Of a stretch of DNA of 44,808 nucleotides, positions 1-44,808 are shown in pieces. Every line of letters begins with the position of its first letter. The first letter of the stretch is position 1. Below the pieces are notes generated by a model, which did not search any database, was not told the DNA's origin, and was given only the letters and a program-made list of their open reading frames with translations. Origin of the DNA: Oscillibacter sp. (GTDB lineage Bacteria; Bacillota; Clostridia; Oscillospirales; Oscillospiraceae); the NCBI GenBank assembly GCA_022795445.1, contig JAAWGR010000016.1, forward strand, positions 1-44,808, given 5' to 3'. Both the position numbers and the translations under genes were made by a program.

Positions 1-1
1 C

Positions 2-538
2 GGACCCTACCTGCAGGAGACCGTCCGCTTTGACGATGTGGCCACGGACGCCTACTATGCCAAGCCTGTGTCCTGGGCAGTGGAACAGGGCATTACCTCT
101 GGCACCTCCAAAACAACCTTCTCGCCCAGCCAGAACTGCACCATGGCGCAGATTTTGACCTTCCTTTGGCGGAGCAACGGTTCCCCCAAGCCCACTGGGA
201 GCATTCCCTTCTCCGATGTAAAGAGCAGCGACTACTACGCTGACGCCGCTGCCTGGGCCTATGAAAAGGGAATGGTTTCCGGCGGGACCTTCGGAGGAAA
301 CATACCCTGTACCCGGAGCATGGCGGTGACGTATATGTGGAAAGCGGCAGGAAGCCCCACGCCTTCCGCAAACGCCAGCTTCACAGATATTTCCGCCGGG
401 ACGGATTGCGCCAGTGCCGTTGCTTGGGCTGTGGAAAAGGGTGTGACCTCTGGAACATCTTCCACCACATTCTCTCCGGATAGCATTTGTACCCGTGGAC
501 AGATTGTCACCTTTCTGCACCGGGCTATGGGGAAGTAA
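2..538 (+). CDS. S-layer homology (SLH) domain protein, C-terminal part
   Basis: The 3' end of a larger gene; the frame is open to the window edge, so the true start lies upstream. The visible part consists of three consecutive SLH repeats. Each has the pattern F-x-D-V/I, then YYA or a variant, then a W-A-x-E-x-G-hydrophobic-x-S-G core, then F-S-P and a T-R/M-x-x-hydrophobic segment ending in a GSP-type linker. SLH triplets at a C-terminus anchor exported proteins non-covalently to secondary cell-wall polymer, so this is an extracellular surface protein. The N-terminal functional part is outside the window. The repeats are unambiguous. A strong hairpin terminator follows 44 bp after the stop. 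Confidence 0.9.
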   Translation, partial: GPYLQETVRFDDVATDAYYAKPVSWAVEQGITSGTSKTTFSPSQNCTMAQILTFLWRSNGSPKPTGSIPFSDVKSSDYYADAAAWAYEKGMVSGGTFGGNIPCTRSMAVTYMWKAAGSPTPSANASFTDISAGTDCASAVAWAVEKGVTSGTSSTTFSPDSICTRGQIVTFLHRAMGK

Positions 539-581
539 AGCTGGGCAGCTCCCGCCGTCTTGGAAATATTGCAGGCTATGC

Positions 582-631
582 AAAAGCGCCCGCCACCTTT
601 TACATTTTCAAAAGGTGGCGGGCGCTTTTTT
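582..631. terminator. Strong bidirectional intrinsic terminator
   Basis: A near-perfect 17-20 bp inverted repeat (left arm 582-601, right arm 610-630) has a GC-rich core GCGCCCGCCACC and is flanked by A-run and T-run, so it can end transcription from both the SLH gene (plus) and rpiB (minus). Confidence 0.9.
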
Positions 632-693
632 CAGGTGCGGGAAATCTTTAATTTAATGACATTGCCGATAACCGGTCAGGGTTTTTTGCTTGC

Positions 694-1149
694 TTACGCC
701 TCGCGGCTGTATTTCTTCTCAATGTCTGTGATCATGGCGATACGGTTTGCATGGCGTCCGCCCTGAAACTCTGCGTCGAAGAAGGCGTCGACGATCATCT
801 TTGCCAGCTCGCTGCCAACGACCCGTGCGCCCATGGCGATAATGTTGGCGTTATTATGTTCTACTGTAAGTTTGGCGGTGAAAGGCTCGCTGCAAACCGC
901 CGCCCGAATGCCAGGGACCTTGTTTGCGGCCAGGGAAATGCCCACGCCAGTGCCGCAGAGCAGCACGCCCTTGTCGACTTCGCCCTTGAGAATAGCCTCC
1001 GCTACAGCCAGGCCCTTGGTGGGGTAATCCACCTTTTCGCCAGCGGCTGCGCCGTAGTCCACGCATTCAAAGCCCCGCTCCTTCAGGTGCTCCATCAGGA
1101 TGGTTTTCAATTCCACCGCTGCATGGTCGCAGCCAAAACCGATTTTCAT
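694..1149 (-). CDS. rpiB: Ribose-5-phosphate isomerase B
   Basis: Interconverts ribose 5-phosphate and ribulose 5-phosphate in the non-oxidative pentose phosphate pathway (cytosol). At 151 residues it has the normal RpiB length. Visible family marks are the N-terminal CDHAA (residues 7-11), the active-site CGTGVG loop (Cys65-Gly70), the EHNNAN segment (His98) and GGRH near residues 130-133. Some family members act on other sugar phosphates (galactose 6-phosphate, allose 6-phosphate); no lacAB-type partner is next to it, so the pentose role is preferred. The start has a GGAGGG ribosome site 7 bp upstream. It stands alone, convergent with the SLH gene. Confidence 0.93.
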   Translation of the reverse strand: MKIGFGCDHAAVELKTILMEHLKERGFECVDYGAAAGEKVDYPTKGLAVAEAILKGEVDKGVLLCGTGVGISLAANKVPGIRAAVCSEPFTAKLTVEHNNANIIAMGARVVGSELAKMIVDAFFDAEFQGGRHANRIAMITDIEKKYSREA

Positions 1150-1268
1150 ATATCATCCCTCCATGTTTTATTTGGATATTTCCAGTTTACCATAGCCTCA
1201 CGGAAAATGCTACCGCTTTTTCGGCAGGCAGCGGACAAGGTGGTAATTCCGCGAACCTGAAAGCTGTG

Positions 1269-1421
1269 TCAATCTTTTTTCCGTTCGTATGTTACCACTA
1301 AGCCATAACCAACTGCCAAATTGGGACTGACAGTAATCACACGCCATCCCCCCCTTGCAAGCTCGTTCATGAACGCTTCCGCTTCTTTCACTTTATAGGT
1401 TTCAACTTTGTACTCGTACAT
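1269..1421 (-). CDS. Small DUF4177-like protein (50 aa)
   Basis: An open frame of 50 codons starting MYEYKVETYK and ending YERKKD. The pattern 'MYEYK-V ... EAxxFMNELARGGWRVITVSP ... VVTYER' is that of the DUF4177 family of short beta-alpha-beta proteins of unknown function. Support for a real gene: GGAGG lies 7 bp before the ATG, and an excellent promoter (TTGAAT-17-TATAAT) lies directly upstream. It is read opposite to the M29 aminopeptidase, and the two promoters lie in the same 160-bp gap. Function unknown. Confidence 0.75.
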   Translation of the reverse strand: MYEYKVETYKVKEAEAFMNELARGGWRVITVSPNLAVGYGLVVTYERKKD

Positions 1422-1445
1422 AATCCGCCTCCAAAATTTTTACAT

Positions 1446-1474
1446 ATTATAGCACATTCCATTTTTCAATTCAA
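1446..1474 (-). promoter_or_regulatory. Sigma-A-type promoter for the DUF4177-like gene
   Basis: On the minus strand: -35 TTGAAT (1469-1474), 17-bp spacer, -10 TATAAT (1446-1451), about 25 bp before the ATG. Confidence 0.75.
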
Positions 1475-1505
1475 TGTATAACTTTAGGAGATGTGCCTTT
1501 TCCCC

Positions 1506-1534
1506 TTTACAATTTTGGTAAAATGTTCTACAAT
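1506..1534 (+). promoter_or_regulatory. Sigma-A-type promoter for the M29 aminopeptidase
   Basis: -35 TTTACA (1506-1511), 17-bp spacer, -10 TACAAT (1529-1534), 46 bp before the chosen start codon. Confidence 0.7.
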
Positions 1535-1580
1535 AGCGCATACTAGGGTAAAACTGTTGATAGAAAGGACAATGCGTTTT

Positions 1581-2813
1581 ATGGACGAAAAACTGAGAGA
1601 ATACGCCCGGCTTCTGGTACGAGTGGGGCTGAACGTACAGCCGGGACAGCGGATGGTCATTTCCTCCCCAGTGGAATGCGCTTTTTTTGCCCGGCTGTGC
1701 GCGGAGGAAGCCTATGAGGCCCAGTGCAGGGAAGTTGTTATGAACTGGACCGACGACGCCATGACACGGTTGAAATACCTGCATGCGGCAGATGAAATTT
1801 TTGACGACGTGCCCCTTTGGCGGCGGCACTTTTTCAATGACTACGCCTTGGAAGGCGCGGCGTACCTGGCCATTTCCGCCACAGACCCGGAGAATCTGAA
1901 GGGCGTTGATTCCAAACGGATCGTCCGCGCTCAGCGGGCCAGCGGCAAGGCGCTGAAGGATTTCGACCGCCTGCAGATGTGCGGCGGGTTCCCCTGGTGC
2001 ATTGCGTCGATCCCCATTCCCAGTTGGGCAAAGAACGTGTTCCCCGACGGCAGCGAAGACGAAGCGGTTTCCAAACTCTGGGAGGCCATTTTCCAGGCTG
2101 TCCGCATTACCGGCGACGGCAAGGCTGTGGAACGCTGGCAGGAGCATCTGGATACGCTGCAAAAGCGTCTGGAAAAGCTGAACGCTATGAACCTGCAATT
2201 CCTGCACTACACCAACACGCTTGGAACCGACTTGACCGTTGAGCTGCCGGAGGGCCATATCTGGGAGAGCGGCGGCGATGTCACCCTGGATGGGCAGGCC
2301 TATATCGCAAATATCCCCACAGAAGAGATCTTTACTTCCCCGCTGAAAACCGGGACAAACGGCGTTGTATATGCCTCCATGCCGCTGGTGAACGACGGAA
2401 GCATTATCGACAAATTCCACTTCGTTGTCAAAGACGGCAAAATCGTTGAGGCCCACGCCGAAAAGGGCGAAGAAGCTTTACAGGCCGCGATTACCGTGGA
2501 CGAGGGCGCATCCTACTTCGGCGAGGCAGCGCTGGTGCCCTATGATAGTCCGATTTCCAACCAGAAGCTGTTGTTTTATAACACCCTGTTTGACGAGAAC
2601 GCCGCCTGCCACATCGCCTTTGGTGAGGCGTACCCTTGCCTGGAGGGCGGCCAGAAAATGTCAAAGGATGAACTCAAGGCCCAGGGACTCAACGACTCCA
2701 TCACCCACGTAGATTTCATGATCGGTACGCCGGACCTCTCTATTGTGGGCAAGACCCGGGATGGAAAGGAAATCCCAATTTTCGTCGACGGTAATTTTGC
2801 GCCGGACATCTGA
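1581..2813 (+). CDS. M29 family aminopeptidase (AmpS/PepS-type)
   Basis: Cytosolic metallo-aminopeptidase removing N-terminal residues from peptides. From ATG 1581 the protein has 410 residues, the usual M29 length, beginning MDEKLREYARLLVRVGLN. The family's metal/active-site blocks are present in order: NIPTEEIFTSP, GEAALVPYDSPIS, NTLFDENAACHIAFG, HVDFMIGTPDLSI. The frame is open further upstream to 1491, but family alignment and a GAAAGGA site at 1563-1569 favour 1581; the in-frame ATG at 1572 is too close to that site. It probably leads a transcription unit with the carbonic-anhydrase-like gene (35 bp downstream) and the exporter. It fits the peptide-using lifestyle seen elsewhere in the window. 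Confidence 0.92.
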   Translation: MDEKLREYARLLVRVGLNVQPGQRMVISSPVECAFFARLCAEEAYEAQCREVVMNWTDDAMTRLKYLHAADEIFDDVPLWRRHFFNDYALEGAAYLAISATDPENLKGVDSKRIVRAQRASGKALKDFDRLQMCGGFPWCIASIPIPSWAKNVFPDGSEDEAVSKLWEAIFQAVRITGDGKAVERWQEHLDTLQKRLEKLNAMNLQFLHYTNTLGTDLTVELPEGHIWESGGDVTLDGQAYIANIPTEEIFTSPLKTGTNGVVYASMPLVNDGSIIDKFHFVVKDGKIVEAHAEKGEEALQAAITVDEGASYFGEAALVPYDSPISNQKLLFYNTLFDENAACHIAFGEAYPCLEGGQKMSKDELKAQGLNDSITHVDFMIGTPDLSIVGKTRDGKEIPIFVDGNFAPDI

Positions 2814-2848
2814 TACAGCAGCAAATCACATATGAAAGGGGTCATACC

Positions 2849-3331
2849 ATGGCATATCCATTACGGAAAACCGACGCGGACGTCCTCATTTGTGAGGGCG
2901 CACGGGTTAGCGGCGACGTGACGCTGGGCAAGGGCGTCAGTGTCTGGTACAATGCTGTCATCCGCGGCGATGATGGCGCAATCACGGTCGGCGAGGGTAC
3001 CAACATCCAAGACTGTGCCGTACTGCATGAGGAAACCCGCATCGGCACGGGCTGCACCATTGGACATGGGGCCATCGTCCACGGCTGTACAGTTGGGGAC
3101 AATGTATTGATCGGCATGGGGGCCATCGTCCTCAACGGGGCAAAAATCGGCGACAACTGCATTGTCGGCGCAGGGGCGCTGGTGACGGGTAAAATGGATG
3201 CACCGGCGGGATCGATGATCCTGGGAAGTCCAGCCAAGGTTGTGCGTCCGCTGACGGCGGAGGAGCTTGCGGGCAACCGCCAGAGTGCAGAAGGCTATCG
3301 GAAAGCGGCGAAGGAATACCGCCAAGGATGA
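2849..3331 (+). CDS. Gamma-carbonic-anhydrase-like hexapeptide-repeat protein
   Basis: A 160-residue left-handed beta-helix protein made of hexapeptide repeats ([LIV]-G-x-x-x-x). The gamma-carbonic-anhydrase-like histidines are visible in AVLHEETR and in GHGAIVHGC, which match the zinc-ligand triad of the Cam/CaiE/YrdA group. Members bind zinc; many have weak or no measured carbonic anhydrase activity, so the reaction is not certain. A GAAAGGGG site precedes the ATG. It is followed after one base by the exporter gene, so both are probably translated from one message. Confidence 0.88.
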   Translation: MAYPLRKTDADVLICEGARVSGDVTLGKGVSVWYNAVIRGDDGAITVGEGTNIQDCAVLHEETRIGTGCTIGHGAIVHGCTVGDNVLIGMGAIVLNGAKIGDNCIVGAGALVTGKMDAPAGSMILGSPAKVVRPLTAEELAGNRQSAEGYRKAAKEYRQG

Positions 3332-3332
3332 T

Positions 3333-4481
3333 ATGGATTGGAATCGAGAGCAAATCAAGCAGCGCCTGACGGTTGTCTGTGGAGGCGTGGCGTTCTACTG
3401 TATTTTGCAAAAGCTGCCGTCGGTTTTGGCCATTTTCGCGTGGCTGCTGGGCGTTTTAGGACCCTTTCTCGTAGGCGGGGCGATTGCCTTTGTGCTGAAT
3501 GTGCCAATGTCTGCTATTGAACGGCATTTGCCGGTAAAGAAAAAAACACGCCGCCCTTTCGCGCTGCTTTTGACCTTGACGGCAATGATCGGTGTTCTGA
3601 CGCTGGCGTTCTGCGTGATCGGCCCTGGTATCGGGGAGGCGGTCGGGTCCATAGGGCGGCAGGTTCCGGCGGCGATTCAGCGTCTGCAAACGCAGTTGAC
3701 GGAATTGGAAACCCTTCTTCCGCAGTTACAGCTGTTGGCGGATGGGCTGCATTTTGAGATCGACTGGAACGGCTTATCCAGCCGGGTCATTGCAATGGCG
3801 CAGGCGTGGGGAAGCCGGCTGCTGTCCTCCGGCGGCGGATTGATCGGCGGTGTGGTAAGCGGTGTCAGTACGTTTGTAATTGGACTGATTTTTTCCTTCT
3901 ATGTTCTGCTGCAAAAAGAAAAGCTGGCGCGGCAGGGACGGCAGGTGTTTTATGCGTTCCTGCCGGAACAGTGGGCAGATCAGGCGTTGGAAGTGCTGCG
4001 GCTGGCAAACCGGACGTTCAGCAGTTTTTTGTCAGGGCAGTGTTTGGAGGCCGTGATTTTGGGAACGCTCTTTGTGGTGTCTATGACGGTTTTCCGGATG
4101 CCTTATGCGCTGCTGGTAGGCGTTTTGATCTCGCTGACGGCGTTGATTCCCGTGGTAGGCGCCTTTATTGGCTGTGCAGTTGGAGCGCTGCTGATTGCCG
4201 TTACCAACCCTTGGCAGGCGTTGGGATTTATCGTGTTGTTCTTAGCGATCCAGCAGATCGAGGGCAATTTTATCTATCCGCATGTCGTGGGGTCGTCGGT
4301 TGGACTGCCGTCGATCTGGGTGTTGACGGCGGTGACGCTGGGCGGCAGTTTGATGGGCATTTCGGGCATGATTTTTTTCATCCCGCTATGTTCGGTGTTC
4401 TATGCGCTGTTTCGGGATTTTGTCAAAACATGCCTGCGCAGGCGGGGCGTTTCGCCGGGAAAATGGAAAGATCCTATATAG
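3333..4481 (+). CDS. AI-2E family transporter (YtvI/PerM-type membrane protein)
   Basis: An integral membrane protein of 382 residues with about seven to eight hydrophobic helices: two at the N-terminus, a soluble middle stretch rich in Gln/Leu ('IQRLQTQLTELETLLPQLQ'), then a helix cluster containing the family block SLTALIPVVGAFIG and 'IQQIEGNFIYPHVVG'. This block is diagnostic of the AI-2E/PerM family; members include AI-2 exporters and Na+/H+ antiporters, so the substrate is unknown. The start at 3333 has AAGG 5 bp upstream and lies directly after the preceding stop; longer in-frame starts would overlap the neighbour deeply. Confidence 0.88.
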   Translation: MDWNREQIKQRLTVVCGGVAFYCILQKLPSVLAIFAWLLGVLGPFLVGGAIAFVLNVPMSAIERHLPVKKKTRRPFALLLTLTAMIGVLTLAFCVIGPGIGEAVGSIGRQVPAAIQRLQTQLTELETLLPQLQLLADGLHFEIDWNGLSSRVIAMAQAWGSRLLSSGGGLIGGVVSGVSTFVIGLIFSFYVLLQKEKLARQGRQVFYAFLPEQWADQALEVLRLANRTFSSFLSGQCLEAVILGTLFVVSMTVFRMPYALLVGVLISLTALIPVVGAFIGCAVGALLIAVTNPWQALGFIVLFLAIQQIEGNFIYPHVVGSSVGLPSIWVLTAVTLGGSLMGISGMIFFIPLCSVFYALFRDFVKTCLRRRGVSPGKWKDPI

Positions 4482-4485
4482 TACG

Positions 4486-4524
4486 AAAACCGCCCTTCGA
4501 AGCAATTCGGGGGCGGTTGTTTTA
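4486..4524. terminator. Intrinsic terminator
   Basis: Inverted repeat AACCGCCC (4488-4495) / GGGCGGTT (4511-4518) followed by GTTTTA on the plus strand. It ends the aminopeptidase-exporter unit and sits at the 3' end of the convergent membrane-protein gene. Confidence 0.75.
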
Positions 4525-4890
4525 TCATATGAGGTGTTTCGAATGATTAGGGATGGAATCCAAAAAAGTGGCCATGGCGGGGATGGAGATAAAGCCCCAA
4601 ATGACTGCTGCAATGAGCAGAAAGCTGCCGGGCGTTGTCAGAGCCAAACTGCTGGGAAAGATAAGCCAGACCAGCCACAGTCCCAAGGCATAGAGCGGCA
4701 TCAGGCGGGTTTTCCGAGCACAAATGACTGCGGCAAGTATCACTGGGATTTGCATTAGCAACAGGGCTAGGTTTAGAGAAATGGCTGTATCTGCGAAGAA
4801 AATCCGCAGATGGATCAAGAACGGCGGGGCGCCAATGGCCGCAAGAGCGGCAAGCACCCAACTCTGCCAATGGATGTTGGACTGGAACAT
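4525..4890 (-). CDS. Small four-helix membrane protein, unknown function
   Basis: A 121-residue, very hydrophobic protein with four evident membrane segments: near residues 10-30, 36-58, 63-80 and 85-110. It has no catalytic motif and I do not recognise a family. The antisense plus-strand frames look like shadows with poor composition. Support for expression is unusually good: a perfect TTGACA-17-TATAAT promoter is 36 bp upstream. The ribosome site is only an AAGGAT about 11 bp before the ATG. Likely a monocistronic gene. Confidence 0.7.
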   Translation of the reverse strand: MFQSNIHWQSWVLAALAAIGAPPFLIHLRIFFADTAISLNLALLLMQIPVILAAVICARKTRLMPLYALGLWLVWLIFPSSLALTTPGSFLLIAAVIWGFISIPAMATFLDSIPNHSKHLI

Positions 4891-4925
4891 CGTGATTACG
4901 ATCCTTATTGTATATTGTGTTATTT

Positions 4926-4954
4926 ATTATACATAGTGGAAAAGAAAATGTCAA
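4926..4954 (-). promoter_or_regulatory. Perfect consensus sigma-A promoter
   Basis: Minus strand: -35 TTGACA (4949-4954), exactly 17 bp, -10 TATAAT (4926-4931). It drives the small membrane protein ending at 4525. Twelve of twelve consensus bases is rare in natural promoters. Confidence 0.85.
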
Positions 4955-5137
4955 TGCAGCCTGATTCGCATAGAACGTTCAAACCGCTTGCAGGTAACGG
5001 ATCAATAAAACAGCATATCCTTACCGACGTTCTGAAGGCAGAATACTGTAAACGATTTCTATAAGCCAGGGAGTTGAATAAGAAGGTGATAATGTACGGT
5101 CCAGGTAGGCGCGGGAGGAAAAATATCCTAATAATGT
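4955..5137. other. Intergenic stretch, no gene seen
   Basis: Between the minus-strand membrane-protein promoter and the sigma-factor leader. No convincing open frame with a ribosome site, no clear hairpin. It probably contains upstream promoter elements of the sigma-factor gene. Confidence 0.4.
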
Positions 5138-5166
5138 AGAAACAGCTGGACATTTTTCGTGTCTAT
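5138..5166 (+). promoter_or_regulatory. Possible ECF-type promoter before the sigma-factor gene
   Basis: AGAAAC (5138-5143) and GTCTAT (5161-5166) are separated by 17 bp. This resembles the -35 AAC / -10 CGTC-like layout of ECF sigma promoters and could be autoregulatory. The match is partial and no sigma-A promoter was found nearby, so this is only a candidate. Confidence 0.3.
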
Positions 5167-5210
5167 ATAAGTGAAGGCCCTTCAACAATCCCTCGAAAGG
5201 TGGAACACCC

Positions 5211-5765
5211 ATGAAAGACTGTGCGATTATCGACCTATACTGGTCTCGAAATCCGGAGGCCATCTCGCAGACTTGTGAGAAATACGAAAGTTACTGCCGC
5301 GCTGTAGCCCAGAACATTCTGCCGGACCGCCGGGACACAGAAGAGTGCGTCAACGACACCTGGCTGAAAGCCTGGAACGCCATGCCAGAGGACCGCCCCA
5401 GCCTTCTGGCTCAGTACCTTGGAAAGATCACCCGGAATTTGGCCTTGAACCGCTGGCGGGCCAGCCACGCAGAAAAAAGGGGTGCAGGCGAGCTGCCTCT
5501 GGTTTTGGACGAGTTGGCGGAGTGCGTTTCCTCCTCCGATATCCTCCAAACCTTGGAGGCAGCGGAGCTGGAAGAGGCCATAAACCGTTTCCTCCACACG
5601 CTGCCAGAGCGGGAGTGCAATCTTTTCCTGCGGCGGTACTGGTTCGCGGAACCTGCTGCGGGCATCGCCAAGCGGTACGGAATGCGGGAAAATACAGTAC
5701 GGACCATCTTGTTCCGCAGCCGGAAGAAATTGCAGTGTTGTCTGGAAAAGGAGGGCTTATTATGA
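5211..5765 (+). CDS. Sigma-70 family (ECF-like) RNA polymerase sigma factor
   Basis: A 184-residue alternative sigma factor. Region 2 is seen at about residues 20-60, with the typical acidic block 'DTEECVNDTWLKAWN'. Region 4 at about 134-175 contains the helix-turn-helix 'GIAKRYGMRENTVRTILFR'. There is no region 1 or 3, as in ECF sigmas. The start has AAAGGTGG 9 bp upstream. The stop codon overlaps the ATG of the next gene (ATGA), the classic arrangement of sigma and membrane anti-sigma factor, implying translational coupling. The signal sensed is unknown. Confidence 0.9.
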   Translation: MKDCAIIDLYWSRNPEAISQTCEKYESYCRAVAQNILPDRRDTEECVNDTWLKAWNAMPEDRPSLLAQYLGKITRNLALNRWRASHAEKRGAGELPLVLDELAECVSSSDILQTLEAAELEEAINRFLHTLPERECNLFLRRYWFAEPAAGIAKRYGMRENTVRTILFRSRKKLQCCLEKEGLL

Positions 5766-6856
5766 ATAATCAGGAGCGTTTGTTTCTCGCCATCGGCGGA
5801 GCGGACTTGGAGCTGGTTTCCCGCAGCGAGAAAAGCCGGCGGAACCGCTGGCTTCCCTATGGCCTGGCTGCCGCGGCCTGCCTGACGCTGGTATTGGCAT
5901 TGGGTCACGTTTTTCCGTCGTGGACGGAACCGCCCGTCACGCACCCAGACATCCAAGGGCCGCCGTCTATTACCGTACCGAATTTGCCGGAGAATGAAAA
6001 TCCCAACAACGGACAGCTTTTCCTGCCGGAACGCGGCAGCGAGATCGGAACGCTCCGTCTGCTGAGCTATACGCTGGAATCTCCAAGCAAAACGGTAGAT
6101 TTTCTGATCTACGTCAACGAGGAGCAGTTTGCTATCCGGGAGGAAAACGGGCTTTACAGCATCAGAAGTACCCATCCGCTGCCGGAAGATTTCCCGGAAT
6201 GCGGCATGGACATCTTTCATCTCCCCGAAGCATCTCCCAGCCAGGCTAAGCTGGAGGCGGAAACCGCCTTGCGTGACCACTATCCAGAGATGTCCTCAGA
6301 AGAGCTGGCCACAGCCCTGCCAGGAAGCCTCTATCTCCGAGCCAGCGAGCGTTTGGAGCAGGATGCCGGAGAGCCGAAATTTTGGAAAGCGGAACAGGCG
6401 GAGCTTTGGTTCGTCGACGATGGACAGGGCGGGACCTTTGTCCTCACCGCCCGGTACTTTTTGGAGGCGGAGGAAGGGTTGGGTACACGTTTCCGGGATA
6501 TGGTATCCAGTTTTCGGGTCGTGGATCTGAACGAGACAGTTCCAGACTGGATGCGTAAGCTTTATGCGGCAGTAGACCAGTTGTCGCCGGCTTTGCTTTC
6601 CGATGATTTGTCCAGCGTTTCCGGCCTTTTGGCGGCAGGGGCTGATGCGGACGCTTACGGTGAAAACGTCTGGCCGGACATCTCCATTGTTTCTGTAGAC
6701 TACATGCTAAACAATGACCAGGACCCAACCGAGGCAACAGTATCTGTAAAGCACAGACTGAACCAGGTGGAGGGGGACAGCTTTAATTATTTGACCATGG
6801 GGCTGGTCCGCCAAAATGGGAGCTGGTATTTGAACTGGTCCGGTATTGAGAAATAA
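5762..6856 (+). CDS. Single-pass membrane protein, probable anti-sigma factor
   Basis: A 364-residue protein with a short cytoplasmic N-terminus ('MNNQERLFLAIGGADLELV', then basic residues), one membrane helix at about residues 32-50, and a large extracytoplasmic domain starting with a Pro-rich linker. Its overlap (4 bp) with the sigma-factor gene suggests that it binds and restrains that sigma factor, with the outside domain sensing the signal. No zinc-anti-sigma HxxxCxxC motif is visible, so the assignment is mainly from context and topology. The frame is open upstream in the sigma gene, but the ATGA junction fixes the start. Confidence 0.7.
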   Translation: MNNQERLFLAIGGADLELVSRSEKSRRNRWLPYGLAAAACLTLVLALGHVFPSWTEPPVTHPDIQGPPSITVPNLPENENPNNGQLFLPERGSEIGTLRLLSYTLESPSKTVDFLIYVNEEQFAIREENGLYSIRSTHPLPEDFPECGMDIFHLPEASPSQAKLEAETALRDHYPEMSSEELATALPGSLYLRASERLEQDAGEPKFWKAEQAELWFVDDGQGGTFVLTARYFLEAEEGLGTRFRDMVSSFRVVDLNETVPDWMRKLYAAVDQLSPALLSDDLSSVSGLLAAGADADAYGENVWPDISIVSVDYMLNNDQDPTEATVSVKHRLNQVEGDSFNYLTMGLVRQNGSWYLNWSGIEK

Positions 6857-6893
6857 AATGTGCTGAGAAATTGAGCGGACAAGGAGCAAAGAT

Positions 6894-7439
6894 ATGAAAA
6901 AACTTTGGATATGTTACTTTGCAGCCCTGTGTATAGTGCTGTCAGGATGCGCCGGAAACCGGCAGGAGGGGCAGAAATCGGAGACGCCGGAACAGGAAGA
7001 TACGCAGCAGGAAGCTCAGGATCGTACATCTGCGGAACCATCGCAGGCAAAAGATCCAGAGACCTCTGCGGAGCTGGATTCTGTGCCGGAAGACGATAGG
7101 TTCTCCGGAAGGTGGCAGGCTGTTGAGACCCCGCAGTATTATATGGATATCGCCAGCGGCGGCGGAGACAGCTACACGATTGAAATCATCTGGGCGGGTG
7201 CTTCCCAGGGAAACGTTGTCTGGCAGGTAACAGGGAGCTACGATGAAACTTGGGAAGGTGTTGCTTATGTTGGGGCCAAATATGAAGATGTTGTCAAAGA
7301 AGATGGGACAATTGACCGGGTTCCAGTACCGGAGCGGGAAGAAGTGACGGGAATGGTCTATTTGGAGGACGATGGTACCCTGTATTGGATTGATGATTTC
7401 GATCATGCAGGCGATGATTTGAGCTTTGAGAAGGGCTGA
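6894..7439 (+). CDS. Lipoprotein of unknown function
   Basis: A 181-residue exported lipoprotein: basic N-terminus MKK, hydrophobic core, lipobox LSGC with the modified Cys at residue 19. This is followed by a long low-complexity Glu/Gln/Ser linker (about residues 22-62) and a compact C-terminal domain with many Tyr, Trp and Asp residues. It lies 37 bp after the anti-sigma-like gene and is probably cotranscribed, so it may be part of the same envelope-signal unit. No family recognised. Confidence 0.75.
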   Translation: MKKLWICYFAALCIVLSGCAGNRQEGQKSETPEQEDTQQEAQDRTSAEPSQAKDPETSAELDSVPEDDRFSGRWQAVETPQYYMDIASGGGDSYTIEIIWAGASQGNVVWQVTGSYDETWEGVAYVGAKYEDVVKEDGTIDRVPVPEREEVTGMVYLEDDGTLYWIDDFDHAGDDLSFEKG

Positions 7440-7536
7440 ACGCCGGCTTGGAACGGCAGATTCAAGTGAAGATTACATTTTAAGGCTGTTTTATAGTCGA
7501 TATGCAGGAACATGCCGATAGAAGCGGCAATATAGG

Positions 7537-7570
7537 AAACGACACTGTTTTTCTAACAGTGTCGTTTTTT
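7537..7570 (+). terminator. Intrinsic terminator after the sigma/lipoprotein unit
   Basis: A perfect stem AAACGACACTGTT (7537-7549) / AACAGTGTCGTTT (7556-7568) followed by TTTT. Confidence 0.88.
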
Positions 7571-7860
7571 ATGTTCATTCAAGTATCTGTGCCTTGATAT
7601 GGGCAAACCCCTGCGTTACCTCAACGGATAATAGAACCGAAAAGCCTTCAAAGATTGACGGTTCCATATACCGGAAACCCATTCCGGAAAAGACACCTCA
7701 GCGCCGTCCTTTCCGAAAACAGACAGCAGAAAAGTTCACCCTTATAGTATTGCCCTGTTTTACGCCGAAAAGATCAGGCCAATTCTATGCAAAACGAACA
7801 AAAAGAATCGTAAAATTTTAGCGGACAGGTAATTGACTAAAAAGGGAAAAGGTGTTAAGC
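7571..7860. other. 290-bp stretch without a supported gene
   Basis: A 75-codon plus-strand frame (7594-7821) has no ribosome site and an unnatural composition (many Lys, Arg, Pro, Thr), so it is not called. The stretch holds a short inverted repeat CCGGAAACCCATTCCGG near 7672. Base composition is more A-rich than the flanking genes. It might be a decayed gene or a recombination scar upstream of the transporter block, but nothing identifies it. Confidence 0.3.
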
Positions 7861-7893
7861 TACAATAAAGATAGTCGACAAAAGACTGTCGAT
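7861..7893 (+). promoter_or_regulatory. Operator A: -10 box plus tandem GTCGAY operator
   Basis: A -10-like TACAAT (7861-7866) is followed after 7 bp by GTCGAC (7874-7879), 8 bp, then GTCGAT (7888-7893). The geometry and 19 of 24 operator bases are the same as at operator C (25602-25621). A matching -35 at 17 bp is not visible; TTGACT lies at 22 bp. The box is the likely target of the FadR-type regulator at 28886. It is placed where bound protein would block transcription start towards the ATC-hydrolase/Opp genes. Confidence 0.65.
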
Positions 7894-7929
7894 TATTTAC
7901 AGGAGGAAGAAATTGGCACCTGAAAAGGC

Positions 7930-7957
7930 TTGACGGGCAAATCAGTTATGGTACAAT
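7930..7957 (+). promoter_or_regulatory. Second promoter before the ATC-hydrolase/Opp operon
   Basis: -35 TTGACG (7930-7935), 16-bp spacer, -10 TACAAT (7952-7957), downstream of operator A and 143 bp before the first gene. Confidence 0.55.
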
Positions 7958-8100
7958 AGGCAAAATGCACAGAGCAAAGCCTAATGTACCGGTAGGTAAC
8001 GATAAAGCGGATGAAGTATGCTTGCTTCCACGGAGCAAGATACAAAAATGGCTGGCATCCTCAATAGCGGCGACACGATCAGAAAGGAATGAAGGAAACG

Positions 8101-8709
8101 ATGGAAAAGAAAACTCAAACCCATGCGGCCGAAGAAACAGCAAGCTTTCAGAAGGACAAGTATGTAAAGGAAGTGCCTGATTTTAAAATGGATGACAGCA
8201 AGAGCGATGTTGCCATCATGAAGGACTTCTATACGCTGATCTATGGCTTTATTGCACAGCGTGTGATCGACTCTTTCGGCCCAGAGGGGGAACAGGTGGT
8301 CAGAAGAGCGCTGCGTGATTTTGGCAAGATTCGCGGCACCGCACAGCGGGAAAGGCAGCTTCACTATGGGCTGGAACTGAACATGCAGAATTTACATGTT
8401 TACGCAGACCTCCCCGGCGACGATGATCAGGAGACAAACCGGCAGGTGTTCGAGAAGGATTGCTTCTATTCCGACTTGACAGAATGCGATATGTATGAGC
8501 TTTGGAAGAAGTATGACCTGATGGATGCCGCAGTCGTATATTGCGAGGAGATCCATCATGCCATGTGGACTGCGTATCATGAAGACACCGTTGTCGTTCA
8601 AGATAAAATTCTTACGAGAGGAGATGACCGATGCACATTTCTGTGTAAAATGCCCAATTACCAGAAAAAGATTAACCTAAAGCGCTACAAAGAAGGAAAA
8701 AAGTATTGA
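8101..8709 (+). CDS. L-2-amino-thiazoline-4-carboxylic acid (ATC) hydrolase family protein
   Basis: A 202-residue soluble protein. The stretch 'AQRVIDSFGPEGEQVVRRALRDFGKIRG' is typical of the ATC-hydrolase family (ring opening of 2-amino-thiazoline-4-carboxylate towards N-carbamoyl-cysteine in the cysteine route of pseudomonads). The second half, 'FYSDLTECDMYELWKKYDLMDAAVVYCEEIHHAMWTAY', also fits. Most clostridial members are uncharacterised and may hydrolyse other cyclic or carbamoylated amino acids. I chose ATG 8101 (GAAGGAA 4 bp upstream) over ATG 8089, whose AAAGGA abuts the codon. It is the first gene of the peptide-transport block, so a role in handling an imported amino-acid derivative is inferred. 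Confidence 0.7.
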   Translation: MEKKTQTHAAEETASFQKDKYVKEVPDFKMDDSKSDVAIMKDFYTLIYGFIAQRVIDSFGPEGEQVVRRALRDFGKIRGTAQRERQLHYGLELNMQNLHVYADLPGDDDQETNRQVFEKDCFYSDLTECDMYELWKKYDLMDAAVVYCEEIHHAMWTAYHEDTVVVQDKILTRGDDRCTFLCKMPNYQKKINLKRYKEGKKY

Positions 8710-8861
8710 TTTCCGCAAAGTGAGACCGTAATCCGGCGGCAGTAAATCGTTGAAGGATATGGAAGGACATATAACCACGTGGACCGGCGCAATGGTTGTC
8801 TGCCAGAAAACAGTGTACCCATAGGTATCCTAAAAGAATGAATGTAAAGGAAGAGGAATAT

Positions 8862-10439
8862 ATGAAAAGATTTGTTGCGCTGATTCTTGCGCTTGTTATG
8901 GCCGCCGGCGTGTTGGCCGGCTGTAGCAGTAACAATACAGAGGGGACTTCGGGGAATTCCGGCGGCAGTAACACCGGCGAAAAGACGCTGATCATGAGAA
9001 CAGACACGGCTTTCACATCTCTTGACCCTGCGAATAGTAATAATACCCACGACATTAAACTGTACGACCAGATTTATGAGGGCCTGTATGGCATGGATGA
9101 GGCTCACGGCGGCTATTATAACGAACTGGCGGAGGACGTGCAGGTCAGCGATGATTCTTTGGTGTACACCGTTACCTTAAAGGATGGCGTGACCTTCCAG
9201 AACGGCGAACCCCTGACTGCTTCTGACTGTGTTTTCACGTATGAAAGAGCATTTGAGAATGCCAACATGAACTATCTGACCTCAATGATCGATAGCGTGG
9301 AGGCTCCTGATGACAAGACCTTCGTCATCAATATGAAGTATGCCTACGCTCCTGTGGCGCACACGTTGTTCCGCATTAAAATCGTGGAAGAGGGCGAAGT
9401 CACGGAACAGGGTGATAAGTTTGGCACCATCCCCAATACCGCTGGTACTGGCGCTTACTGTGTGTCCGAGTACGATGTTGCTACTGGCTGCAAGCTGACT
9501 GCGTATGATGGTTATTGGCAGGGCGCTCCTGACATCAAGAATGTCGAGTATAGAGTGTTTGCTGATTCCGCTGCTGCTGTGATTGCCTATGAAAACGGCG
9601 AGCTGGATTATTATGAGGAAGCGGCGCTCTCCGATTGGGATTCCCTCTATGCCAAGGCTGGCGACGCCCACAGCGCTATGGTCAAGGGCAACAACGTGAT
9701 CTGGATGGGCATTAACTATGCCAGTAATGCCAACTCCGTTTTGAACGACGATTTGGTGCGCCAAGCGATGTTCTATGCCATCAATAAGGATGATATCAAC
9801 GTGGCCGTGACGGAAGGCTATGGAAGCCCGATGGATACCTACATGGTGCCTGAGTATTGTCCGACTCAGCCCACTTCCGGCTTTGAAAACTATGCCTATA
9901 ACTTTGAGAAGGCAAAGGAATTGCTGGCCCAGGCTGGCTATGCTGACGGCGTGAACGTCGGCACGATTCTGACGACTACCGCAGCCCACAGTGCCAAGGC
10001 AGCTCAGGTCATTCAGGCCAACCTTGACGCGGTAGGCATTCACGCAGAAGTGGAGTCTCTGGATGTGTCCATGGCTGTCGAGAGATGGAATGCACAGGAT
10101 TATGATATCTGCGTATACGGCGATTCCGGTAACTACGATTTCAACAATATTCGCCAGCAAGTCCACAGTGAGTCCGTCGGTATGTATGTAATCAACTATA
10201 CCATTGGCGACAAGTTCAACTGGCAGCGTATTGAGGAGCTGGTTGCTTTGGGCGCTGGCACGGCTGATAACGAAGAGCGTATGACTTACTACACCGAGCT
10301 GTGGTCTATGATTATGGATACCACCACGATCCTGCCTCTGATCAACAGGCCTGTGGCCGTTGTATGGTCGGACAGAATTGACATTGGCGATCCTGTTCCG
10401 ACGTACTACAAGATCAGAAATTTCAGCTGGGTTGGTTAA
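8862..10439 (+). CDS. Peptide ABC transporter substrate-binding lipoprotein (SBP family 5)
   Basis: A 525-residue extracellular lipoprotein that captures peptides for the ABC transporter encoded next. Signal sequence MKRFVALILALVMAAG, lipobox LAGC with Cys21, then a Ser/Gly/Asn linker. The body carries family-5 (OppA/DppA) signatures: 'SLDPANSNNTHDIKLYDQIYEGL' near residue 50, 'VYTVTLKDGVTFQNGEPLTASD' near 110, and 'LVRQAMFYAINKDDI' near 300. The ORF is open upstream to 8796, but the signal peptide and AGAGGA site fix ATG 8862. A large stem-loop lies between it and the permease gene, as is common where the binding protein is made in excess. Substrate specificity is not readable. Confidence 0.93.
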   Translation: MKRFVALILALVMAAGVLAGCSSNNTEGTSGNSGGSNTGEKTLIMRTDTAFTSLDPANSNNTHDIKLYDQIYEGLYGMDEAHGGYYNELAEDVQVSDDSLVYTVTLKDGVTFQNGEPLTASDCVFTYERAFENANMNYLTSMIDSVEAPDDKTFVINMKYAYAPVAHTLFRIKIVEEGEVTEQGDKFGTIPNTAGTGAYCVSEYDVATGCKLTAYDGYWQGAPDIKNVEYRVFADSAAAVIAYENGELDYYEEAALSDWDSLYAKAGDAHSAMVKGNNVIWMGINYASNANSVLNDDLVRQAMFYAINKDDINVAVTEGYGSPMDTYMVPEYCPTQPTSGFENYAYNFEKAKELLAQAGYADGVNVGTILTTTAAHSAKAAQVIQANLDAVGIHAEVESLDVSMAVERWNAQDYDICVYGDSGNYDFNNIRQQVHSESVGMYVINYTIGDKFNWQRIEELVALGAGTADNEERMTYYTELWSMIMDTTTILPLINRPVAVVWSDRIDIGDPVPTYYKIRNFSWVG

Positions 10440-10466
10440 CTCGCGGGAATCCGGTAATATATACCC

Positions 10467-10507
10467 AATGTCAGCGGCAGGGCATTCACTGTCCTGCCGC
10501 TGACATT
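10467..10507 (+). repeat. Perfect 15-bp intercistronic stem-loop
   Basis: AATGTCAGCGGCAGG (10467-10481) and its exact complement (10493-10507) with an 11-base loop, without a T-run. It lies between the binding-protein and first permease genes. This is the usual place of mRNA-stabilising or partial-terminator hairpins that raise binding-protein level over permease level. Confidence 0.75.
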
Positions 10508-10530
10508 ACAAGAAGAAAGGAGAATATGTT

Positions 10531-11472
10531 GTGTATAGGTATGTGATGAAACGTATTCTATTCCTGATTCCGACAATACTTGGCGTTATTTTTATCATTT
10601 ATTTTGTCTTGAATCTGACGCCGGGAAATCCGGGCAGGTCAATTTTGGGTGTTTCGGCGCCTCAGGAGGCGGTAGATCAGCTGAATGAGGAACTGGGCTA
10701 TAACGACCCACTGATTGTCAAATACTATAAATATATCAAAAGTCTTGTTGTTGATCACAGCTTTGGAACGTCTTACTTCACGAAGCAGTCCGTGATGGAC
10801 GAAGTGCTGCCGCGTTTCTGGGTGACGCTGAAATTGGCTATAATCGGCATTGTCATTTCCACACTGATTGGCGTACCGCTGGGAATACTTACAGCTGTCA
10901 AGCAATACTCCGTATGGGATTACCTCCCCTCTATGATTGCCTTTTTGCTGGCGGCGGTTCCCGCGTTCGTGTTAGGTATGGCACTGCTGTTAATATTCTC
11001 ACTGAAGCTGAACATTTTGCCGTCTTATGGCTTGGACTCGTGGGAATGTTATATCATGCCGTCCCTTTGTATGGCAATCCCCATTACGGCATTCAATGTC
11101 CGTTTTACAAAGTCCTCCATGCTGGAGTCCATCCGTGCGGATTATATCGATACCGCCCGGGCCAAGGGCGCCAAGGAAAAAACGGTGATTTGGAAACATG
11201 CTTTGAAGAACGCGCTTCTTCCGGTTGTGACCAATATCGGTCTGAACATGGGCGGCCTGATCATGGGCGCTGTTGTTGCGGAACGGCTTTTCTCAGTGCC
11301 GGGGATTGGCGCTTTGATCGTTGACAGAATCAACTATAGGGACGAGCCTGTCATTATTGCATGTACAATTGTTATTGCCATTACCTTCACAATTATCATG
11401 CTTATCGTCGATATTGTATATGCGTTCATTGATCCCCGGATCAAGGCGAAGTATACACGCGTTAAGGGATAA
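10531..11472 (+). CDS. Peptide ABC transporter permease (DppB/OppB type)
   Basis: A 313-residue inner-membrane permease with six hydrophobic segments. The N-terminus 'MKRILFLIPTILGVIFIIYFVLNLTPGNP' is typical of the B-subunit. The EAA loop that contacts the ATPases is visible as 'DYIDTARAKGAKEKTVIWKHALKNALLPVVT' around residues 206-236. The start is GTG 10531 with AAAGGAG 8 bp upstream; the in-frame ATG six codons later is an alternative. It forms the membrane channel with the following C-subunit. Confidence 0.92.
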   Translation: MYRYVMKRILFLIPTILGVIFIIYFVLNLTPGNPGRSILGVSAPQEAVDQLNEELGYNDPLIVKYYKYIKSLVVDHSFGTSYFTKQSVMDEVLPRFWVTLKLAIIGIVISTLIGVPLGILTAVKQYSVWDYLPSMIAFLLAAVPAFVLGMALLLIFSLKLNILPSYGLDSWECYIMPSLCMAIPITAFNVRFTKSSMLESIRADYIDTARAKGAKEKTVIWKHALKNALLPVVTNIGLNMGGLIMGAVVAERLFSVPGIGALIVDRINYRDEPVIIACTIVIAITFTIIMLIVDIVYAFIDPRIKAKYTRVKG

Positions 11473-11482
11473 GGAGGTTTGC

Positions 11483-12385
11483 ATGTCTGAAAATGGAACA
11501 ACCGCTGCCCCTGTGCCGCAGGAACACCTGGAATTCAAGCGGCAGAACCAGTTTAAAGAAGTTTGGAGACGTTTTCGCAAAAACAAAGGCTCCATGGTCG
11601 GTTTGATCCTGCTGGTGATCATTGCGCTGCTGCTGATTTGTGTGCCGTTTCTGGTGGATTATGAGGACGCGATCACCATGAACATGTCCATGAAACTGGC
11701 AAAGCCCTCTGCTGAGCACTGGTTTGGCCTGGACTCTTATGGACGTGACTTGCTCGCCCGTGTTCTCTACGGCGGCAGGACCTCCATTGGCATTGCGGTT
11801 CTGGCAACATTGTCCGCCTGCGTCGTTGGCAGTACGCTGGGCGCCGTCGCCGGTTATTTTGGCTGCATGGTGGACAGTATCATCATGCGTGCGTTGGACA
11901 TCTTTATGTCTGTCCCAGATATTCTTTTCACCATGGCAGTTGTATTTGCACTGGGAGCAAATTTTGTGAACCTGCTGATTGCACTGACACTGGCGTATTT
12001 TACGAACTATGTGCGTCTGGTTCGTTCGCAGATTCTGAGCCTTTCGGAACTGGAGTATGTGGAAGCGGCACGAGCAGGCGGTTCCAGCAGCGCACGGATC
12101 ATCTTGTCTCATATTTTCCCGAATGCCATCGGCGTGATCATCGTCAATACGACGCTGAACGTGGCAAAGATCATCCTGTATGAGTCCACATTGGGCTTTC
12201 TGGGTCTCGGCATGCCGTCGCCTGCACCGGAATGGGGGCAGATTATTTCGGATGCCCGCGAGTATATGCGCACAGCGCCCCATATGCTGCTGTTCCCTGC
12301 GCTGGCGATTGTGATTACAGCATGTTCCGTAAACCTTGTGGGCGATGGACTGCGCGACGCATTGGACCCGCATCTGAAGTCATAA
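11483..12385 (+). CDS. Peptide ABC transporter permease (DppC/OppC type)
   Basis: A 300-residue permease with the C-subunit features: N-terminal 'EVWRRFRKNKGSMVGLILL', the 'HWFGLDSYGRDLLARVLYGGRTS' block near residue 75, and the EAA loop 'EYVEAARAGGSSSARIILSHIFPNAIG'. The C-terminus 'ACSVNLVGDGLRDALDPHLKS' is also characteristic. The frame is open upstream, but AAGGAGG 6 bp before ATG 11483, just after the DppB stop, sets the start. Partner of the B-subunit. Confidence 0.93.
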   Translation: MSENGTTAAPVPQEHLEFKRQNQFKEVWRRFRKNKGSMVGLILLVIIALLLICVPFLVDYEDAITMNMSMKLAKPSAEHWFGLDSYGRDLLARVLYGGRTSIGIAVLATLSACVVGSTLGAVAGYFGCMVDSIIMRALDIFMSVPDILFTMAVVFALGANFVNLLIALTLAYFTNYVRLVRSQILSLSELEYVEAARAGGSSSARIILSHIFPNAIGVIIVNTTLNVAKIILYESTLGFLGLGMPSPAPEWGQIISDAREYMRTAPHMLLFPALAIVITACSVNLVGDGLRDALDPHLKS

Positions 12386-12421
12386 CAGTCGTTTGATACA
12401 TATTTACTGAAAGGAAAAGAC

Positions 12422-13426
12422 ATGAGCGAAAATACGATTCTGAATATCAAAGACCTTTCTGTTATCTATAAGACTGATCTTGAAACAGTGGAAGCAGTCA
12501 ATGGGATCAACATTGCCATCAAACGGAAAAGCACGTTTGGGCTTGTGGGTGAGACTGGCGCCGGCAAGACCACCACCGCAAGATCGATCATTCGCCTTCT
12601 TCCGGCAGTGGGACATGTTACAGGCGGCAGCATCGAGTTTGAGGGGAAGAACCTGCGGGAGCTGTCTGAGGAGGAAATGCGCCAATACCGCGGCGAGAAG
12701 ATTGCTATGGTATTCCAGGATCCTATGACAAGCCTGAACCCCGTGATGTCCGTAGGCGACCAGATTGCCGAGACCATCAAGATACACAACCCGGAACTGT
12801 CGAAAGAAGAAGTTGAGCAGCGCGTAGAATCCACACTGGCTATGGTGGGGATTCTGCCGTCCAGAAAGATAGACTATCCCCACCAGTTTTCCGGCGGCAT
12901 GAAGCAGCGCGTGATTATTGCAATTGCGCTGGCCTGCGAGCCGGATCTGCTGATTGCCGACGAGCCGACCACAGCGCTGGATGTGACCATTCAGGCGCAG
13001 GTGCTGATGATGATCAAAGATCTGCGGGAACGTCTCGGCACCTCCATGCTGATGATCACCCATGATCTGGGCATTGTTGCCAAGATTTGTGATGATGTGG
13101 GCGTCATGTACGCCGGCAAGATCGTGGAGTCCGGGACCGTGCAGGATATCTTTGAAGGCAAGAACCATCATCCCTATACAGAGGGGTTGTTTGGATCGAT
13201 TCCCGATCTGAAGTCCAAAGCAAAACGGCTCAATGCCATTCCCGGCTTGATGCCTGACCCCACCAACTTGCCAAAGGGCTGCGCATTTGCTGAGCGCTGC
13301 AAGTATGCAAAGGATATTTGCTTCCAGGAACAGCCCAAGATTTCCGTATCAGGTACACACAAGCTTTGCTGCCATCGTTTTGATGAGAACGGCAATAAAA
13401 AGGAGGAGAACAATGGCCAATCATGA
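12422..13426 (+). CDS. Peptide ABC transporter ATP-binding protein (DppD/OppD type)
   Basis: A 334-residue cytoplasmic ATPase. Walker A GETGAGKT is at residues 43-50, Q-loop '[15 protein letters not shown]', signature FSGGMKQR, Walker B '[12 protein letters not shown]', switch His in 'MITHDLG'. The C-terminal Cys-containing extension ('[16 protein letters not shown]') is the OppD/OppF hallmark. AAAGGAAAAG precedes the ATG. The gene overlaps the next ATPase gene by 14 bp, so the two subunits are coupled in translation. Confidence 0.95.
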
Positions 13427-14381
13427 TACAGAACCATTGCTTCAACTCAAGGATCTGAAAACCTATTTCAAGCTCAATGGCGGTGCGATGCTTCACGCGG
13501 TGGATGGTATCAATCTTGATATTTACGAGGGCGAGACCATTGGCGTTGTGGGTGAGTCCGGCTGTGGAAAGTCCACGCTGGGAAGAAGTATCCTGCGCTT
13601 GATCGAGCCCACCTCCGGCCAGATCATTTACAAGGGGGAGGATGTAACCAAAATCAGTCAGCGGAAATTCAGACCGCTGCGTCAGGATCTACAGATCATC
13701 TTCCAAGATCCCTATGCGAGCATCGATCCCCGCAAATCCGTGATCGAGGTGATTGCGGAATATATGCTGATCCATAAAACATACAAGCGCCGTGCGGATA
13801 TCTATAACCGGGCTGCGGAGCTGATGGATCTTGTGGGCTTGGCTAGGCGGTATGCGAACATGTATCCTCATGAGTTGGATGGCGGCCGCCGTCAACGTAT
13901 CGGCATTGCCAGAGCGTTGTCTCTGAGGCCTAAGTTCATCGTGTGCGACGAGCCTGTCTCGGCACTGGATGTTTCGATTCAGGCCCAAATCCTGAATCTG
14001 TTGATGGATTTGGGTGATGAGCTGGGGCTGACCTATTTGTTTATTACCCATGATTTGAGCGTGGTCAAGCATATTTCTGACCGTATCATGGTTATGTATC
14101 TAGGACAAGCAGTAGAGATCGCTCCTTCGGAAGAACTGTTCAACAATCCGCTTCATCCTTATACACAGGCATTGCTGGCCGCGATTCCGGAGCCGGATCT
14201 CTCGAAACGAGATATCCCCTTCAAGACGATCAAGGGAGAGGTCAGCAGTCCCATCAACGTCAAGCCCGGATGTAGATTCTGCAAACGCTGTGAATATACC
14301 AAGCCGGAGTGTGAGGGAACGAATAAGCCGTTGAATGAAGTATTGCCTGGCCACTTTGTGGCGTGCGAGCTGCATAAATAG
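13413..14381 (+). CDS. Peptide ABC transporter ATP-binding protein (DppF/OppF type)
   Basis: A 322-residue second ATPase of the transporter. Walker A GESGCGKS is at residues 47-54, Q-loop '[13 protein letters not shown]', Walker B '[12 protein letters not shown]', His switch 'ITHDLSVV', and the C-terminal '[15 protein letters not shown]' cysteine cluster. The signature is LDGGRRQR instead of LSGGQRQR, a variant I believe occurs in other clostridial OppF proteins. The true start is ATG 13413 behind AAGGAGGAG; the longer frame lies inside dppD. A terminator-like hairpin follows. Confidence 0.94.
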
Positions 14382-14407
14382 CAGGCAGGTTTCTGCAATG
14401 AAAAAAT

Positions 14408-14450
14408 GAGATCCAGAAAATCAGTAAAATGATGACTGGGTCTCGTTTTT
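14408..14450 (+). terminator. Probable (leaky) terminator after the Opp genes
   Basis: GAGATCCAG (14408-14416) pairs with CTGGGTCTC (14436-14444, one G-U) and is followed by GTTTTT. No separate promoter is evident before the next gene, so read-through into pepD is likely. Confidence 0.6.
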
Positions 14451-14478
14451 GCAATTTTTATATGTGCAGGAGGTATAT

Positions 14479-15942
14479 ATGTACGCATTGGCTGATCTTG
14501 AACCGAAAGCTGTGATGCGCTGGTTTGAGGAAATATCTGCTATTCCACGAGGTTCTATGAAGGAGGAAAAGATTGCGGCCTATATTATGGAGTTTGCCAG
14601 GCAGCGTGGATTGGCTTGTAGTGAGGATGCCTATCACAATGTGTTGGTGCGTAAGGCGGCTTCTCCTGGCCGGGAACAGTCGCCGGCGCTGATTCTTCAA
14701 TCCCACGTGGATATGATCTGCGCGAATGAAAAGGGTGTAGAGCACGATTTTGAGCATGAGGGATTGGAGCTTTATGTTGAGGGCGATAGAATCCGGGCGC
14801 GGGGTACAACGTTGGGTGCGGATGATGGCATCGGCGTTGCCTATCAGCTGGCGATTCTGGATGACGAGACGATGGAACATCCAGCGATTGAAGCTGTATT
14901 TACAACCGCAGAGGAGATTGGCATGGTAGGCGCCAGTTATTTTGACATGACACAATTGACCGGCAAGCGGATGATCAATTTTGATGCGGGTGGGTTTACT
15001 GAGGGACGGATTTATGTGGGCTGTGCTGGCAACCAGCATGGAAAGCTTACCCAGAAGTTCTCATTTGTACCCCGCAGGGTGGCTGGAAATACGGTGAAGA
15101 TCACACTTGGCGGTCTGCTGGGCGGACATTCCGGCGGCGATATTGGCAAAGGCCGAGGCAACAGCAGCGTCATCCTGGGCCGCCTGCTGTCTATGCTTCT
15201 GGCGGCTGATGCAGTGGAGGTTGCCCATTTTGGGAGCGGTGATGTTTCACAGGAAAACAAAAATGGGATTCCGGCGGAGTGCAGTGTTGTAGTGTGTACC
15301 GATACACCGCAGATGCTGAAGGAAATGCTGGGAGAATTTGAAGCGGTGCTCCGTGATGAACTAAGCGATGTAGACGACGGCGTAAGCCTTACGGCAGAGA
15401 CATACTCTGTTCCCATCGATAAGGTCGTTTCCCGGGACAGCGTGGCTGCGGCGGTCCGGATCCTCTCGCTGCTGCCTAATGGGGTACAGTCCATGCAGCG
15501 TGTTTTTCCCGATACGCCGGAGTGTTCCTGCAATATTGGAAATGTTGAAATGGGAGATACTTCGATTGTATACTACCTTTCGATTCGGAGCTGCAAAGAA
15601 TCGTTGATGGATGTGGTGTGTGAAAAATACAGAGCGGTATCGGAAGTAACCGGGAGCCGGCTTGTGCTGGGCAGAAGACTGCCCAGCTGGGACTACGATA
15701 AAGACTCCTTTATGCGGCAGTTGGTAAATGCCGAATATATCAAAGCGTTTGGCGTGTCACCACGTTTCAAGGTGACCCATGCCAGCACGGAATGCGCCTT
15801 GTTTAAAACAAATGACTCCGAAATGGATATCATTTCCATGGGCCCGATTATTTATGAGGAACACACCCCGAATGAATATATGGGGATTGAATCGGTAGGC
15901 GTGCTTTGGACCTTTATACGGAATATTATCAAACAGCTGTGA
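14479..15942 (+). CDS. pepD: Beta-Ala-Xaa / Xaa-His dipeptidase, M20C (PepD-type)
   Basis: A 487-residue cytosolic zinc dipeptidase, of usual PepD length (about 485). Metal and catalytic residues lie in 'LQSHVDMICAN' (His, Asp), 'LGADDGIGVAY' (bridging Asp), 'FTTAEEIGMVGA' (catalytic Glu pair), 'NFDAGG', and the C-terminal 'HASTECALF' block. The lid-domain motif 'GGLLGGHSGGDIGKGRGN' is also typical. Start ATG 14479 has GCAGGAGG 5 bp upstream. Placed directly behind the peptide transporter, it most likely cleaves the imported dipeptides. Confidence 0.93.
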   Translation: MYALADLEPKAVMRWFEEISAIPRGSMKEEKIAAYIMEFARQRGLACSEDAYHNVLVRKAASPGREQSPALILQSHVDMICANEKGVEHDFEHEGLELYVEGDRIRARGTTLGADDGIGVAYQLAILDDETMEHPAIEAVFTTAEEIGMVGASYFDMTQLTGKRMINFDAGGFTEGRIYVGCAGNQHGKLTQKFSFVPRRVAGNTVKITLGGLLGGHSGGDIGKGRGNSSVILGRLLSMLLAADAVEVAHFGSGDVSQENKNGIPAECSVVVCTDTPQMLKEMLGEFEAVLRDELSDVDDGVSLTAETYSVPIDKVVSRDSVAAAVRILSLLPNGVQSMQRVFPDTPECSCNIGNVEMGDTSIVYYLSIRSCKESLMDVVCEKYRAVSEVTGSRLVLGRRLPSWDYDKDSFMRQLVNAEYIKAFGVSPRFKVTHASTECALFKTNDSEMDIISMGPIIYEEHTPNEYMGIESVGVLWTFIRNIIKQL

Positions 15943-15952
15943 CGATTAAGAG

Positions 15953-17578
15953 GTGACGGAGGAAGTGGATCGAAGACTATTTTATAATGGAAAGATCCTT
16001 ACGATGAACGACGCGGCACCATATGCGGAATATGTGCTGACAGAGGGTGAGAAGATTCTGGATGTGGGTTCTGGCCAGCAGGCGGCGCAATACCTTGCCG
16101 GGGGTGCAGAGCCAGTGGATTTGCAGGGACGTATGATGCTTCCTGGGTTTATTGATTCCCACATTCATATGTTAACGGCGGCGCTGAACCGGCTGAAGCT
16201 GGATATCAGCGGAATGTTCTTTGACACAATCGACAGCATGTTGGCGTACGTCAAAAAAGAGGAAGAAGGCGTAGAAAGCAGTTGGATCAGTGTGTTTGGG
16301 TTCTCCGAGGAAAATATCGAGACAGGCACGATGGTTACCCGTACTGACATTGACCGGTACTTCCCAGAGGTTCCCGTGACCATTATCCGAGTGTGTGGCC
16401 ATATGTCCATTATCAATTCAAAGGCCATCGAAAAGCTGGACAAAAATAAGATGGAGAACATTACTGGCGGCGCCTTCAAAAAAGATGCACAGGGGCAGTA
16501 CACCGGCCTTGCAACAGAGGGAGCCCAGCAGTATGTGCTGGACACCATGCCGCCTGCACGAGAGGAAACGGTTCTGGAGTATCTGTGCAGCGAGCAGGCG
16601 CGGCTGATTCAATGCGGCATTACCGCCATCCATGACGCCGGTACAGATATGATGCTGCCCAAAACCTATGTGGCGCTTTATGAGAAAATGAATGCGCAGG
16701 GACTGCTGAAGCTCCGAACCAGTCTTATGGTAAGGCCCGGCGAGGATGAGCCGTTTGAAAGCTTTGACGCATATTTGCAGGAGTTGAAAAGGCAGTATGC
16801 CGGAGGCAAGGGGCGGCTGCAGATCGGTGCAGTCAAATTGTTTGCCGACGGCAGTCTGGGCAGCAGGACAGCTGCTGTAATGGAGCCATATGTGGACGAG
16901 CCGGAAAACCTGGGTTTATTGCTCAAGGAGCGGATCGACCGCTATGCCGCCCAGGCGGCGGATGCGGGGCACCAAGTGGCGGTACATGCCATAGGGGACC
17001 GCTCTGCCCGATATGCAGCGGAGCATTATGCAGCGTCGGTAGGAAAGGGACGCGGCCGCCTGCGTATTGAGCATGCCGAACTGTTGAATGAGGAACTGAT
17101 CTCATATATCAAGGAAAATCATATTCTCATTATGACCCAGCCAATCTTTATCTGGGAATTCGGCAACACCTATTTCAACAACCTCGGTGAGGAGCGGGCC
17201 ATGTGGATTCAGCCGCTCAAAACGCTGCTGGATCATGGTGTGATGGTGGGTTTTGGCACAGATTATCCTGTAGACGCTCCGGATCCGCTGCTGGGGATCT
17301 CTTCCGCCATGACACGCCGCATCAAGGGGACTGACCGGTTGCTGAACGCAGAGCAGGGTATCAGCTTCTGCCAAGCAGTGAAATGCTATACGCTGAATAA
17401 TGCATACGGTGCTTTTTGTGAGGCTTCGATAGGCTCTATTGAGAAGTCCAAGCTGGCGGATTTCGTAGTGCTTTCCGGCATAACGCCCGATGAAGATGGT
17501 GAAGTGCGCAGTATAGAGAATGCCGCTGTGGATATGACTGTGATTGGCGGAGAGATCGTATATTCCCGTATTCACTGA
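15953..17578 (+). CDS. YtcJ-type amidohydrolase (amidohydrolase 3 family)
   Basis: A 541-residue metal-dependent hydrolase. The N-terminal small beta domain ('LFYNGKILTMNDA') is followed by the metal motif GFIDSHIHM (about residues 65-73), 'GAVKLFADGSLGSRTA' in the middle, HAIGDRS, RIEHAEL, and the metal-binding Asp in GFGTDYPVDAPDP. Family members hydrolyse N-substituted formamides, amides or similar C-N bonds; the substrate here is unknown but probably an N-acyl amino acid or peptide derivative given its operon. The start is uncertain: GTG 15953 or GTG 15965, both closely spaced to purine-rich sites. It is the last gene of the plus-strand block. Confidence 0.87.
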   Translation: MTEEVDRRLFYNGKILTMNDAAPYAEYVLTEGEKILDVGSGQQAAQYLAGGAEPVDLQGRMMLPGFIDSHIHMLTAALNRLKLDISGMFFDTIDSMLAYVKKEEEGVESSWISVFGFSEENIETGTMVTRTDIDRYFPEVPVTIIRVCGHMSIINSKAIEKLDKNKMENITGGAFKKDAQGQYTGLATEGAQQYVLDTMPPAREETVLEYLCSEQARLIQCGITAIHDAGTDMMLPKTYVALYEKMNAQGLLKLRTSLMVRPGEDEPFESFDAYLQELKRQYAGGKGRLQIGAVKLFADGSLGSRTAAVMEPYVDEPENLGLLLKERIDRYAAQAADAGHQVAVHAIGDRSARYAAEHYAASVGKGRGRLRIEHAELLNEELISYIKENHILIMTQPIFIWEFGNTYFNNLGEERAMWIQPLKTLLDHGVMVGFGTDYPVDAPDPLLGISSAMTRRIKGTDRLLNAEQGISFCQAVKCYTLNNAYGAFCEASIGSIEKSKLADFVVLSGITPDEDGEVRSIENAAVDMTVIGGEIVYSRIH

Positions 17579-17610
17579 GAGGTGCGTATTTCCTTCTCAT
17601 AAGGTTTATA

Positions 17611-17651
17611 AAAAGTATTCCGACCACAGGAATGTGGCCGGAATATTTTTT
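17611..17651. terminator. Bidirectional terminator between convergent operons
   Basis: Stem GTATTCCGACCAC / GTGGCCGGAATA with T-runs on both strands (TTTTTT on plus, CTTTTT on minus). It ends the Opp-amidohydrolase operon and the converging kor-sucCD-aminotransferase operon. Confidence 0.85.
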
Positions 17652-17828
17652 ATCAGTTAAAGTTCTTTCACAATTCCACTGACAATACCGATTGCACCTT
17701 TTGCCAGCTCCAGCATGGTTAATAAGAGAATATCCGACGATTTTGGAAGCTGACTGCGATAACAGTGAGTAATATTGCGGGGTATAATCAACATCATTAC
17801 TTTTTTCCAGCAGGATAACGAGACGGTT

Positions 17829-19013
17829 TTACTGCAAAGCGTACAGTGCTTCTTCGATCCGGTCAAACCCGCGCTGGATTTCTGAAAGGGAATTGGTATA
17901 GGCAATTCGGATTGCCTCCGGCGCCATGAAAGCACCGCCGGGAACGACAGCGACATGGTAGTTCTGAAGCAAATACTCGCTCATAGCGAAAGAATCACAG
18001 ATCACCTGATCGCTGGACCGTTTGCCATAGTACCAGCTGACATCTGGCATCAGATAGAAAGCGCCGTCCGGCTTGTTGCAGGTTACGTGGGGAAGGCTGA
18101 CAGCCCGCTCATAGGCGTAGTCACGGCGCTGAACAAACTGCGCCACCATCTCCTGAACGCCAGCCTCACCGTTTTCCAGGGCTTCTATAGCGCTCCATTG
18201 CACAAAAGTAGTGCTGTTGGAAGTAATATGCCCCTGTAGGTCGCTAATCCCCTTCGCGATGTCTGCTGGTGCGGCGGAATAGCCAATGCGCCAACCGGTC
18301 ATGCGGTAGGCTTTGGACATACCATTGATGACGATTGTGCGCTGGTAGATCTCGGGGGACAGGCTGGCAATGGATACATGACGGCAGTCACCGTAGAGCA
18401 GTTTTTCATAGATCTCATCGGCAATAACATAGAAATCCTTCTCCACAGCCAGATCGGCGATGGCCTGTAGGCTGTCCGGACCATATACGGCGCCGGTAGG
18501 ATTGTTAGGGGAGTTGATGATAATAGCGGCAGTTTTTTCGGTGACGGCTGTCCGAATAGCATTGATATCCAGCTGATAGTCGCTCTTGCAGGGAACACAG
18601 ACTGGGATTCCCCCCACCAATTTGACCATCTCTACATAGCTGACCCAGCCCGGGGTGGGGATAATGACCTCATCACCAGGATTGGTAACGGCCATAACGG
18701 CATTGAACAACGCCTGCTTGGCGCCGGTAGACACACAGATCTGCTCAGAAGCGTATGTCAGGCCGTTGTCACGCAGCAGCTTGTGGCAGATGGCCTGCCG
18801 CAGTTCCGGGATACCGGCAGTGGCCACATAGGTGGTCTTCCGTGCATCAAGAGCATCCTTACAAGCGGTACAGATGGCCTCCGGCGTTTTAAAGTCCGGC
18901 TCTCCGATGTTGAGGGCGACCACATCAATGCCCTTTCGTTTCATGCTTCCAATGAGACCTTCCAGTTCGCAAGTAGCGGACGGCGTGATCCCGCCAACCA
19001 TTCTGCTGACCAT
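17829..19013 (-). CDS. Class I/II pyridoxal-phosphate aminotransferase
   Basis: A 394-residue aspartate-aminotransferase-fold enzyme. Landmarks: 'VVALNIGEPDFKTP' near residue 35, 'VSTGAKQALFNAV' (cofactor phosphate site), 'NSPNNPTGAVY' near 170, 'VIADEIYEKL' (PLP-binding Asp and Tyr), and the Schiff-base lysine in 'INGMSKAYRMTGWRIGYS'. It moves amino groups from amino acids to 2-oxoglutarate, giving 2-oxoacids for the Kor complex encoded upstream in the same operon. The exact amino acid is unknown; similar genes act on aspartate, branched or aromatic residues. AAGGAG precedes the ATG by 10 bp. Confidence 0.93.
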   Translation of the reverse strand: MVSRMVGGITPSATCELEGLIGSMKRKGIDVVALNIGEPDFKTPEAICTACKDALDARKTTYVATAGIPELRQAICHKLLRDNGLTYASEQICVSTGAKQALFNAVMAVTNPGDEVIIPTPGWVSYVEMVKLVGGIPVCVPCKSDYQLDINAIRTAVTEKTAAIIINSPNNPTGAVYGPDSLQAIADLAVEKDFYVIADEIYEKLLYGDCRHVSIASLSPEIYQRTIVINGMSKAYRMTGWRIGYSAAPADIAKGISDLQGHITSNSTTFVQWSAIEALENGEAGVQEMVAQFVQRRDYAYERAVSLPHVTCNKPDGAFYLMPDVSWYYGKRSSDQVICDSFAMSEYLLQNYHVAVVPGGAFMAPEAIRIAYTNSLSEIQRGFDRIEEALYALQ

Positions 19014-19050
19014 AAATGATTACTCCTTATCCATTTCTACCGAAAGACGG

Positions 19051-19248
19051 TTATTCAACATAGATGGCAAAATCAGGACACATTCTCTCACACTTCTTGC
19101 ATGCAACGCAATCCTCTTGACGGGTGGCGGCAGCATAATTGTATCCTTTTTTATTTACGAGGTGTGTGATTTCAAACACGTTTTTAGGGCACAGGCTGAC
19201 GCACATTGCGCAGCTCTTGCATAGCTCTTTGTCAATAAATACTGCCAT
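19051..19248 (-). CDS. korD: 2[4Fe-4S] ferredoxin-type subunit (KorD-like)
   Basis: A 65-residue protein with two CxxCxxCxxxCP motifs, beginning at residues 10 and 47. In 2-oxoacid:ferredoxin oxidoreductases of four-subunit type, such a delta subunit carries electrons from the TPP site to external ferredoxin. It starts 5 bp after sucD and precedes the aminotransferase, separated from korABC by sucCD, an uncommon gene order. Assignment as the Kor delta subunit comes from context. Confidence 0.88.
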   Translation of the reverse strand: MAVFIDKELCKSCAMCVSLCPKNVFEITHLVNKKGYNYAAATRQEDCVACKKCERMCPDFAIYVE

Positions 19249-19253
19249 GATGC

Positions 19254-20132
19254 TTACCCCTCTTTCCTTAACAATGCCCGGACCTGCTCCACCAGCTCGG
19301 CCGGATTCTTTACCACATGAACGCCAGCGTCCTCTAGCGCAGCAATCTTGGTGGCGGCAGTGCCCACATTCCCATTGACAATCGCGCCGGCATGACCGAG
19401 GCTCTTGCCTGTGGGTGCATTGCGTCCCACGATCAGGGAAACGACCGGCTTGTTCACATAGGCTTTGATATATGCCGCCGCAGCTTCTTCAGAACCACCG
19501 CCAATCTCGCCCAGCAGAACGATCACTTTGGTGCCGGGGTCCTGGGCATAGAGAGCGACTGCATCACGCTGTGTAAACCCCCAGACGGGACCGCCGCCAA
19601 TAGCGACAACGCCGGACTGGCCAATCCCGTTATCCGTAAGAGTCTTGCCAATCTCATAGGACAGGGCGCCGCTCTTGGAGACGATGCCGACAGAGCCTTT
19701 CTTAAAGAAACGGACAGGATGCGCACCGACCTTACAGACCTCCGGGATAATCACACCTGCGCAGCCTGGGCCGATCAGCGTGGTACCATGAGCGTTCGCA
19801 TAGGCGATAATCTCCACCACGTCATGCATGGTAATCTCTTCTGTAGTCAAGACCAAAAGGCGGATACCGGCGTCGATGGCTTCAAAGCAGGAATCCTTGG
19901 CGACTTTGGGAGGGACGAAGCTGATAACGGTGTCAAAATCGTGCGCTTTTTTTGCCTCTGCTACATAATTGTAAACAGGGATGCCCCAGACCTCCTGGCC
20001 GCCTTTGCCGGGGGTCACACCGGCCACGATATTGGTTCCGGCGTCCAGCATGGCCTTAGCCTGTAGGGAACCGGATTTTCCTGTGACGCCCTGCACCAGA
20101 ACGCGGGTCTCTTGATTGATCAGGATTGACAT
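19254..20132 (-). CDS. sucD: Succinate-CoA ligase (ADP-forming), alpha subunit
   Basis: A 292-residue subunit that binds CoA and carries the phospho-histidine. Visible: N-terminal '[18 protein letters not shown]' CoA-binding Rossmann part, '[16 protein letters not shown]', and the active-site His in 'SLGHAGAIV' near residue 242. With SucC it converts acyl-CoA (canonically succinyl-CoA) plus ADP and phosphate to acid plus ATP. ATG 20132 is chosen over GTG 20135 because AAAGGAGGGG lies 7 bp upstream. It is tightly packed after sucC. Next to korABC it most likely harvests ATP from the acyl-CoA they make; use of non-succinyl acyl-CoAs is possible. Confidence 0.93.
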
Positions 20133-20135
20133 CAC

Positions 20136-21257
20136 TCACCCCTCCTTTGCAGCCTTGGCAACTGCGTCCACGGCCTCTGCCAGGATATTAAAGGTCGGGA
20201 AACCGTGTTCTTCCATAATGCGGATGCCTTCTTCCTGCATGGTTCCGCACATCCGGCAGAAGATAGGAATTGTAACGCCGTGTTCTTTGCAGTAGCTGGT
20301 CAAGCCGACCGCCATATTGTCCATACGGTTAAATCCTCCGATCAATACAACAATGATGGCTTTGACCTGTGGGCGGTTCTTCAAAGAAAGCTCCATCGCA
20401 CGGTACATAATTTCCGGTGTGGTCATGCCGCCCAGCTCGCAGAAGCTGGCAACATGCAGGCCTGCATCGTGCAGCAGGTCCAGCGTCAGCATACCGGTGC
20501 CAGCGCCGTCGGAGATCATGGCAACATCACCGTCCAACGGCACATAAGTAACGGTAGTCTGCTCCTTCTCCGGCGTGGTATAGCGGTAAAGACCGCTGCG
20601 GCCCTGCTCCAGCTCGCTGCGGATATTGGCCGCGGAGCTGTCATGATCGTCGATAACAAATTTGGAGTCCATCGCCACAAGCTTTCCGTTTACCAGACCC
20701 AACGGGTTGATCTCCACCAGCAATGCGCCGCTGGAGAAAAAGGCGTCCTGAAGCTTATCCAGCAATGCATACAAATCGGACGGGTCCGCAGTGTTCAACT
20801 GCCCGGCGATCATTTTCTTCTGGTATCCTTTCAAGCGGGTGAAGGGATCGATTTCCAGCTTCAAAATCTCTTCGGGATGATCCTTCGACACCTGTTCAAT
20901 GTCCATACCGCCCATACGGCTGACAATCAGTGTGGGAACGGAAACACCCTGCAAGGTGATGGATAGATAGAATTCTTGCGCTGCCTGCATCCTTTGCTCT
21001 GCCAACAGGCCATGTACAGGATGGTTTTTGATCTCCATATGCAGAATCTGGCTGGCGTATTGACGGTACTCCTCCTCATTATGGCAAACTTTCACTCCGC
21101 CGGCCTTGCCGCGGCCGCCTGTCATGACCTGTGCTTTGAGCACAAACGGATAGTCCATCGGAGCAGGAGCACTGTCGGATACCAGCAGATGACTTTCCGG
21201 AACGGGAATCGCGAACCGGCGCATCATTTGCTTGCCTTCAAATTCAAATAAGTTCAT
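20136..21257 (-). CDS. sucC: Succinate-CoA ligase (ADP-forming), beta subunit
   Basis: A 373-residue ATP-grasp subunit beginning MNLFEFEGKQMMRRFAIPVP, typical of SucC (swivelling at residues 1-30). It has 'FVLKAQVMTGGRGKAGGV' (nucleotide-binding) and 'LVEINPLGLVNGKLVAMDSKF' (metal and nucleotide site), then the C-terminal CoA-ligase domain with 'MISDGAGTGMLTLDLLHDAG'. Works with SucD encoded directly downstream. It lies 19 bp after korC. Confidence 0.93.
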   Translation of the reverse strand: MNLFEFEGKQMMRRFAIPVPESHLLVSDSAPAPMDYPFVLKAQVMTGGRGKAGGVKVCHNEEEYRQYASQILHMEIKNHPVHGLLAEQRMQAAQEFYLSITLQGVSVPTLIVSRMGGMDIEQVSKDHPEEILKLEIDPFTRLKGYQKKMIAGQLNTADPSDLYALLDKLQDAFFSSGALLVEINPLGLVNGKLVAMDSKFVIDDHDSSAANIRSELEQGRSGLYRYTTPEKEQTTVTYVPLDGDVAMISDGAGTGMLTLDLLHDAGLHVASFCELGGMTTPEIMYRAMELSLKNRPQVKAIIVVLIGGFNRMDNMAVGLTSYCKEHGVTIPIFCRMCGTMQEEGIRIMEEHGFPTFNILAEAVDAVAKAAKEG

Positions 21258-21276
21258 ATACTTACCGCCTTATCAG

Positions 21277-21837
21277 TTATCCGTGAAAATAAAGGTTGTT
21301 GTCTTTGGCGTAGGCGATACCTGCCTTGATAGCCTGTGTGTTCAATTCCACAAAGCGGGGATTTACCTGTGTTTTGACTACTTCCAGCAGCGCGTCCTCC
21401 TTCAGCAAGCCAAAGCACTCCGAAAGGAAGCCCAGCACGACCATGTTAGCGGCCATGCGGTTGCCCAGGTCCACTGCAATCTGCGTGGCAGGGACAGCAA
21501 AGGTGTTGGCAACAGGATGGGTCAGGTCGGCCACCAGTTGGGGATCGATTACCAGTACGCCGTCCTCGGCCAGTGTGGGAATATACTTTTCATAGGCGGA
21601 TTGGAACAGCGCCACCAGCAGATTTTTCTTTTCCGCTACAGGGGAGTTGATGGGTGCGGTATCAATGATCAGCTCGGCTTGGCACTGTCCGCCGCGTGCT
21701 TCTGAACCGTAGGACTGTGTTTGCACAGCATACAGGCCGCCCTTGGTAACAGCGGCGGTGCCCAGCATGACTGCCGTCAGGATAATGCCCTGACCGCCAA
21801 ACCCGCAAAGGGTAATCTTCTGAGGATATTGCAGCAT
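21277..21837 (-). CDS. korC: 2-oxoacid:ferredoxin oxidoreductase, gamma subunit
   Basis: A 186-residue gamma domain of the pyruvate/2-oxoacid:ferredoxin oxidoreductase superfamily. Markers are the N-terminal 'LCGFGGQGIILTAVMLG' (CoA-binding region) and 'QTQSYGSEARGGQCQAELI'. It works with KorA and KorB in oxidative decarboxylation of 2-oxoacids to acyl-CoA with reduction of ferredoxin. The frame follows korB by 15 bp. Confidence 0.93.
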   Translation of the reverse strand: MLQYPQKITLCGFGGQGIILTAVMLGTAAVTKGGLYAVQTQSYGSEARGGQCQAELIIDTAPINSPVAEKKNLLVALFQSAYEKYIPTLAEDGVLVIDPQLVADLTHPVANTFAVPATQIAVDLGNRMAANMVVLGFLSECFGLLKEDALLEVVKTQVNPRFVELNTQAIKAGIAYAKDNNLYFHG

Positions 21838-21852
21838 AGTTGACTTCCTCCC

Positions 21853-22665
21853 TTATAACGGCATATTGGTTCCTTCATAGACCGGTTTATCGACGCAAAT
21901 GAACTGACCCAGCGGCAGTTTTCCTTCCTTCTCGGCCTCGCTCATTTTATCGCCCTGCTCCTTCATGTAGGTGTTCGCCTGAATATATTCCATCACCTTG
22001 ACGGGGTCGCCTGTTTTAAGCGCATAACGGCCGTAATGGGTAGGGCACTGAGAGACAATCTCAATGAGGGAGAAACCCTTGTGCTGCAATGCGCGCTCCA
22101 TGGCCTTTTTGCATAGAAGAGGCTGCGCGGTGGTCCAGCGTTCCACATGGGTAGCGCCGGCGGCGATGGCCAGAGAGCATACATCGAAACGGGGCTCGCC
22201 GCTGCCATAGGGGGTCGTCATGGTTTTGGACTCCTCGGGAGTCGTGGGGGCAACCTGCCCGCCGGTCATGGCAAAGTTCATGTTATTGACCATCACCACG
22301 GTTACATCCAAATTACGGCGGCAGGACTGGATCATATGGTTGCCGCCGATGGAAACCAAGTCGCCGTCACCGGCAAAAATGACAACGGGCAGATCTGGCT
22401 GCATCATTTTCACGCCGGTAGCCCATGCCAGCGTTCTGCCGTGAACGCCGTGGAACATGTCGGTCTTCAGGTAAATCGGGATGCGGGCCGTGCAGCCGAC
22501 GCCGCCGATGTGCAGCATCTGCTCAGGGTCCATATGAAGCGCATCCAGCGCCTGGGTATAGTAGTTCAGCACCTGACCGCAGCCGCAGCCCGCGCAAAAG
22601 AAGTGCGGGAGCTTTTCTTTCCGGAGAAACTTGCGCAAAGGGTTGATTTTCAGTTCGTCTGCCAT
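21853..22665 (-). CDS. korB: 2-oxoacid:ferredoxin oxidoreductase, beta (TPP) subunit
   Basis: A 270-residue TPP-binding subunit. It shows 'FFCAGCGCGQVLNYY' near residue 23, 'HIGGVGCTARIPIYL' near 52, and the TPP/Mg motif starting GDGD in 'IFAGDGDLVSIGGNH' with Asn in 'MVNNMNFAMTGGQ'. The true start is ATG 22665, preceded by AGGAGG and one base past the korA stop; the longer frame runs back inside korA. The 'TGGQVAPTTPE' block is common to 2-oxoglutarate and branched-chain 2-oxoacid members, so substrate cannot be fixed from it. Confidence 0.94.
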   Translation of the reverse strand: MADELKINPLRKFLRKEKLPHFFCAGCGCGQVLNYYTQALDALHMDPEQMLHIGGVGCTARIPIYLKTDMFHGVHGRTLAWATGVKMMQPDLPVVIFAGDGDLVSIGGNHMIQSCRRNLDVTVVMVNNMNFAMTGGQVAPTTPEESKTMTTPYGSGEPRFDVCSLAIAAGATHVERWTTAQPLLCKKAMERALQHKGFSLIEIVSQCPTHYGRYALKTGDPVKVMEYIQANTYMKEQGDKMSEAEKEGKLPLGQFICVDKPVYEGTNMPL

Positions 22666-22666
22666 T

Positions 22667-23836
22667 TTATTTGACCTCCTCCTGAATCTCCCGCAAAATC
22701 TCTGCGGAAGTGTGGATCTGTCCCCGGTTCTTCGTAATAGGGACGACGGGACATTTGCCGTTGACGACTCTTGTGATCTCATTGACATAGCGGCCCATGT
22801 TCATCTCCACAGCAAAGACCTTAGAGACGTTAACAGCTGTCTCGCGGATGATCTTTTCGGGAACGGGCCAGATGTTACAAAGCTTCAGAACGCCGACTTT
22901 GATGCCGGATTCCCGTGCCATCTGCATAGCCTCAATGGCAGGCCGCACCTCGCTGCCGTAGGTGATGATGGCATAGTCAGCGTCATCCAGCATGTAACGC
23001 TCCGTGCGGCAGATTTCATCGGCGTTGTCGCGGATTTTGCCGCAGACACGGCGGTAGAGCCGCTCAAAATCATCAGGGTCCCAATCGATGCCGCCTTTTT
23101 CATTGTGAGGGTTCAGAGAATAGATGGTGTGGTATCCCTTACCCAGCGGAGCAAAATCAGGGCAGCCGGCGGCCGGCGCGCCGAAGGGCAGGTAGTCGTC
23201 GGGGGAGGCGGAGGTATAAGCACGGTTGAACAATTCGATCTGATCCGCAGCGGGAATCTCCAGACGCTCACGCATCAGGGCGATGGTAGCCTCGGACATG
23301 ACGATGACAGGATTGCGGTATTTTTCAGCCAGATTAAAGGCCCAGATTGTGTAGTCGTACAGTTCCTGTACAGAGGAGGGGCAGACAACGATGGCTTCGT
23401 AGTCGCCGCTGCATCCATAGCGCAGCTGATAGACGTCGGCATAGGTGGCAAAGTTATCACCTCTGGTACGCATAACGTCAGCAACGACGACCGGCGCTTC
23501 AATTGTGTAGCAATAGCCCAGGCCTTCCTGCATATAATTGAAACCCGCGCTGGCTGTAGCCGTCATGACTTTGCCGCCGGCAAGAGACGCGCCGGCCAGG
23601 GCGAAGATGGAGCAAAGTTCATCTTCACCCTGTACAAATTTACCGCCTACCTGTGGCAGTCTTTGAGACATCCGCTCAGAGATTTCGTTTGCAGGAGTGA
23701 TCGGATAGCCGGCGAAAAAGTTGCAGCCGGCGCTGATTGCGCCTTCTACTAACGCATAGTTCCCCAGCATGAAGTGGACGCCCGTATCCACGCGTTTTTC
23801 CCATGCTTTAAGCTGGTTTGCCCGAATCGTTGCCAT
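22667..23836 (-). CDS. korA: 2-oxoacid:ferredoxin oxidoreductase, alpha subunit
   Basis: A 389-residue alpha subunit with the N-terminal 'MLGNYALVEGAISAGCNFFAGYPITPANEI' block, 'VMTATASAGFNYMQEGLGYC' in the middle and the C-terminal domain II ('YAIITYGSEVRPAIEA', 'IWPVPEKIIRE'). It heads the operon korA-korB-korC-sucC-sucD-korD-aminotransferase. I place the start at ATG 23836 (AAAGGA 9 bp upstream); the frame open to 23971 runs through the promoter. Together the operon suits transamination, oxidative decarboxylation and substrate-level ATP formation, e.g. glutamate to 2-oxoglutarate to succinate. Confidence 0.94.
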   Translation of the reverse strand: MATIRANQLKAWEKRVDTGVHFMLGNYALVEGAISAGCNFFAGYPITPANEISERMSQRLPQVGGKFVQGEDELCSIFALAGASLAGGKVMTATASAGFNYMQEGLGYCYTIEAPVVVADVMRTRGDNFATYADVYQLRYGCSGDYEAIVVCPSSVQELYDYTIWAFNLAEKYRNPVIVMSEATIALMRERLEIPAADQIELFNRAYTSASPDDYLPFGAPAAGCPDFAPLGKGYHTIYSLNPHNEKGGIDWDPDDFERLYRRVCGKIRDNADEICRTERYMLDDADYAIITYGSEVRPAIEAMQMARESGIKVGVLKLCNIWPVPEKIIRETAVNVSKVFAVEMNMGRYVNEITRVVNGKCPVVPITKNRGQIHTSAEILREIQEEVK

Positions 23837-23910
23837 GTCATCGTTCCTTTCCTGTTCCAAAATGTGTGGCTTGTATATTGCGCAAGAGCGAGAGAAGCGA
23901 ACGCCATATT

Positions 23911-23930
23911 GTCGACAATATACAAGAGAC
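23911..23930 (-). promoter_or_regulatory. Operator B in the kor operon leader
   Basis: On the minus strand, six bases after the -10, reads GTCTCT, 8 bp, GTCGAC. The inner box lies in the perfect palindrome TATTGTCGACAATA (23907-23920). Spacing equals operators A and C; the first box is degenerate (GTC only). Likely bound by the FadR-type regulator at 28886. Confidence 0.65.
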
Positions 23931-23936
23931 AAATCA

Positions 23937-23965
23937 TATATAACCGAAAATGGCACAAATGTCAA
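23937..23965 (-). promoter_or_regulatory. Promoter of the kor-suc operon
   Basis: Minus strand: -35 TTGACA (23960-23965), 17 bp, -10 TATATA (23937-23942), followed by operator B and a roughly 75-bp leader to korA. Confidence 0.75.
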
Positions 23966-24028
23966 TGCCAATTTTTTAGTTTGTTCAGTATAATTACGGC
24001 GCAGATGAACGCTGTTGTCAGAGAAGGA

Positions 24029-25552
24029 TCAATTGCATACCTTTACCTCGCCCAGCACCCATACATGATGAATGCCGACAGGGGGGAGCGTAGGCTCAAT
24101 ATACGAATTGGCGTTGTTGATCATAGCGGGATCAAAAAGCACAAGATCGGCATCCAATCCTTCTCGAATCAAGCCGCGATCCCAAAGCCGAAGCCGGCGT
24201 GCCGGTTCAGAAGTGATGTGCCGGATGGCCTCTTCCAGCGGCATAACTTTTTCATCGCGGACATAATGACCCAGGAAGCGGGGGAAAGAGGCATAAGCCC
24301 GGGGATGAGGGTGGGCGCCTACGATACCATCGGTGCAGACGCAGTGGATGTCGTTCTTCATGACATAAATGACATCCTCTTCCGAAATGGAGAAGTAAAT
24401 GGCGATGACCTCCGGTCCCTCATGCTGTAAGATATGGAGGACGGCGCGGCCTACGTCCATGCCCAGCTTCTCACTGATCGCGTCCATCTTCAGGCCGGCC
24501 ATCCACGCATATTCCTCCGTGGCCACAGAGGCCAGCATGATGCACTGGGCGCCGCCGCGGGCCTCGATCTCGTCGCGGGTCTCTTTTAAGATCTGTTCAT
24601 AAACGGCGGGCTCCTTCAGCCGGTTCTGGAAGCCCTGCTCACCGCCGTCATAAGCCCACTGGGGAACGCATACCTTCAGGCCGGTGCAGGCGGCCGTCCA
24701 TGGGTACTGGTCAATGGTCACATCGTAGCCTTTTTCCCGCATGGCATAGATCGAGGCAACCGATTGATGAACTTTGCCCCAGTTGCGGGGACCCAGCGCC
24801 TTATGATGGGAAATCTGTAGGCGTACGCCGCTGTTTTCCACCACCGCCCGCATCTCATCCACGGCCTCCAGCAGCTTGTCCTTTTCACTGCGCATATGTA
24901 CCATGATCAAACCGTCATAAGCGGCCACCACTTTGGCCAGCTCAATCAGCTCATCTGTTTTGGCAAAACTTCCCGGAGGATAAATCAGGCCCAAAGACAT
25001 GCCTTTTGCGCCTTCTTCCATACAGTTTGCCAGTAAATCCTTCATTGCCTGAAGTTCTGCGGCGGTGGGCTCACGGTTGTCGTTGCCCATGACATTCATA
25101 CGAATGGTGCCATGGCCTACGAGGCTGACAAAACGGGCGGCTGGCTTCATTTCTTCAACGACGCTCATATAATCGGAGAAACTGCGCCATGTGTACGGAC
25201 CGGGAATCGTACCAGCCAACGGCGCCATATTGTCCGCCAACTCCTTTACGAGGTCATCCGTTAACGGAGCCACAGAGGAACCGTCCTGTCCCAATACTTC
25301 TGTTGTAATGCCCTGCTCGACAACCTGACACAGCCGGGGGTCCCGAAGGATCTCCAATTCCATATGGCTGTGCGTATTGATAAAGCCCGGAGACAACGCA
25401 AAGCCGTTTGCATCAATGACCTCATAGGTATCTGCCGGCGGAATACGGCCGATCCGGGCAATCTTTGTACCGCGGATAAGAACATCCGAAGAAAAAGGTT
25501 TTGCCCCAGTGCCATCGTAAACAAGTGCATTTTTAATTAAAGTTTCTTTCAT
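24029..25552 (-). CDS. N-acyl-D-amino-acid deacylase (D-aminoacylase)
   Basis: A 507-residue member of the amidohydrolase superfamily that hydrolyses N-acyl-D-amino acids to a carboxylate plus D-amino acid. Visible: the N-terminal beta-sandwich ('LIKNALVYDGTGAKPF'), metal motif GFINTHSHME (His61, His63), 'EQGITTEVLGQDGSS', 'LVGHGTIRMNVMG', 'MSLGLIYPPGSF', 'VHMRSEKDKLLEAV' and 'LQISHHKALG', all characteristic of D-aminoacylases. The length is normal. AAAGGAGG lies 8 bp upstream. It is divergent from the M20 peptidase gene and shares operator C with it. Some family members act on N-acyl-D-glutamate, some on dipeptides with a D-residue; the specificity is not readable. Confidence 0.9.
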   Translation of the reverse strand: MKETLIKNALVYDGTGAKPFSSDVLIRGTKIARIGRIPPADTYEVIDANGFALSPGFINTHSHMELEILRDPRLCQVVEQGITTEVLGQDGSSVAPLTDDLVKELADNMAPLAGTIPGPYTWRSFSDYMSVVEEMKPAARFVSLVGHGTIRMNVMGNDNREPTAAELQAMKDLLANCMEEGAKGMSLGLIYPPGSFAKTDELIELAKVVAAYDGLIMVHMRSEKDKLLEAVDEMRAVVENSGVRLQISHHKALGPRNWGKVHQSVASIYAMREKGYDVTIDQYPWTAACTGLKVCVPQWAYDGGEQGFQNRLKEPAVYEQILKETRDEIEARGGAQCIMLASVATEEYAWMAGLKMDAISEKLGMDVGRAVLHILQHEGPEVIAIYFSISEEDVIYVMKNDIHCVCTDGIVGAHPHPRAYASFPRFLGHYVRDEKVMPLEEAIRHITSEPARRLRLWDRGLIREGLDADLVLFDPAMINNANSYIEPTLPPVGIHHVWVLGEVKVCN

Positions 25553-25565
25553 TGGAAACGCCTCC

Positions 25566-25594
25566 TTTACTTTTTAAAAAGAATATGGTATAAT
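25566..25594 (+). promoter_or_regulatory. Promoter of the M20 peptidase-racemase operon
   Basis: -35 TTTACT (25566-25571), 17 bp, extended -10 TGG-TATAAT (25589-25594), 7 bp before operator C. Confidence 0.7.
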
Positions 25595-25601
25595 AAAAAC
25601 A

Positions 25602-25621
25602 GTCGATAAAATACAGTCGAC
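25602..25621. promoter_or_regulatory. Operator C shared by two divergent promoters
   Basis: GTCGAT (25602-25607), 8 bp, GTCGAC (25616-25621). It lies between the -10 boxes of the two divergent promoters and downstream of both, so one bound repressor could block both. It matches operator A in 19 of 24 positions, including the distance to the plus-strand -10. Confidence 0.7.
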
Positions 25622-25634
25622 AATTTGTAACCAT

Positions 25635-25663
25635 AGAATAACACTCCCACACGCTAAAGTCAA
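25635..25663 (-). promoter_or_regulatory. Promoter of the D-aminoacylase gene
   Basis: Minus strand: -35 TTGACT (25658-25663), 17 bp, -10 TATTCT (25635-25640). Operator C lies 13 bp downstream of the -10. Confidence 0.65.
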
Positions 25664-25717
25664 GCAAAGGCTGTCAATAAAATAATTTTGTCATATTTAG
25701 GAAAGGGGACTGTACAA

Positions 25718-26869
25718 ATGTTAGATGAAACCTCCGAATGCTTTTTGCTGCTGAAGAAACTGGTATCTTATCCGTCCACAGATGGGAATGAGGCGGGGAT
25801 CAGCGATTTTCTGGCGGAAAACGCACGGGCAATGGGAATGGATATTGTTGAGCAGCAGGAAGCGCTGCCTGGTCTGAAAAATGTGATTGCCCGCAAGACC
25901 TTTGGCCGCGGCGGGAAAACGGTTGTGCTGAATTCTCACATGGATGTTGTGCCGCCGGCGGACGGCTGGGATACCGACCCGTATGATCTTGTGATCAAGG
26001 GCACCCGCGCTTACGGCCGTGGTTCTACGGATGCCAAGGGTCCGCTGGCCTGCTTGACGATGGCAGTCAAGCGGATCATTGAAAATCCGGAAGGCGTTAA
26101 CGGCGCCATTGTTTACACAGCGGTGGTAGATGAGGAGAGCCATTCCACCGGCGCCCGCAAGTTAGTGACGCATCCGTTGGTGCGGGGGGATTATTGCATT
26201 GTAGGGGAGCCTACTCTTTCCCGGGTTGCGGTGGCGCACAACGGCAGCCTCCGCCCTGTGATTGTGATTGAAGGATTAGCTGCCCATGCCTCGAATCCAG
26301 AGTTTGGGATCAGTGCGGTTCGGATTGCGGCGTATGTTTCCCAATTGGTGGATGAGATTGCTGAGGAGCTGACCCATGTGGTGAATCCTACCACAGGAAA
26401 ACCATCCATCGCTATTACGATGATCTCCGGCGGTGTGCAGGAGAATGTGCTGCCGGATCATTGTGAACTGACGATTGACCGCCGTATGGTGCCAGGTGAG
26501 AAGGAAGAGGAACTGCGGGAGCGGTTTGACCGCCTGTGCCGTCAGGCGCAGGAAAAGTTCCCCGGGAGCCGCGTATATGTGGACCGCTATCTGGTAACTA
26601 CAGGGCCCTCTGCGGAAACAGCGGCAGATACGGAACTTGTCCGAACGGCGTTTGAGGCGGCGGAAAAGGTAACGGGTGAAAAACAGACGCCTTTTGGCTT
26701 AACCTGTAACACTGATATGAACCATTTTACCCGTGCCGGTATTCCCACCATTATTATCGGACCAGGCACGATCACAGTAGCGCACAAGCCGAACGAGTAT
26801 GTGGAATTATCTCAGCTGGAGAGCGCCTGCGCAGTAGACGAAGCGGTGATCCGTGCGCTGCTGAAATGA
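25718..26869 (+). CDS. M20 family metallopeptidase/deacylase (ArgE/DapE-like)
   Basis: A 383-residue zinc hydrolase. Metal and catalytic motifs are 'LNSHMDVVPPADGW' near residue 76, 'GRGSTDAKGPLA' near 107, 'VVDEESHSTGARKL' near 142 and the C-terminal 'IGPGTITVAHKPNEYV'. M20 enzymes of this type deacylate N-acyl amino acids or cleave short peptides; the exact substrate is open. ATG 25718 is preceded by GAAAGGGG; a TTG at 25688 is an unlikely alternative. First gene of the unit with the racemase-like protein (26 bp downstream), opposite the D-aminoacylase, so both strands of the divergent pair encode deacylase-type enzymes. Confidence 0.88.
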   Translation: MLDETSECFLLLKKLVSYPSTDGNEAGISDFLAENARAMGMDIVEQQEALPGLKNVIARKTFGRGGKTVVLNSHMDVVPPADGWDTDPYDLVIKGTRAYGRGSTDAKGPLACLTMAVKRIIENPEGVNGAIVYTAVVDEESHSTGARKLVTHPLVRGDYCIVGEPTLSRVAVAHNGSLRPVIVIEGLAAHASNPEFGISAVRIAAYVSQLVDEIAEELTHVVNPTTGKPSIAITMISGGVQENVLPDHCELTIDRRMVPGEKEEELRERFDRLCRQAQEKFPGSRVYVDRYLVTTGPSAETAADTELVRTAFEAAEKVTGEKQTPFGLTCNTDMNHFTRAGIPTIIIGPGTITVAHKPNEYVELSQLESACAVDEAVIRALLK

Positions 26870-26895
26870 GAGCAGCTGGGAAAAGGAGGTGCACT

Positions 26896-28047
26896 ATGTC
26901 TTATACGCTCGAAGAGGCCAGCAGCGTTTTGACAGTAGACCTGGGAAAGGTAAAACGTAATATTGAACGGATTCGCGCCCATATCGGTTCCAATGTGGAT
27001 ATCATGTATACGGCAAAGTCCAACGGGTATGGCCATGGCCTGATTGAACCGACTCTGTACATGCGTGACCATTGTGGTATTCATTGCTTTGCTACAGGAC
27101 AGCTTTGTGAGGCAGTGGAGCTTCGGCAGGCGGGCGTCAAGGATTTTATTCTCGTGATGGGAGGCATTCCCTATTCCGGGATACCCTCCTTTGTAAAAAA
27201 CGATTTTGCGGCTACCGTCTATGAAGACACCATTCCCCGTGCGCTGAATGAAGAAGCAGCGCTTCAGGGGAAAAAGGTGCGTGTTCATATTAAGATCGAT
27301 ACTGGTCTGCGCCGGTTTGGCGTGCAGGCCGGAGAGCAGTTGGCGCATTTAATAGAAACGCTTCAGGCATTGCCGCATCTGGAAATCGACGGCGTGTATA
27401 CGCATCTTGCCAATGGGTATTCTCTGGATAAATCTTTTACCCATCAGCAGATGGCAGAGTTTGAAAAAGCTCTGACGCAGCTGAAGGAAGCGGGGATCCG
27501 GCCGCGTCTGGTACACGCCGCTAATACGGCCGCCTGTGTGGCGTCACCGGAGTGTTATTATGACGTTGTGCGGGTAGCGGCGCTGATTTTCGGTTATGAC
27601 ATTTCACCCGGCATCAAGAACCGGTTAGGGCTGGAGCCGTCGATGCGCTGGACCAGCAGGATTCTCAATGTGCTGTGGGCGGAAGAAGGGGAGAACGTCA
27701 GTTATTACCGTTTCTTTGTGCCGAAACGCCGCACCAAGGTTGCGATCATCGGCTTTGGCATGGGAGACGGCTATGTGCGCAATCTGGTCACGCGGGATAC
27801 TGCGCACAATGCGGATGTGCTGATCCACGGAAAACGTGCCCGCCTGCTGGATCTGAACGTGGATGTGGCATTTGCGGATGTGACGGATATTCCGGATGTG
27901 AAGATTGGCGACACGGCTGTTTTGGTGGGACAGGATGGTGACGAGGAGATCACCACCATGGAACTCGGCGAACTGGGCGGTACATCCAACGGCCATGTCT
28001 GCTGTGCCATTACATCCCGCCCGCTGCGCCAATATATCAACGGCTGA
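26896..28047 (+). CDS. Alanine-racemase-fold PLP protein lacking the catalytic tyrosines
   Basis: A 383-residue fold-type III PLP protein with the two-domain layout of alanine racemase. The PLP lysine motif is 'AKSNGYGHG' (Lys41, Tyr45), the Arg site 'IDTGLRRFGV' is kept, and 'GVYTHLANGYS' is present. In my hand alignment with Geobacillus Alr, the GYADG loop carrying catalytic Tyr265 reads GMGDG (Met289), and the ISYRVPR block carrying inner-gate Tyr354 reads ITSRPLR (Ser374). Both active-site tyrosines are thus missing, so ordinary alanine racemisation is doubtful; one-base racemisation, another substrate, or lyase/isomerase chemistry are options. AAAGGAGG precedes ATG 26896. It is cotranscribed with the M20 enzyme and faces the D-aminoacylase, so D-amino acid use is the likely context. 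Confidence 0.82.
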   Translation: MSYTLEEASSVLTVDLGKVKRNIERIRAHIGSNVDIMYTAKSNGYGHGLIEPTLYMRDHCGIHCFATGQLCEAVELRQAGVKDFILVMGGIPYSGIPSFVKNDFAATVYEDTIPRALNEEAALQGKKVRVHIKIDTGLRRFGVQAGEQLAHLIETLQALPHLEIDGVYTHLANGYSLDKSFTHQQMAEFEKALTQLKEAGIRPRLVHAANTAACVASPECYYDVVRVAALIFGYDISPGIKNRLGLEPSMRWTSRILNVLWAEEGENVSYYRFFVPKRRTKVAIIGFGMGDGYVRNLVTRDTAHNADVLIHGKRARLLDLNVDVAFADVTDIPDVKIGDTAVLVGQDGDEEITTMELGELGGTSNGHVCCAITSRPLRQYING

Positions 28048-28088
28048 CGGCCTACGGCCGTTGCAGAGCGATAAGAGTGGATAATGTT

Positions 28089-28772
28089 ATGAATTTGCTG
28101 CACCGCTATTTTATGAAACTGATTCGTATGCTTCTGGGCTTTGCTTTGATTGCAATTGCCATCGTTATTGCAAAGCAGTCCTTTTGCCTTGCGCCGTGGA
28201 ATGTCCTGAACGACGGTATTTCCTATACATGTTCTGTGACCATGGGGACAGCCAACATCATTGCCGGTTCCCTGATCCTCTTGCTGGATTTAATCCTCCG
28301 GGAGACGTTTGGCGTCGGGATGGTGCTCAATATTTGGCTGATCGGCATGTTTACCGATGTGTTTATGGCGCTTAATGCGCGTCTTTCGCTGCTGCCGCGT
28401 ATTGAAGAGATTCCTTTGCAGATTGTCTTTTGCTTTCTGGCGCTGATCATAAATGCTTTCGGCATTTACTTCTATATGTCTGCCAGAATGGGGGCGGGAC
28501 CGCGGGATACGCTGGTGGTGTTTCTGACGAAACATCTTCCGTTTCCGGTAGGCCTCTGTAAATTGCTGTTGGAAGCGGTCGTTTGCCTGACAGGATGGTT
28601 TTTCGGCGGTGAAGTAGGCGTGGGAACGTTTCTTTTTGTCCTGTGCGGCGGACCGATTTTGCAGTTCGTTTTCCGCCTGTTCCGCTTTGATGTAAAGGCT
28701 GTTAAAAACGAGTCCATTCTGGATACTTGGAGAATTGTAACGCACCGTCAGACGCTTCCTGAGAGGCAGTAA
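28089..28772 (+). CDS. YczE/YyaS/YitT-type integral membrane protein
   Basis: A protein of about 227 residues with five to six membrane helices. 'LGFALIAIAIVIAKQSFCLAPWNVLNDGISY' and 'MSARMGAGPRDTLVVFLTKHLPFPVGLCKLLLE' are typical of the YczE family, whose function is not known. ATG 28089 or GTG 28077 could be the start; neither has a strong ribosome site. It lies about 40 bp after the racemase-like gene, in the same direction, so it may be a transporter or helper of that pathway. Confidence 0.75.
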   Translation: MNLLHRYFMKLIRMLLGFALIAIAIVIAKQSFCLAPWNVLNDGISYTCSVTMGTANIIAGSLILLLDLILRETFGVGMVLNIWLIGMFTDVFMALNARLSLLPRIEEIPLQIVFCFLALIINAFGIYFYMSARMGAGPRDTLVVFLTKHLPFPVGLCKLLLEAVVCLTGWFFGGEVGVGTFLFVLCGGPILQFVFRLFRFDVKAVKNESILDTWRIVTHRQTLPERQ

Positions 28773-28799
28773 AAGTTCGGGATATTTCAAATGGAGCGG

Positions 28800-28828
28800 T
28801 TGACAAATGCTTTGTTTCACATTATGAT
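28800..28828 (+). promoter_or_regulatory. Promoter of the GntR regulator gene
   Basis: -35 TTGACA (28800-28805), 17 bp, -10 TATGAT (28823-28828). No GTCGAY box is present here, so autoregulation through that motif is not indicated. Confidence 0.75.
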
Positions 28829-28885
28829 AGTGAATAAAGAAAATGTATTTTAGTATTTTTTACACAAAAGGCAGGAAAATAAATC

Positions 28886-29548
28886 ATGTATCAAAGTCAA
28901 GATTTAGGCAGCCAGCCGTCTTTAAAACAATTGGTCTATGAAAATTTGCAAAACAAAATCATACTAGGCGAATTGGCTCCTGGAACGAAATTAACGGAAG
29001 AAGAGCTGGCCCAGTCAATGAATATCAGCCGAGCGCCGATCCGTGAGGCATTGAATATGCTTGAGCGGGACGGTTTTACCAAGATCATCACCCGCAAGGG
29101 GGCAGTGGTGGCGGAGATGACCCGGAAGGATGCCATCGACATTTGGACGTGCCGCATTGCTTTGGAGCCTTTTGCGGCCAGAGAGGCGCTGCCCAATATC
29201 CCACCCCAGGATATCCAGACGGCGCTGGAGCATATTGAGACGCTGGAAAAGAATGCCTATACCTTTGATGATTATGTGGCGTCTGACTTGGAAGTCCATG
29301 GGCTGTACTACAATAACCTGGTCAACGAATACATGAAGTCCATTTTGAATAACCTGAAGGCGCATTCTGTCCGTGTCCGTTGGACCAAGGAGGTCAAACA
29401 CAAAAATTCCGACCAGTCCCAGATATCGATCAGGGAGCACCGGAAGATACTGGAGGCGCTGCAAAGCAACGACCCAGATGCTGTGTTTAATGTGGTGAAA
29501 GAGCATATTGAGAAAAGTGCGGAGCGTTTGTTTGACGCACTGGACTGA
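28886..29548 (+). CDS. GntR family (FadR/FCD-type) transcriptional regulator
   Basis: A 220-residue DNA-binding regulator. The N-terminal winged helix (residues about 12-75) includes 'GELAPGTKLTEEELAQSMNISRAPIREALNMLERDGF', the classic GntR helix-turn-helix. The C-terminal all-helical FCD domain shows the metal/effector positions Asp and His in 'DLEVHGLYYNNLVN' and His in 'REHRKILEAL' and 'VVKEHIEKSAERL'. FCD regulators usually bind carboxylate effectors such as amino or keto acids. The FadR-type operator consensus fits TTGTCGACAA found in front of the surrounding operons, so I infer this protein controls them. AGGCAGGAAA precedes the ATG. Confidence 0.93.
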   Translation: MYQSQDLGSQPSLKQLVYENLQNKIILGELAPGTKLTEEELAQSMNISRAPIREALNMLERDGFTKIITRKGAVVAEMTRKDAIDIWTCRIALEPFAAREALPNIPPQDIQTALEHIETLEKNAYTFDDYVASDLEVHGLYYNNLVNEYMKSILNNLKAHSVRVRWTKEVKHKNSDQSQISIREHRKILEALQSNDPDAVFNVVKEHIEKSAERLFDALD

Positions 29549-29604
29549 CGCGCTTTGCCAGCCATATAAATGTGGCGTGCTGCGAGTATTATAAATTATG
29601 CAGA

Positions 29605-29642
29605 ACCCCCTGCCGCTAGATAGCGGCAGGGGGTGTCATTTT
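29605..29642. terminator. Terminator between gntR and the ptb-buk operon
   Basis: A perfect 14-bp stem ACCCCCTGCCGCTA / TAGCGGCAGGGGGT with a 2-base gap, followed by TGTCATTTT. Between convergent genes; a long T-run is lacking on the minus strand. Confidence 0.8.
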
Positions 29643-29733
29643 GCGTTCAAGCGGTATAAACCGCCGTACACAGGTCACGCTCGTATGAAAAGTATCTGGA
29701 AACACCGGGATAGATCCGTTATTATGGTCACAC

Positions 29734-30636
29734 TTAGGATACCAGTACGCCAAGCGCGAGGGACGCATATTTTGATTTCGGGTCGCTGGCCCGGGAAGGC
29801 AAGATGACTGGCGCAGACATCCCCATCACAATCCCGGCATTTGAGGAATGCAGCAAATAGTTCAATGTTTTCGAGAACACATTTGCTGTCTCAATGCTGG
29901 GAGCCATCACAATATCCGCATGGCCCGCCACTTCACTCACAATCCCCTTCTTTTTTGCCGCTTCTGCGGAAAGAATATTGTCAATAGCCAGGGGGCCGTC
30001 GACAACTGCGTCGCCAAACACTCCACGGTCTGCCATTTTGGACAGGCATGCCGCGTCCAAAGTCGCCTGCATTTTCGGGTTGACGGACTCCACCGCCGCC
30101 AGGCATGCAGCTTTTGGACGGGCGATACCCAGCCGGTGGGCAACGTCAATGGCGTTTTTCAAAATGTCCGCTTTTTCCATCAGGGTGGGAGCAATGTTTA
30201 GTCCGCCGTCGGTGCTGATGAGCAGGCGCTCAAAGCCGGGAATGTCCAAAACGATCATATGGCTGGCAAGACGTCCAATGTTTAAGCCGTTATTTTTATC
30301 TAAAGCGGCCTTCAGCAGCGTGCCGGTAGACATCGTTCCTTTCATTAAAATGTGGTTTTCCCCCTTTTTTACAGAGAGAACCGCGGTTTGGACGGCCTCG
30401 CTGTTATCTGGAAGATGGAAAATTTCCAGGGAGGAAATCTCCAAGCCAATTTCCCCAGCAGCAGCGGCAATCTTCTCCCGGTTTCCGTACAGCCGTGGGA
30501 CGGCAAGGCCAGATTCCACGGCATCCTTAACCGCGTGCAGAGTGTTTTTGTCATGAGGCAGAGCAACGGCAATCCCTTGCCCGGGGCGTTTTTTAGCTTC
30601 CACCAGAAGTTCGTCAAAGTTTTTAATGGTTTCCAT
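29734..30636 (-). CDS. ptb: Phosphate butyryltransferase
   Basis: A 300-residue phosphotransacylase converting butyryl-CoA (or related acyl-CoA) plus phosphate into acyl phosphate. Visible: N-terminal 'IAVALPHDKNTLHAVKDAVE', 'ILMKGTMSTGTLLKAAL' and 'ISTDGGLNIAPTLMEKADI', the C-terminal 'DGPLAIDNILSAEAAKKKG' and 'IVMAPSIETANVFSKTLNYL', all standard for Ptb. ATG 30636 has AAAGGA 9 bp upstream; the longer frame lies inside buk. Cotranscribed behind buk. With the neighbouring indolepyruvate oxidoreductase it might also take aryl- or branched acyl-CoA. Confidence 0.93.
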   Translation of the reverse strand: METIKNFDELLVEAKKRPGQGIAVALPHDKNTLHAVKDAVESGLAVPRLYGNREKIAAAAGEIGLEISSLEIFHLPDNSEAVQTAVLSVKKGENHILMKGTMSTGTLLKAALDKNNGLNIGRLASHMIVLDIPGFERLLISTDGGLNIAPTLMEKADILKNAIDVAHRLGIARPKAACLAAVESVNPKMQATLDAACLSKMADRGVFGDAVVDGPLAIDNILSAEAAKKKGIVSEVAGHADIVMAPSIETANVFSKTLNYLLHSSNAGIVMGMSAPVILPSRASDPKSKYASLALGVLVS

Positions 30637-30667
30637 AATACAGCATCCTTTCTCTGTGAATTTGTGA

Positions 30668-31735
30668 TTATGAAGGGTAGGTTTTCGGTGTAATCTGCCC
30701 GGAAAGCACCAATTCCATATAATAGGCCAAGCTTTCCATCTCCTCCTCGCCCGGGCTGAGGAGGAGTTTTCCAAGAAATTGAATTTGCCTGCAAAGTTCT
30801 TTGGAAAAAGTCTCTGAATACATAATACCGCCGGTGAGGACGATGGCGTCGATGCGCCCTTCCAGCACCACAGCCATGGAACCGATAGTTTTTGCGGTTT
30901 GGTAAGCAAGCCCGTAAAAAACATCCCGAGCGGCGGCATCGCCTTCCATCATCCGCCGCTCGACCTCCCGGAAGTCCTTCGTGCCTAAGTGCGCATATAC
31001 GCCGCCGCTGCCATTGAGCATCTTCAGAACTTCGTCCTTCCCATACTTTCCAGAAAAGCAGAGCTTTGCCAGTTCCCAGGAATTCAGCTGCCCAGAACGA
31101 TCCATGCTGAATGGCCCCTCCCCGCGGCTGGTGGTGGAATCGATGATGCGTCCGCCTGCGTGGGCGCCGATGGACACGCCGCCGCCCATATGGGCAACAA
31201 TCAGGCGGCAGTCTTCATAGGGTTTCCCCAACTGAACGGCGGCAGACATAGCAACCCGCTTATGGTTCAGGGTATGGGTCCGGCCGTAGCGGGGGAGGAG
31301 TGGATGGCCGGACACCCGGGCAATATCCTGCATTTCGTCTACAGTGATGGGGTCGGCAATGCAGCCTGGAATCTGGTATTTCTCAGCGAGTGCATGAACC
31401 AGAACCGCTCCCAGATTGGCAGCATGTTCGCCGTATTTCCGGCTATGCAGGTCGTCCAGCATGGCGTCGTTGACAGCATAGACGCCGGAGTCCACGGATT
31501 TCAGCAGTCCTCCAATGCCAATGATGCCAGTAAAATCCTTCATAGAAAAGCCGCTGGATGAAAGGGTATCCAGGATCATTTGGAGGCGGAAAGGGGCTTG
31601 GTCAAGGATGCTGGGGAATGCGGCACATTCTTCGGCAGAGTGGGAAATTGTGTGGGCTAAGTAAGGAGAACCATCCTGGAAAACGGTGAGCTTGGTCGAA
31701 GTGGAACCAGGGTTGATGACAAGTATCTTGGACAC
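30668..31735 (-). CDS. buk: Butyrate kinase
   Basis: A 355-residue ASKHA-fold kinase transferring phosphate from acyl phosphate to ADP, forming ATP and butyrate (or a related acid). Family blocks are 'KILVINPGSTSTKLTVF' at the N-terminus, 'IGIGGLLKSVDSGVYAV', 'IVAHMGGGVSIGAHAGG' and 'DRSGQLNSWELAKLCFSGK'. The start is GTG 31735 with AAAGGAG 9 bp upstream; the in-frame ATG at 31795 has no ribosome site and precedes non-homologous residues. Divergent from iorA. First gene of the buk-ptb pair. Confidence 0.93.
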   Translation of the reverse strand: MSKILVINPGSTSTKLTVFQDGSPYLAHTISHSAEECAAFPSILDQAPFRLQMILDTLSSSGFSMKDFTGIIGIGGLLKSVDSGVYAVNDAMLDDLHSRKYGEHAANLGAVLVHALAEKYQIPGCIADPITVDEMQDIARVSGHPLLPRYGRTHTLNHKRVAMSAAVQLGKPYEDCRLIVAHMGGGVSIGAHAGGRIIDSTTSRGEGPFSMDRSGQLNSWELAKLCFSGKYGKDEVLKMLNGSGGVYAHLGTKDFREVERRMMEGDAAARDVFYGLAYQTAKTIGSMAVVLEGRIDAIVLTGGIMYSETFSKELCRQIQFLGKLLLSPGEEEMESLAYYMELVLSGQITPKTYPS

Positions 31736-31850
31736 GAGAGAATCTCCTTTCCATTTGTGAAATTTTAGAGTCGTTTTATGAGCTGTATCCAGCATAGCAT
31801 AAAATATGTTAAAAGGGAAGCAGAAATTATAAAATTTTTATAAATATCTA

Positions 31851-31879
31851 TTGAAATTAGAGAAATTTTATTGTATAAT
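31851..31879 (+). promoter_or_regulatory. Promoter of the iorA-iorB-gdhA operon
   Basis: -35 TTGAAA (31851-31856), 17 bp, -10 TATAAT (31874-31879) in a very A/T-rich region; an 85-bp leader follows. Confidence 0.8.
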
Positions 31880-31964
31880 TGGTTTTAGTGAAAAATCTTC
31901 TAACAAAACAACCGGATTATTATGCAAAACGACGAAAAATAGCCGTAAAAGAGGAGATCAGACT

Positions 31965-33737
31965 ATGAAGAGAGTCATGCTTGGCAATGAAGCCATTGCC
32001 AGGGGGGCCTATGAGGCGGGCTGCTTGGTAGCGGCGGCCTATCCCGGCACTCCCAGTACAGAAATTTTACAAAACCTCAGCAAATATAAAGAGGTACAGT
32101 CCGAGTGGTCGGTGAATGAAAAGGTTGCGGCGGAAGTTGCCATCGGTGCATCTATGGCTGGAGTTCGGGCCATGGCGGCGATGAAGCACTTCGGCATGAA
32201 CGTAGCCTCCGATGCTGTGTTTCCCTCGGTTTATGAGGGCGTGACCGGCGCGCTGGTATACATCTGTGCAGACGACCCCGGAATGAACAGCTCCGGCACG
32301 GAGCCGGACAGCCGCAATTTTGCCCCCCATATGAAAATGCCGATGCTGGAGCCTGCCGACAGCCAGGAATGTAAGGACTATACCGCCTTGGCCTTTGCGC
32401 TTTCCGAGCAGTTTGACACGCCGGTGATGGTTCGCACGACCACCCGGGTCAACCACGGCAGCAGCATTGTGGAACTGGGGGAGCGAAAAGAGGTTCCCGT
32501 CCGCCATTATGAGCGGAACATTATGAAAAACACCAACATCCCCGCCATGGCCCGGAACAAGCACAAAACGGTGGAGGAACGGATTGTGAAGCTTCGGGAG
32601 TTCTCTAACCAGACAGAACTGAACCGCGAAGAGTTCCACACCGACGAGCTGGGCGTCATCTGCAACGGCATTTCCTATCAGTACGCAAAGGAGGTGTTTG
32701 GCGACAGCGCTTCGTATTTGAAAATCGGATTCTCCTATCCTCTGCCGGATCAGAAATTGAAGGACTTTGCGGCCAAGGTGAAAAAGGTCTACGTGATTGA
32801 GGAACTCGACCCCTACATGGAAGAACACTGCAAAGCTCTGGGCATTGCTTGCACCGGCAAGGAGTGCCTGCCCCTATGGCTGGAATACTCCGCCAACATC
32901 ATCCGGAAAGGCTTCGGCCTCCCCACAGTGGATGCCGCATATCAAGTGGACGGGGAGACGCCAGTGCGTCCAGCCAGCTTCTGCGCAGGCTGCCCACACC
33001 GGGGGATCTATCACGAGGTCAGCAAGTACGGCAGCAAAATCGTTGCCACTGGCGACATCGGCTGTTATGCGCTGAACATCCATCCGCCTTTCAGCGTGAC
33101 GCACACGATGATTGATATGGGGGGCAGCATTACTGCCGGGATTGGCTTTGAGAAGGCGGAGCGTGTGGCGAAGCGTAATTTCAAGGTTTTCTCCTTCATC
33201 GGGGACTCGACGTTCTTCCACTCCGGCATTACCGGGCTGATCAATGCCGTTTACAACGGCACGAAAACCAGCATTTTCATCCTGGATAACAGCACGACCG
33301 GGATGACCGGCCATCAGGACAACCCTGTCACCGGTATCACGCTGATGAAGGAAGTGACTACGGCTGTCAGCATTCGAAAAGTCGTGGAGGGCTGCGGCGT
33401 AAAGCCGGAGAACATCCGGGTGGTCGACCCTTACGACCTGGAGGCAACCCGGAAGGTGGTTAAGGAGGCATATGAGTCTGAGGAACTGTTTGTGGCCATC
33501 GTCCAGCAGCCTTGCGCCCTGCTGAAGCCGGTAATTGCCGCCCGGAAAGGCCAATATTGCAAGGTCAACGCAGATAAGTGCCGGGACTGCAAAGCGTGCA
33601 TCAACAAGACGGCCTGTCCCGCGCTGATGGTGGGGGAGGGGAAGGTTTCCATTTCTGCCGAGGACTGCAACGGATGCACAATCTGCAAGCAGATTTGCCC
33701 CTTCGATGCGATTGAAAAGGTTGGTGAGACGAAATGA
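31965..33737 (+). CDS. iorA: Indolepyruvate:ferredoxin oxidoreductase, alpha subunit
   Basis: A 590-residue TPP enzyme that oxidises aryl-pyruvates (from Trp, Phe, Tyr transamination) to aryl-acetyl-CoA, reducing ferredoxin. The N-terminal domain starts 'MLGNEAIARGAYEAGCLVAAAYPGTPSTEI'; the TPP motif is 'GDSTFFHSGITGLINAVYN' with 'LDNSTTGMTGHQ'. The C-terminus carries two [4Fe-4S] motifs, 'CRDCKACINKTACP' and 'CNGCTICKQICP'. ATG 31965 has GAGGAGA 8 bp upstream; longer in-frame starts run through the promoter. Its stop overlaps iorB by 4 bp. Confidence 0.95.
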   Translation: MKRVMLGNEAIARGAYEAGCLVAAAYPGTPSTEILQNLSKYKEVQSEWSVNEKVAAEVAIGASMAGVRAMAAMKHFGMNVASDAVFPSVYEGVTGALVYICADDPGMNSSGTEPDSRNFAPHMKMPMLEPADSQECKDYTALAFALSEQFDTPVMVRTTTRVNHGSSIVELGERKEVPVRHYERNIMKNTNIPAMARNKHKTVEERIVKLREFSNQTELNREEFHTDELGVICNGISYQYAKEVFGDSASYLKIGFSYPLPDQKLKDFAAKVKKVYVIEELDPYMEEHCKALGIACTGKECLPLWLEYSANIIRKGFGLPTVDAAYQVDGETPVRPASFCAGCPHRGIYHEVSKYGSKIVATGDIGCYALNIHPPFSVTHTMIDMGGSITAGIGFEKAERVAKRNFKVFSFIGDSTFFHSGITGLINAVYNGTKTSIFILDNSTTGMTGHQDNPVTGITLMKEVTTAVSIRKVVEGCGVKPENIRVVDPYDLEATRKVVKEAYESEELFVAIVQQPCALLKPVIAARKGQYCKVNADKCRDCKACINKTACPALMVGEGKVSISAEDCNGCTICKQICPFDAIEKVGETK

Positions 33738-34315
33738 GTGAAAAGAGAGCGATTGCAATTGTCGGCGTGGGTGGGCAGGGCACCGTACTGACCTCCGACA
33801 TTTTGATTGAGGGTCTGGTAGACTTAGGCTATCAGGTGAAGAAGACGGAGCAGCACGGCCTGTCCCAGCGGGGCGGCTCGGTGAATTGCTTTGTGAAGTA
33901 TGGCGACGAGGTGTATGCTCCTTTGGTGGTAGAGGGCGAGGCAGACGTGGTGCTGGCTTTTGAGAAGATTGAGGCGCTGCGCTGGCTGAAACTGCTGAAA
34001 AAAGGCGGGACGGTGATTGCAAACGACCATGAAATTCTTCCGATTCCTGTCAAGATGGGCAAGGCTGCCTATCCCTCCGACGCCCTGGAAAAGCTGGCGG
34101 AAACCGTAGAGCATACATACATTGTCAAAGCTACCGAGGAAGCCCAGAAGCTGGGCACTGCCAAAGTTACCAGCATTATCCTCCTTGGCGCGCTGGTCAA
34201 GGCCCTGGGGCTGGAGCATTACGATTGGAAAGCGGTTATCCGCCGGAAAGTCCCGGAAAAACTGGTGGACATCAATCTGAAGGCCTACGAAACTGGGTTA
34301 GGGCTGGTTGGATAA
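33734..34315 (+). CDS. iorB: Indolepyruvate:ferredoxin oxidoreductase, beta subunit
   Basis: A 193-residue gamma-type subunit partner of IorA. The N-terminus 'IAIVGVGGQGTVLTSDILIEG' and 'KTEQHGLSQRGGSVNCFVKYG' are diagnostic. The ATGA overlap with iorA shows translational coupling; gdhA follows immediately, so reduced ferredoxin, aryl-acetyl-CoA formation and glutamate recycling are co-expressed. Confidence 0.94.
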   Translation: MSEKRAIAIVGVGGQGTVLTSDILIEGLVDLGYQVKKTEQHGLSQRGGSVNCFVKYGDEVYAPLVVEGEADVVLAFEKIEALRWLKLLKKGGTVIANDHEILPIPVKMGKAAYPSDALEKLAETVEHTYIVKATEEAQKLGTAKVTSIILLGALVKALGLEHYDWKAVIRRKVPEKLVDINLKAYETGLGLVG

Positions 34316-34345
34316 ATGCAGAGTGACTGGGAAGGAGTCTTAGGA

Positions 34346-35695
34346 ATGAATGCATATCTTTCTGGCGTGATTGGGCATGTGAAGGCCCGTCACGCGAACG
34401 AACCGGAATTTGTACAGACTGTGGAGGAAGTGCTCTCCTCCCTGTCGCCGGTAATTGAGAAGCATCCAGAGTACGAGAAGGCCGACTTGCTGACCCGTAT
34501 GGTAGAACCGGAGCGGATGTTCACGTTCCGCATTGTCTGGGAGGATGACGCAGGAAATTGGCATACGAACATCGGCTACCGCTGCCAGTTCAACGGCGCG
34601 ATTGGCCCCTACAAGGGTGGGCTGCGGTTCCAAAAAAACGTGTATCCCGGCATCATTAAATTCCTGGGCTTTGAGCAGGTCTTTAAGAACAGCCTGACGG
34701 GCCTGCCCATTGGCGGCGGCAAGGGCGGTTCTGACTTCGACCCATCAGGGAAATCGGACGCAGAGATCATGCGCTTCTGCCAGAGCTTCATGCAGGCGCT
34801 GTACCGCTACATTGGGCCGGATGTGGATGTTCCCGCAGGCGACATGGGCGTCGGCGCCCGGGAGATCGGCTATTTGTACGGCGAATACCGCCGTTTGAAG
34901 GGAGCGTTTGAGAACGGCGTCCTAACGGGGAAGGGCTTCAGCTACGGCGGCTCCCTGATCCGCCCAGAGGCTACTGGTTACGGCGCGGTATACTACCTGC
35001 AAAATGTTCTTAAGCACGAGGGCAAGGAGCTCAAGGGCAAAACCATTGCTTGTGCAGGCTTTGGCAATGTGACCTGGGGCATCTGCAAAAAAGCGGCGGA
35101 ACTGGGGGCAAAGGTCATAACCCTCTCCGGGCCTGACGGCTACGTCTGCGATCCTGACGGCGTAACCACCAAGGAAAAGATCGCCTATTTAGTGGAAATG
35201 CGTAGTTCTGGCCGGAATAGGGTGCAGGATTATGCGGATAAGTTTGGTGTGGAGTTCCATGCGGGCGAGAAGCCCTGGGGGATAAAAGCAGATATCTGCA
35301 TGCCTTCCGCGATGCAGAACGACGTCCATATGGAACAGGCAAAGCAAATTGCTGCCAACGGCGTAAAATATTATATTGAAGTTGCCAATATGCCCACCAC
35401 AAACGATGCCCTCCGGTTTCTTCTGGAACAGCCTGGTATGATTGTGGCTCCGTCCAAAGCGGTCAATGCAGGCGGCGTGGCAACTTCCGCCTTAGAGATG
35501 GCGCAAAACAGCGAACGCCTGGTTTGGACAGAAGAGGAGGTCGACCGGCAGCTGCGTCAGATCATGGATACGATTTACACGACGAGCGTCCGCGCTGCGG
35601 AGCAGTATGGCCTGGGCTATAATCTTGTAGCAGGTGCGAACATTGCAGGCTTCCAGCGCGTGGCTGACGCCATGATGGCACAGGGCGTCTTCTAA
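34346..35695 (+). CDS. gdhA: Glutamate dehydrogenase
   Basis: A 449-residue hexameric-type (about 450 aa) glutamate dehydrogenase, 2-oxoglutarate plus ammonium to/from glutamate. Seen: 'FRIVWEDDAGNWHTNIGYRCQFN', 'GPYKGGLRF' (substrate-binding), 'GLPIGGGKGGSDFDP' with the catalytic-region Lys, 'VPAGDMGVGAREIGYL', and the Rossmann segment 'IACAGFGNVTWGICKKA'. I chose ATG 34346 (AAGGAG 8 bp upstream) over ATG 34316, which directly follows the iorB stop. Together with transaminases it regenerates 2-oxoglutarate and frees ammonia. Coenzyme preference not judged. Confidence 0.95.
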   Translation: MNAYLSGVIGHVKARHANEPEFVQTVEEVLSSLSPVIEKHPEYEKADLLTRMVEPERMFTFRIVWEDDAGNWHTNIGYRCQFNGAIGPYKGGLRFQKNVYPGIIKFLGFEQVFKNSLTGLPIGGGKGGSDFDPSGKSDAEIMRFCQSFMQALYRYIGPDVDVPAGDMGVGAREIGYLYGEYRRLKGAFENGVLTGKGFSYGGSLIRPEATGYGAVYYLQNVLKHEGKELKGKTIACAGFGNVTWGICKKAAELGAKVITLSGPDGYVCDPDGVTTKEKIAYLVEMRSSGRNRVQDYADKFGVEFHAGEKPWGIKADICMPSAMQNDVHMEQAKQIAANGVKYYIEVANMPTTNDALRFLLEQPGMIVAPSKAVNAGGVATSALEMAQNSERLVWTEEEVDRQLRQIMDTIYTTSVRAAEQYGLGYNLVAGANIAGFQRVADAMMAQGVF

Positions 35696-35730
35696 ACCAG
35701 TTTTCATTTCTGGAATGCGCGTCCTCTCAA

Positions 35731-35775
35731 ACCGGCGCAATGCGGTCTTTTTCACCGCGCTGCGCCGGTCTCTTT
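35731..35775 (+). terminator. Terminator after gdhA
   Basis: Stem ACCGGCGCAATGCGGT (35731-35746) / ACCGCGCTGCGCCGGT (35754-35769) with CTCTTT after it. Confidence 0.7.
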
Positions 35776-35799
35776 CAGAAAAGCCCAACATTCAAACGG

Positions 35800-35829
35800 T
35801 TGCTTTTGAATCTGCGATTGTGATATAAT
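35800..35829 (+). promoter_or_regulatory. Promoter of the PAS/HTH regulator gene
   Basis: -35 TTGCTT (35800-35805), 18 bp, -10 TATAAT (35824-35829). Confidence 0.55.
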
Positions 35830-35892
35830 CGTTCCTGTAAGACGAAGAAAGGTTTTCGGAAGCATTTGCGCCGGAAAAGCAGGAGGACGTTT

Positions 35893-36543
35893 ATGGAAGA
35901 CAATTTGCAATTTATGATCAAGGTTGCCGAAGCGATTGCGCTGGCAAATGGGCCAACGTGTGAGACCGTTGTACATGACAGAGAGTTAAAGATCGTATAC
36001 ATCGCAAACGGAGAGATTTCCGGGCGGAGTGTGGGGCATGTTATGGATGAGAGCGTGTTCCGTTATCTGCTCAACTGGGCAAAAAAGTCCAACAACATTG
36101 TAATCCGCCTGACGCGGAGGGAGACAGGGGAACTAACGAAAGCGACCACCGTTTTCTCGTTCGATTCGGAGGGAAATTATGCCGGGATGCTTTGTTTTAC
36201 CCAAGACCTGACATCCATCAACCAGGCCCGTAACCTCTTGGATTCTATCATGAACGTACAGCCTTTCGACGCGATTGGAGAAAATAACAACATCTCCATC
36301 ACAGATTATGCGCATATGGTGATTGCAGATATTATTAAAGAGGTGGGCAAGCCCTCCACGCTAGGGACAAAGGAAATCAATTTCCGGATCCTCCGGAAGC
36401 TGGAGGAAAAGGGGGTATTTGCCTTGAAGGATGCGGTTCCGCAGGTGTGCGAGATGCTGAACATCTCCCAGGCGACGCTGTACAATTACCTTCGGGAGAT
36501 CCGGGTACAGAGCTCTATGCGGCCATTGGCGAAAATCCGATAA
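35893..36543 (+). CDS. YheO/DauR-type PAS domain transcriptional regulator
   Basis: A 216-residue regulator: N-terminal YheO-like PAS domain ('EAIALANGPTCETVVHDRELKIVYIANGEISGRSVGH', 'FSFDSEGNYAGMLCF'), then a C-terminal DauR-type helix-turn-helix ('RKLEEKGVFALKDAVPQVCEMLNISQATLYNYLREIR'). Members such as DauR control D-arginine catabolism; PAS binding of a small amino acid is plausible. ATG 35893 has AGGAGG 6 bp upstream. It stands between the ior-gdh operon and the next catabolic operon and may regulate either. Confidence 0.88.
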   Translation: MEDNLQFMIKVAEAIALANGPTCETVVHDRELKIVYIANGEISGRSVGHVMDESVFRYLLNWAKKSNNIVIRLTRRETGELTKATTVFSFDSEGNYAGMLCFTQDLTSINQARNLLDSIMNVQPFDAIGENNNISITDYAHMVIADIIKEVGKPSTLGTKEINFRILRKLEEKGVFALKDAVPQVCEMLNISQATLYNYLREIRVQSSMRPLAKIR

Positions 36544-36568
36544 CAAACAGGCTGGTTTGCCGGAATAT

Positions 36569-36623
36569 GAAAAGCAGTTTTTGGAAGGATAGCGAACGGG
36601 CTTCCAAAAACTGCTTTTTCTTA
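36569..36623 (+). terminator. Strong terminator after the regulator
   Basis: A perfect 19-bp inverted repeat GAAAAGCAGTTTTTGGAAG (36569-36587) with its complement starting at 36601, then TTTTTC. Confidence 0.88.
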
Positions 36624-36682
36624 TTGCTGTTTTGGCTAAATCAAAGAACAATTTTTGTTCATGCTTATAAAATTACAATAAA

Positions 36683-36712
36683 TTGAAGAATTATATAGAC
36701 AAATATTATAAT
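36683..36712 (+). promoter_or_regulatory. Promoter of the aminotransferase-NhaC operon
   Basis: -35 TTGAAG (36683-36688), 18 bp, -10 TATAAT (36707-36712), in an A/T-rich stretch 81 bp before the start codon. Confidence 0.7.
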
Positions 36713-36793
36713 AAGTAGTACACTGTAATTGTTGGAAGATTTCACTAAAACCCCGCCCTATAAACGAATGATTTAAAAGAGTGAGGTGCGCCT

Positions 36794-37981
36794 ATGCATG
36801 ATTATGAACCCACAAAGATGAAGCAGATTCCCTTCACCGGCATCCGCCGTATGATGGAAAAGGCCAATAAACTGGCGGCGGAAGGCCATAAGATCATCCA
36901 CTTTGAAATGGGACAGCCTGATTTCGACACGCCTGCCAACATCAAAGAAGCCGCTAAGCGGGCGCTGGATCAGGGACTGACCTCCTATACATCCAATTAT
37001 GGCATCCCCGCTTTACGGAACGCCATTGCAGACAAGCTCCAGCGCATGAACGGGCTGACGGTCGATCCCAACACCGAACTGATGGTCACCACTGGCGGCG
37101 AAGAAGCTGTTGCCGCAGCAATTTTTGCCTTGGCGGAAAAGGGGGACGAGGTATTGGTACCCGACCCTGGTTATATTCCGTATTCCAGCCTGATCAAGCT
37201 GGCAGAGGCCGTCCCTGTACCGGTGCCGCTGAACGAGAGGGACAACTTCTGCTTCGACTTCGAGGCGCTGGAACGGCTGGTATCACCGAAAACCAAGCTG
37301 CTGATCCTCTGCTCTCCTGGGAACCCTACAGGTACAATGATGAGCCAGGAACAGCTGGAGCGGCTGGCGGCTTTCTGTAAGGAACATGGACTTTTGGTAT
37401 TGTCCGACGAAGCCTATGAACAGGTGCTGTACGACGGAAATCGGCATATTTCGATTGCCTCCCTGCCAGGGATGAAAGAGCGCACCATTACAGTGCAGTC
37501 TTTCTCAAAAACATATTCCATGTGTGGTTGGCGTGTGGGCTATCTGGCGGCTCCTCCAGAGCTGATGCGCATTTTGATCCGTGCCCACCAAACCGTAGTT
37601 ATGTGCGCCTGCTCCTTTGCCCAGGCGGGCGCGGCGGAGGCCCTGACCGGTCCCCAGGATTCTCTGTATGAAATGCTCAAGGAGTTTGACCGCCGCCGCA
37701 TGTTGGTTTACCAGGGCCTGCTGGATGCGGGGATTCCCTGCCGAAAGCCCCAGGCTGCGTTCTATGTGTTCCCAGATATCCGGGAATTTGGTATGACGAG
37801 CGTGGAATTTGCCGATTTGCTGCTAGACAAGTACGGCGTCGCCACGGTAGGCGGAGCAGAATTCGGCGCGGAGGGAGAAGGGCACTTGCGTATTTCTTAT
37901 GCCACCTCCTATGAGGATTGTCAAGAGGGCGTTCGTAGAATCCGCCAGTGTGTGGAGGACCTGCGCAGCGGAAGAAAGTAA
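36794..37981 (+). CDS. Class I/II pyridoxal-phosphate aminotransferase
   Basis: A 395-residue fold-type I enzyme. Landmarks: 'HFEMGQPDFDTPANI' near residue 40, 'VTTGGEEAVAAAIFAL' (phosphate cup), 'LCSPGNPTGTMMSQ' near 180, 'VLSDEAYEQVLYDG' (Asp, Tyr), and the PLP lysine in 'SFSKTYSMCGWRVGYLAAP'. Distinct in sequence from the aminotransferase at 17829. GAGGTG lies 6 bp before the ATG. First gene of the operon with NhaC and the flavoprotein; substrate unknown. Confidence 0.92.
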   Translation: MHDYEPTKMKQIPFTGIRRMMEKANKLAAEGHKIIHFEMGQPDFDTPANIKEAAKRALDQGLTSYTSNYGIPALRNAIADKLQRMNGLTVDPNTELMVTTGGEEAVAAAIFALAEKGDEVLVPDPGYIPYSSLIKLAEAVPVPVPLNERDNFCFDFEALERLVSPKTKLLILCSPGNPTGTMMSQEQLERLAAFCKEHGLLVLSDEAYEQVLYDGNRHISIASLPGMKERTITVQSFSKTYSMCGWRVGYLAAPPELMRILIRAHQTVVMCACSFAQAGAAEALTGPQDSLYEMLKEFDRRRMLVYQGLLDAGIPCRKPQAAFYVFPDIREFGMTSVEFADLLLDKYGVATVGGAEFGAEGEGHLRISYATSYEDCQEGVRRIRQCVEDLRSGRK

Positions 37982-38039
37982 CATCTGACGGAAAATACAA
38001 CCAATTCTTTTGGGGTTTAAGAAGGAGAGAGGTATTGTT

Positions 38040-39446
38040 ATGAGCGAAAATAAAAATCGTGAAGCAAAGAAGCCAAGCTTTATACAGGCACTATTGGTCC
38101 TGGTCTGCGTCATCGCTGGGCTGGTTGCGGCTATTCGCAGCGGCGTCGGCATCCAGATTGGCCTGGCAATCGGCGGATGCATCGCCATTTGCGCTTCCAT
38201 ACTGTTCCATGTAAAGTGGGAGGATATTTATCAAAACATTGTCCGCGTGGTGGGTTCCTCTGCCGGTACGCTGCTGATTCTGTTAAGCGTCGGCATGATG
38301 GTCGGCGTATGGATCATCGGCGGCACAGTGCCCTCGCTGTTGTACTACGGGCTAAAACTCTGCTCTCCCACCATTATCGTCCCGCTGACCTTTGTTCTGT
38401 GCGCCATCACGTCGCTGTTTACCGGCAGTTCCTTCGGTTCGATTGCCACCATGGGTTTGGCGTTGTTCGGCGTTGGCACGAGCATGGGCCTTTCCAGTGC
38501 GCTGATGGCTGGCGCAGTGTGTTCCGGTGCATTCTTTGGCGATAAGATGTCCCCTCTCTCCGACACCACGAATGTGGCGGCAGATATGTCCGGGACAAAC
38601 CTCTATTCCCACATCGGCTCCATGCTATATACCACAATTCCCGCCTCTGTGTTTTGCCTGATTTTATACAGCGTGCTGGGCGCCCGTGCTGCGGCAGCCA
38701 GCGCAGATCTGAGCAATGTCCAGGGAATGATTGAAACGCTGGAAACGCAATTTAATATCAGCATCCTTGCCCTAGTGCCCGCCGTACTGGTTCTGGTAGT
38801 TTCTGCACTGCGTGTTCCGGCAGTTCCCGCCATGCTGGGCTGCACGGCTGTCAGCTGCGTTTTTGCCATGGTTCTCCAGGGCATCGACCTCAGTGCGGTT
38901 TTAAGCGCCGCCATGAGCGGCTTCGCCTCTGACAGCGGCAATGAGCTGGTAGATAAGATCCTCTCCCGCGGTGGTATGTCCTCTATGTATGGCACGGTTG
39001 CAATTATTGTTTTCTCCAGTACCATGGGCGCGGCTCTGGAGAGCAGCGGCGTGATTGGAGCCTTGATGGAAGAGGGTCTCCTGAAACGCATCCACAAGCC
39101 CCGCGACCTGATCCTCTCCACCATGGTTTACTGCTACACCCTGCTGTTCATCTCCGGCCACCAGGTTATGCCAATCATCCTGGGCGGACGCACCTTCCGC
39201 CCAGCCTATGACAAAATGGGAGTACAGTCCCGCGTACTTTCCCGTACATTGGAGGACACCTGCACCATTGGCTCCTGCATGGTTCCTTGGGGGACTTCAG
39301 CAGCTTACATGGGCTCTGTGCTCGGCGTTGGGATTTCCTACATCCCGTATTCGTTCTTGAGCTACACAGTGCCGATTGTCGCGGTTATCTATGCTTTCAC
39401 TGGCTGGAATATCTGGATGACGGACAAAGCTGGCGAGGAAAAATAA
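38040..39446 (+). CDS. nhaC: NhaC family Na+/H+ antiporter
   Basis: A membrane protein of 468 residues and about 10-12 helices. NhaC signatures: 'GSSFGSIATMGLALFGVG', 'GAVCSGAFFGDKMSPLSDTTNVAA' (acidic ion-site residues Asp), and 'EDTCTIGSCMVPWGTSAAYMG'. It exchanges Na+ for H+, or, in related forms, a charged metabolite pair such as malate/lactate. Its place inside a catabolic operon suggests import of the substrate or ion homeostasis for it. ATG 38040 follows GAAGGAGAGAGG; an earlier ATG at 38010 is less likely. Confidence 0.9.
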   Translation: MSENKNREAKKPSFIQALLVLVCVIAGLVAAIRSGVGIQIGLAIGGCIAICASILFHVKWEDIYQNIVRVVGSSAGTLLILLSVGMMVGVWIIGGTVPSLLYYGLKLCSPTIIVPLTFVLCAITSLFTGSSFGSIATMGLALFGVGTSMGLSSALMAGAVCSGAFFGDKMSPLSDTTNVAADMSGTNLYSHIGSMLYTTIPASVFCLILYSVLGARAAAASADLSNVQGMIETLETQFNISILALVPAVLVLVVSALRVPAVPAMLGCTAVSCVFAMVLQGIDLSAVLSAAMSGFASDSGNELVDKILSRGGMSSMYGTVAIIVFSSTMGAALESSGVIGALMEEGLLKRIHKPRDLILSTMVYCYTLLFISGHQVMPIILGGRTFRPAYDKMGVQSRVLSRTLEDTCTIGSCMVPWGTSAAYMGSVLGVGISYIPYSFLSYTVPIVAVIYAFTGWNIWMTDKAGEEK

Positions 39447-39459
39447 GCGGAGGTTTTTT

Positions 39460-40653
39460 ATGAGAGGGTGTGAAATGCCCGTTTTGGGCCTGCGGTTCAA
39501 AAATCCCATTGCAGCCGCATCCACCGATATTGCCCGGTCTGTGGAACAGTTTGAAGCGTTTGCGAAAAGCGGCGTTGGGGCGATTATCACCAAATCAGTC
39601 ACAGACGCCCCAGCCCTCCAGAACGACAACATCTCCCGCATCCACGTAACCGATTTGGAACAGAATCCGGTGCGGGGCAGTGTGCCGGAGCAGTATACGC
39701 TGTTTTCCAGGGGCGGCTCCATGGTAAGTATGGAGGCATTTGAGCCGAAAGCTGTGGAAATGCTGAAGATTGCGGAGAAATACCAGACCATCGCCATCGG
39801 CAGCATTGCCGCCGGGCGGACGGAAAACTGGGTTCGGTTTGCGAAACGCTTTGAAGAACTGGGGTTCCCGGCTCTGGAGCTGAACTTTGGCAATCCGCAC
39901 GGCGAAGCGTCTGCGGATAAATTGGGCTTTTTAATTGGGCAGTCTCCGGAACTGTCAGCAGAGATTGTAAAGGCGGTTCAGGGTGCGGTAAAAATCCCGG
40001 TAATCGTTAAAATGACGCCCCAGCTCTCCGATATAACAGGGACGGCGAAGCATTTGGAAGCTTGCGGCGCAAAGGCGGTTACCGTCATGCACCGCTTCCA
40101 AGGGTTGATGGTCGATCCGGAAACGGATGCACCCGTGTTGGGCGGTTGGGCTGCCATCGGCGGGACCTGGATGAAGCCCCTTGCGTTGGCAAACATTGCG
40201 CGTATCTACCGCGGGACAAAACTGACAATTTTTGGCGGAAATGGGGCCAATACGGCACAAGACGTGTACGAATACATGTGCTGCGGCGCAAGCCTTGTGG
40301 AAATCGGCTCTGCATTTATGCTCCGCGGGCCGGAGTACGCCCGGCAGGTGGTGGATACGTTCGTTGCCCTCCTGGAGAAAAAAGGGGTGGAACGCTGCGG
40401 CGGGCTGGTAGGAAAGACAGCAAAGCAGATTGTTCCTTACAAAAATCTTTCTGCCCTGCCGAAGCGGAAAGCGGCATATGACCTGCAAACTTGCGCCGGA
40501 TGTCCAGACAAGCCCTGTGTGGATACCTGTTATTTTCGTGCGCTCCGCGTTGAAAACGGCGCGCTGGTTCACGATGAAACGAAATGCAGCGGGTGCAGCC
40601 TCTGTCAAACCCGCTGCGGCAAAAATGCCATTACCATGCAAATTTTTGAGTGA
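39460..40653 (+). CDS. Dihydroorotate dehydrogenase/PreA-like flavoprotein with two [4Fe-4S] sites
   Basis: A 397-residue FMN TIM-barrel enzyme fused to a C-terminal ferredoxin domain. The DHOD-like part shows 'VLGLRFKNPIAAAS', 'LELNFGNPHGEASAD', 'IPVIVKMTPQLSDI' and 'LTIFGGNGANTAQDVYEYM'. The C-terminus has 'CAGCPDKPCVDTC' and 'CSGCSLCQTRCG'. The closest architecture is the PreA subunit of NAD-dependent dihydropyrimidine dehydrogenase; no PreT partner is next to it, and the PreA catalytic loop is not recognisable, so the reduced substrate is unknown. GGAGG lies 6 bp upstream. Tightly followed by the DUF6282-type gene. Confidence 0.87.
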   Translation: MRGCEMPVLGLRFKNPIAAASTDIARSVEQFEAFAKSGVGAIITKSVTDAPALQNDNISRIHVTDLEQNPVRGSVPEQYTLFSRGGSMVSMEAFEPKAVEMLKIAEKYQTIAIGSIAAGRTENWVRFAKRFEELGFPALELNFGNPHGEASADKLGFLIGQSPELSAEIVKAVQGAVKIPVIVKMTPQLSDITGTAKHLEACGAKAVTVMHRFQGLMVDPETDAPVLGGWAAIGGTWMKPLALANIARIYRGTKLTIFGGNGANTAQDVYEYMCCGASLVEIGSAFMLRGPEYARQVVDTFVALLEKKGVERCGGLVGKTAKQIVPYKNLSALPKRKAAYDLQTCAGCPDKPCVDTCYFRALRVENGALVHDETKCSGCSLCQTRCGKNAITMQIFE

Positions 40654-40665
40654 GGAACGATTGTT

Positions 40666-41538
40666 ATGCGAAAAATAGATCTTCATGTACACGCTGGGCC
40701 CTCGGTCATGCCCCGTGCGGTAGATGCGGCGGAAATGCTGCTGGAGGCGGAAAAAAGCGATTACAGGGCCATTGTGATCAAAGACCACTATTTCCCCACC
40801 ATGATGTCTGCCGACCAGGTAGAAAAGCATGTTGGCAGCGGGAAATGCCGGGTGTTTGGCGGGATTGCGCTGAATAACTCTGTTGGAGGCATCCGTTTGA
40901 AAGCCGTGGATGCCGCCTGTGCCCTGGGTGCGAAGCTGGTTTGGATGCCGACGGTCTCCGCCTTGCGGCATAAGGAAATGCACTCCGGCAAGGGGCTGGC
41001 GTTCCCCAGCAGCCAAGGAATGCAGGTGGCAGAAGAGACGATTTATTATTTGGATGAAGCGGGAAACCTGAAGCCGGAAGTGTTGGCGGTGCTGGACTAT
41101 CTGGCGAAACACCCCGACGTGATTCTGGGTACGGGCCACGGCAGCCGCAGCGAGATCGACGCCCTGATTCATGCAGCAGCTGAGCGGGGTATTCAGCGGA
41201 TTCTGGTGAATCATCCCCACTACATGATCGGCGCATCTGTAGAAGATATGGCAGCGTGGAGCCGTCTGGGAGCATTTATTGAGCTGAATGCTACCGTATT
41301 TGTACCGGAGTCCCGGTTCTGCACCAACGATATCCGGGAGACGAAAGAAATTGTTGATGCTGTGGGGTTGGAAAAGATTGTTGTCGATTCCGACTATGGG
41401 CAGAACAAAAACGGCAGTCCGGTCGCTGGGTTGGATGCTTTCATTGATATGGTTCAAAAGACTTGCGGGTTAGATGAAGACCAGCTGGATTTGATCTGCT
41501 ATCGGAATCCCGCATGGCTTTTGGGAATGGAAGTATAA
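40666..41538 (+). CDS. DUF6282-type metal-dependent amidohydrolase
   Basis: A 290-residue TIM-barrel hydrolase. N-terminal 'KIDLHVHAGPS' (metal-binding HxH at residues 6 and 8) and 'AIVIKDHYFPT', then 'ALRHKEMHSGKGL', 'ILGTGHGSRSEI' and 'LVNHPHYMIG', with the Asp of 'VVDSDYGQN' closing the metal site. DUF6282 proteins are amidohydrolase-like and mostly uncharacterised. It probably opens a ring or splits an amide made by the neighbouring enzymes; this is inference. Confidence 0.82.
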   Translation: MRKIDLHVHAGPSVMPRAVDAAEMLLEAEKSDYRAIVIKDHYFPTMMSADQVEKHVGSGKCRVFGGIALNNSVGGIRLKAVDAACALGAKLVWMPTVSALRHKEMHSGKGLAFPSSQGMQVAEETIYYLDEAGNLKPEVLAVLDYLAKHPDVILGTGHGSRSEIDALIHAAAERGIQRILVNHPHYMIGASVEDMAAWSRLGAFIELNATVFVPESRFCTNDIRETKEIVDAVGLEKIVVDSDYGQNKNGSPVAGLDAFIDMVQKTCGLDEDQLDLICYRNPAWLLGMEV

Positions 41539-41578
41539 GATAGAAGGATAAAGCAGACATTTGGAAAGGAGTATTCAC

Positions 41579-41914
41579 ATGACTTACAACTGTGCAAATT
41601 GGGAGGAACTTCCTTGGGTTGAGGTACGGCCCGGCGTTCGCCGGAAAGCGTTTACTGGAGAGGGTGCAACGTTTGCTATGAATGAACTTCAGCCTCACCA
41701 CGAGCCGAAGCCTCATCAACATCCCTATGAGCAGATCGCCTATATTGCTTCCGGCGTTTGCGACTACCACATCGAAGACCAGGTGTTCCGACTGACTCCG
41801 GGCGGTATGCTGGTTATTCCTCCCAATCGAATGCACTATGCGGAAGTGATCGGCGATGAGGTGCTGATCAACTTTGATATTTTCACGCCGAAGCGGGAGG
41901 AATATGTGAAATGA
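41579..41914 (+). CDS. Small cupin-domain protein
   Basis: A 111-residue single-cupin protein. Cupin motif 1 is 'PHHEPKPHQHPYEQIAYIASG' (metal-binding histidines and Glu), and motif 2 is 'LTPGGMLVIPPNRMHYAEVIG' with His. ATG 41579 is preceded by AAAGGAG; the TTG at 41561 is not needed. Its last codons overlap the next gene (4 bp). Such stand-alone cupins are dioxygenases, isomerases or sugar/lyase enzymes; here an isomerase or lyase step is more likely in an anaerobe. Confidence 0.85.
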   Translation: MTYNCANWEELPWVEVRPGVRRKAFTGEGATFAMNELQPHHEPKPHQHPYEQIAYIASGVCDYHIEDQVFRLTPGGMLVIPPNRMHYAEVIGDEVLINFDIFTPKREEYVK

Positions 41915-42675
41915 TTGCGGCTGAGCTGAAAGCAGACCTGCACGCGGGAAGACCCAAAATCGGTACCTTTGTGAAGCTGGCAAACCCCACTGTGGTTGAG
42001 GCGCTGGGACTGGCTGGACTGGACTTTACGGTCATTGATACGGAGCATGCGCCCTGCGACCAGATGCTTTTGCTGGAACTGGTGCGGGCGGCGGACAGCG
42101 TTTCCCTACCCACAATTGTACGTGTGGCGGACGGTTCCGAGGCACAGATTTTAAAAGCGCTGGACATCGGCGCTTCCGGTGTACAGATTCCCGGCTTATC
42201 CACTTTAGAAACCGTCCGGGATGCGGTTTCTTATACAAAGTATGCCCCCCAAGGGCAGCGTGGCCTTTCCTTCGCCCAGCGGTCGGCCGCGTATGGAAAC
42301 TGCGACAAAAAGGAATACATGGAAACTTCAAATGCAGGTTTGATCAATGTAGTGCATATCGAAAATAGAGAGATGGCGGCACAGGCAGAAACTCTGTGTG
42401 AAATGGATGCCATTGATGTGCTGTTTATCGGTCCAATGGATATTAGCCAGTCCCTTGGACATCCTGGGGAACCAACACATCCAGACGTTGCGAAAGTGGT
42501 GGATGAAGTCATCCGGGTTTGCCTGGCGAAAGGGAAACCCTATGGCATTTTTGTTGGCACGCCACAGATGGCACAGAAATATGTGGATCGGGGCGCGGCC
42601 TACATCGCCTTAGCATCTGATATTGCATTCCTTACAGAGGGGTATAAAAACCTGAGAACGCAAATCCAACTGTAG
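41911..42675 (+). CDS. HpcH/HpaI-family (2-keto-3-deoxy acid) aldolase
   Basis: A 254-residue class II aldolase of the HpcH/HpaI/citrate-lyase-beta family, cleaving 2-oxo-4-hydroxy acids into pyruvate plus an aldehyde or keto acid. Active-site features: His46 in 'TEHAPCD', Arg71 in 'IVRVADG', metal-binding Glu in 'VVHIENREM' and Asp in 'LFIGPMDISQSLG'. The ATGA overlap with the cupin gene shows coupling. Last gene of the operon; it would release pyruvate as the end product. Confidence 0.92.
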   Translation: MIAAELKADLHAGRPKIGTFVKLANPTVVEALGLAGLDFTVIDTEHAPCDQMLLLELVRAADSVSLPTIVRVADGSEAQILKALDIGASGVQIPGLSTLETVRDAVSYTKYAPQGQRGLSFAQRSAAYGNCDKKEYMETSNAGLINVVHIENREMAAQAETLCEMDAIDVLFIGPMDISQSLGHPGEPTHPDVAKVVDEVIRVCLAKGKPYGIFVGTPQMAQKYVDRGAAYIALASDIAFLTEGYKNLRTQIQL

Positions 42676-42757
42676 CACAGGTTGACTGACAGATAAGCCG
42701 CAAGCGCTGCACAAAGTATGGCTGTAATTATTTAATTGATATTTTCCTTTTAATGGG

Positions 42758-42803
42758 AAAAGCAGATGCACCAGTTTGGTATAGGCTGGTGCATCTGCTT
42801 TGT
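42758..42803. terminator. Terminator at the end of the aldolase operon
   Basis: Perfect 15-bp stem AAAGCAGATGCACCA (42759-42773) / TGGTGCATCTGCTTT (42787-42801), loop 13 bases; the T-run is modest. Confidence 0.75.
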
Positions 42804-42939
42804 TGACATTCTGAAGATGCAGAAACGTTTATATGGGTGTATAGCAGACCAAATCCACGAAACATATATGCCAAAACATTAGAATGAAAAAACCAAGGAA
42901 GAAACCGAGGCCAGGAGCGGTAATTGAAGAAGCAGTCGG

Positions 42940-43959
42940 TTATTCCAACTTTGCAATGCTTGCATCATTAAGAATGTTTATGGGTGGTTTGTTACAAAAT
43001 TCCATTGGTGCGAACAAAAAATGGTAGTTTTCACAATCCAAAAATGTTTGGCCAAAGATCTTATGAGCATTGTACTTTGCTATGTTCTTGTGTCCATTGA
43101 CACCCAAATAACGGCACATGCTCTTTTTACAAGAAATGGGATTGGAGCAGAGTGTGAGAAAGTAAAAATTCGGCCGGCCGACAATATCGCAGGGCTGTAT
43201 CTCTGCACATGCAACAGGAATCCCAAGTTTTTTCTTATTCGAGAGCGTTTGGCAGATTTCTTCCTTCAATTTGTTGAATTGCGTTGTTTTCTCAAATCGA
43301 TAAAAGTCTGCCAGATGTCCTACGACCCCACTACCTAAGCTTCCATGGTATTGATCAATCCTGAAAGCGCCTTTTTCAATCTGCTCTCGAAGCCACAAAT
43401 CTTCCTCTTTAGGGAATTCACTTTTATATCCCTTAGAGCCTATTTTTAATTCAATTAAAGCTGCGTCGTGCAGACCGCTGCTGTTTGGACTTCGGGAAAG
43501 CGCGACAATATCAAAACGCCCATAGCATGGCTCGTTGCTGATCTGCCGTTGCTGCACATACTCCATATCAACACAATACCAGACGGAATTGGGATTTCGG
43601 TTGGTTGCCATCATGAAATTTTGCTGTGCGATTTTTTCGTCCCAACCCTTGCCGGACTGCTGATGGGTTTGAATATATGCAAGGATTTTATCAAATTGGT
43701 CAAGATATATATCCAAAGGAACGGTTTTATATCCTTCGGTATCTTCTCCTAAATATTTACAATGCGTTTCAATTTTTAAGGTCCCTTTGCTCAAAAAAGA
43801 TAATTTACCCGCACTGACACCATGATAGTACAGATTAAAGTATCCATTTCGGATGCCAAAAAAGATATCGTCACGCCGCAAAATGTCCATCAGTTTTTGG
43901 CTGTTCTGAATGATAGCAATCTGTTTGTCGGATAAGCCGCGCTGCATGGAATCGGACAT
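42940..43959 (-). CDS. PD-(D/E)XK-like nuclease-fold protein, orphan
   Basis: A 339-residue soluble protein of unknown family. A central block 'GRFDIVALSRSPNSSGLHD' followed by 'AALIELKIGS' gives Asp150 and Glu170-x-Lys172, the D-(x)n-E-x-K signature of PD-(D/E)XK nucleases; Glu133 in 'DMEYV' could complete the site. Nothing else in it is recognised. Composition is more A/T-rich than neighbouring genes, suggesting separate origin. Start ATG 43959 has AAAGGAG 10 bp upstream; an ATG 9 bp upstream is in another frame. It is alone, with its own promoter, and is flanked by hypothetical genes. Confidence 0.7.
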   Translation of the reverse strand: MSDSMQRGLSDKQIAIIQNSQKLMDILRRDDIFFGIRNGYFNLYYHGVSAGKLSFLSKGTLKIETHCKYLGEDTEGYKTVPLDIYLDQFDKILAYIQTHQQSGKGWDEKIAQQNFMMATNRNPNSVWYCVDMEYVQQRQISNEPCYGRFDIVALSRSPNSSGLHDAALIELKIGSKGYKSEFPKEEDLWLREQIEKGAFRIDQYHGSLGSGVVGHLADFYRFEKTTQFNKLKEEICQTLSNKKKLGIPVACAEIQPCDIVGRPNFYFLTLCSNPISCKKSMCRYLGVNGHKNIAKYNAHKIFGQTFLDCENYHFLFAPMEFCNKPPINILNDASIAKLE

Positions 43960-43988
43960 AAATCCATGGCTCCTTTCTGTTTGCCTAA

Positions 43989-44018
43989 AGTATAACAGGG
44001 AATATTTTTTTTTGGCAA
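43989..44018 (-). promoter_or_regulatory. Promoter of the orphan nuclease-like gene
   Basis: Minus strand: -35 TTGCCA (44013-44018), 18 bp including an A-run, -10 TATACT (43989-43994). Confidence 0.65.
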
Positions 44019-44114
44019 CCCAAAAGGCGGCGCTACGTCTGTCTGTCTTTCCTGTAAAAAGTATGTTATACTGACAGCAGAACATCTGGGCCGTACCTTG
44101 AAAGGAGAATCAAA

Positions 44115-44555
44115 ATGAGCGATCAAAGGCCAGGCAACGCGTGTATTCAAATTGGAAGCATTTTTAAATCCAGTGTTCAAGGGGAATGCGGCAGTTCGTA
44201 TGTCTATTATCAAGTCGTAGGGCTGCGAGGCAAAACGCTGGTGGAGCTGCGGAAACTTCAGACGGAGGAATATGTAGACGAACGGTGCAGGACTTCCCAG
44301 TGGACTTGGCATGTTTGGCGCCGCCCTTTGCCTGGACGATTTGCAACCGATGCCGAAGTGTTTACGGTTCGGGCATTGGAACCTGATGAAATCGACGGCT
44401 GCAACTATCTTCAGGGGCGCGGAGAGGACAGCTGGCTTTATTTGCGGGAAGTACAGGCAGATGATGAAAGTATCATAGCTGGCGATGACGGCGGTTACGC
44501 CCGTCTCGCTTTGCTGAAAGAGGGAAAACTGCCGTCATGGGCGGATGTTCCTTAA
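44115..44555 (+). CDS. Hypothetical protein (146 aa)
   Basis: A 146-residue acidic cytosolic protein with no membrane segment or known motif. 'GSIFKSSVQGECGSSYVYYQVVGLRGKTLVELRKLQTEEY' could be a small beta-barrel (SH3-like) fold; 'WTWHVWRRPLPGRF' follows. AAAGGAGAA lies 7 bp before the ATG. Divergent from the nuclease-like gene; no family recognised. Confidence 0.7.
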   Translation: MSDQRPGNACIQIGSIFKSSVQGECGSSYVYYQVVGLRGKTLVELRKLQTEEYVDERCRTSQWTWHVWRRPLPGRFATDAEVFTVRALEPDEIDGCNYLQGRGEDSWLYLREVQADDESIIAGDDGGYARLALLKEGKLPSWADVP

Positions 44556-44655
44556 CCAAAACCTCCCAACCGCCGATGGAGCAGCCCGGCGCTGGATGGG
44601 AGAACAGAGAACTGGCCATATGGTACAATATAATGAACAGAAAGCAGGTGACAAT

Positions 44656-44808
44656 ATGATTGGTGCGATTATCGGAGATATTGTCGGGTCCAGGTTTGAG
44701 TGGAACAATTTTTTCAAGGCGCGGGATGATGACGCCATGAAAGCCGCCTTTGCCGAGTACACCGCCAAGACCATACGCCGCAAGGCCCCGGAGAAGCCGT
44801 CTGTCCGG
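44656..44808 (+). CDS. ADP-ribosylglycohydrolase family protein, N-terminal part
   Basis: The first 51 codons of a gene running off the window. 'MIGAIIGDIVGSRFEW' is the standard N-terminus of ADP-ribosylglycohydrolases (removal of ADP-ribose from proteins). The next block normally contains an FTDDT metal motif about 25-30 residues in; here the chain runs 'NNFFKARDDDAMKAAFAEY' instead, similar to the segment that usually follows FTDDT. So the metal motif may be deleted or displaced. AGGTG lies 6 bp before the ATG. Confidence 0.75.
   Translation, partial: MIGAIIGDIVGSRFEWNNFFKARDDDAMKAAFAEYTAKTIRRKAPEKPSVR

What the first reader, a model, noticed from the sequence alone, without database searches (positions are those of the whole stretch)
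7861..29548. A shared tandem operator (GTCGAY-N8-GTCGAY) defines a 21-kb peptide/acyl-D-amino-acid regulon next to a FadR-type GntR gene
Seen: GTCGAC-N8-GTCGAT at 7874-7893, GTCGAT-N8-GTCGAC at 25602-25621, and, read on the minus strand, GTCTCT-N8-GTCGAC at 23930-23911. In the first two the -10 (TACAAT, TATAAT) is exactly 7 bp upstream and 19 of 24 operator bases agree; in the third it is 6 bp. Known: FadR/VanR-type GntR proteins bind palindromes of the type nyGTM-N0-1-KACrn, which TTGTCGACAA satisfies. A gene of exactly that class (28886-29548) closes the block. Every operon in between (ATC-hydrolase/Opp/PepD/amidohydrolase; kor/sucCD/aminotransferase; D-aminoacylase; M20/racemase-like/YczE) starts at one of these sites. 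Inferred: one regulator coordinates import, deacylation, stereo-conversion and ATP-yielding oxidation of an N-acyl or D-amino-acid-containing peptide. I know of no description of this combined system.
Basis: partly seen in the sequence, partly recalled or inferred. Interest (0 to 1): 0.85.

Follow-up and report, generated by a model that had tools for sequence, protein, structure and literature searches.

The report
Shared promoter switch in peptide-catabolism island
A species-specific block of peptide and amino-acid breakdown genes in an unnamed bacterial genome carries the same short DNA control box at three of its promoter regions, most likely the binding site of the regulator encoded at its end, which is a neat but ordinary kind of local gene switch.

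Summary
The shared operator is real, but part of its description needs correcting. Sites A (7874) and B (25602) are the only exact GTCGAY-N8-GTCGAY copies in the 3.24-Mb assembly. They agree at 31 of 41 bases; 0 of 2000 simulations reach that. The better unit is a 14-bp box, GTCGAYWAWWKACA, twice in direct repeat at A and B. A matrix trained on A and B alone ranks a box at 23911 (site C) 2nd of 89,590 window positions. Nothing in 399 kb of the same genome reaches the weakest of the five boxes. Site C is one box; its reported partner GTCTCT is unsupported.

The boxes lie 5-12 bp past the -10s of opp, kor/suc and the divergent D-aminoacylase-like/M20 pair. The nearby FCD-type GntR is the best candidate repressor, by proximity and family consensus only: its own promoter lacks a box, the genome has ten GntR-like matches, and no orthologous loci were found for footprinting. 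The block looks like an accessory island. 'D-amino-acid' metabolism is uncertain: the racemase-like protein lacks the catalytic tyrosine. Ordinary in kind: a new local regulon.

The parts
7861..7866 (+). -10-like TACAAT of promoter A; no matching -35 found by the scan
   Evidence: sequence; promoter scan does not list it; gap to box 7 bp
7874..7887 (+). operator A, box 1 GTCGACAAAAGACT
7888..7901 (+). operator A, box 2 GTCGATTATTTACA
7930..7957 (+). second promoter-like site for the opp operon (TTGACG-16-TACAAT, extended -10), downstream of operator A
8089..8709 (+). ATC hydrolase-family protein (PF14196), first gene of operon A
8796..10439 (+). peptide/nickel-type ABC substrate-binding protein (ORF from a TTG; actual start probably further in)
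   Evidence: matches below curated cut-offs
10531..14381 (+). OppB, OppC, OppD, OppF-like ABC transporter genes
   Evidence: matches below curated cut-offs of the individual subfamilies
14449..15942 (+). PepD-type aminoacyl-histidine / non-specific dipeptidase (TIGR01893, above cut-off)
15953..17578 (+). amidohydrolase, no close family assigned
   Evidence: weak partial hits only
17829..19013 (-). aspartate-type aminotransferase, last gene of kor operon
   Evidence: matches below curated cut-offs
19051..19248 (-). small 2x[4Fe-4S] ferredoxin-like ORF (65 aa), probable KorD
   Evidence: read by eye from the sequence; not run against a library
19254..21257 (-). sucD (19254-20135, above cut-off of NF004230) and sucC (20136-21257, below cut-off), ADP-forming CoA ligase subunits
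21277..23839 (-). korC, korB (below cut-offs) and korA (above cut-off of NF006412), 2-oxoacid:ferredoxin oxidoreductase
   Evidence: korA start at 23839 used
23911..23924 (+). operator C, single box GTCGACAATATACA (contains most of the palindrome TTGTCGACAA at 23909-23918)
23937..23965 (-). kor promoter, TTGACA-17-TATATA
   Evidence: sequence; not listed by the scan, which demands T at the end of the -10
24029..25552 (-). N-acyl-D-amino-acid deacylase-like amidohydrolase
25566..25594 (+). M20 promoter TTTACT-17-TATAAT, extended -10
25602..25615 (+). operator B, box 1 GTCGATAAAATACA
25616..25629 (+). operator B, box 2 GTCGACAATTTGTA
25635..25663 (-). promoter of the D-aminoacylase-like gene, TTGACT-17-TATTCT, extended -10
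25718..26869 (+). M20 ArgE/DapE-family deacylase (TIGR01910, above cut-off)
   Evidence: start codon read
26866..28047 (+). alanine/serine racemase-like protein, catalytic Tyr replaced by Met
28077..28772 (+). YczE-like membrane protein (below cut-off)
28886..29548 (+). GntR-family regulator with FCD domain (PF00392 + PF07729), candidate binder of the boxes; own promoter TTGACA-17-TATGAT (28800-28828) has no box

Best explanation
The block is a lineage-specific accessory island for peptide / N-acyl-amino-acid catabolism with its own local transcription switch. The operator is a 14-bp box, GTCGAYWAWWKACA, in two direct copies at promoter A (opp) and at the divergent promoter region B (D-aminoacylase-like / M20), and in one copy at promoter C (kor/suc). 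Shown: the boxes, their specificity to this block within what was searched, and their position 5-12 bp downstream of the -10 elements, where a bound protein would sit at or just past the transcription start. Inferred: the binder is the FCD-type GntR protein encoded at the block's end; it acts as a repressor released by a small carboxylic or amino-acid-like ligand; at B one 28-bp operator shuts both divergent promoters. Also inferred: released dipeptides or amino acids are transaminated, and the 2-oxoacids are oxidised by Kor to acyl-CoA, with ATP made by the SucCD-type ligase.
For: Only two exact tandem sites in the assembly, both here. 31/41 identity between them, 0 of 2000 simulations as good. 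Cross-validated matrix: trained on A alone it ranks box B1 1st (tie), C 3rd and B2 11th of 89,590; trained on B alone it ranks C 2nd, A2 4th and A1 11th. No position >=15 among 797,844 in 399 kb of the same genome, while the five boxes score 15.5-18.1. Of the 18 intergenic regions over 60 bp in my gene map, GTCGAC occurs in exactly three, the three of this block; 1 of 20,000 simulations has it in all three, though the word was chosen after seeing it. Geometry: gaps to the -10 of 7, 7 and 5 bp at A, B+ and B-; at B the operator fills the space between the two predicted start points. The other three TTGTCGACAA copies in the genome lie inside predicted ORFs. The GntR protein passes Pfam's cut-offs for both domains, and its family binds TKGT/ACMA palindromes with 2-3-nt gaps; weaker extra boxes 7-12 nt from the centre are reported for many groups (PMC4494728).
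Against: No binding or expression data. No box at the gntR promoter (best 8.4), although self-regulation is common in such families (recalled). The direct-repeat reading is not the typical palindrome of the family. Nine other GntR-like matches in the genome, and a YheO-type regulator nearby, could bind instead. No orthologous loci were found to test conservation. Promoter A lacks a -35 and has a better-scoring promoter downstream. Site C lies further from its -10 (12 bp) and is single. A naive test finds that 13 of 3000 simulated triples share some 8-mer with at least four G or C, and 221 of 3000 share any 8-mer. The plain pattern with two mismatches is not enriched.
Confidence: 0.55

Rival explanations
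1. The boxes are real and shared, but another protein binds them: another GntR paralogue, the YheO-type regulator at 35866-36543, or an unlinked factor.
For: The genome holds 10 matches to the GntR protein at E<=1e-3, itself included. A YheO-type regulator (PF08348+PF13309) lies about 6 kb away. gntR itself has no box.
Against: The YheO gene sits between two copies of a different motif, unique in the assembly (TTTTAGTGAA..TCTTCYAACA at 31883 and 36730; pattern made from the two sites), which suits it better by position. No box reaches score 15 outside this block in what was scanned (399 kb).
Confidence: 0.33
2. Spo0A boxes: GTCGA is most of the core read by Spo0A (TGTCGAA).
For: PMC3485338 (passages seen) gives the core TGTCGAA with contacts at G2, C4 and G5. 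A and B contain GTCGA in tandem.
Against: 0 of 5 boxes is TGTCGAA: the base after GTCGA is C or T in all five, and three of five are preceded by A. The shared AAWW-KACA extension and the 14-bp period are not part of that core. 102 perfect core 0A boxes are reported for C. difficile 630, whereas no box scoring 15 or more occurs in the 399-kb sample. Presence of spo0A in this genome was not tested.
Confidence: 0.04
3. The tandem works in the RNA as a 5'-terminal hairpin that stabilises or attenuates the transcript.
For: As RNA, A folds at -11.9 kcal/mol (0 of 200 shuffles as good) and B at -7.3 (4 of 200), both starting near the predicted +1. A is also flagged terminator-like on both strands.
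Against: Two self-complementary GTCGAY boxes fold on each other automatically. C has no such hairpin (148 of 200 shuffles as good), and the opposite-strand transcript at B folds no better than shuffles (98 of 200). Similarity extends past the hairpin into the 14-bp repeat. No Rfam match at gathering threshold.
Confidence: 0.07
4. Chance similarity of A+T-rich promoter DNA.
For: At 2 mismatches the plain pattern is not enriched.
Against: 31/41 identity against 0 of 2000, and the cross-validated ranks.
Confidence: 0.03

Closest known systems
FadR-subfamily (FCD) GntR regulons, e.g. [quoted passage not shown]
   Same: FCD GntR gene beside catabolic operons; GT-N2-AC core; weaker extra boxes 7-12 nt from the palindrome centre are reported for 23 orthologous groups
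   Different: Here the unit is best described as a 14-bp direct repeat whose 3' half (AAWW-KACA) is shared; no box at the regulator's own promoter; no orthologue of the regulator found
NanR-type direct-repeat operators (TGGTATAW repeats; cited in PMC4494728)
   Same: a FadR-subfamily regulator that reads direct repeats
   Different: different box and period; number of repeats not compared
Peptide-fermenting 2-oxoacid:ferredoxin oxidoreductase plus ADP-forming CoA ligase pathways (recalled)
   Same: aminotransferase + Kor + SucCD-type ligase genes in one run
   Different: here tied by a shared operator to peptide import and deacylase genes

Membership tests
FadR-subfamily GntR transcription factor (FCD group) | N-terminal GntR winged helix plus C-terminal FCD domain | tested here: met
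   PF00392 65.9 bits and PF07729 75.2 bits, both above gathering score
FadR-subfamily GntR transcription factor (FCD group) | Asp and three His metal ligands of FCD (recalled) | tested here: inconclusive
   D-x3-H, REH and KEH motifs align with D/H, EH and RH of 7xp0; ligand roles are recalled, not tested
FadR-subfamily GntR operator | palindromic TKGT/ACMA boxes with 2-3 nt between GT and AC | tested here: inconclusive
   C contains a perfect TTGTCGACAA; A has TAGTCGACAA and CTGTCGATTA, B has CAGTCGATAA and CAGTCGACAA, so the left half is degenerate (consensus)
FadR-subfamily GntR operator | bound by the cognate GntR protein | not testable with these tools
   needs a gel shift or footprint
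Spo0A box | core TGTCGAA | tested here: not met
   0 of 5 boxes match (sequences; core)
Alanine racemase | catalytic Lys and Tyr of fold-type III PLP racemases (roles recalled) | tested here: not met
   Lys-containing AKSNGYGHG aligns, but the Tyr of GYADG aligns with Met (GMGDG) in the two alignments shown, 4ecl and 4y2w; yet the TIGR00492 score of 243.6 is above its cut-off of 168
D-aminoacylase | amidohydrolase metal ligands incl. bridging Cys (recalled) | tested here: inconclusive
   HxH, two further His and an Asp align; the Cys of GNCG is replaced by Asp (GQDG) against 9kb1; residue roles recalled

The most novel reading that the evidence does not exclude
An FCD-type GntR protein without close relatives reads a new operator architecture, tandem 14-bp direct repeats GTCGAYWAWWKACA placed at the transcription start. 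It thereby co-regulates, as one recently acquired unit, uptake, deacylation and ATP-yielding oxidation of an unusual N-acylated or D-residue-containing peptide.
Probability: 0.3. Interest if true: 0.5.

Novelty: new member of a known kind. Interest (0 to 1): 0.3.

Why it matters
If right, one 28-bp element predicts which genes of an accessory island act as one pathway and names the regulator to test. It also adds a possible direct-repeat operator to a family usually described as reading palindromes. The wider consequence is modest, because local GntR regulons of this kind are common.

Tried and rejected
Phylogenetic footprinting: not possible with what was found. The best GntR relative in 60 congeners is 34% identical; 0 of 399 other family genomes at E<=1e-25; two loci in the genome-contig scan, one 26% identical over most of the protein, one 41% over 59 residues; none in viral contigs; 2063 plasmid records, all under 60%, the five listed at 31-32%. 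D-aminoacylase relatives listed in the genus reach at most 40%, and 0 of 392 other class genomes reach E<=1e-120. KorA is in 1 of 86 genus genomes at E<=1e-100, the own one; ATC hydrolase at E<=1e-15 in 2 of 86, the other at 35%. Neighbourhoods of 12 relatives (L057-L068) show no similar block, only scattered weak relatives; two of them (L062, L064) hold both a D-aminoacylase and an amidohydrolase relative at 28-38%.

Misbinned contig: rejected for the left flank. The M29 peptidase is in 84 of 86 genus genomes (own included), at 68-84% identity in the others. M29 and the AI-2E transporter are together in 11 of 13 fetched congeners, none with the GntR, Kor or D-aminoacylase genes in the stretch taken; one (L082) has Opp relatives at 40-52% further along; two of the 13 stretches are under 9 kb. 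Tetranucleotide profiles of the block correlate 0.86-0.91 with other own contigs, which correlate 0.69-0.95 with each other. The right edge of the island was not tested genome-wide.

RNA element in the kor leader: fold no better than shuffles (144 of 200 as good); no Rfam family at gathering threshold in the window. No tRNA in the window.

Literature (open-licence PMC papers only): GTCGAC+GntR+operator+palindrom (2 papers, listing and start of abstracts seen, neither on this subject); D-aminoacylase/GntR/regulon/alanine racemase, any three (22 papers, 12 listings seen, none of the 12 holds the word D-aminoacylase); 'D-amino acid deacylase'+GntR (1 paper, unrelated by title); DauR/YheO/D-amino acid (57 papers, 10 listings seen, none useful).
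Full report
What was checked. The window is contig C60 of a 3.24-Mb, 151-contig, 92.89%-complete genome; no call names the organism. Allowing two mismatches, the pattern is not enriched, either in the window (10 found, 7.4 expected) or in the genome (187 forward and 154 reverse against 631 and 605 for the backwards control, a different word). So the claim rests on the exact sites and what surrounds them, not on the degenerate pattern.

Strength of the A-B pair. From the first base of the -10 to the end of the second box (41 bases) the two sites share 31. In 2000 first-order Markov simulations of the window's 18 intergenic regions over 60 bp the best match to A never exceeded 27. The 20-bp core alone is weaker: 4 of 2000 simulations reach 16/20. 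An extended 24-base pattern with one mismatch allowed occurs nowhere else in 400 family genomes, but that pattern was made from the two sites, and its backwards control matched three times in one genome.

A better description of the operator. Written in 14-bp steps, A is GTCGACAAAAGACT-GTCGATTATTTACA and B is GTCGATAAAATACA-GTCGACAATTTGTA. A matrix from these four boxes scores them 15.5 to 18.1. It also finds GTCGACAATATACA at 23911, on the + strand in the kor promoter region, at 18.0, second of 89,590 positions; the next unrelated window position scores 12.1. Training on A alone ranks B1 first (tied), C third and B2 eleventh. Training on B alone ranks C second, A2 fourth and A1 eleventh. In 20 stretches (399 kb) of the same genome the best of 797,844 positions is 14.5 and no tandem exceeds 20, against 32.4 and 33.7 for A and B and 22.6 at C. 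In eight further own stretches (56 kb) the best is 13.1, and in 25 loci (443 kb) of congeners it is 14.0. The three other perfect TTGTCGACAA copies of the genome lie inside predicted ORFs. Of the 18 intergenic regions, the three that contain GTCGAC are these three promoter regions; 1 of 20,000 simulations has it in all three, with the caveat that the word was chosen after the fact.

GTCTCT is not a box, and the position where a second + strand box should be ranks between 222nd and 964th with four training sets. C is one box. Less favourable tests of C: a 41-bp comparison to A and B is matched by 102 of 2000 simulations, and 13 of 3000 simulated promoter triples share some 8-mer with at least four G or C, 221 of 3000 any 8-mer.

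Anatomy. At B the + promoter (TTTACT-17-TATAAT) and the - promoter (TTGACT-17-TATTCT), both with extended -10, face each other, and the 28-bp operator lies 7 bp and 5 bp from their -10s. It therefore fills the space between the two predicted starts, the arrangement expected of a repressor acting on both. At A the box is 7 bp after a TACAAT that lacks a -35 by the scan; another promoter-like site follows at 7930-7957, so A could act as a roadblock for the first or an upstream site for the second. At C the kor promoter TTGACA-17-TATATA ends at 23937, and the single box ends at 23924, 12 bp further downstream. pepD, YczE and gntR have no box in front; gntR has a good promoter of its own, TTGACA-17-TATGAT.

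Which protein. The gene at 28886-29548 encodes a GntR/FCD protein. Its family's sites carry TKGT/ACMA with 2-3 bases between GT and AC, and in 23 orthologous groups a weaker extra box lies 7-12 nt from the centre (PMC4494728, sections 10 and 17 read). TTGTCGACAA with a neighbouring GTCGAT fits that picture, but so would many relatives of this protein, of which the genome has several (10 matches at E<=1e-3 including itself). A YheO-type regulator at 35866-36543 is better matched, by position only, with a second motif that flanks it. I put GntR as binder at about 0.55 to 0.6, and 'some protein binds these boxes' at about 0.9.

The block. NCBIfam and Pfam matches support an Opp-type importer, a PepD-type dipeptidase, an ArgE/DapE-family deacylase, a D-aminoacylase-like amidohydrolase, and a kor/sucCD/aminotransferase run with a small ferredoxin ORF read by eye. 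PepD, M20, KorA, SucD and the racemase-like protein pass a curated cut-off; SucC, KorB, KorC, the Opp proteins, the aminotransferase, YczE and GntR do not pass an NCBIfam one in the rows shown. Two cautions on 'D-amino acid': the racemase-like protein has Met where the catalytic Tyr aligns, and the D-aminoacylase-like protein has Asp in place of the bridging Cys (the roles of these residues are recalled). The substrate is therefore open.

Distribution. The block's genes that were tested are missing from relatives: KorA in 1 of 86 genus genomes, the own one, no GntR orthologue, D-aminoacylase relatives only up to 40%, ATC hydrolase in one other of 86 at 35%. The M29 peptidase gene on the left flank is in 84 of 86, with the AI-2E gene in 11 of 13 fetched relatives. 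The block is thus most simply an accessory island in a normal genus context; its right edge was not tested.

Verdict. As a kind of system it is ordinary: a local GntR-type regulon, possibly with an unusual direct-repeat operator.

Noticed in passing
31883-31905 (+) and 36730-36750 (-): A second shared promoter motif, TTTTAGTGAA-N0..4-TCTTCYAACA, stands before the indolepyruvate oxidoreductase/glutamate dehydrogenase operon and, inverted, before the aminotransferase/NhaC operon. These are the only two exact copies in the assembly (control 0; pattern made from the two sites). A YheO-type regulator gene lies between them.
   Followed up: partly
   Followed up: partly
26866-28047: Alanine-racemase-like protein with Met in place of the catalytic Tyr (GMGDG), beside an M20 deacylase; probably not a conventional racemase.
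   Followed up: partly
24029-25552: D-aminoacylase-like amidohydrolase with Asp (GQDG) where the bridging Cys (GNCG) of a solved relative aligns.
   Followed up: partly
23862-23880 and 23916-23934: 19-nt inverted repeat (84%) with 35 nt between the arms in the kor leader; it overlaps box C but the fold is no better than shuffles.
   Followed up: partly
7844-7867 and 7935-7958: Two 24-nt direct repeats (75%) that each end in TACAATA, i.e. a duplicated promoter stretch before the opp operon.
   Followed up: no
14390-14440: Hairpin followed by a T run between oppF and pepD, read by eye, suggesting partial termination before pepD.
   Followed up: no
L107:11684-11697: Weak single box (score 14.0) in a part of own contig C38 where no long ORF is evident (GTCGACAAAATTCT).
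   Followed up: no
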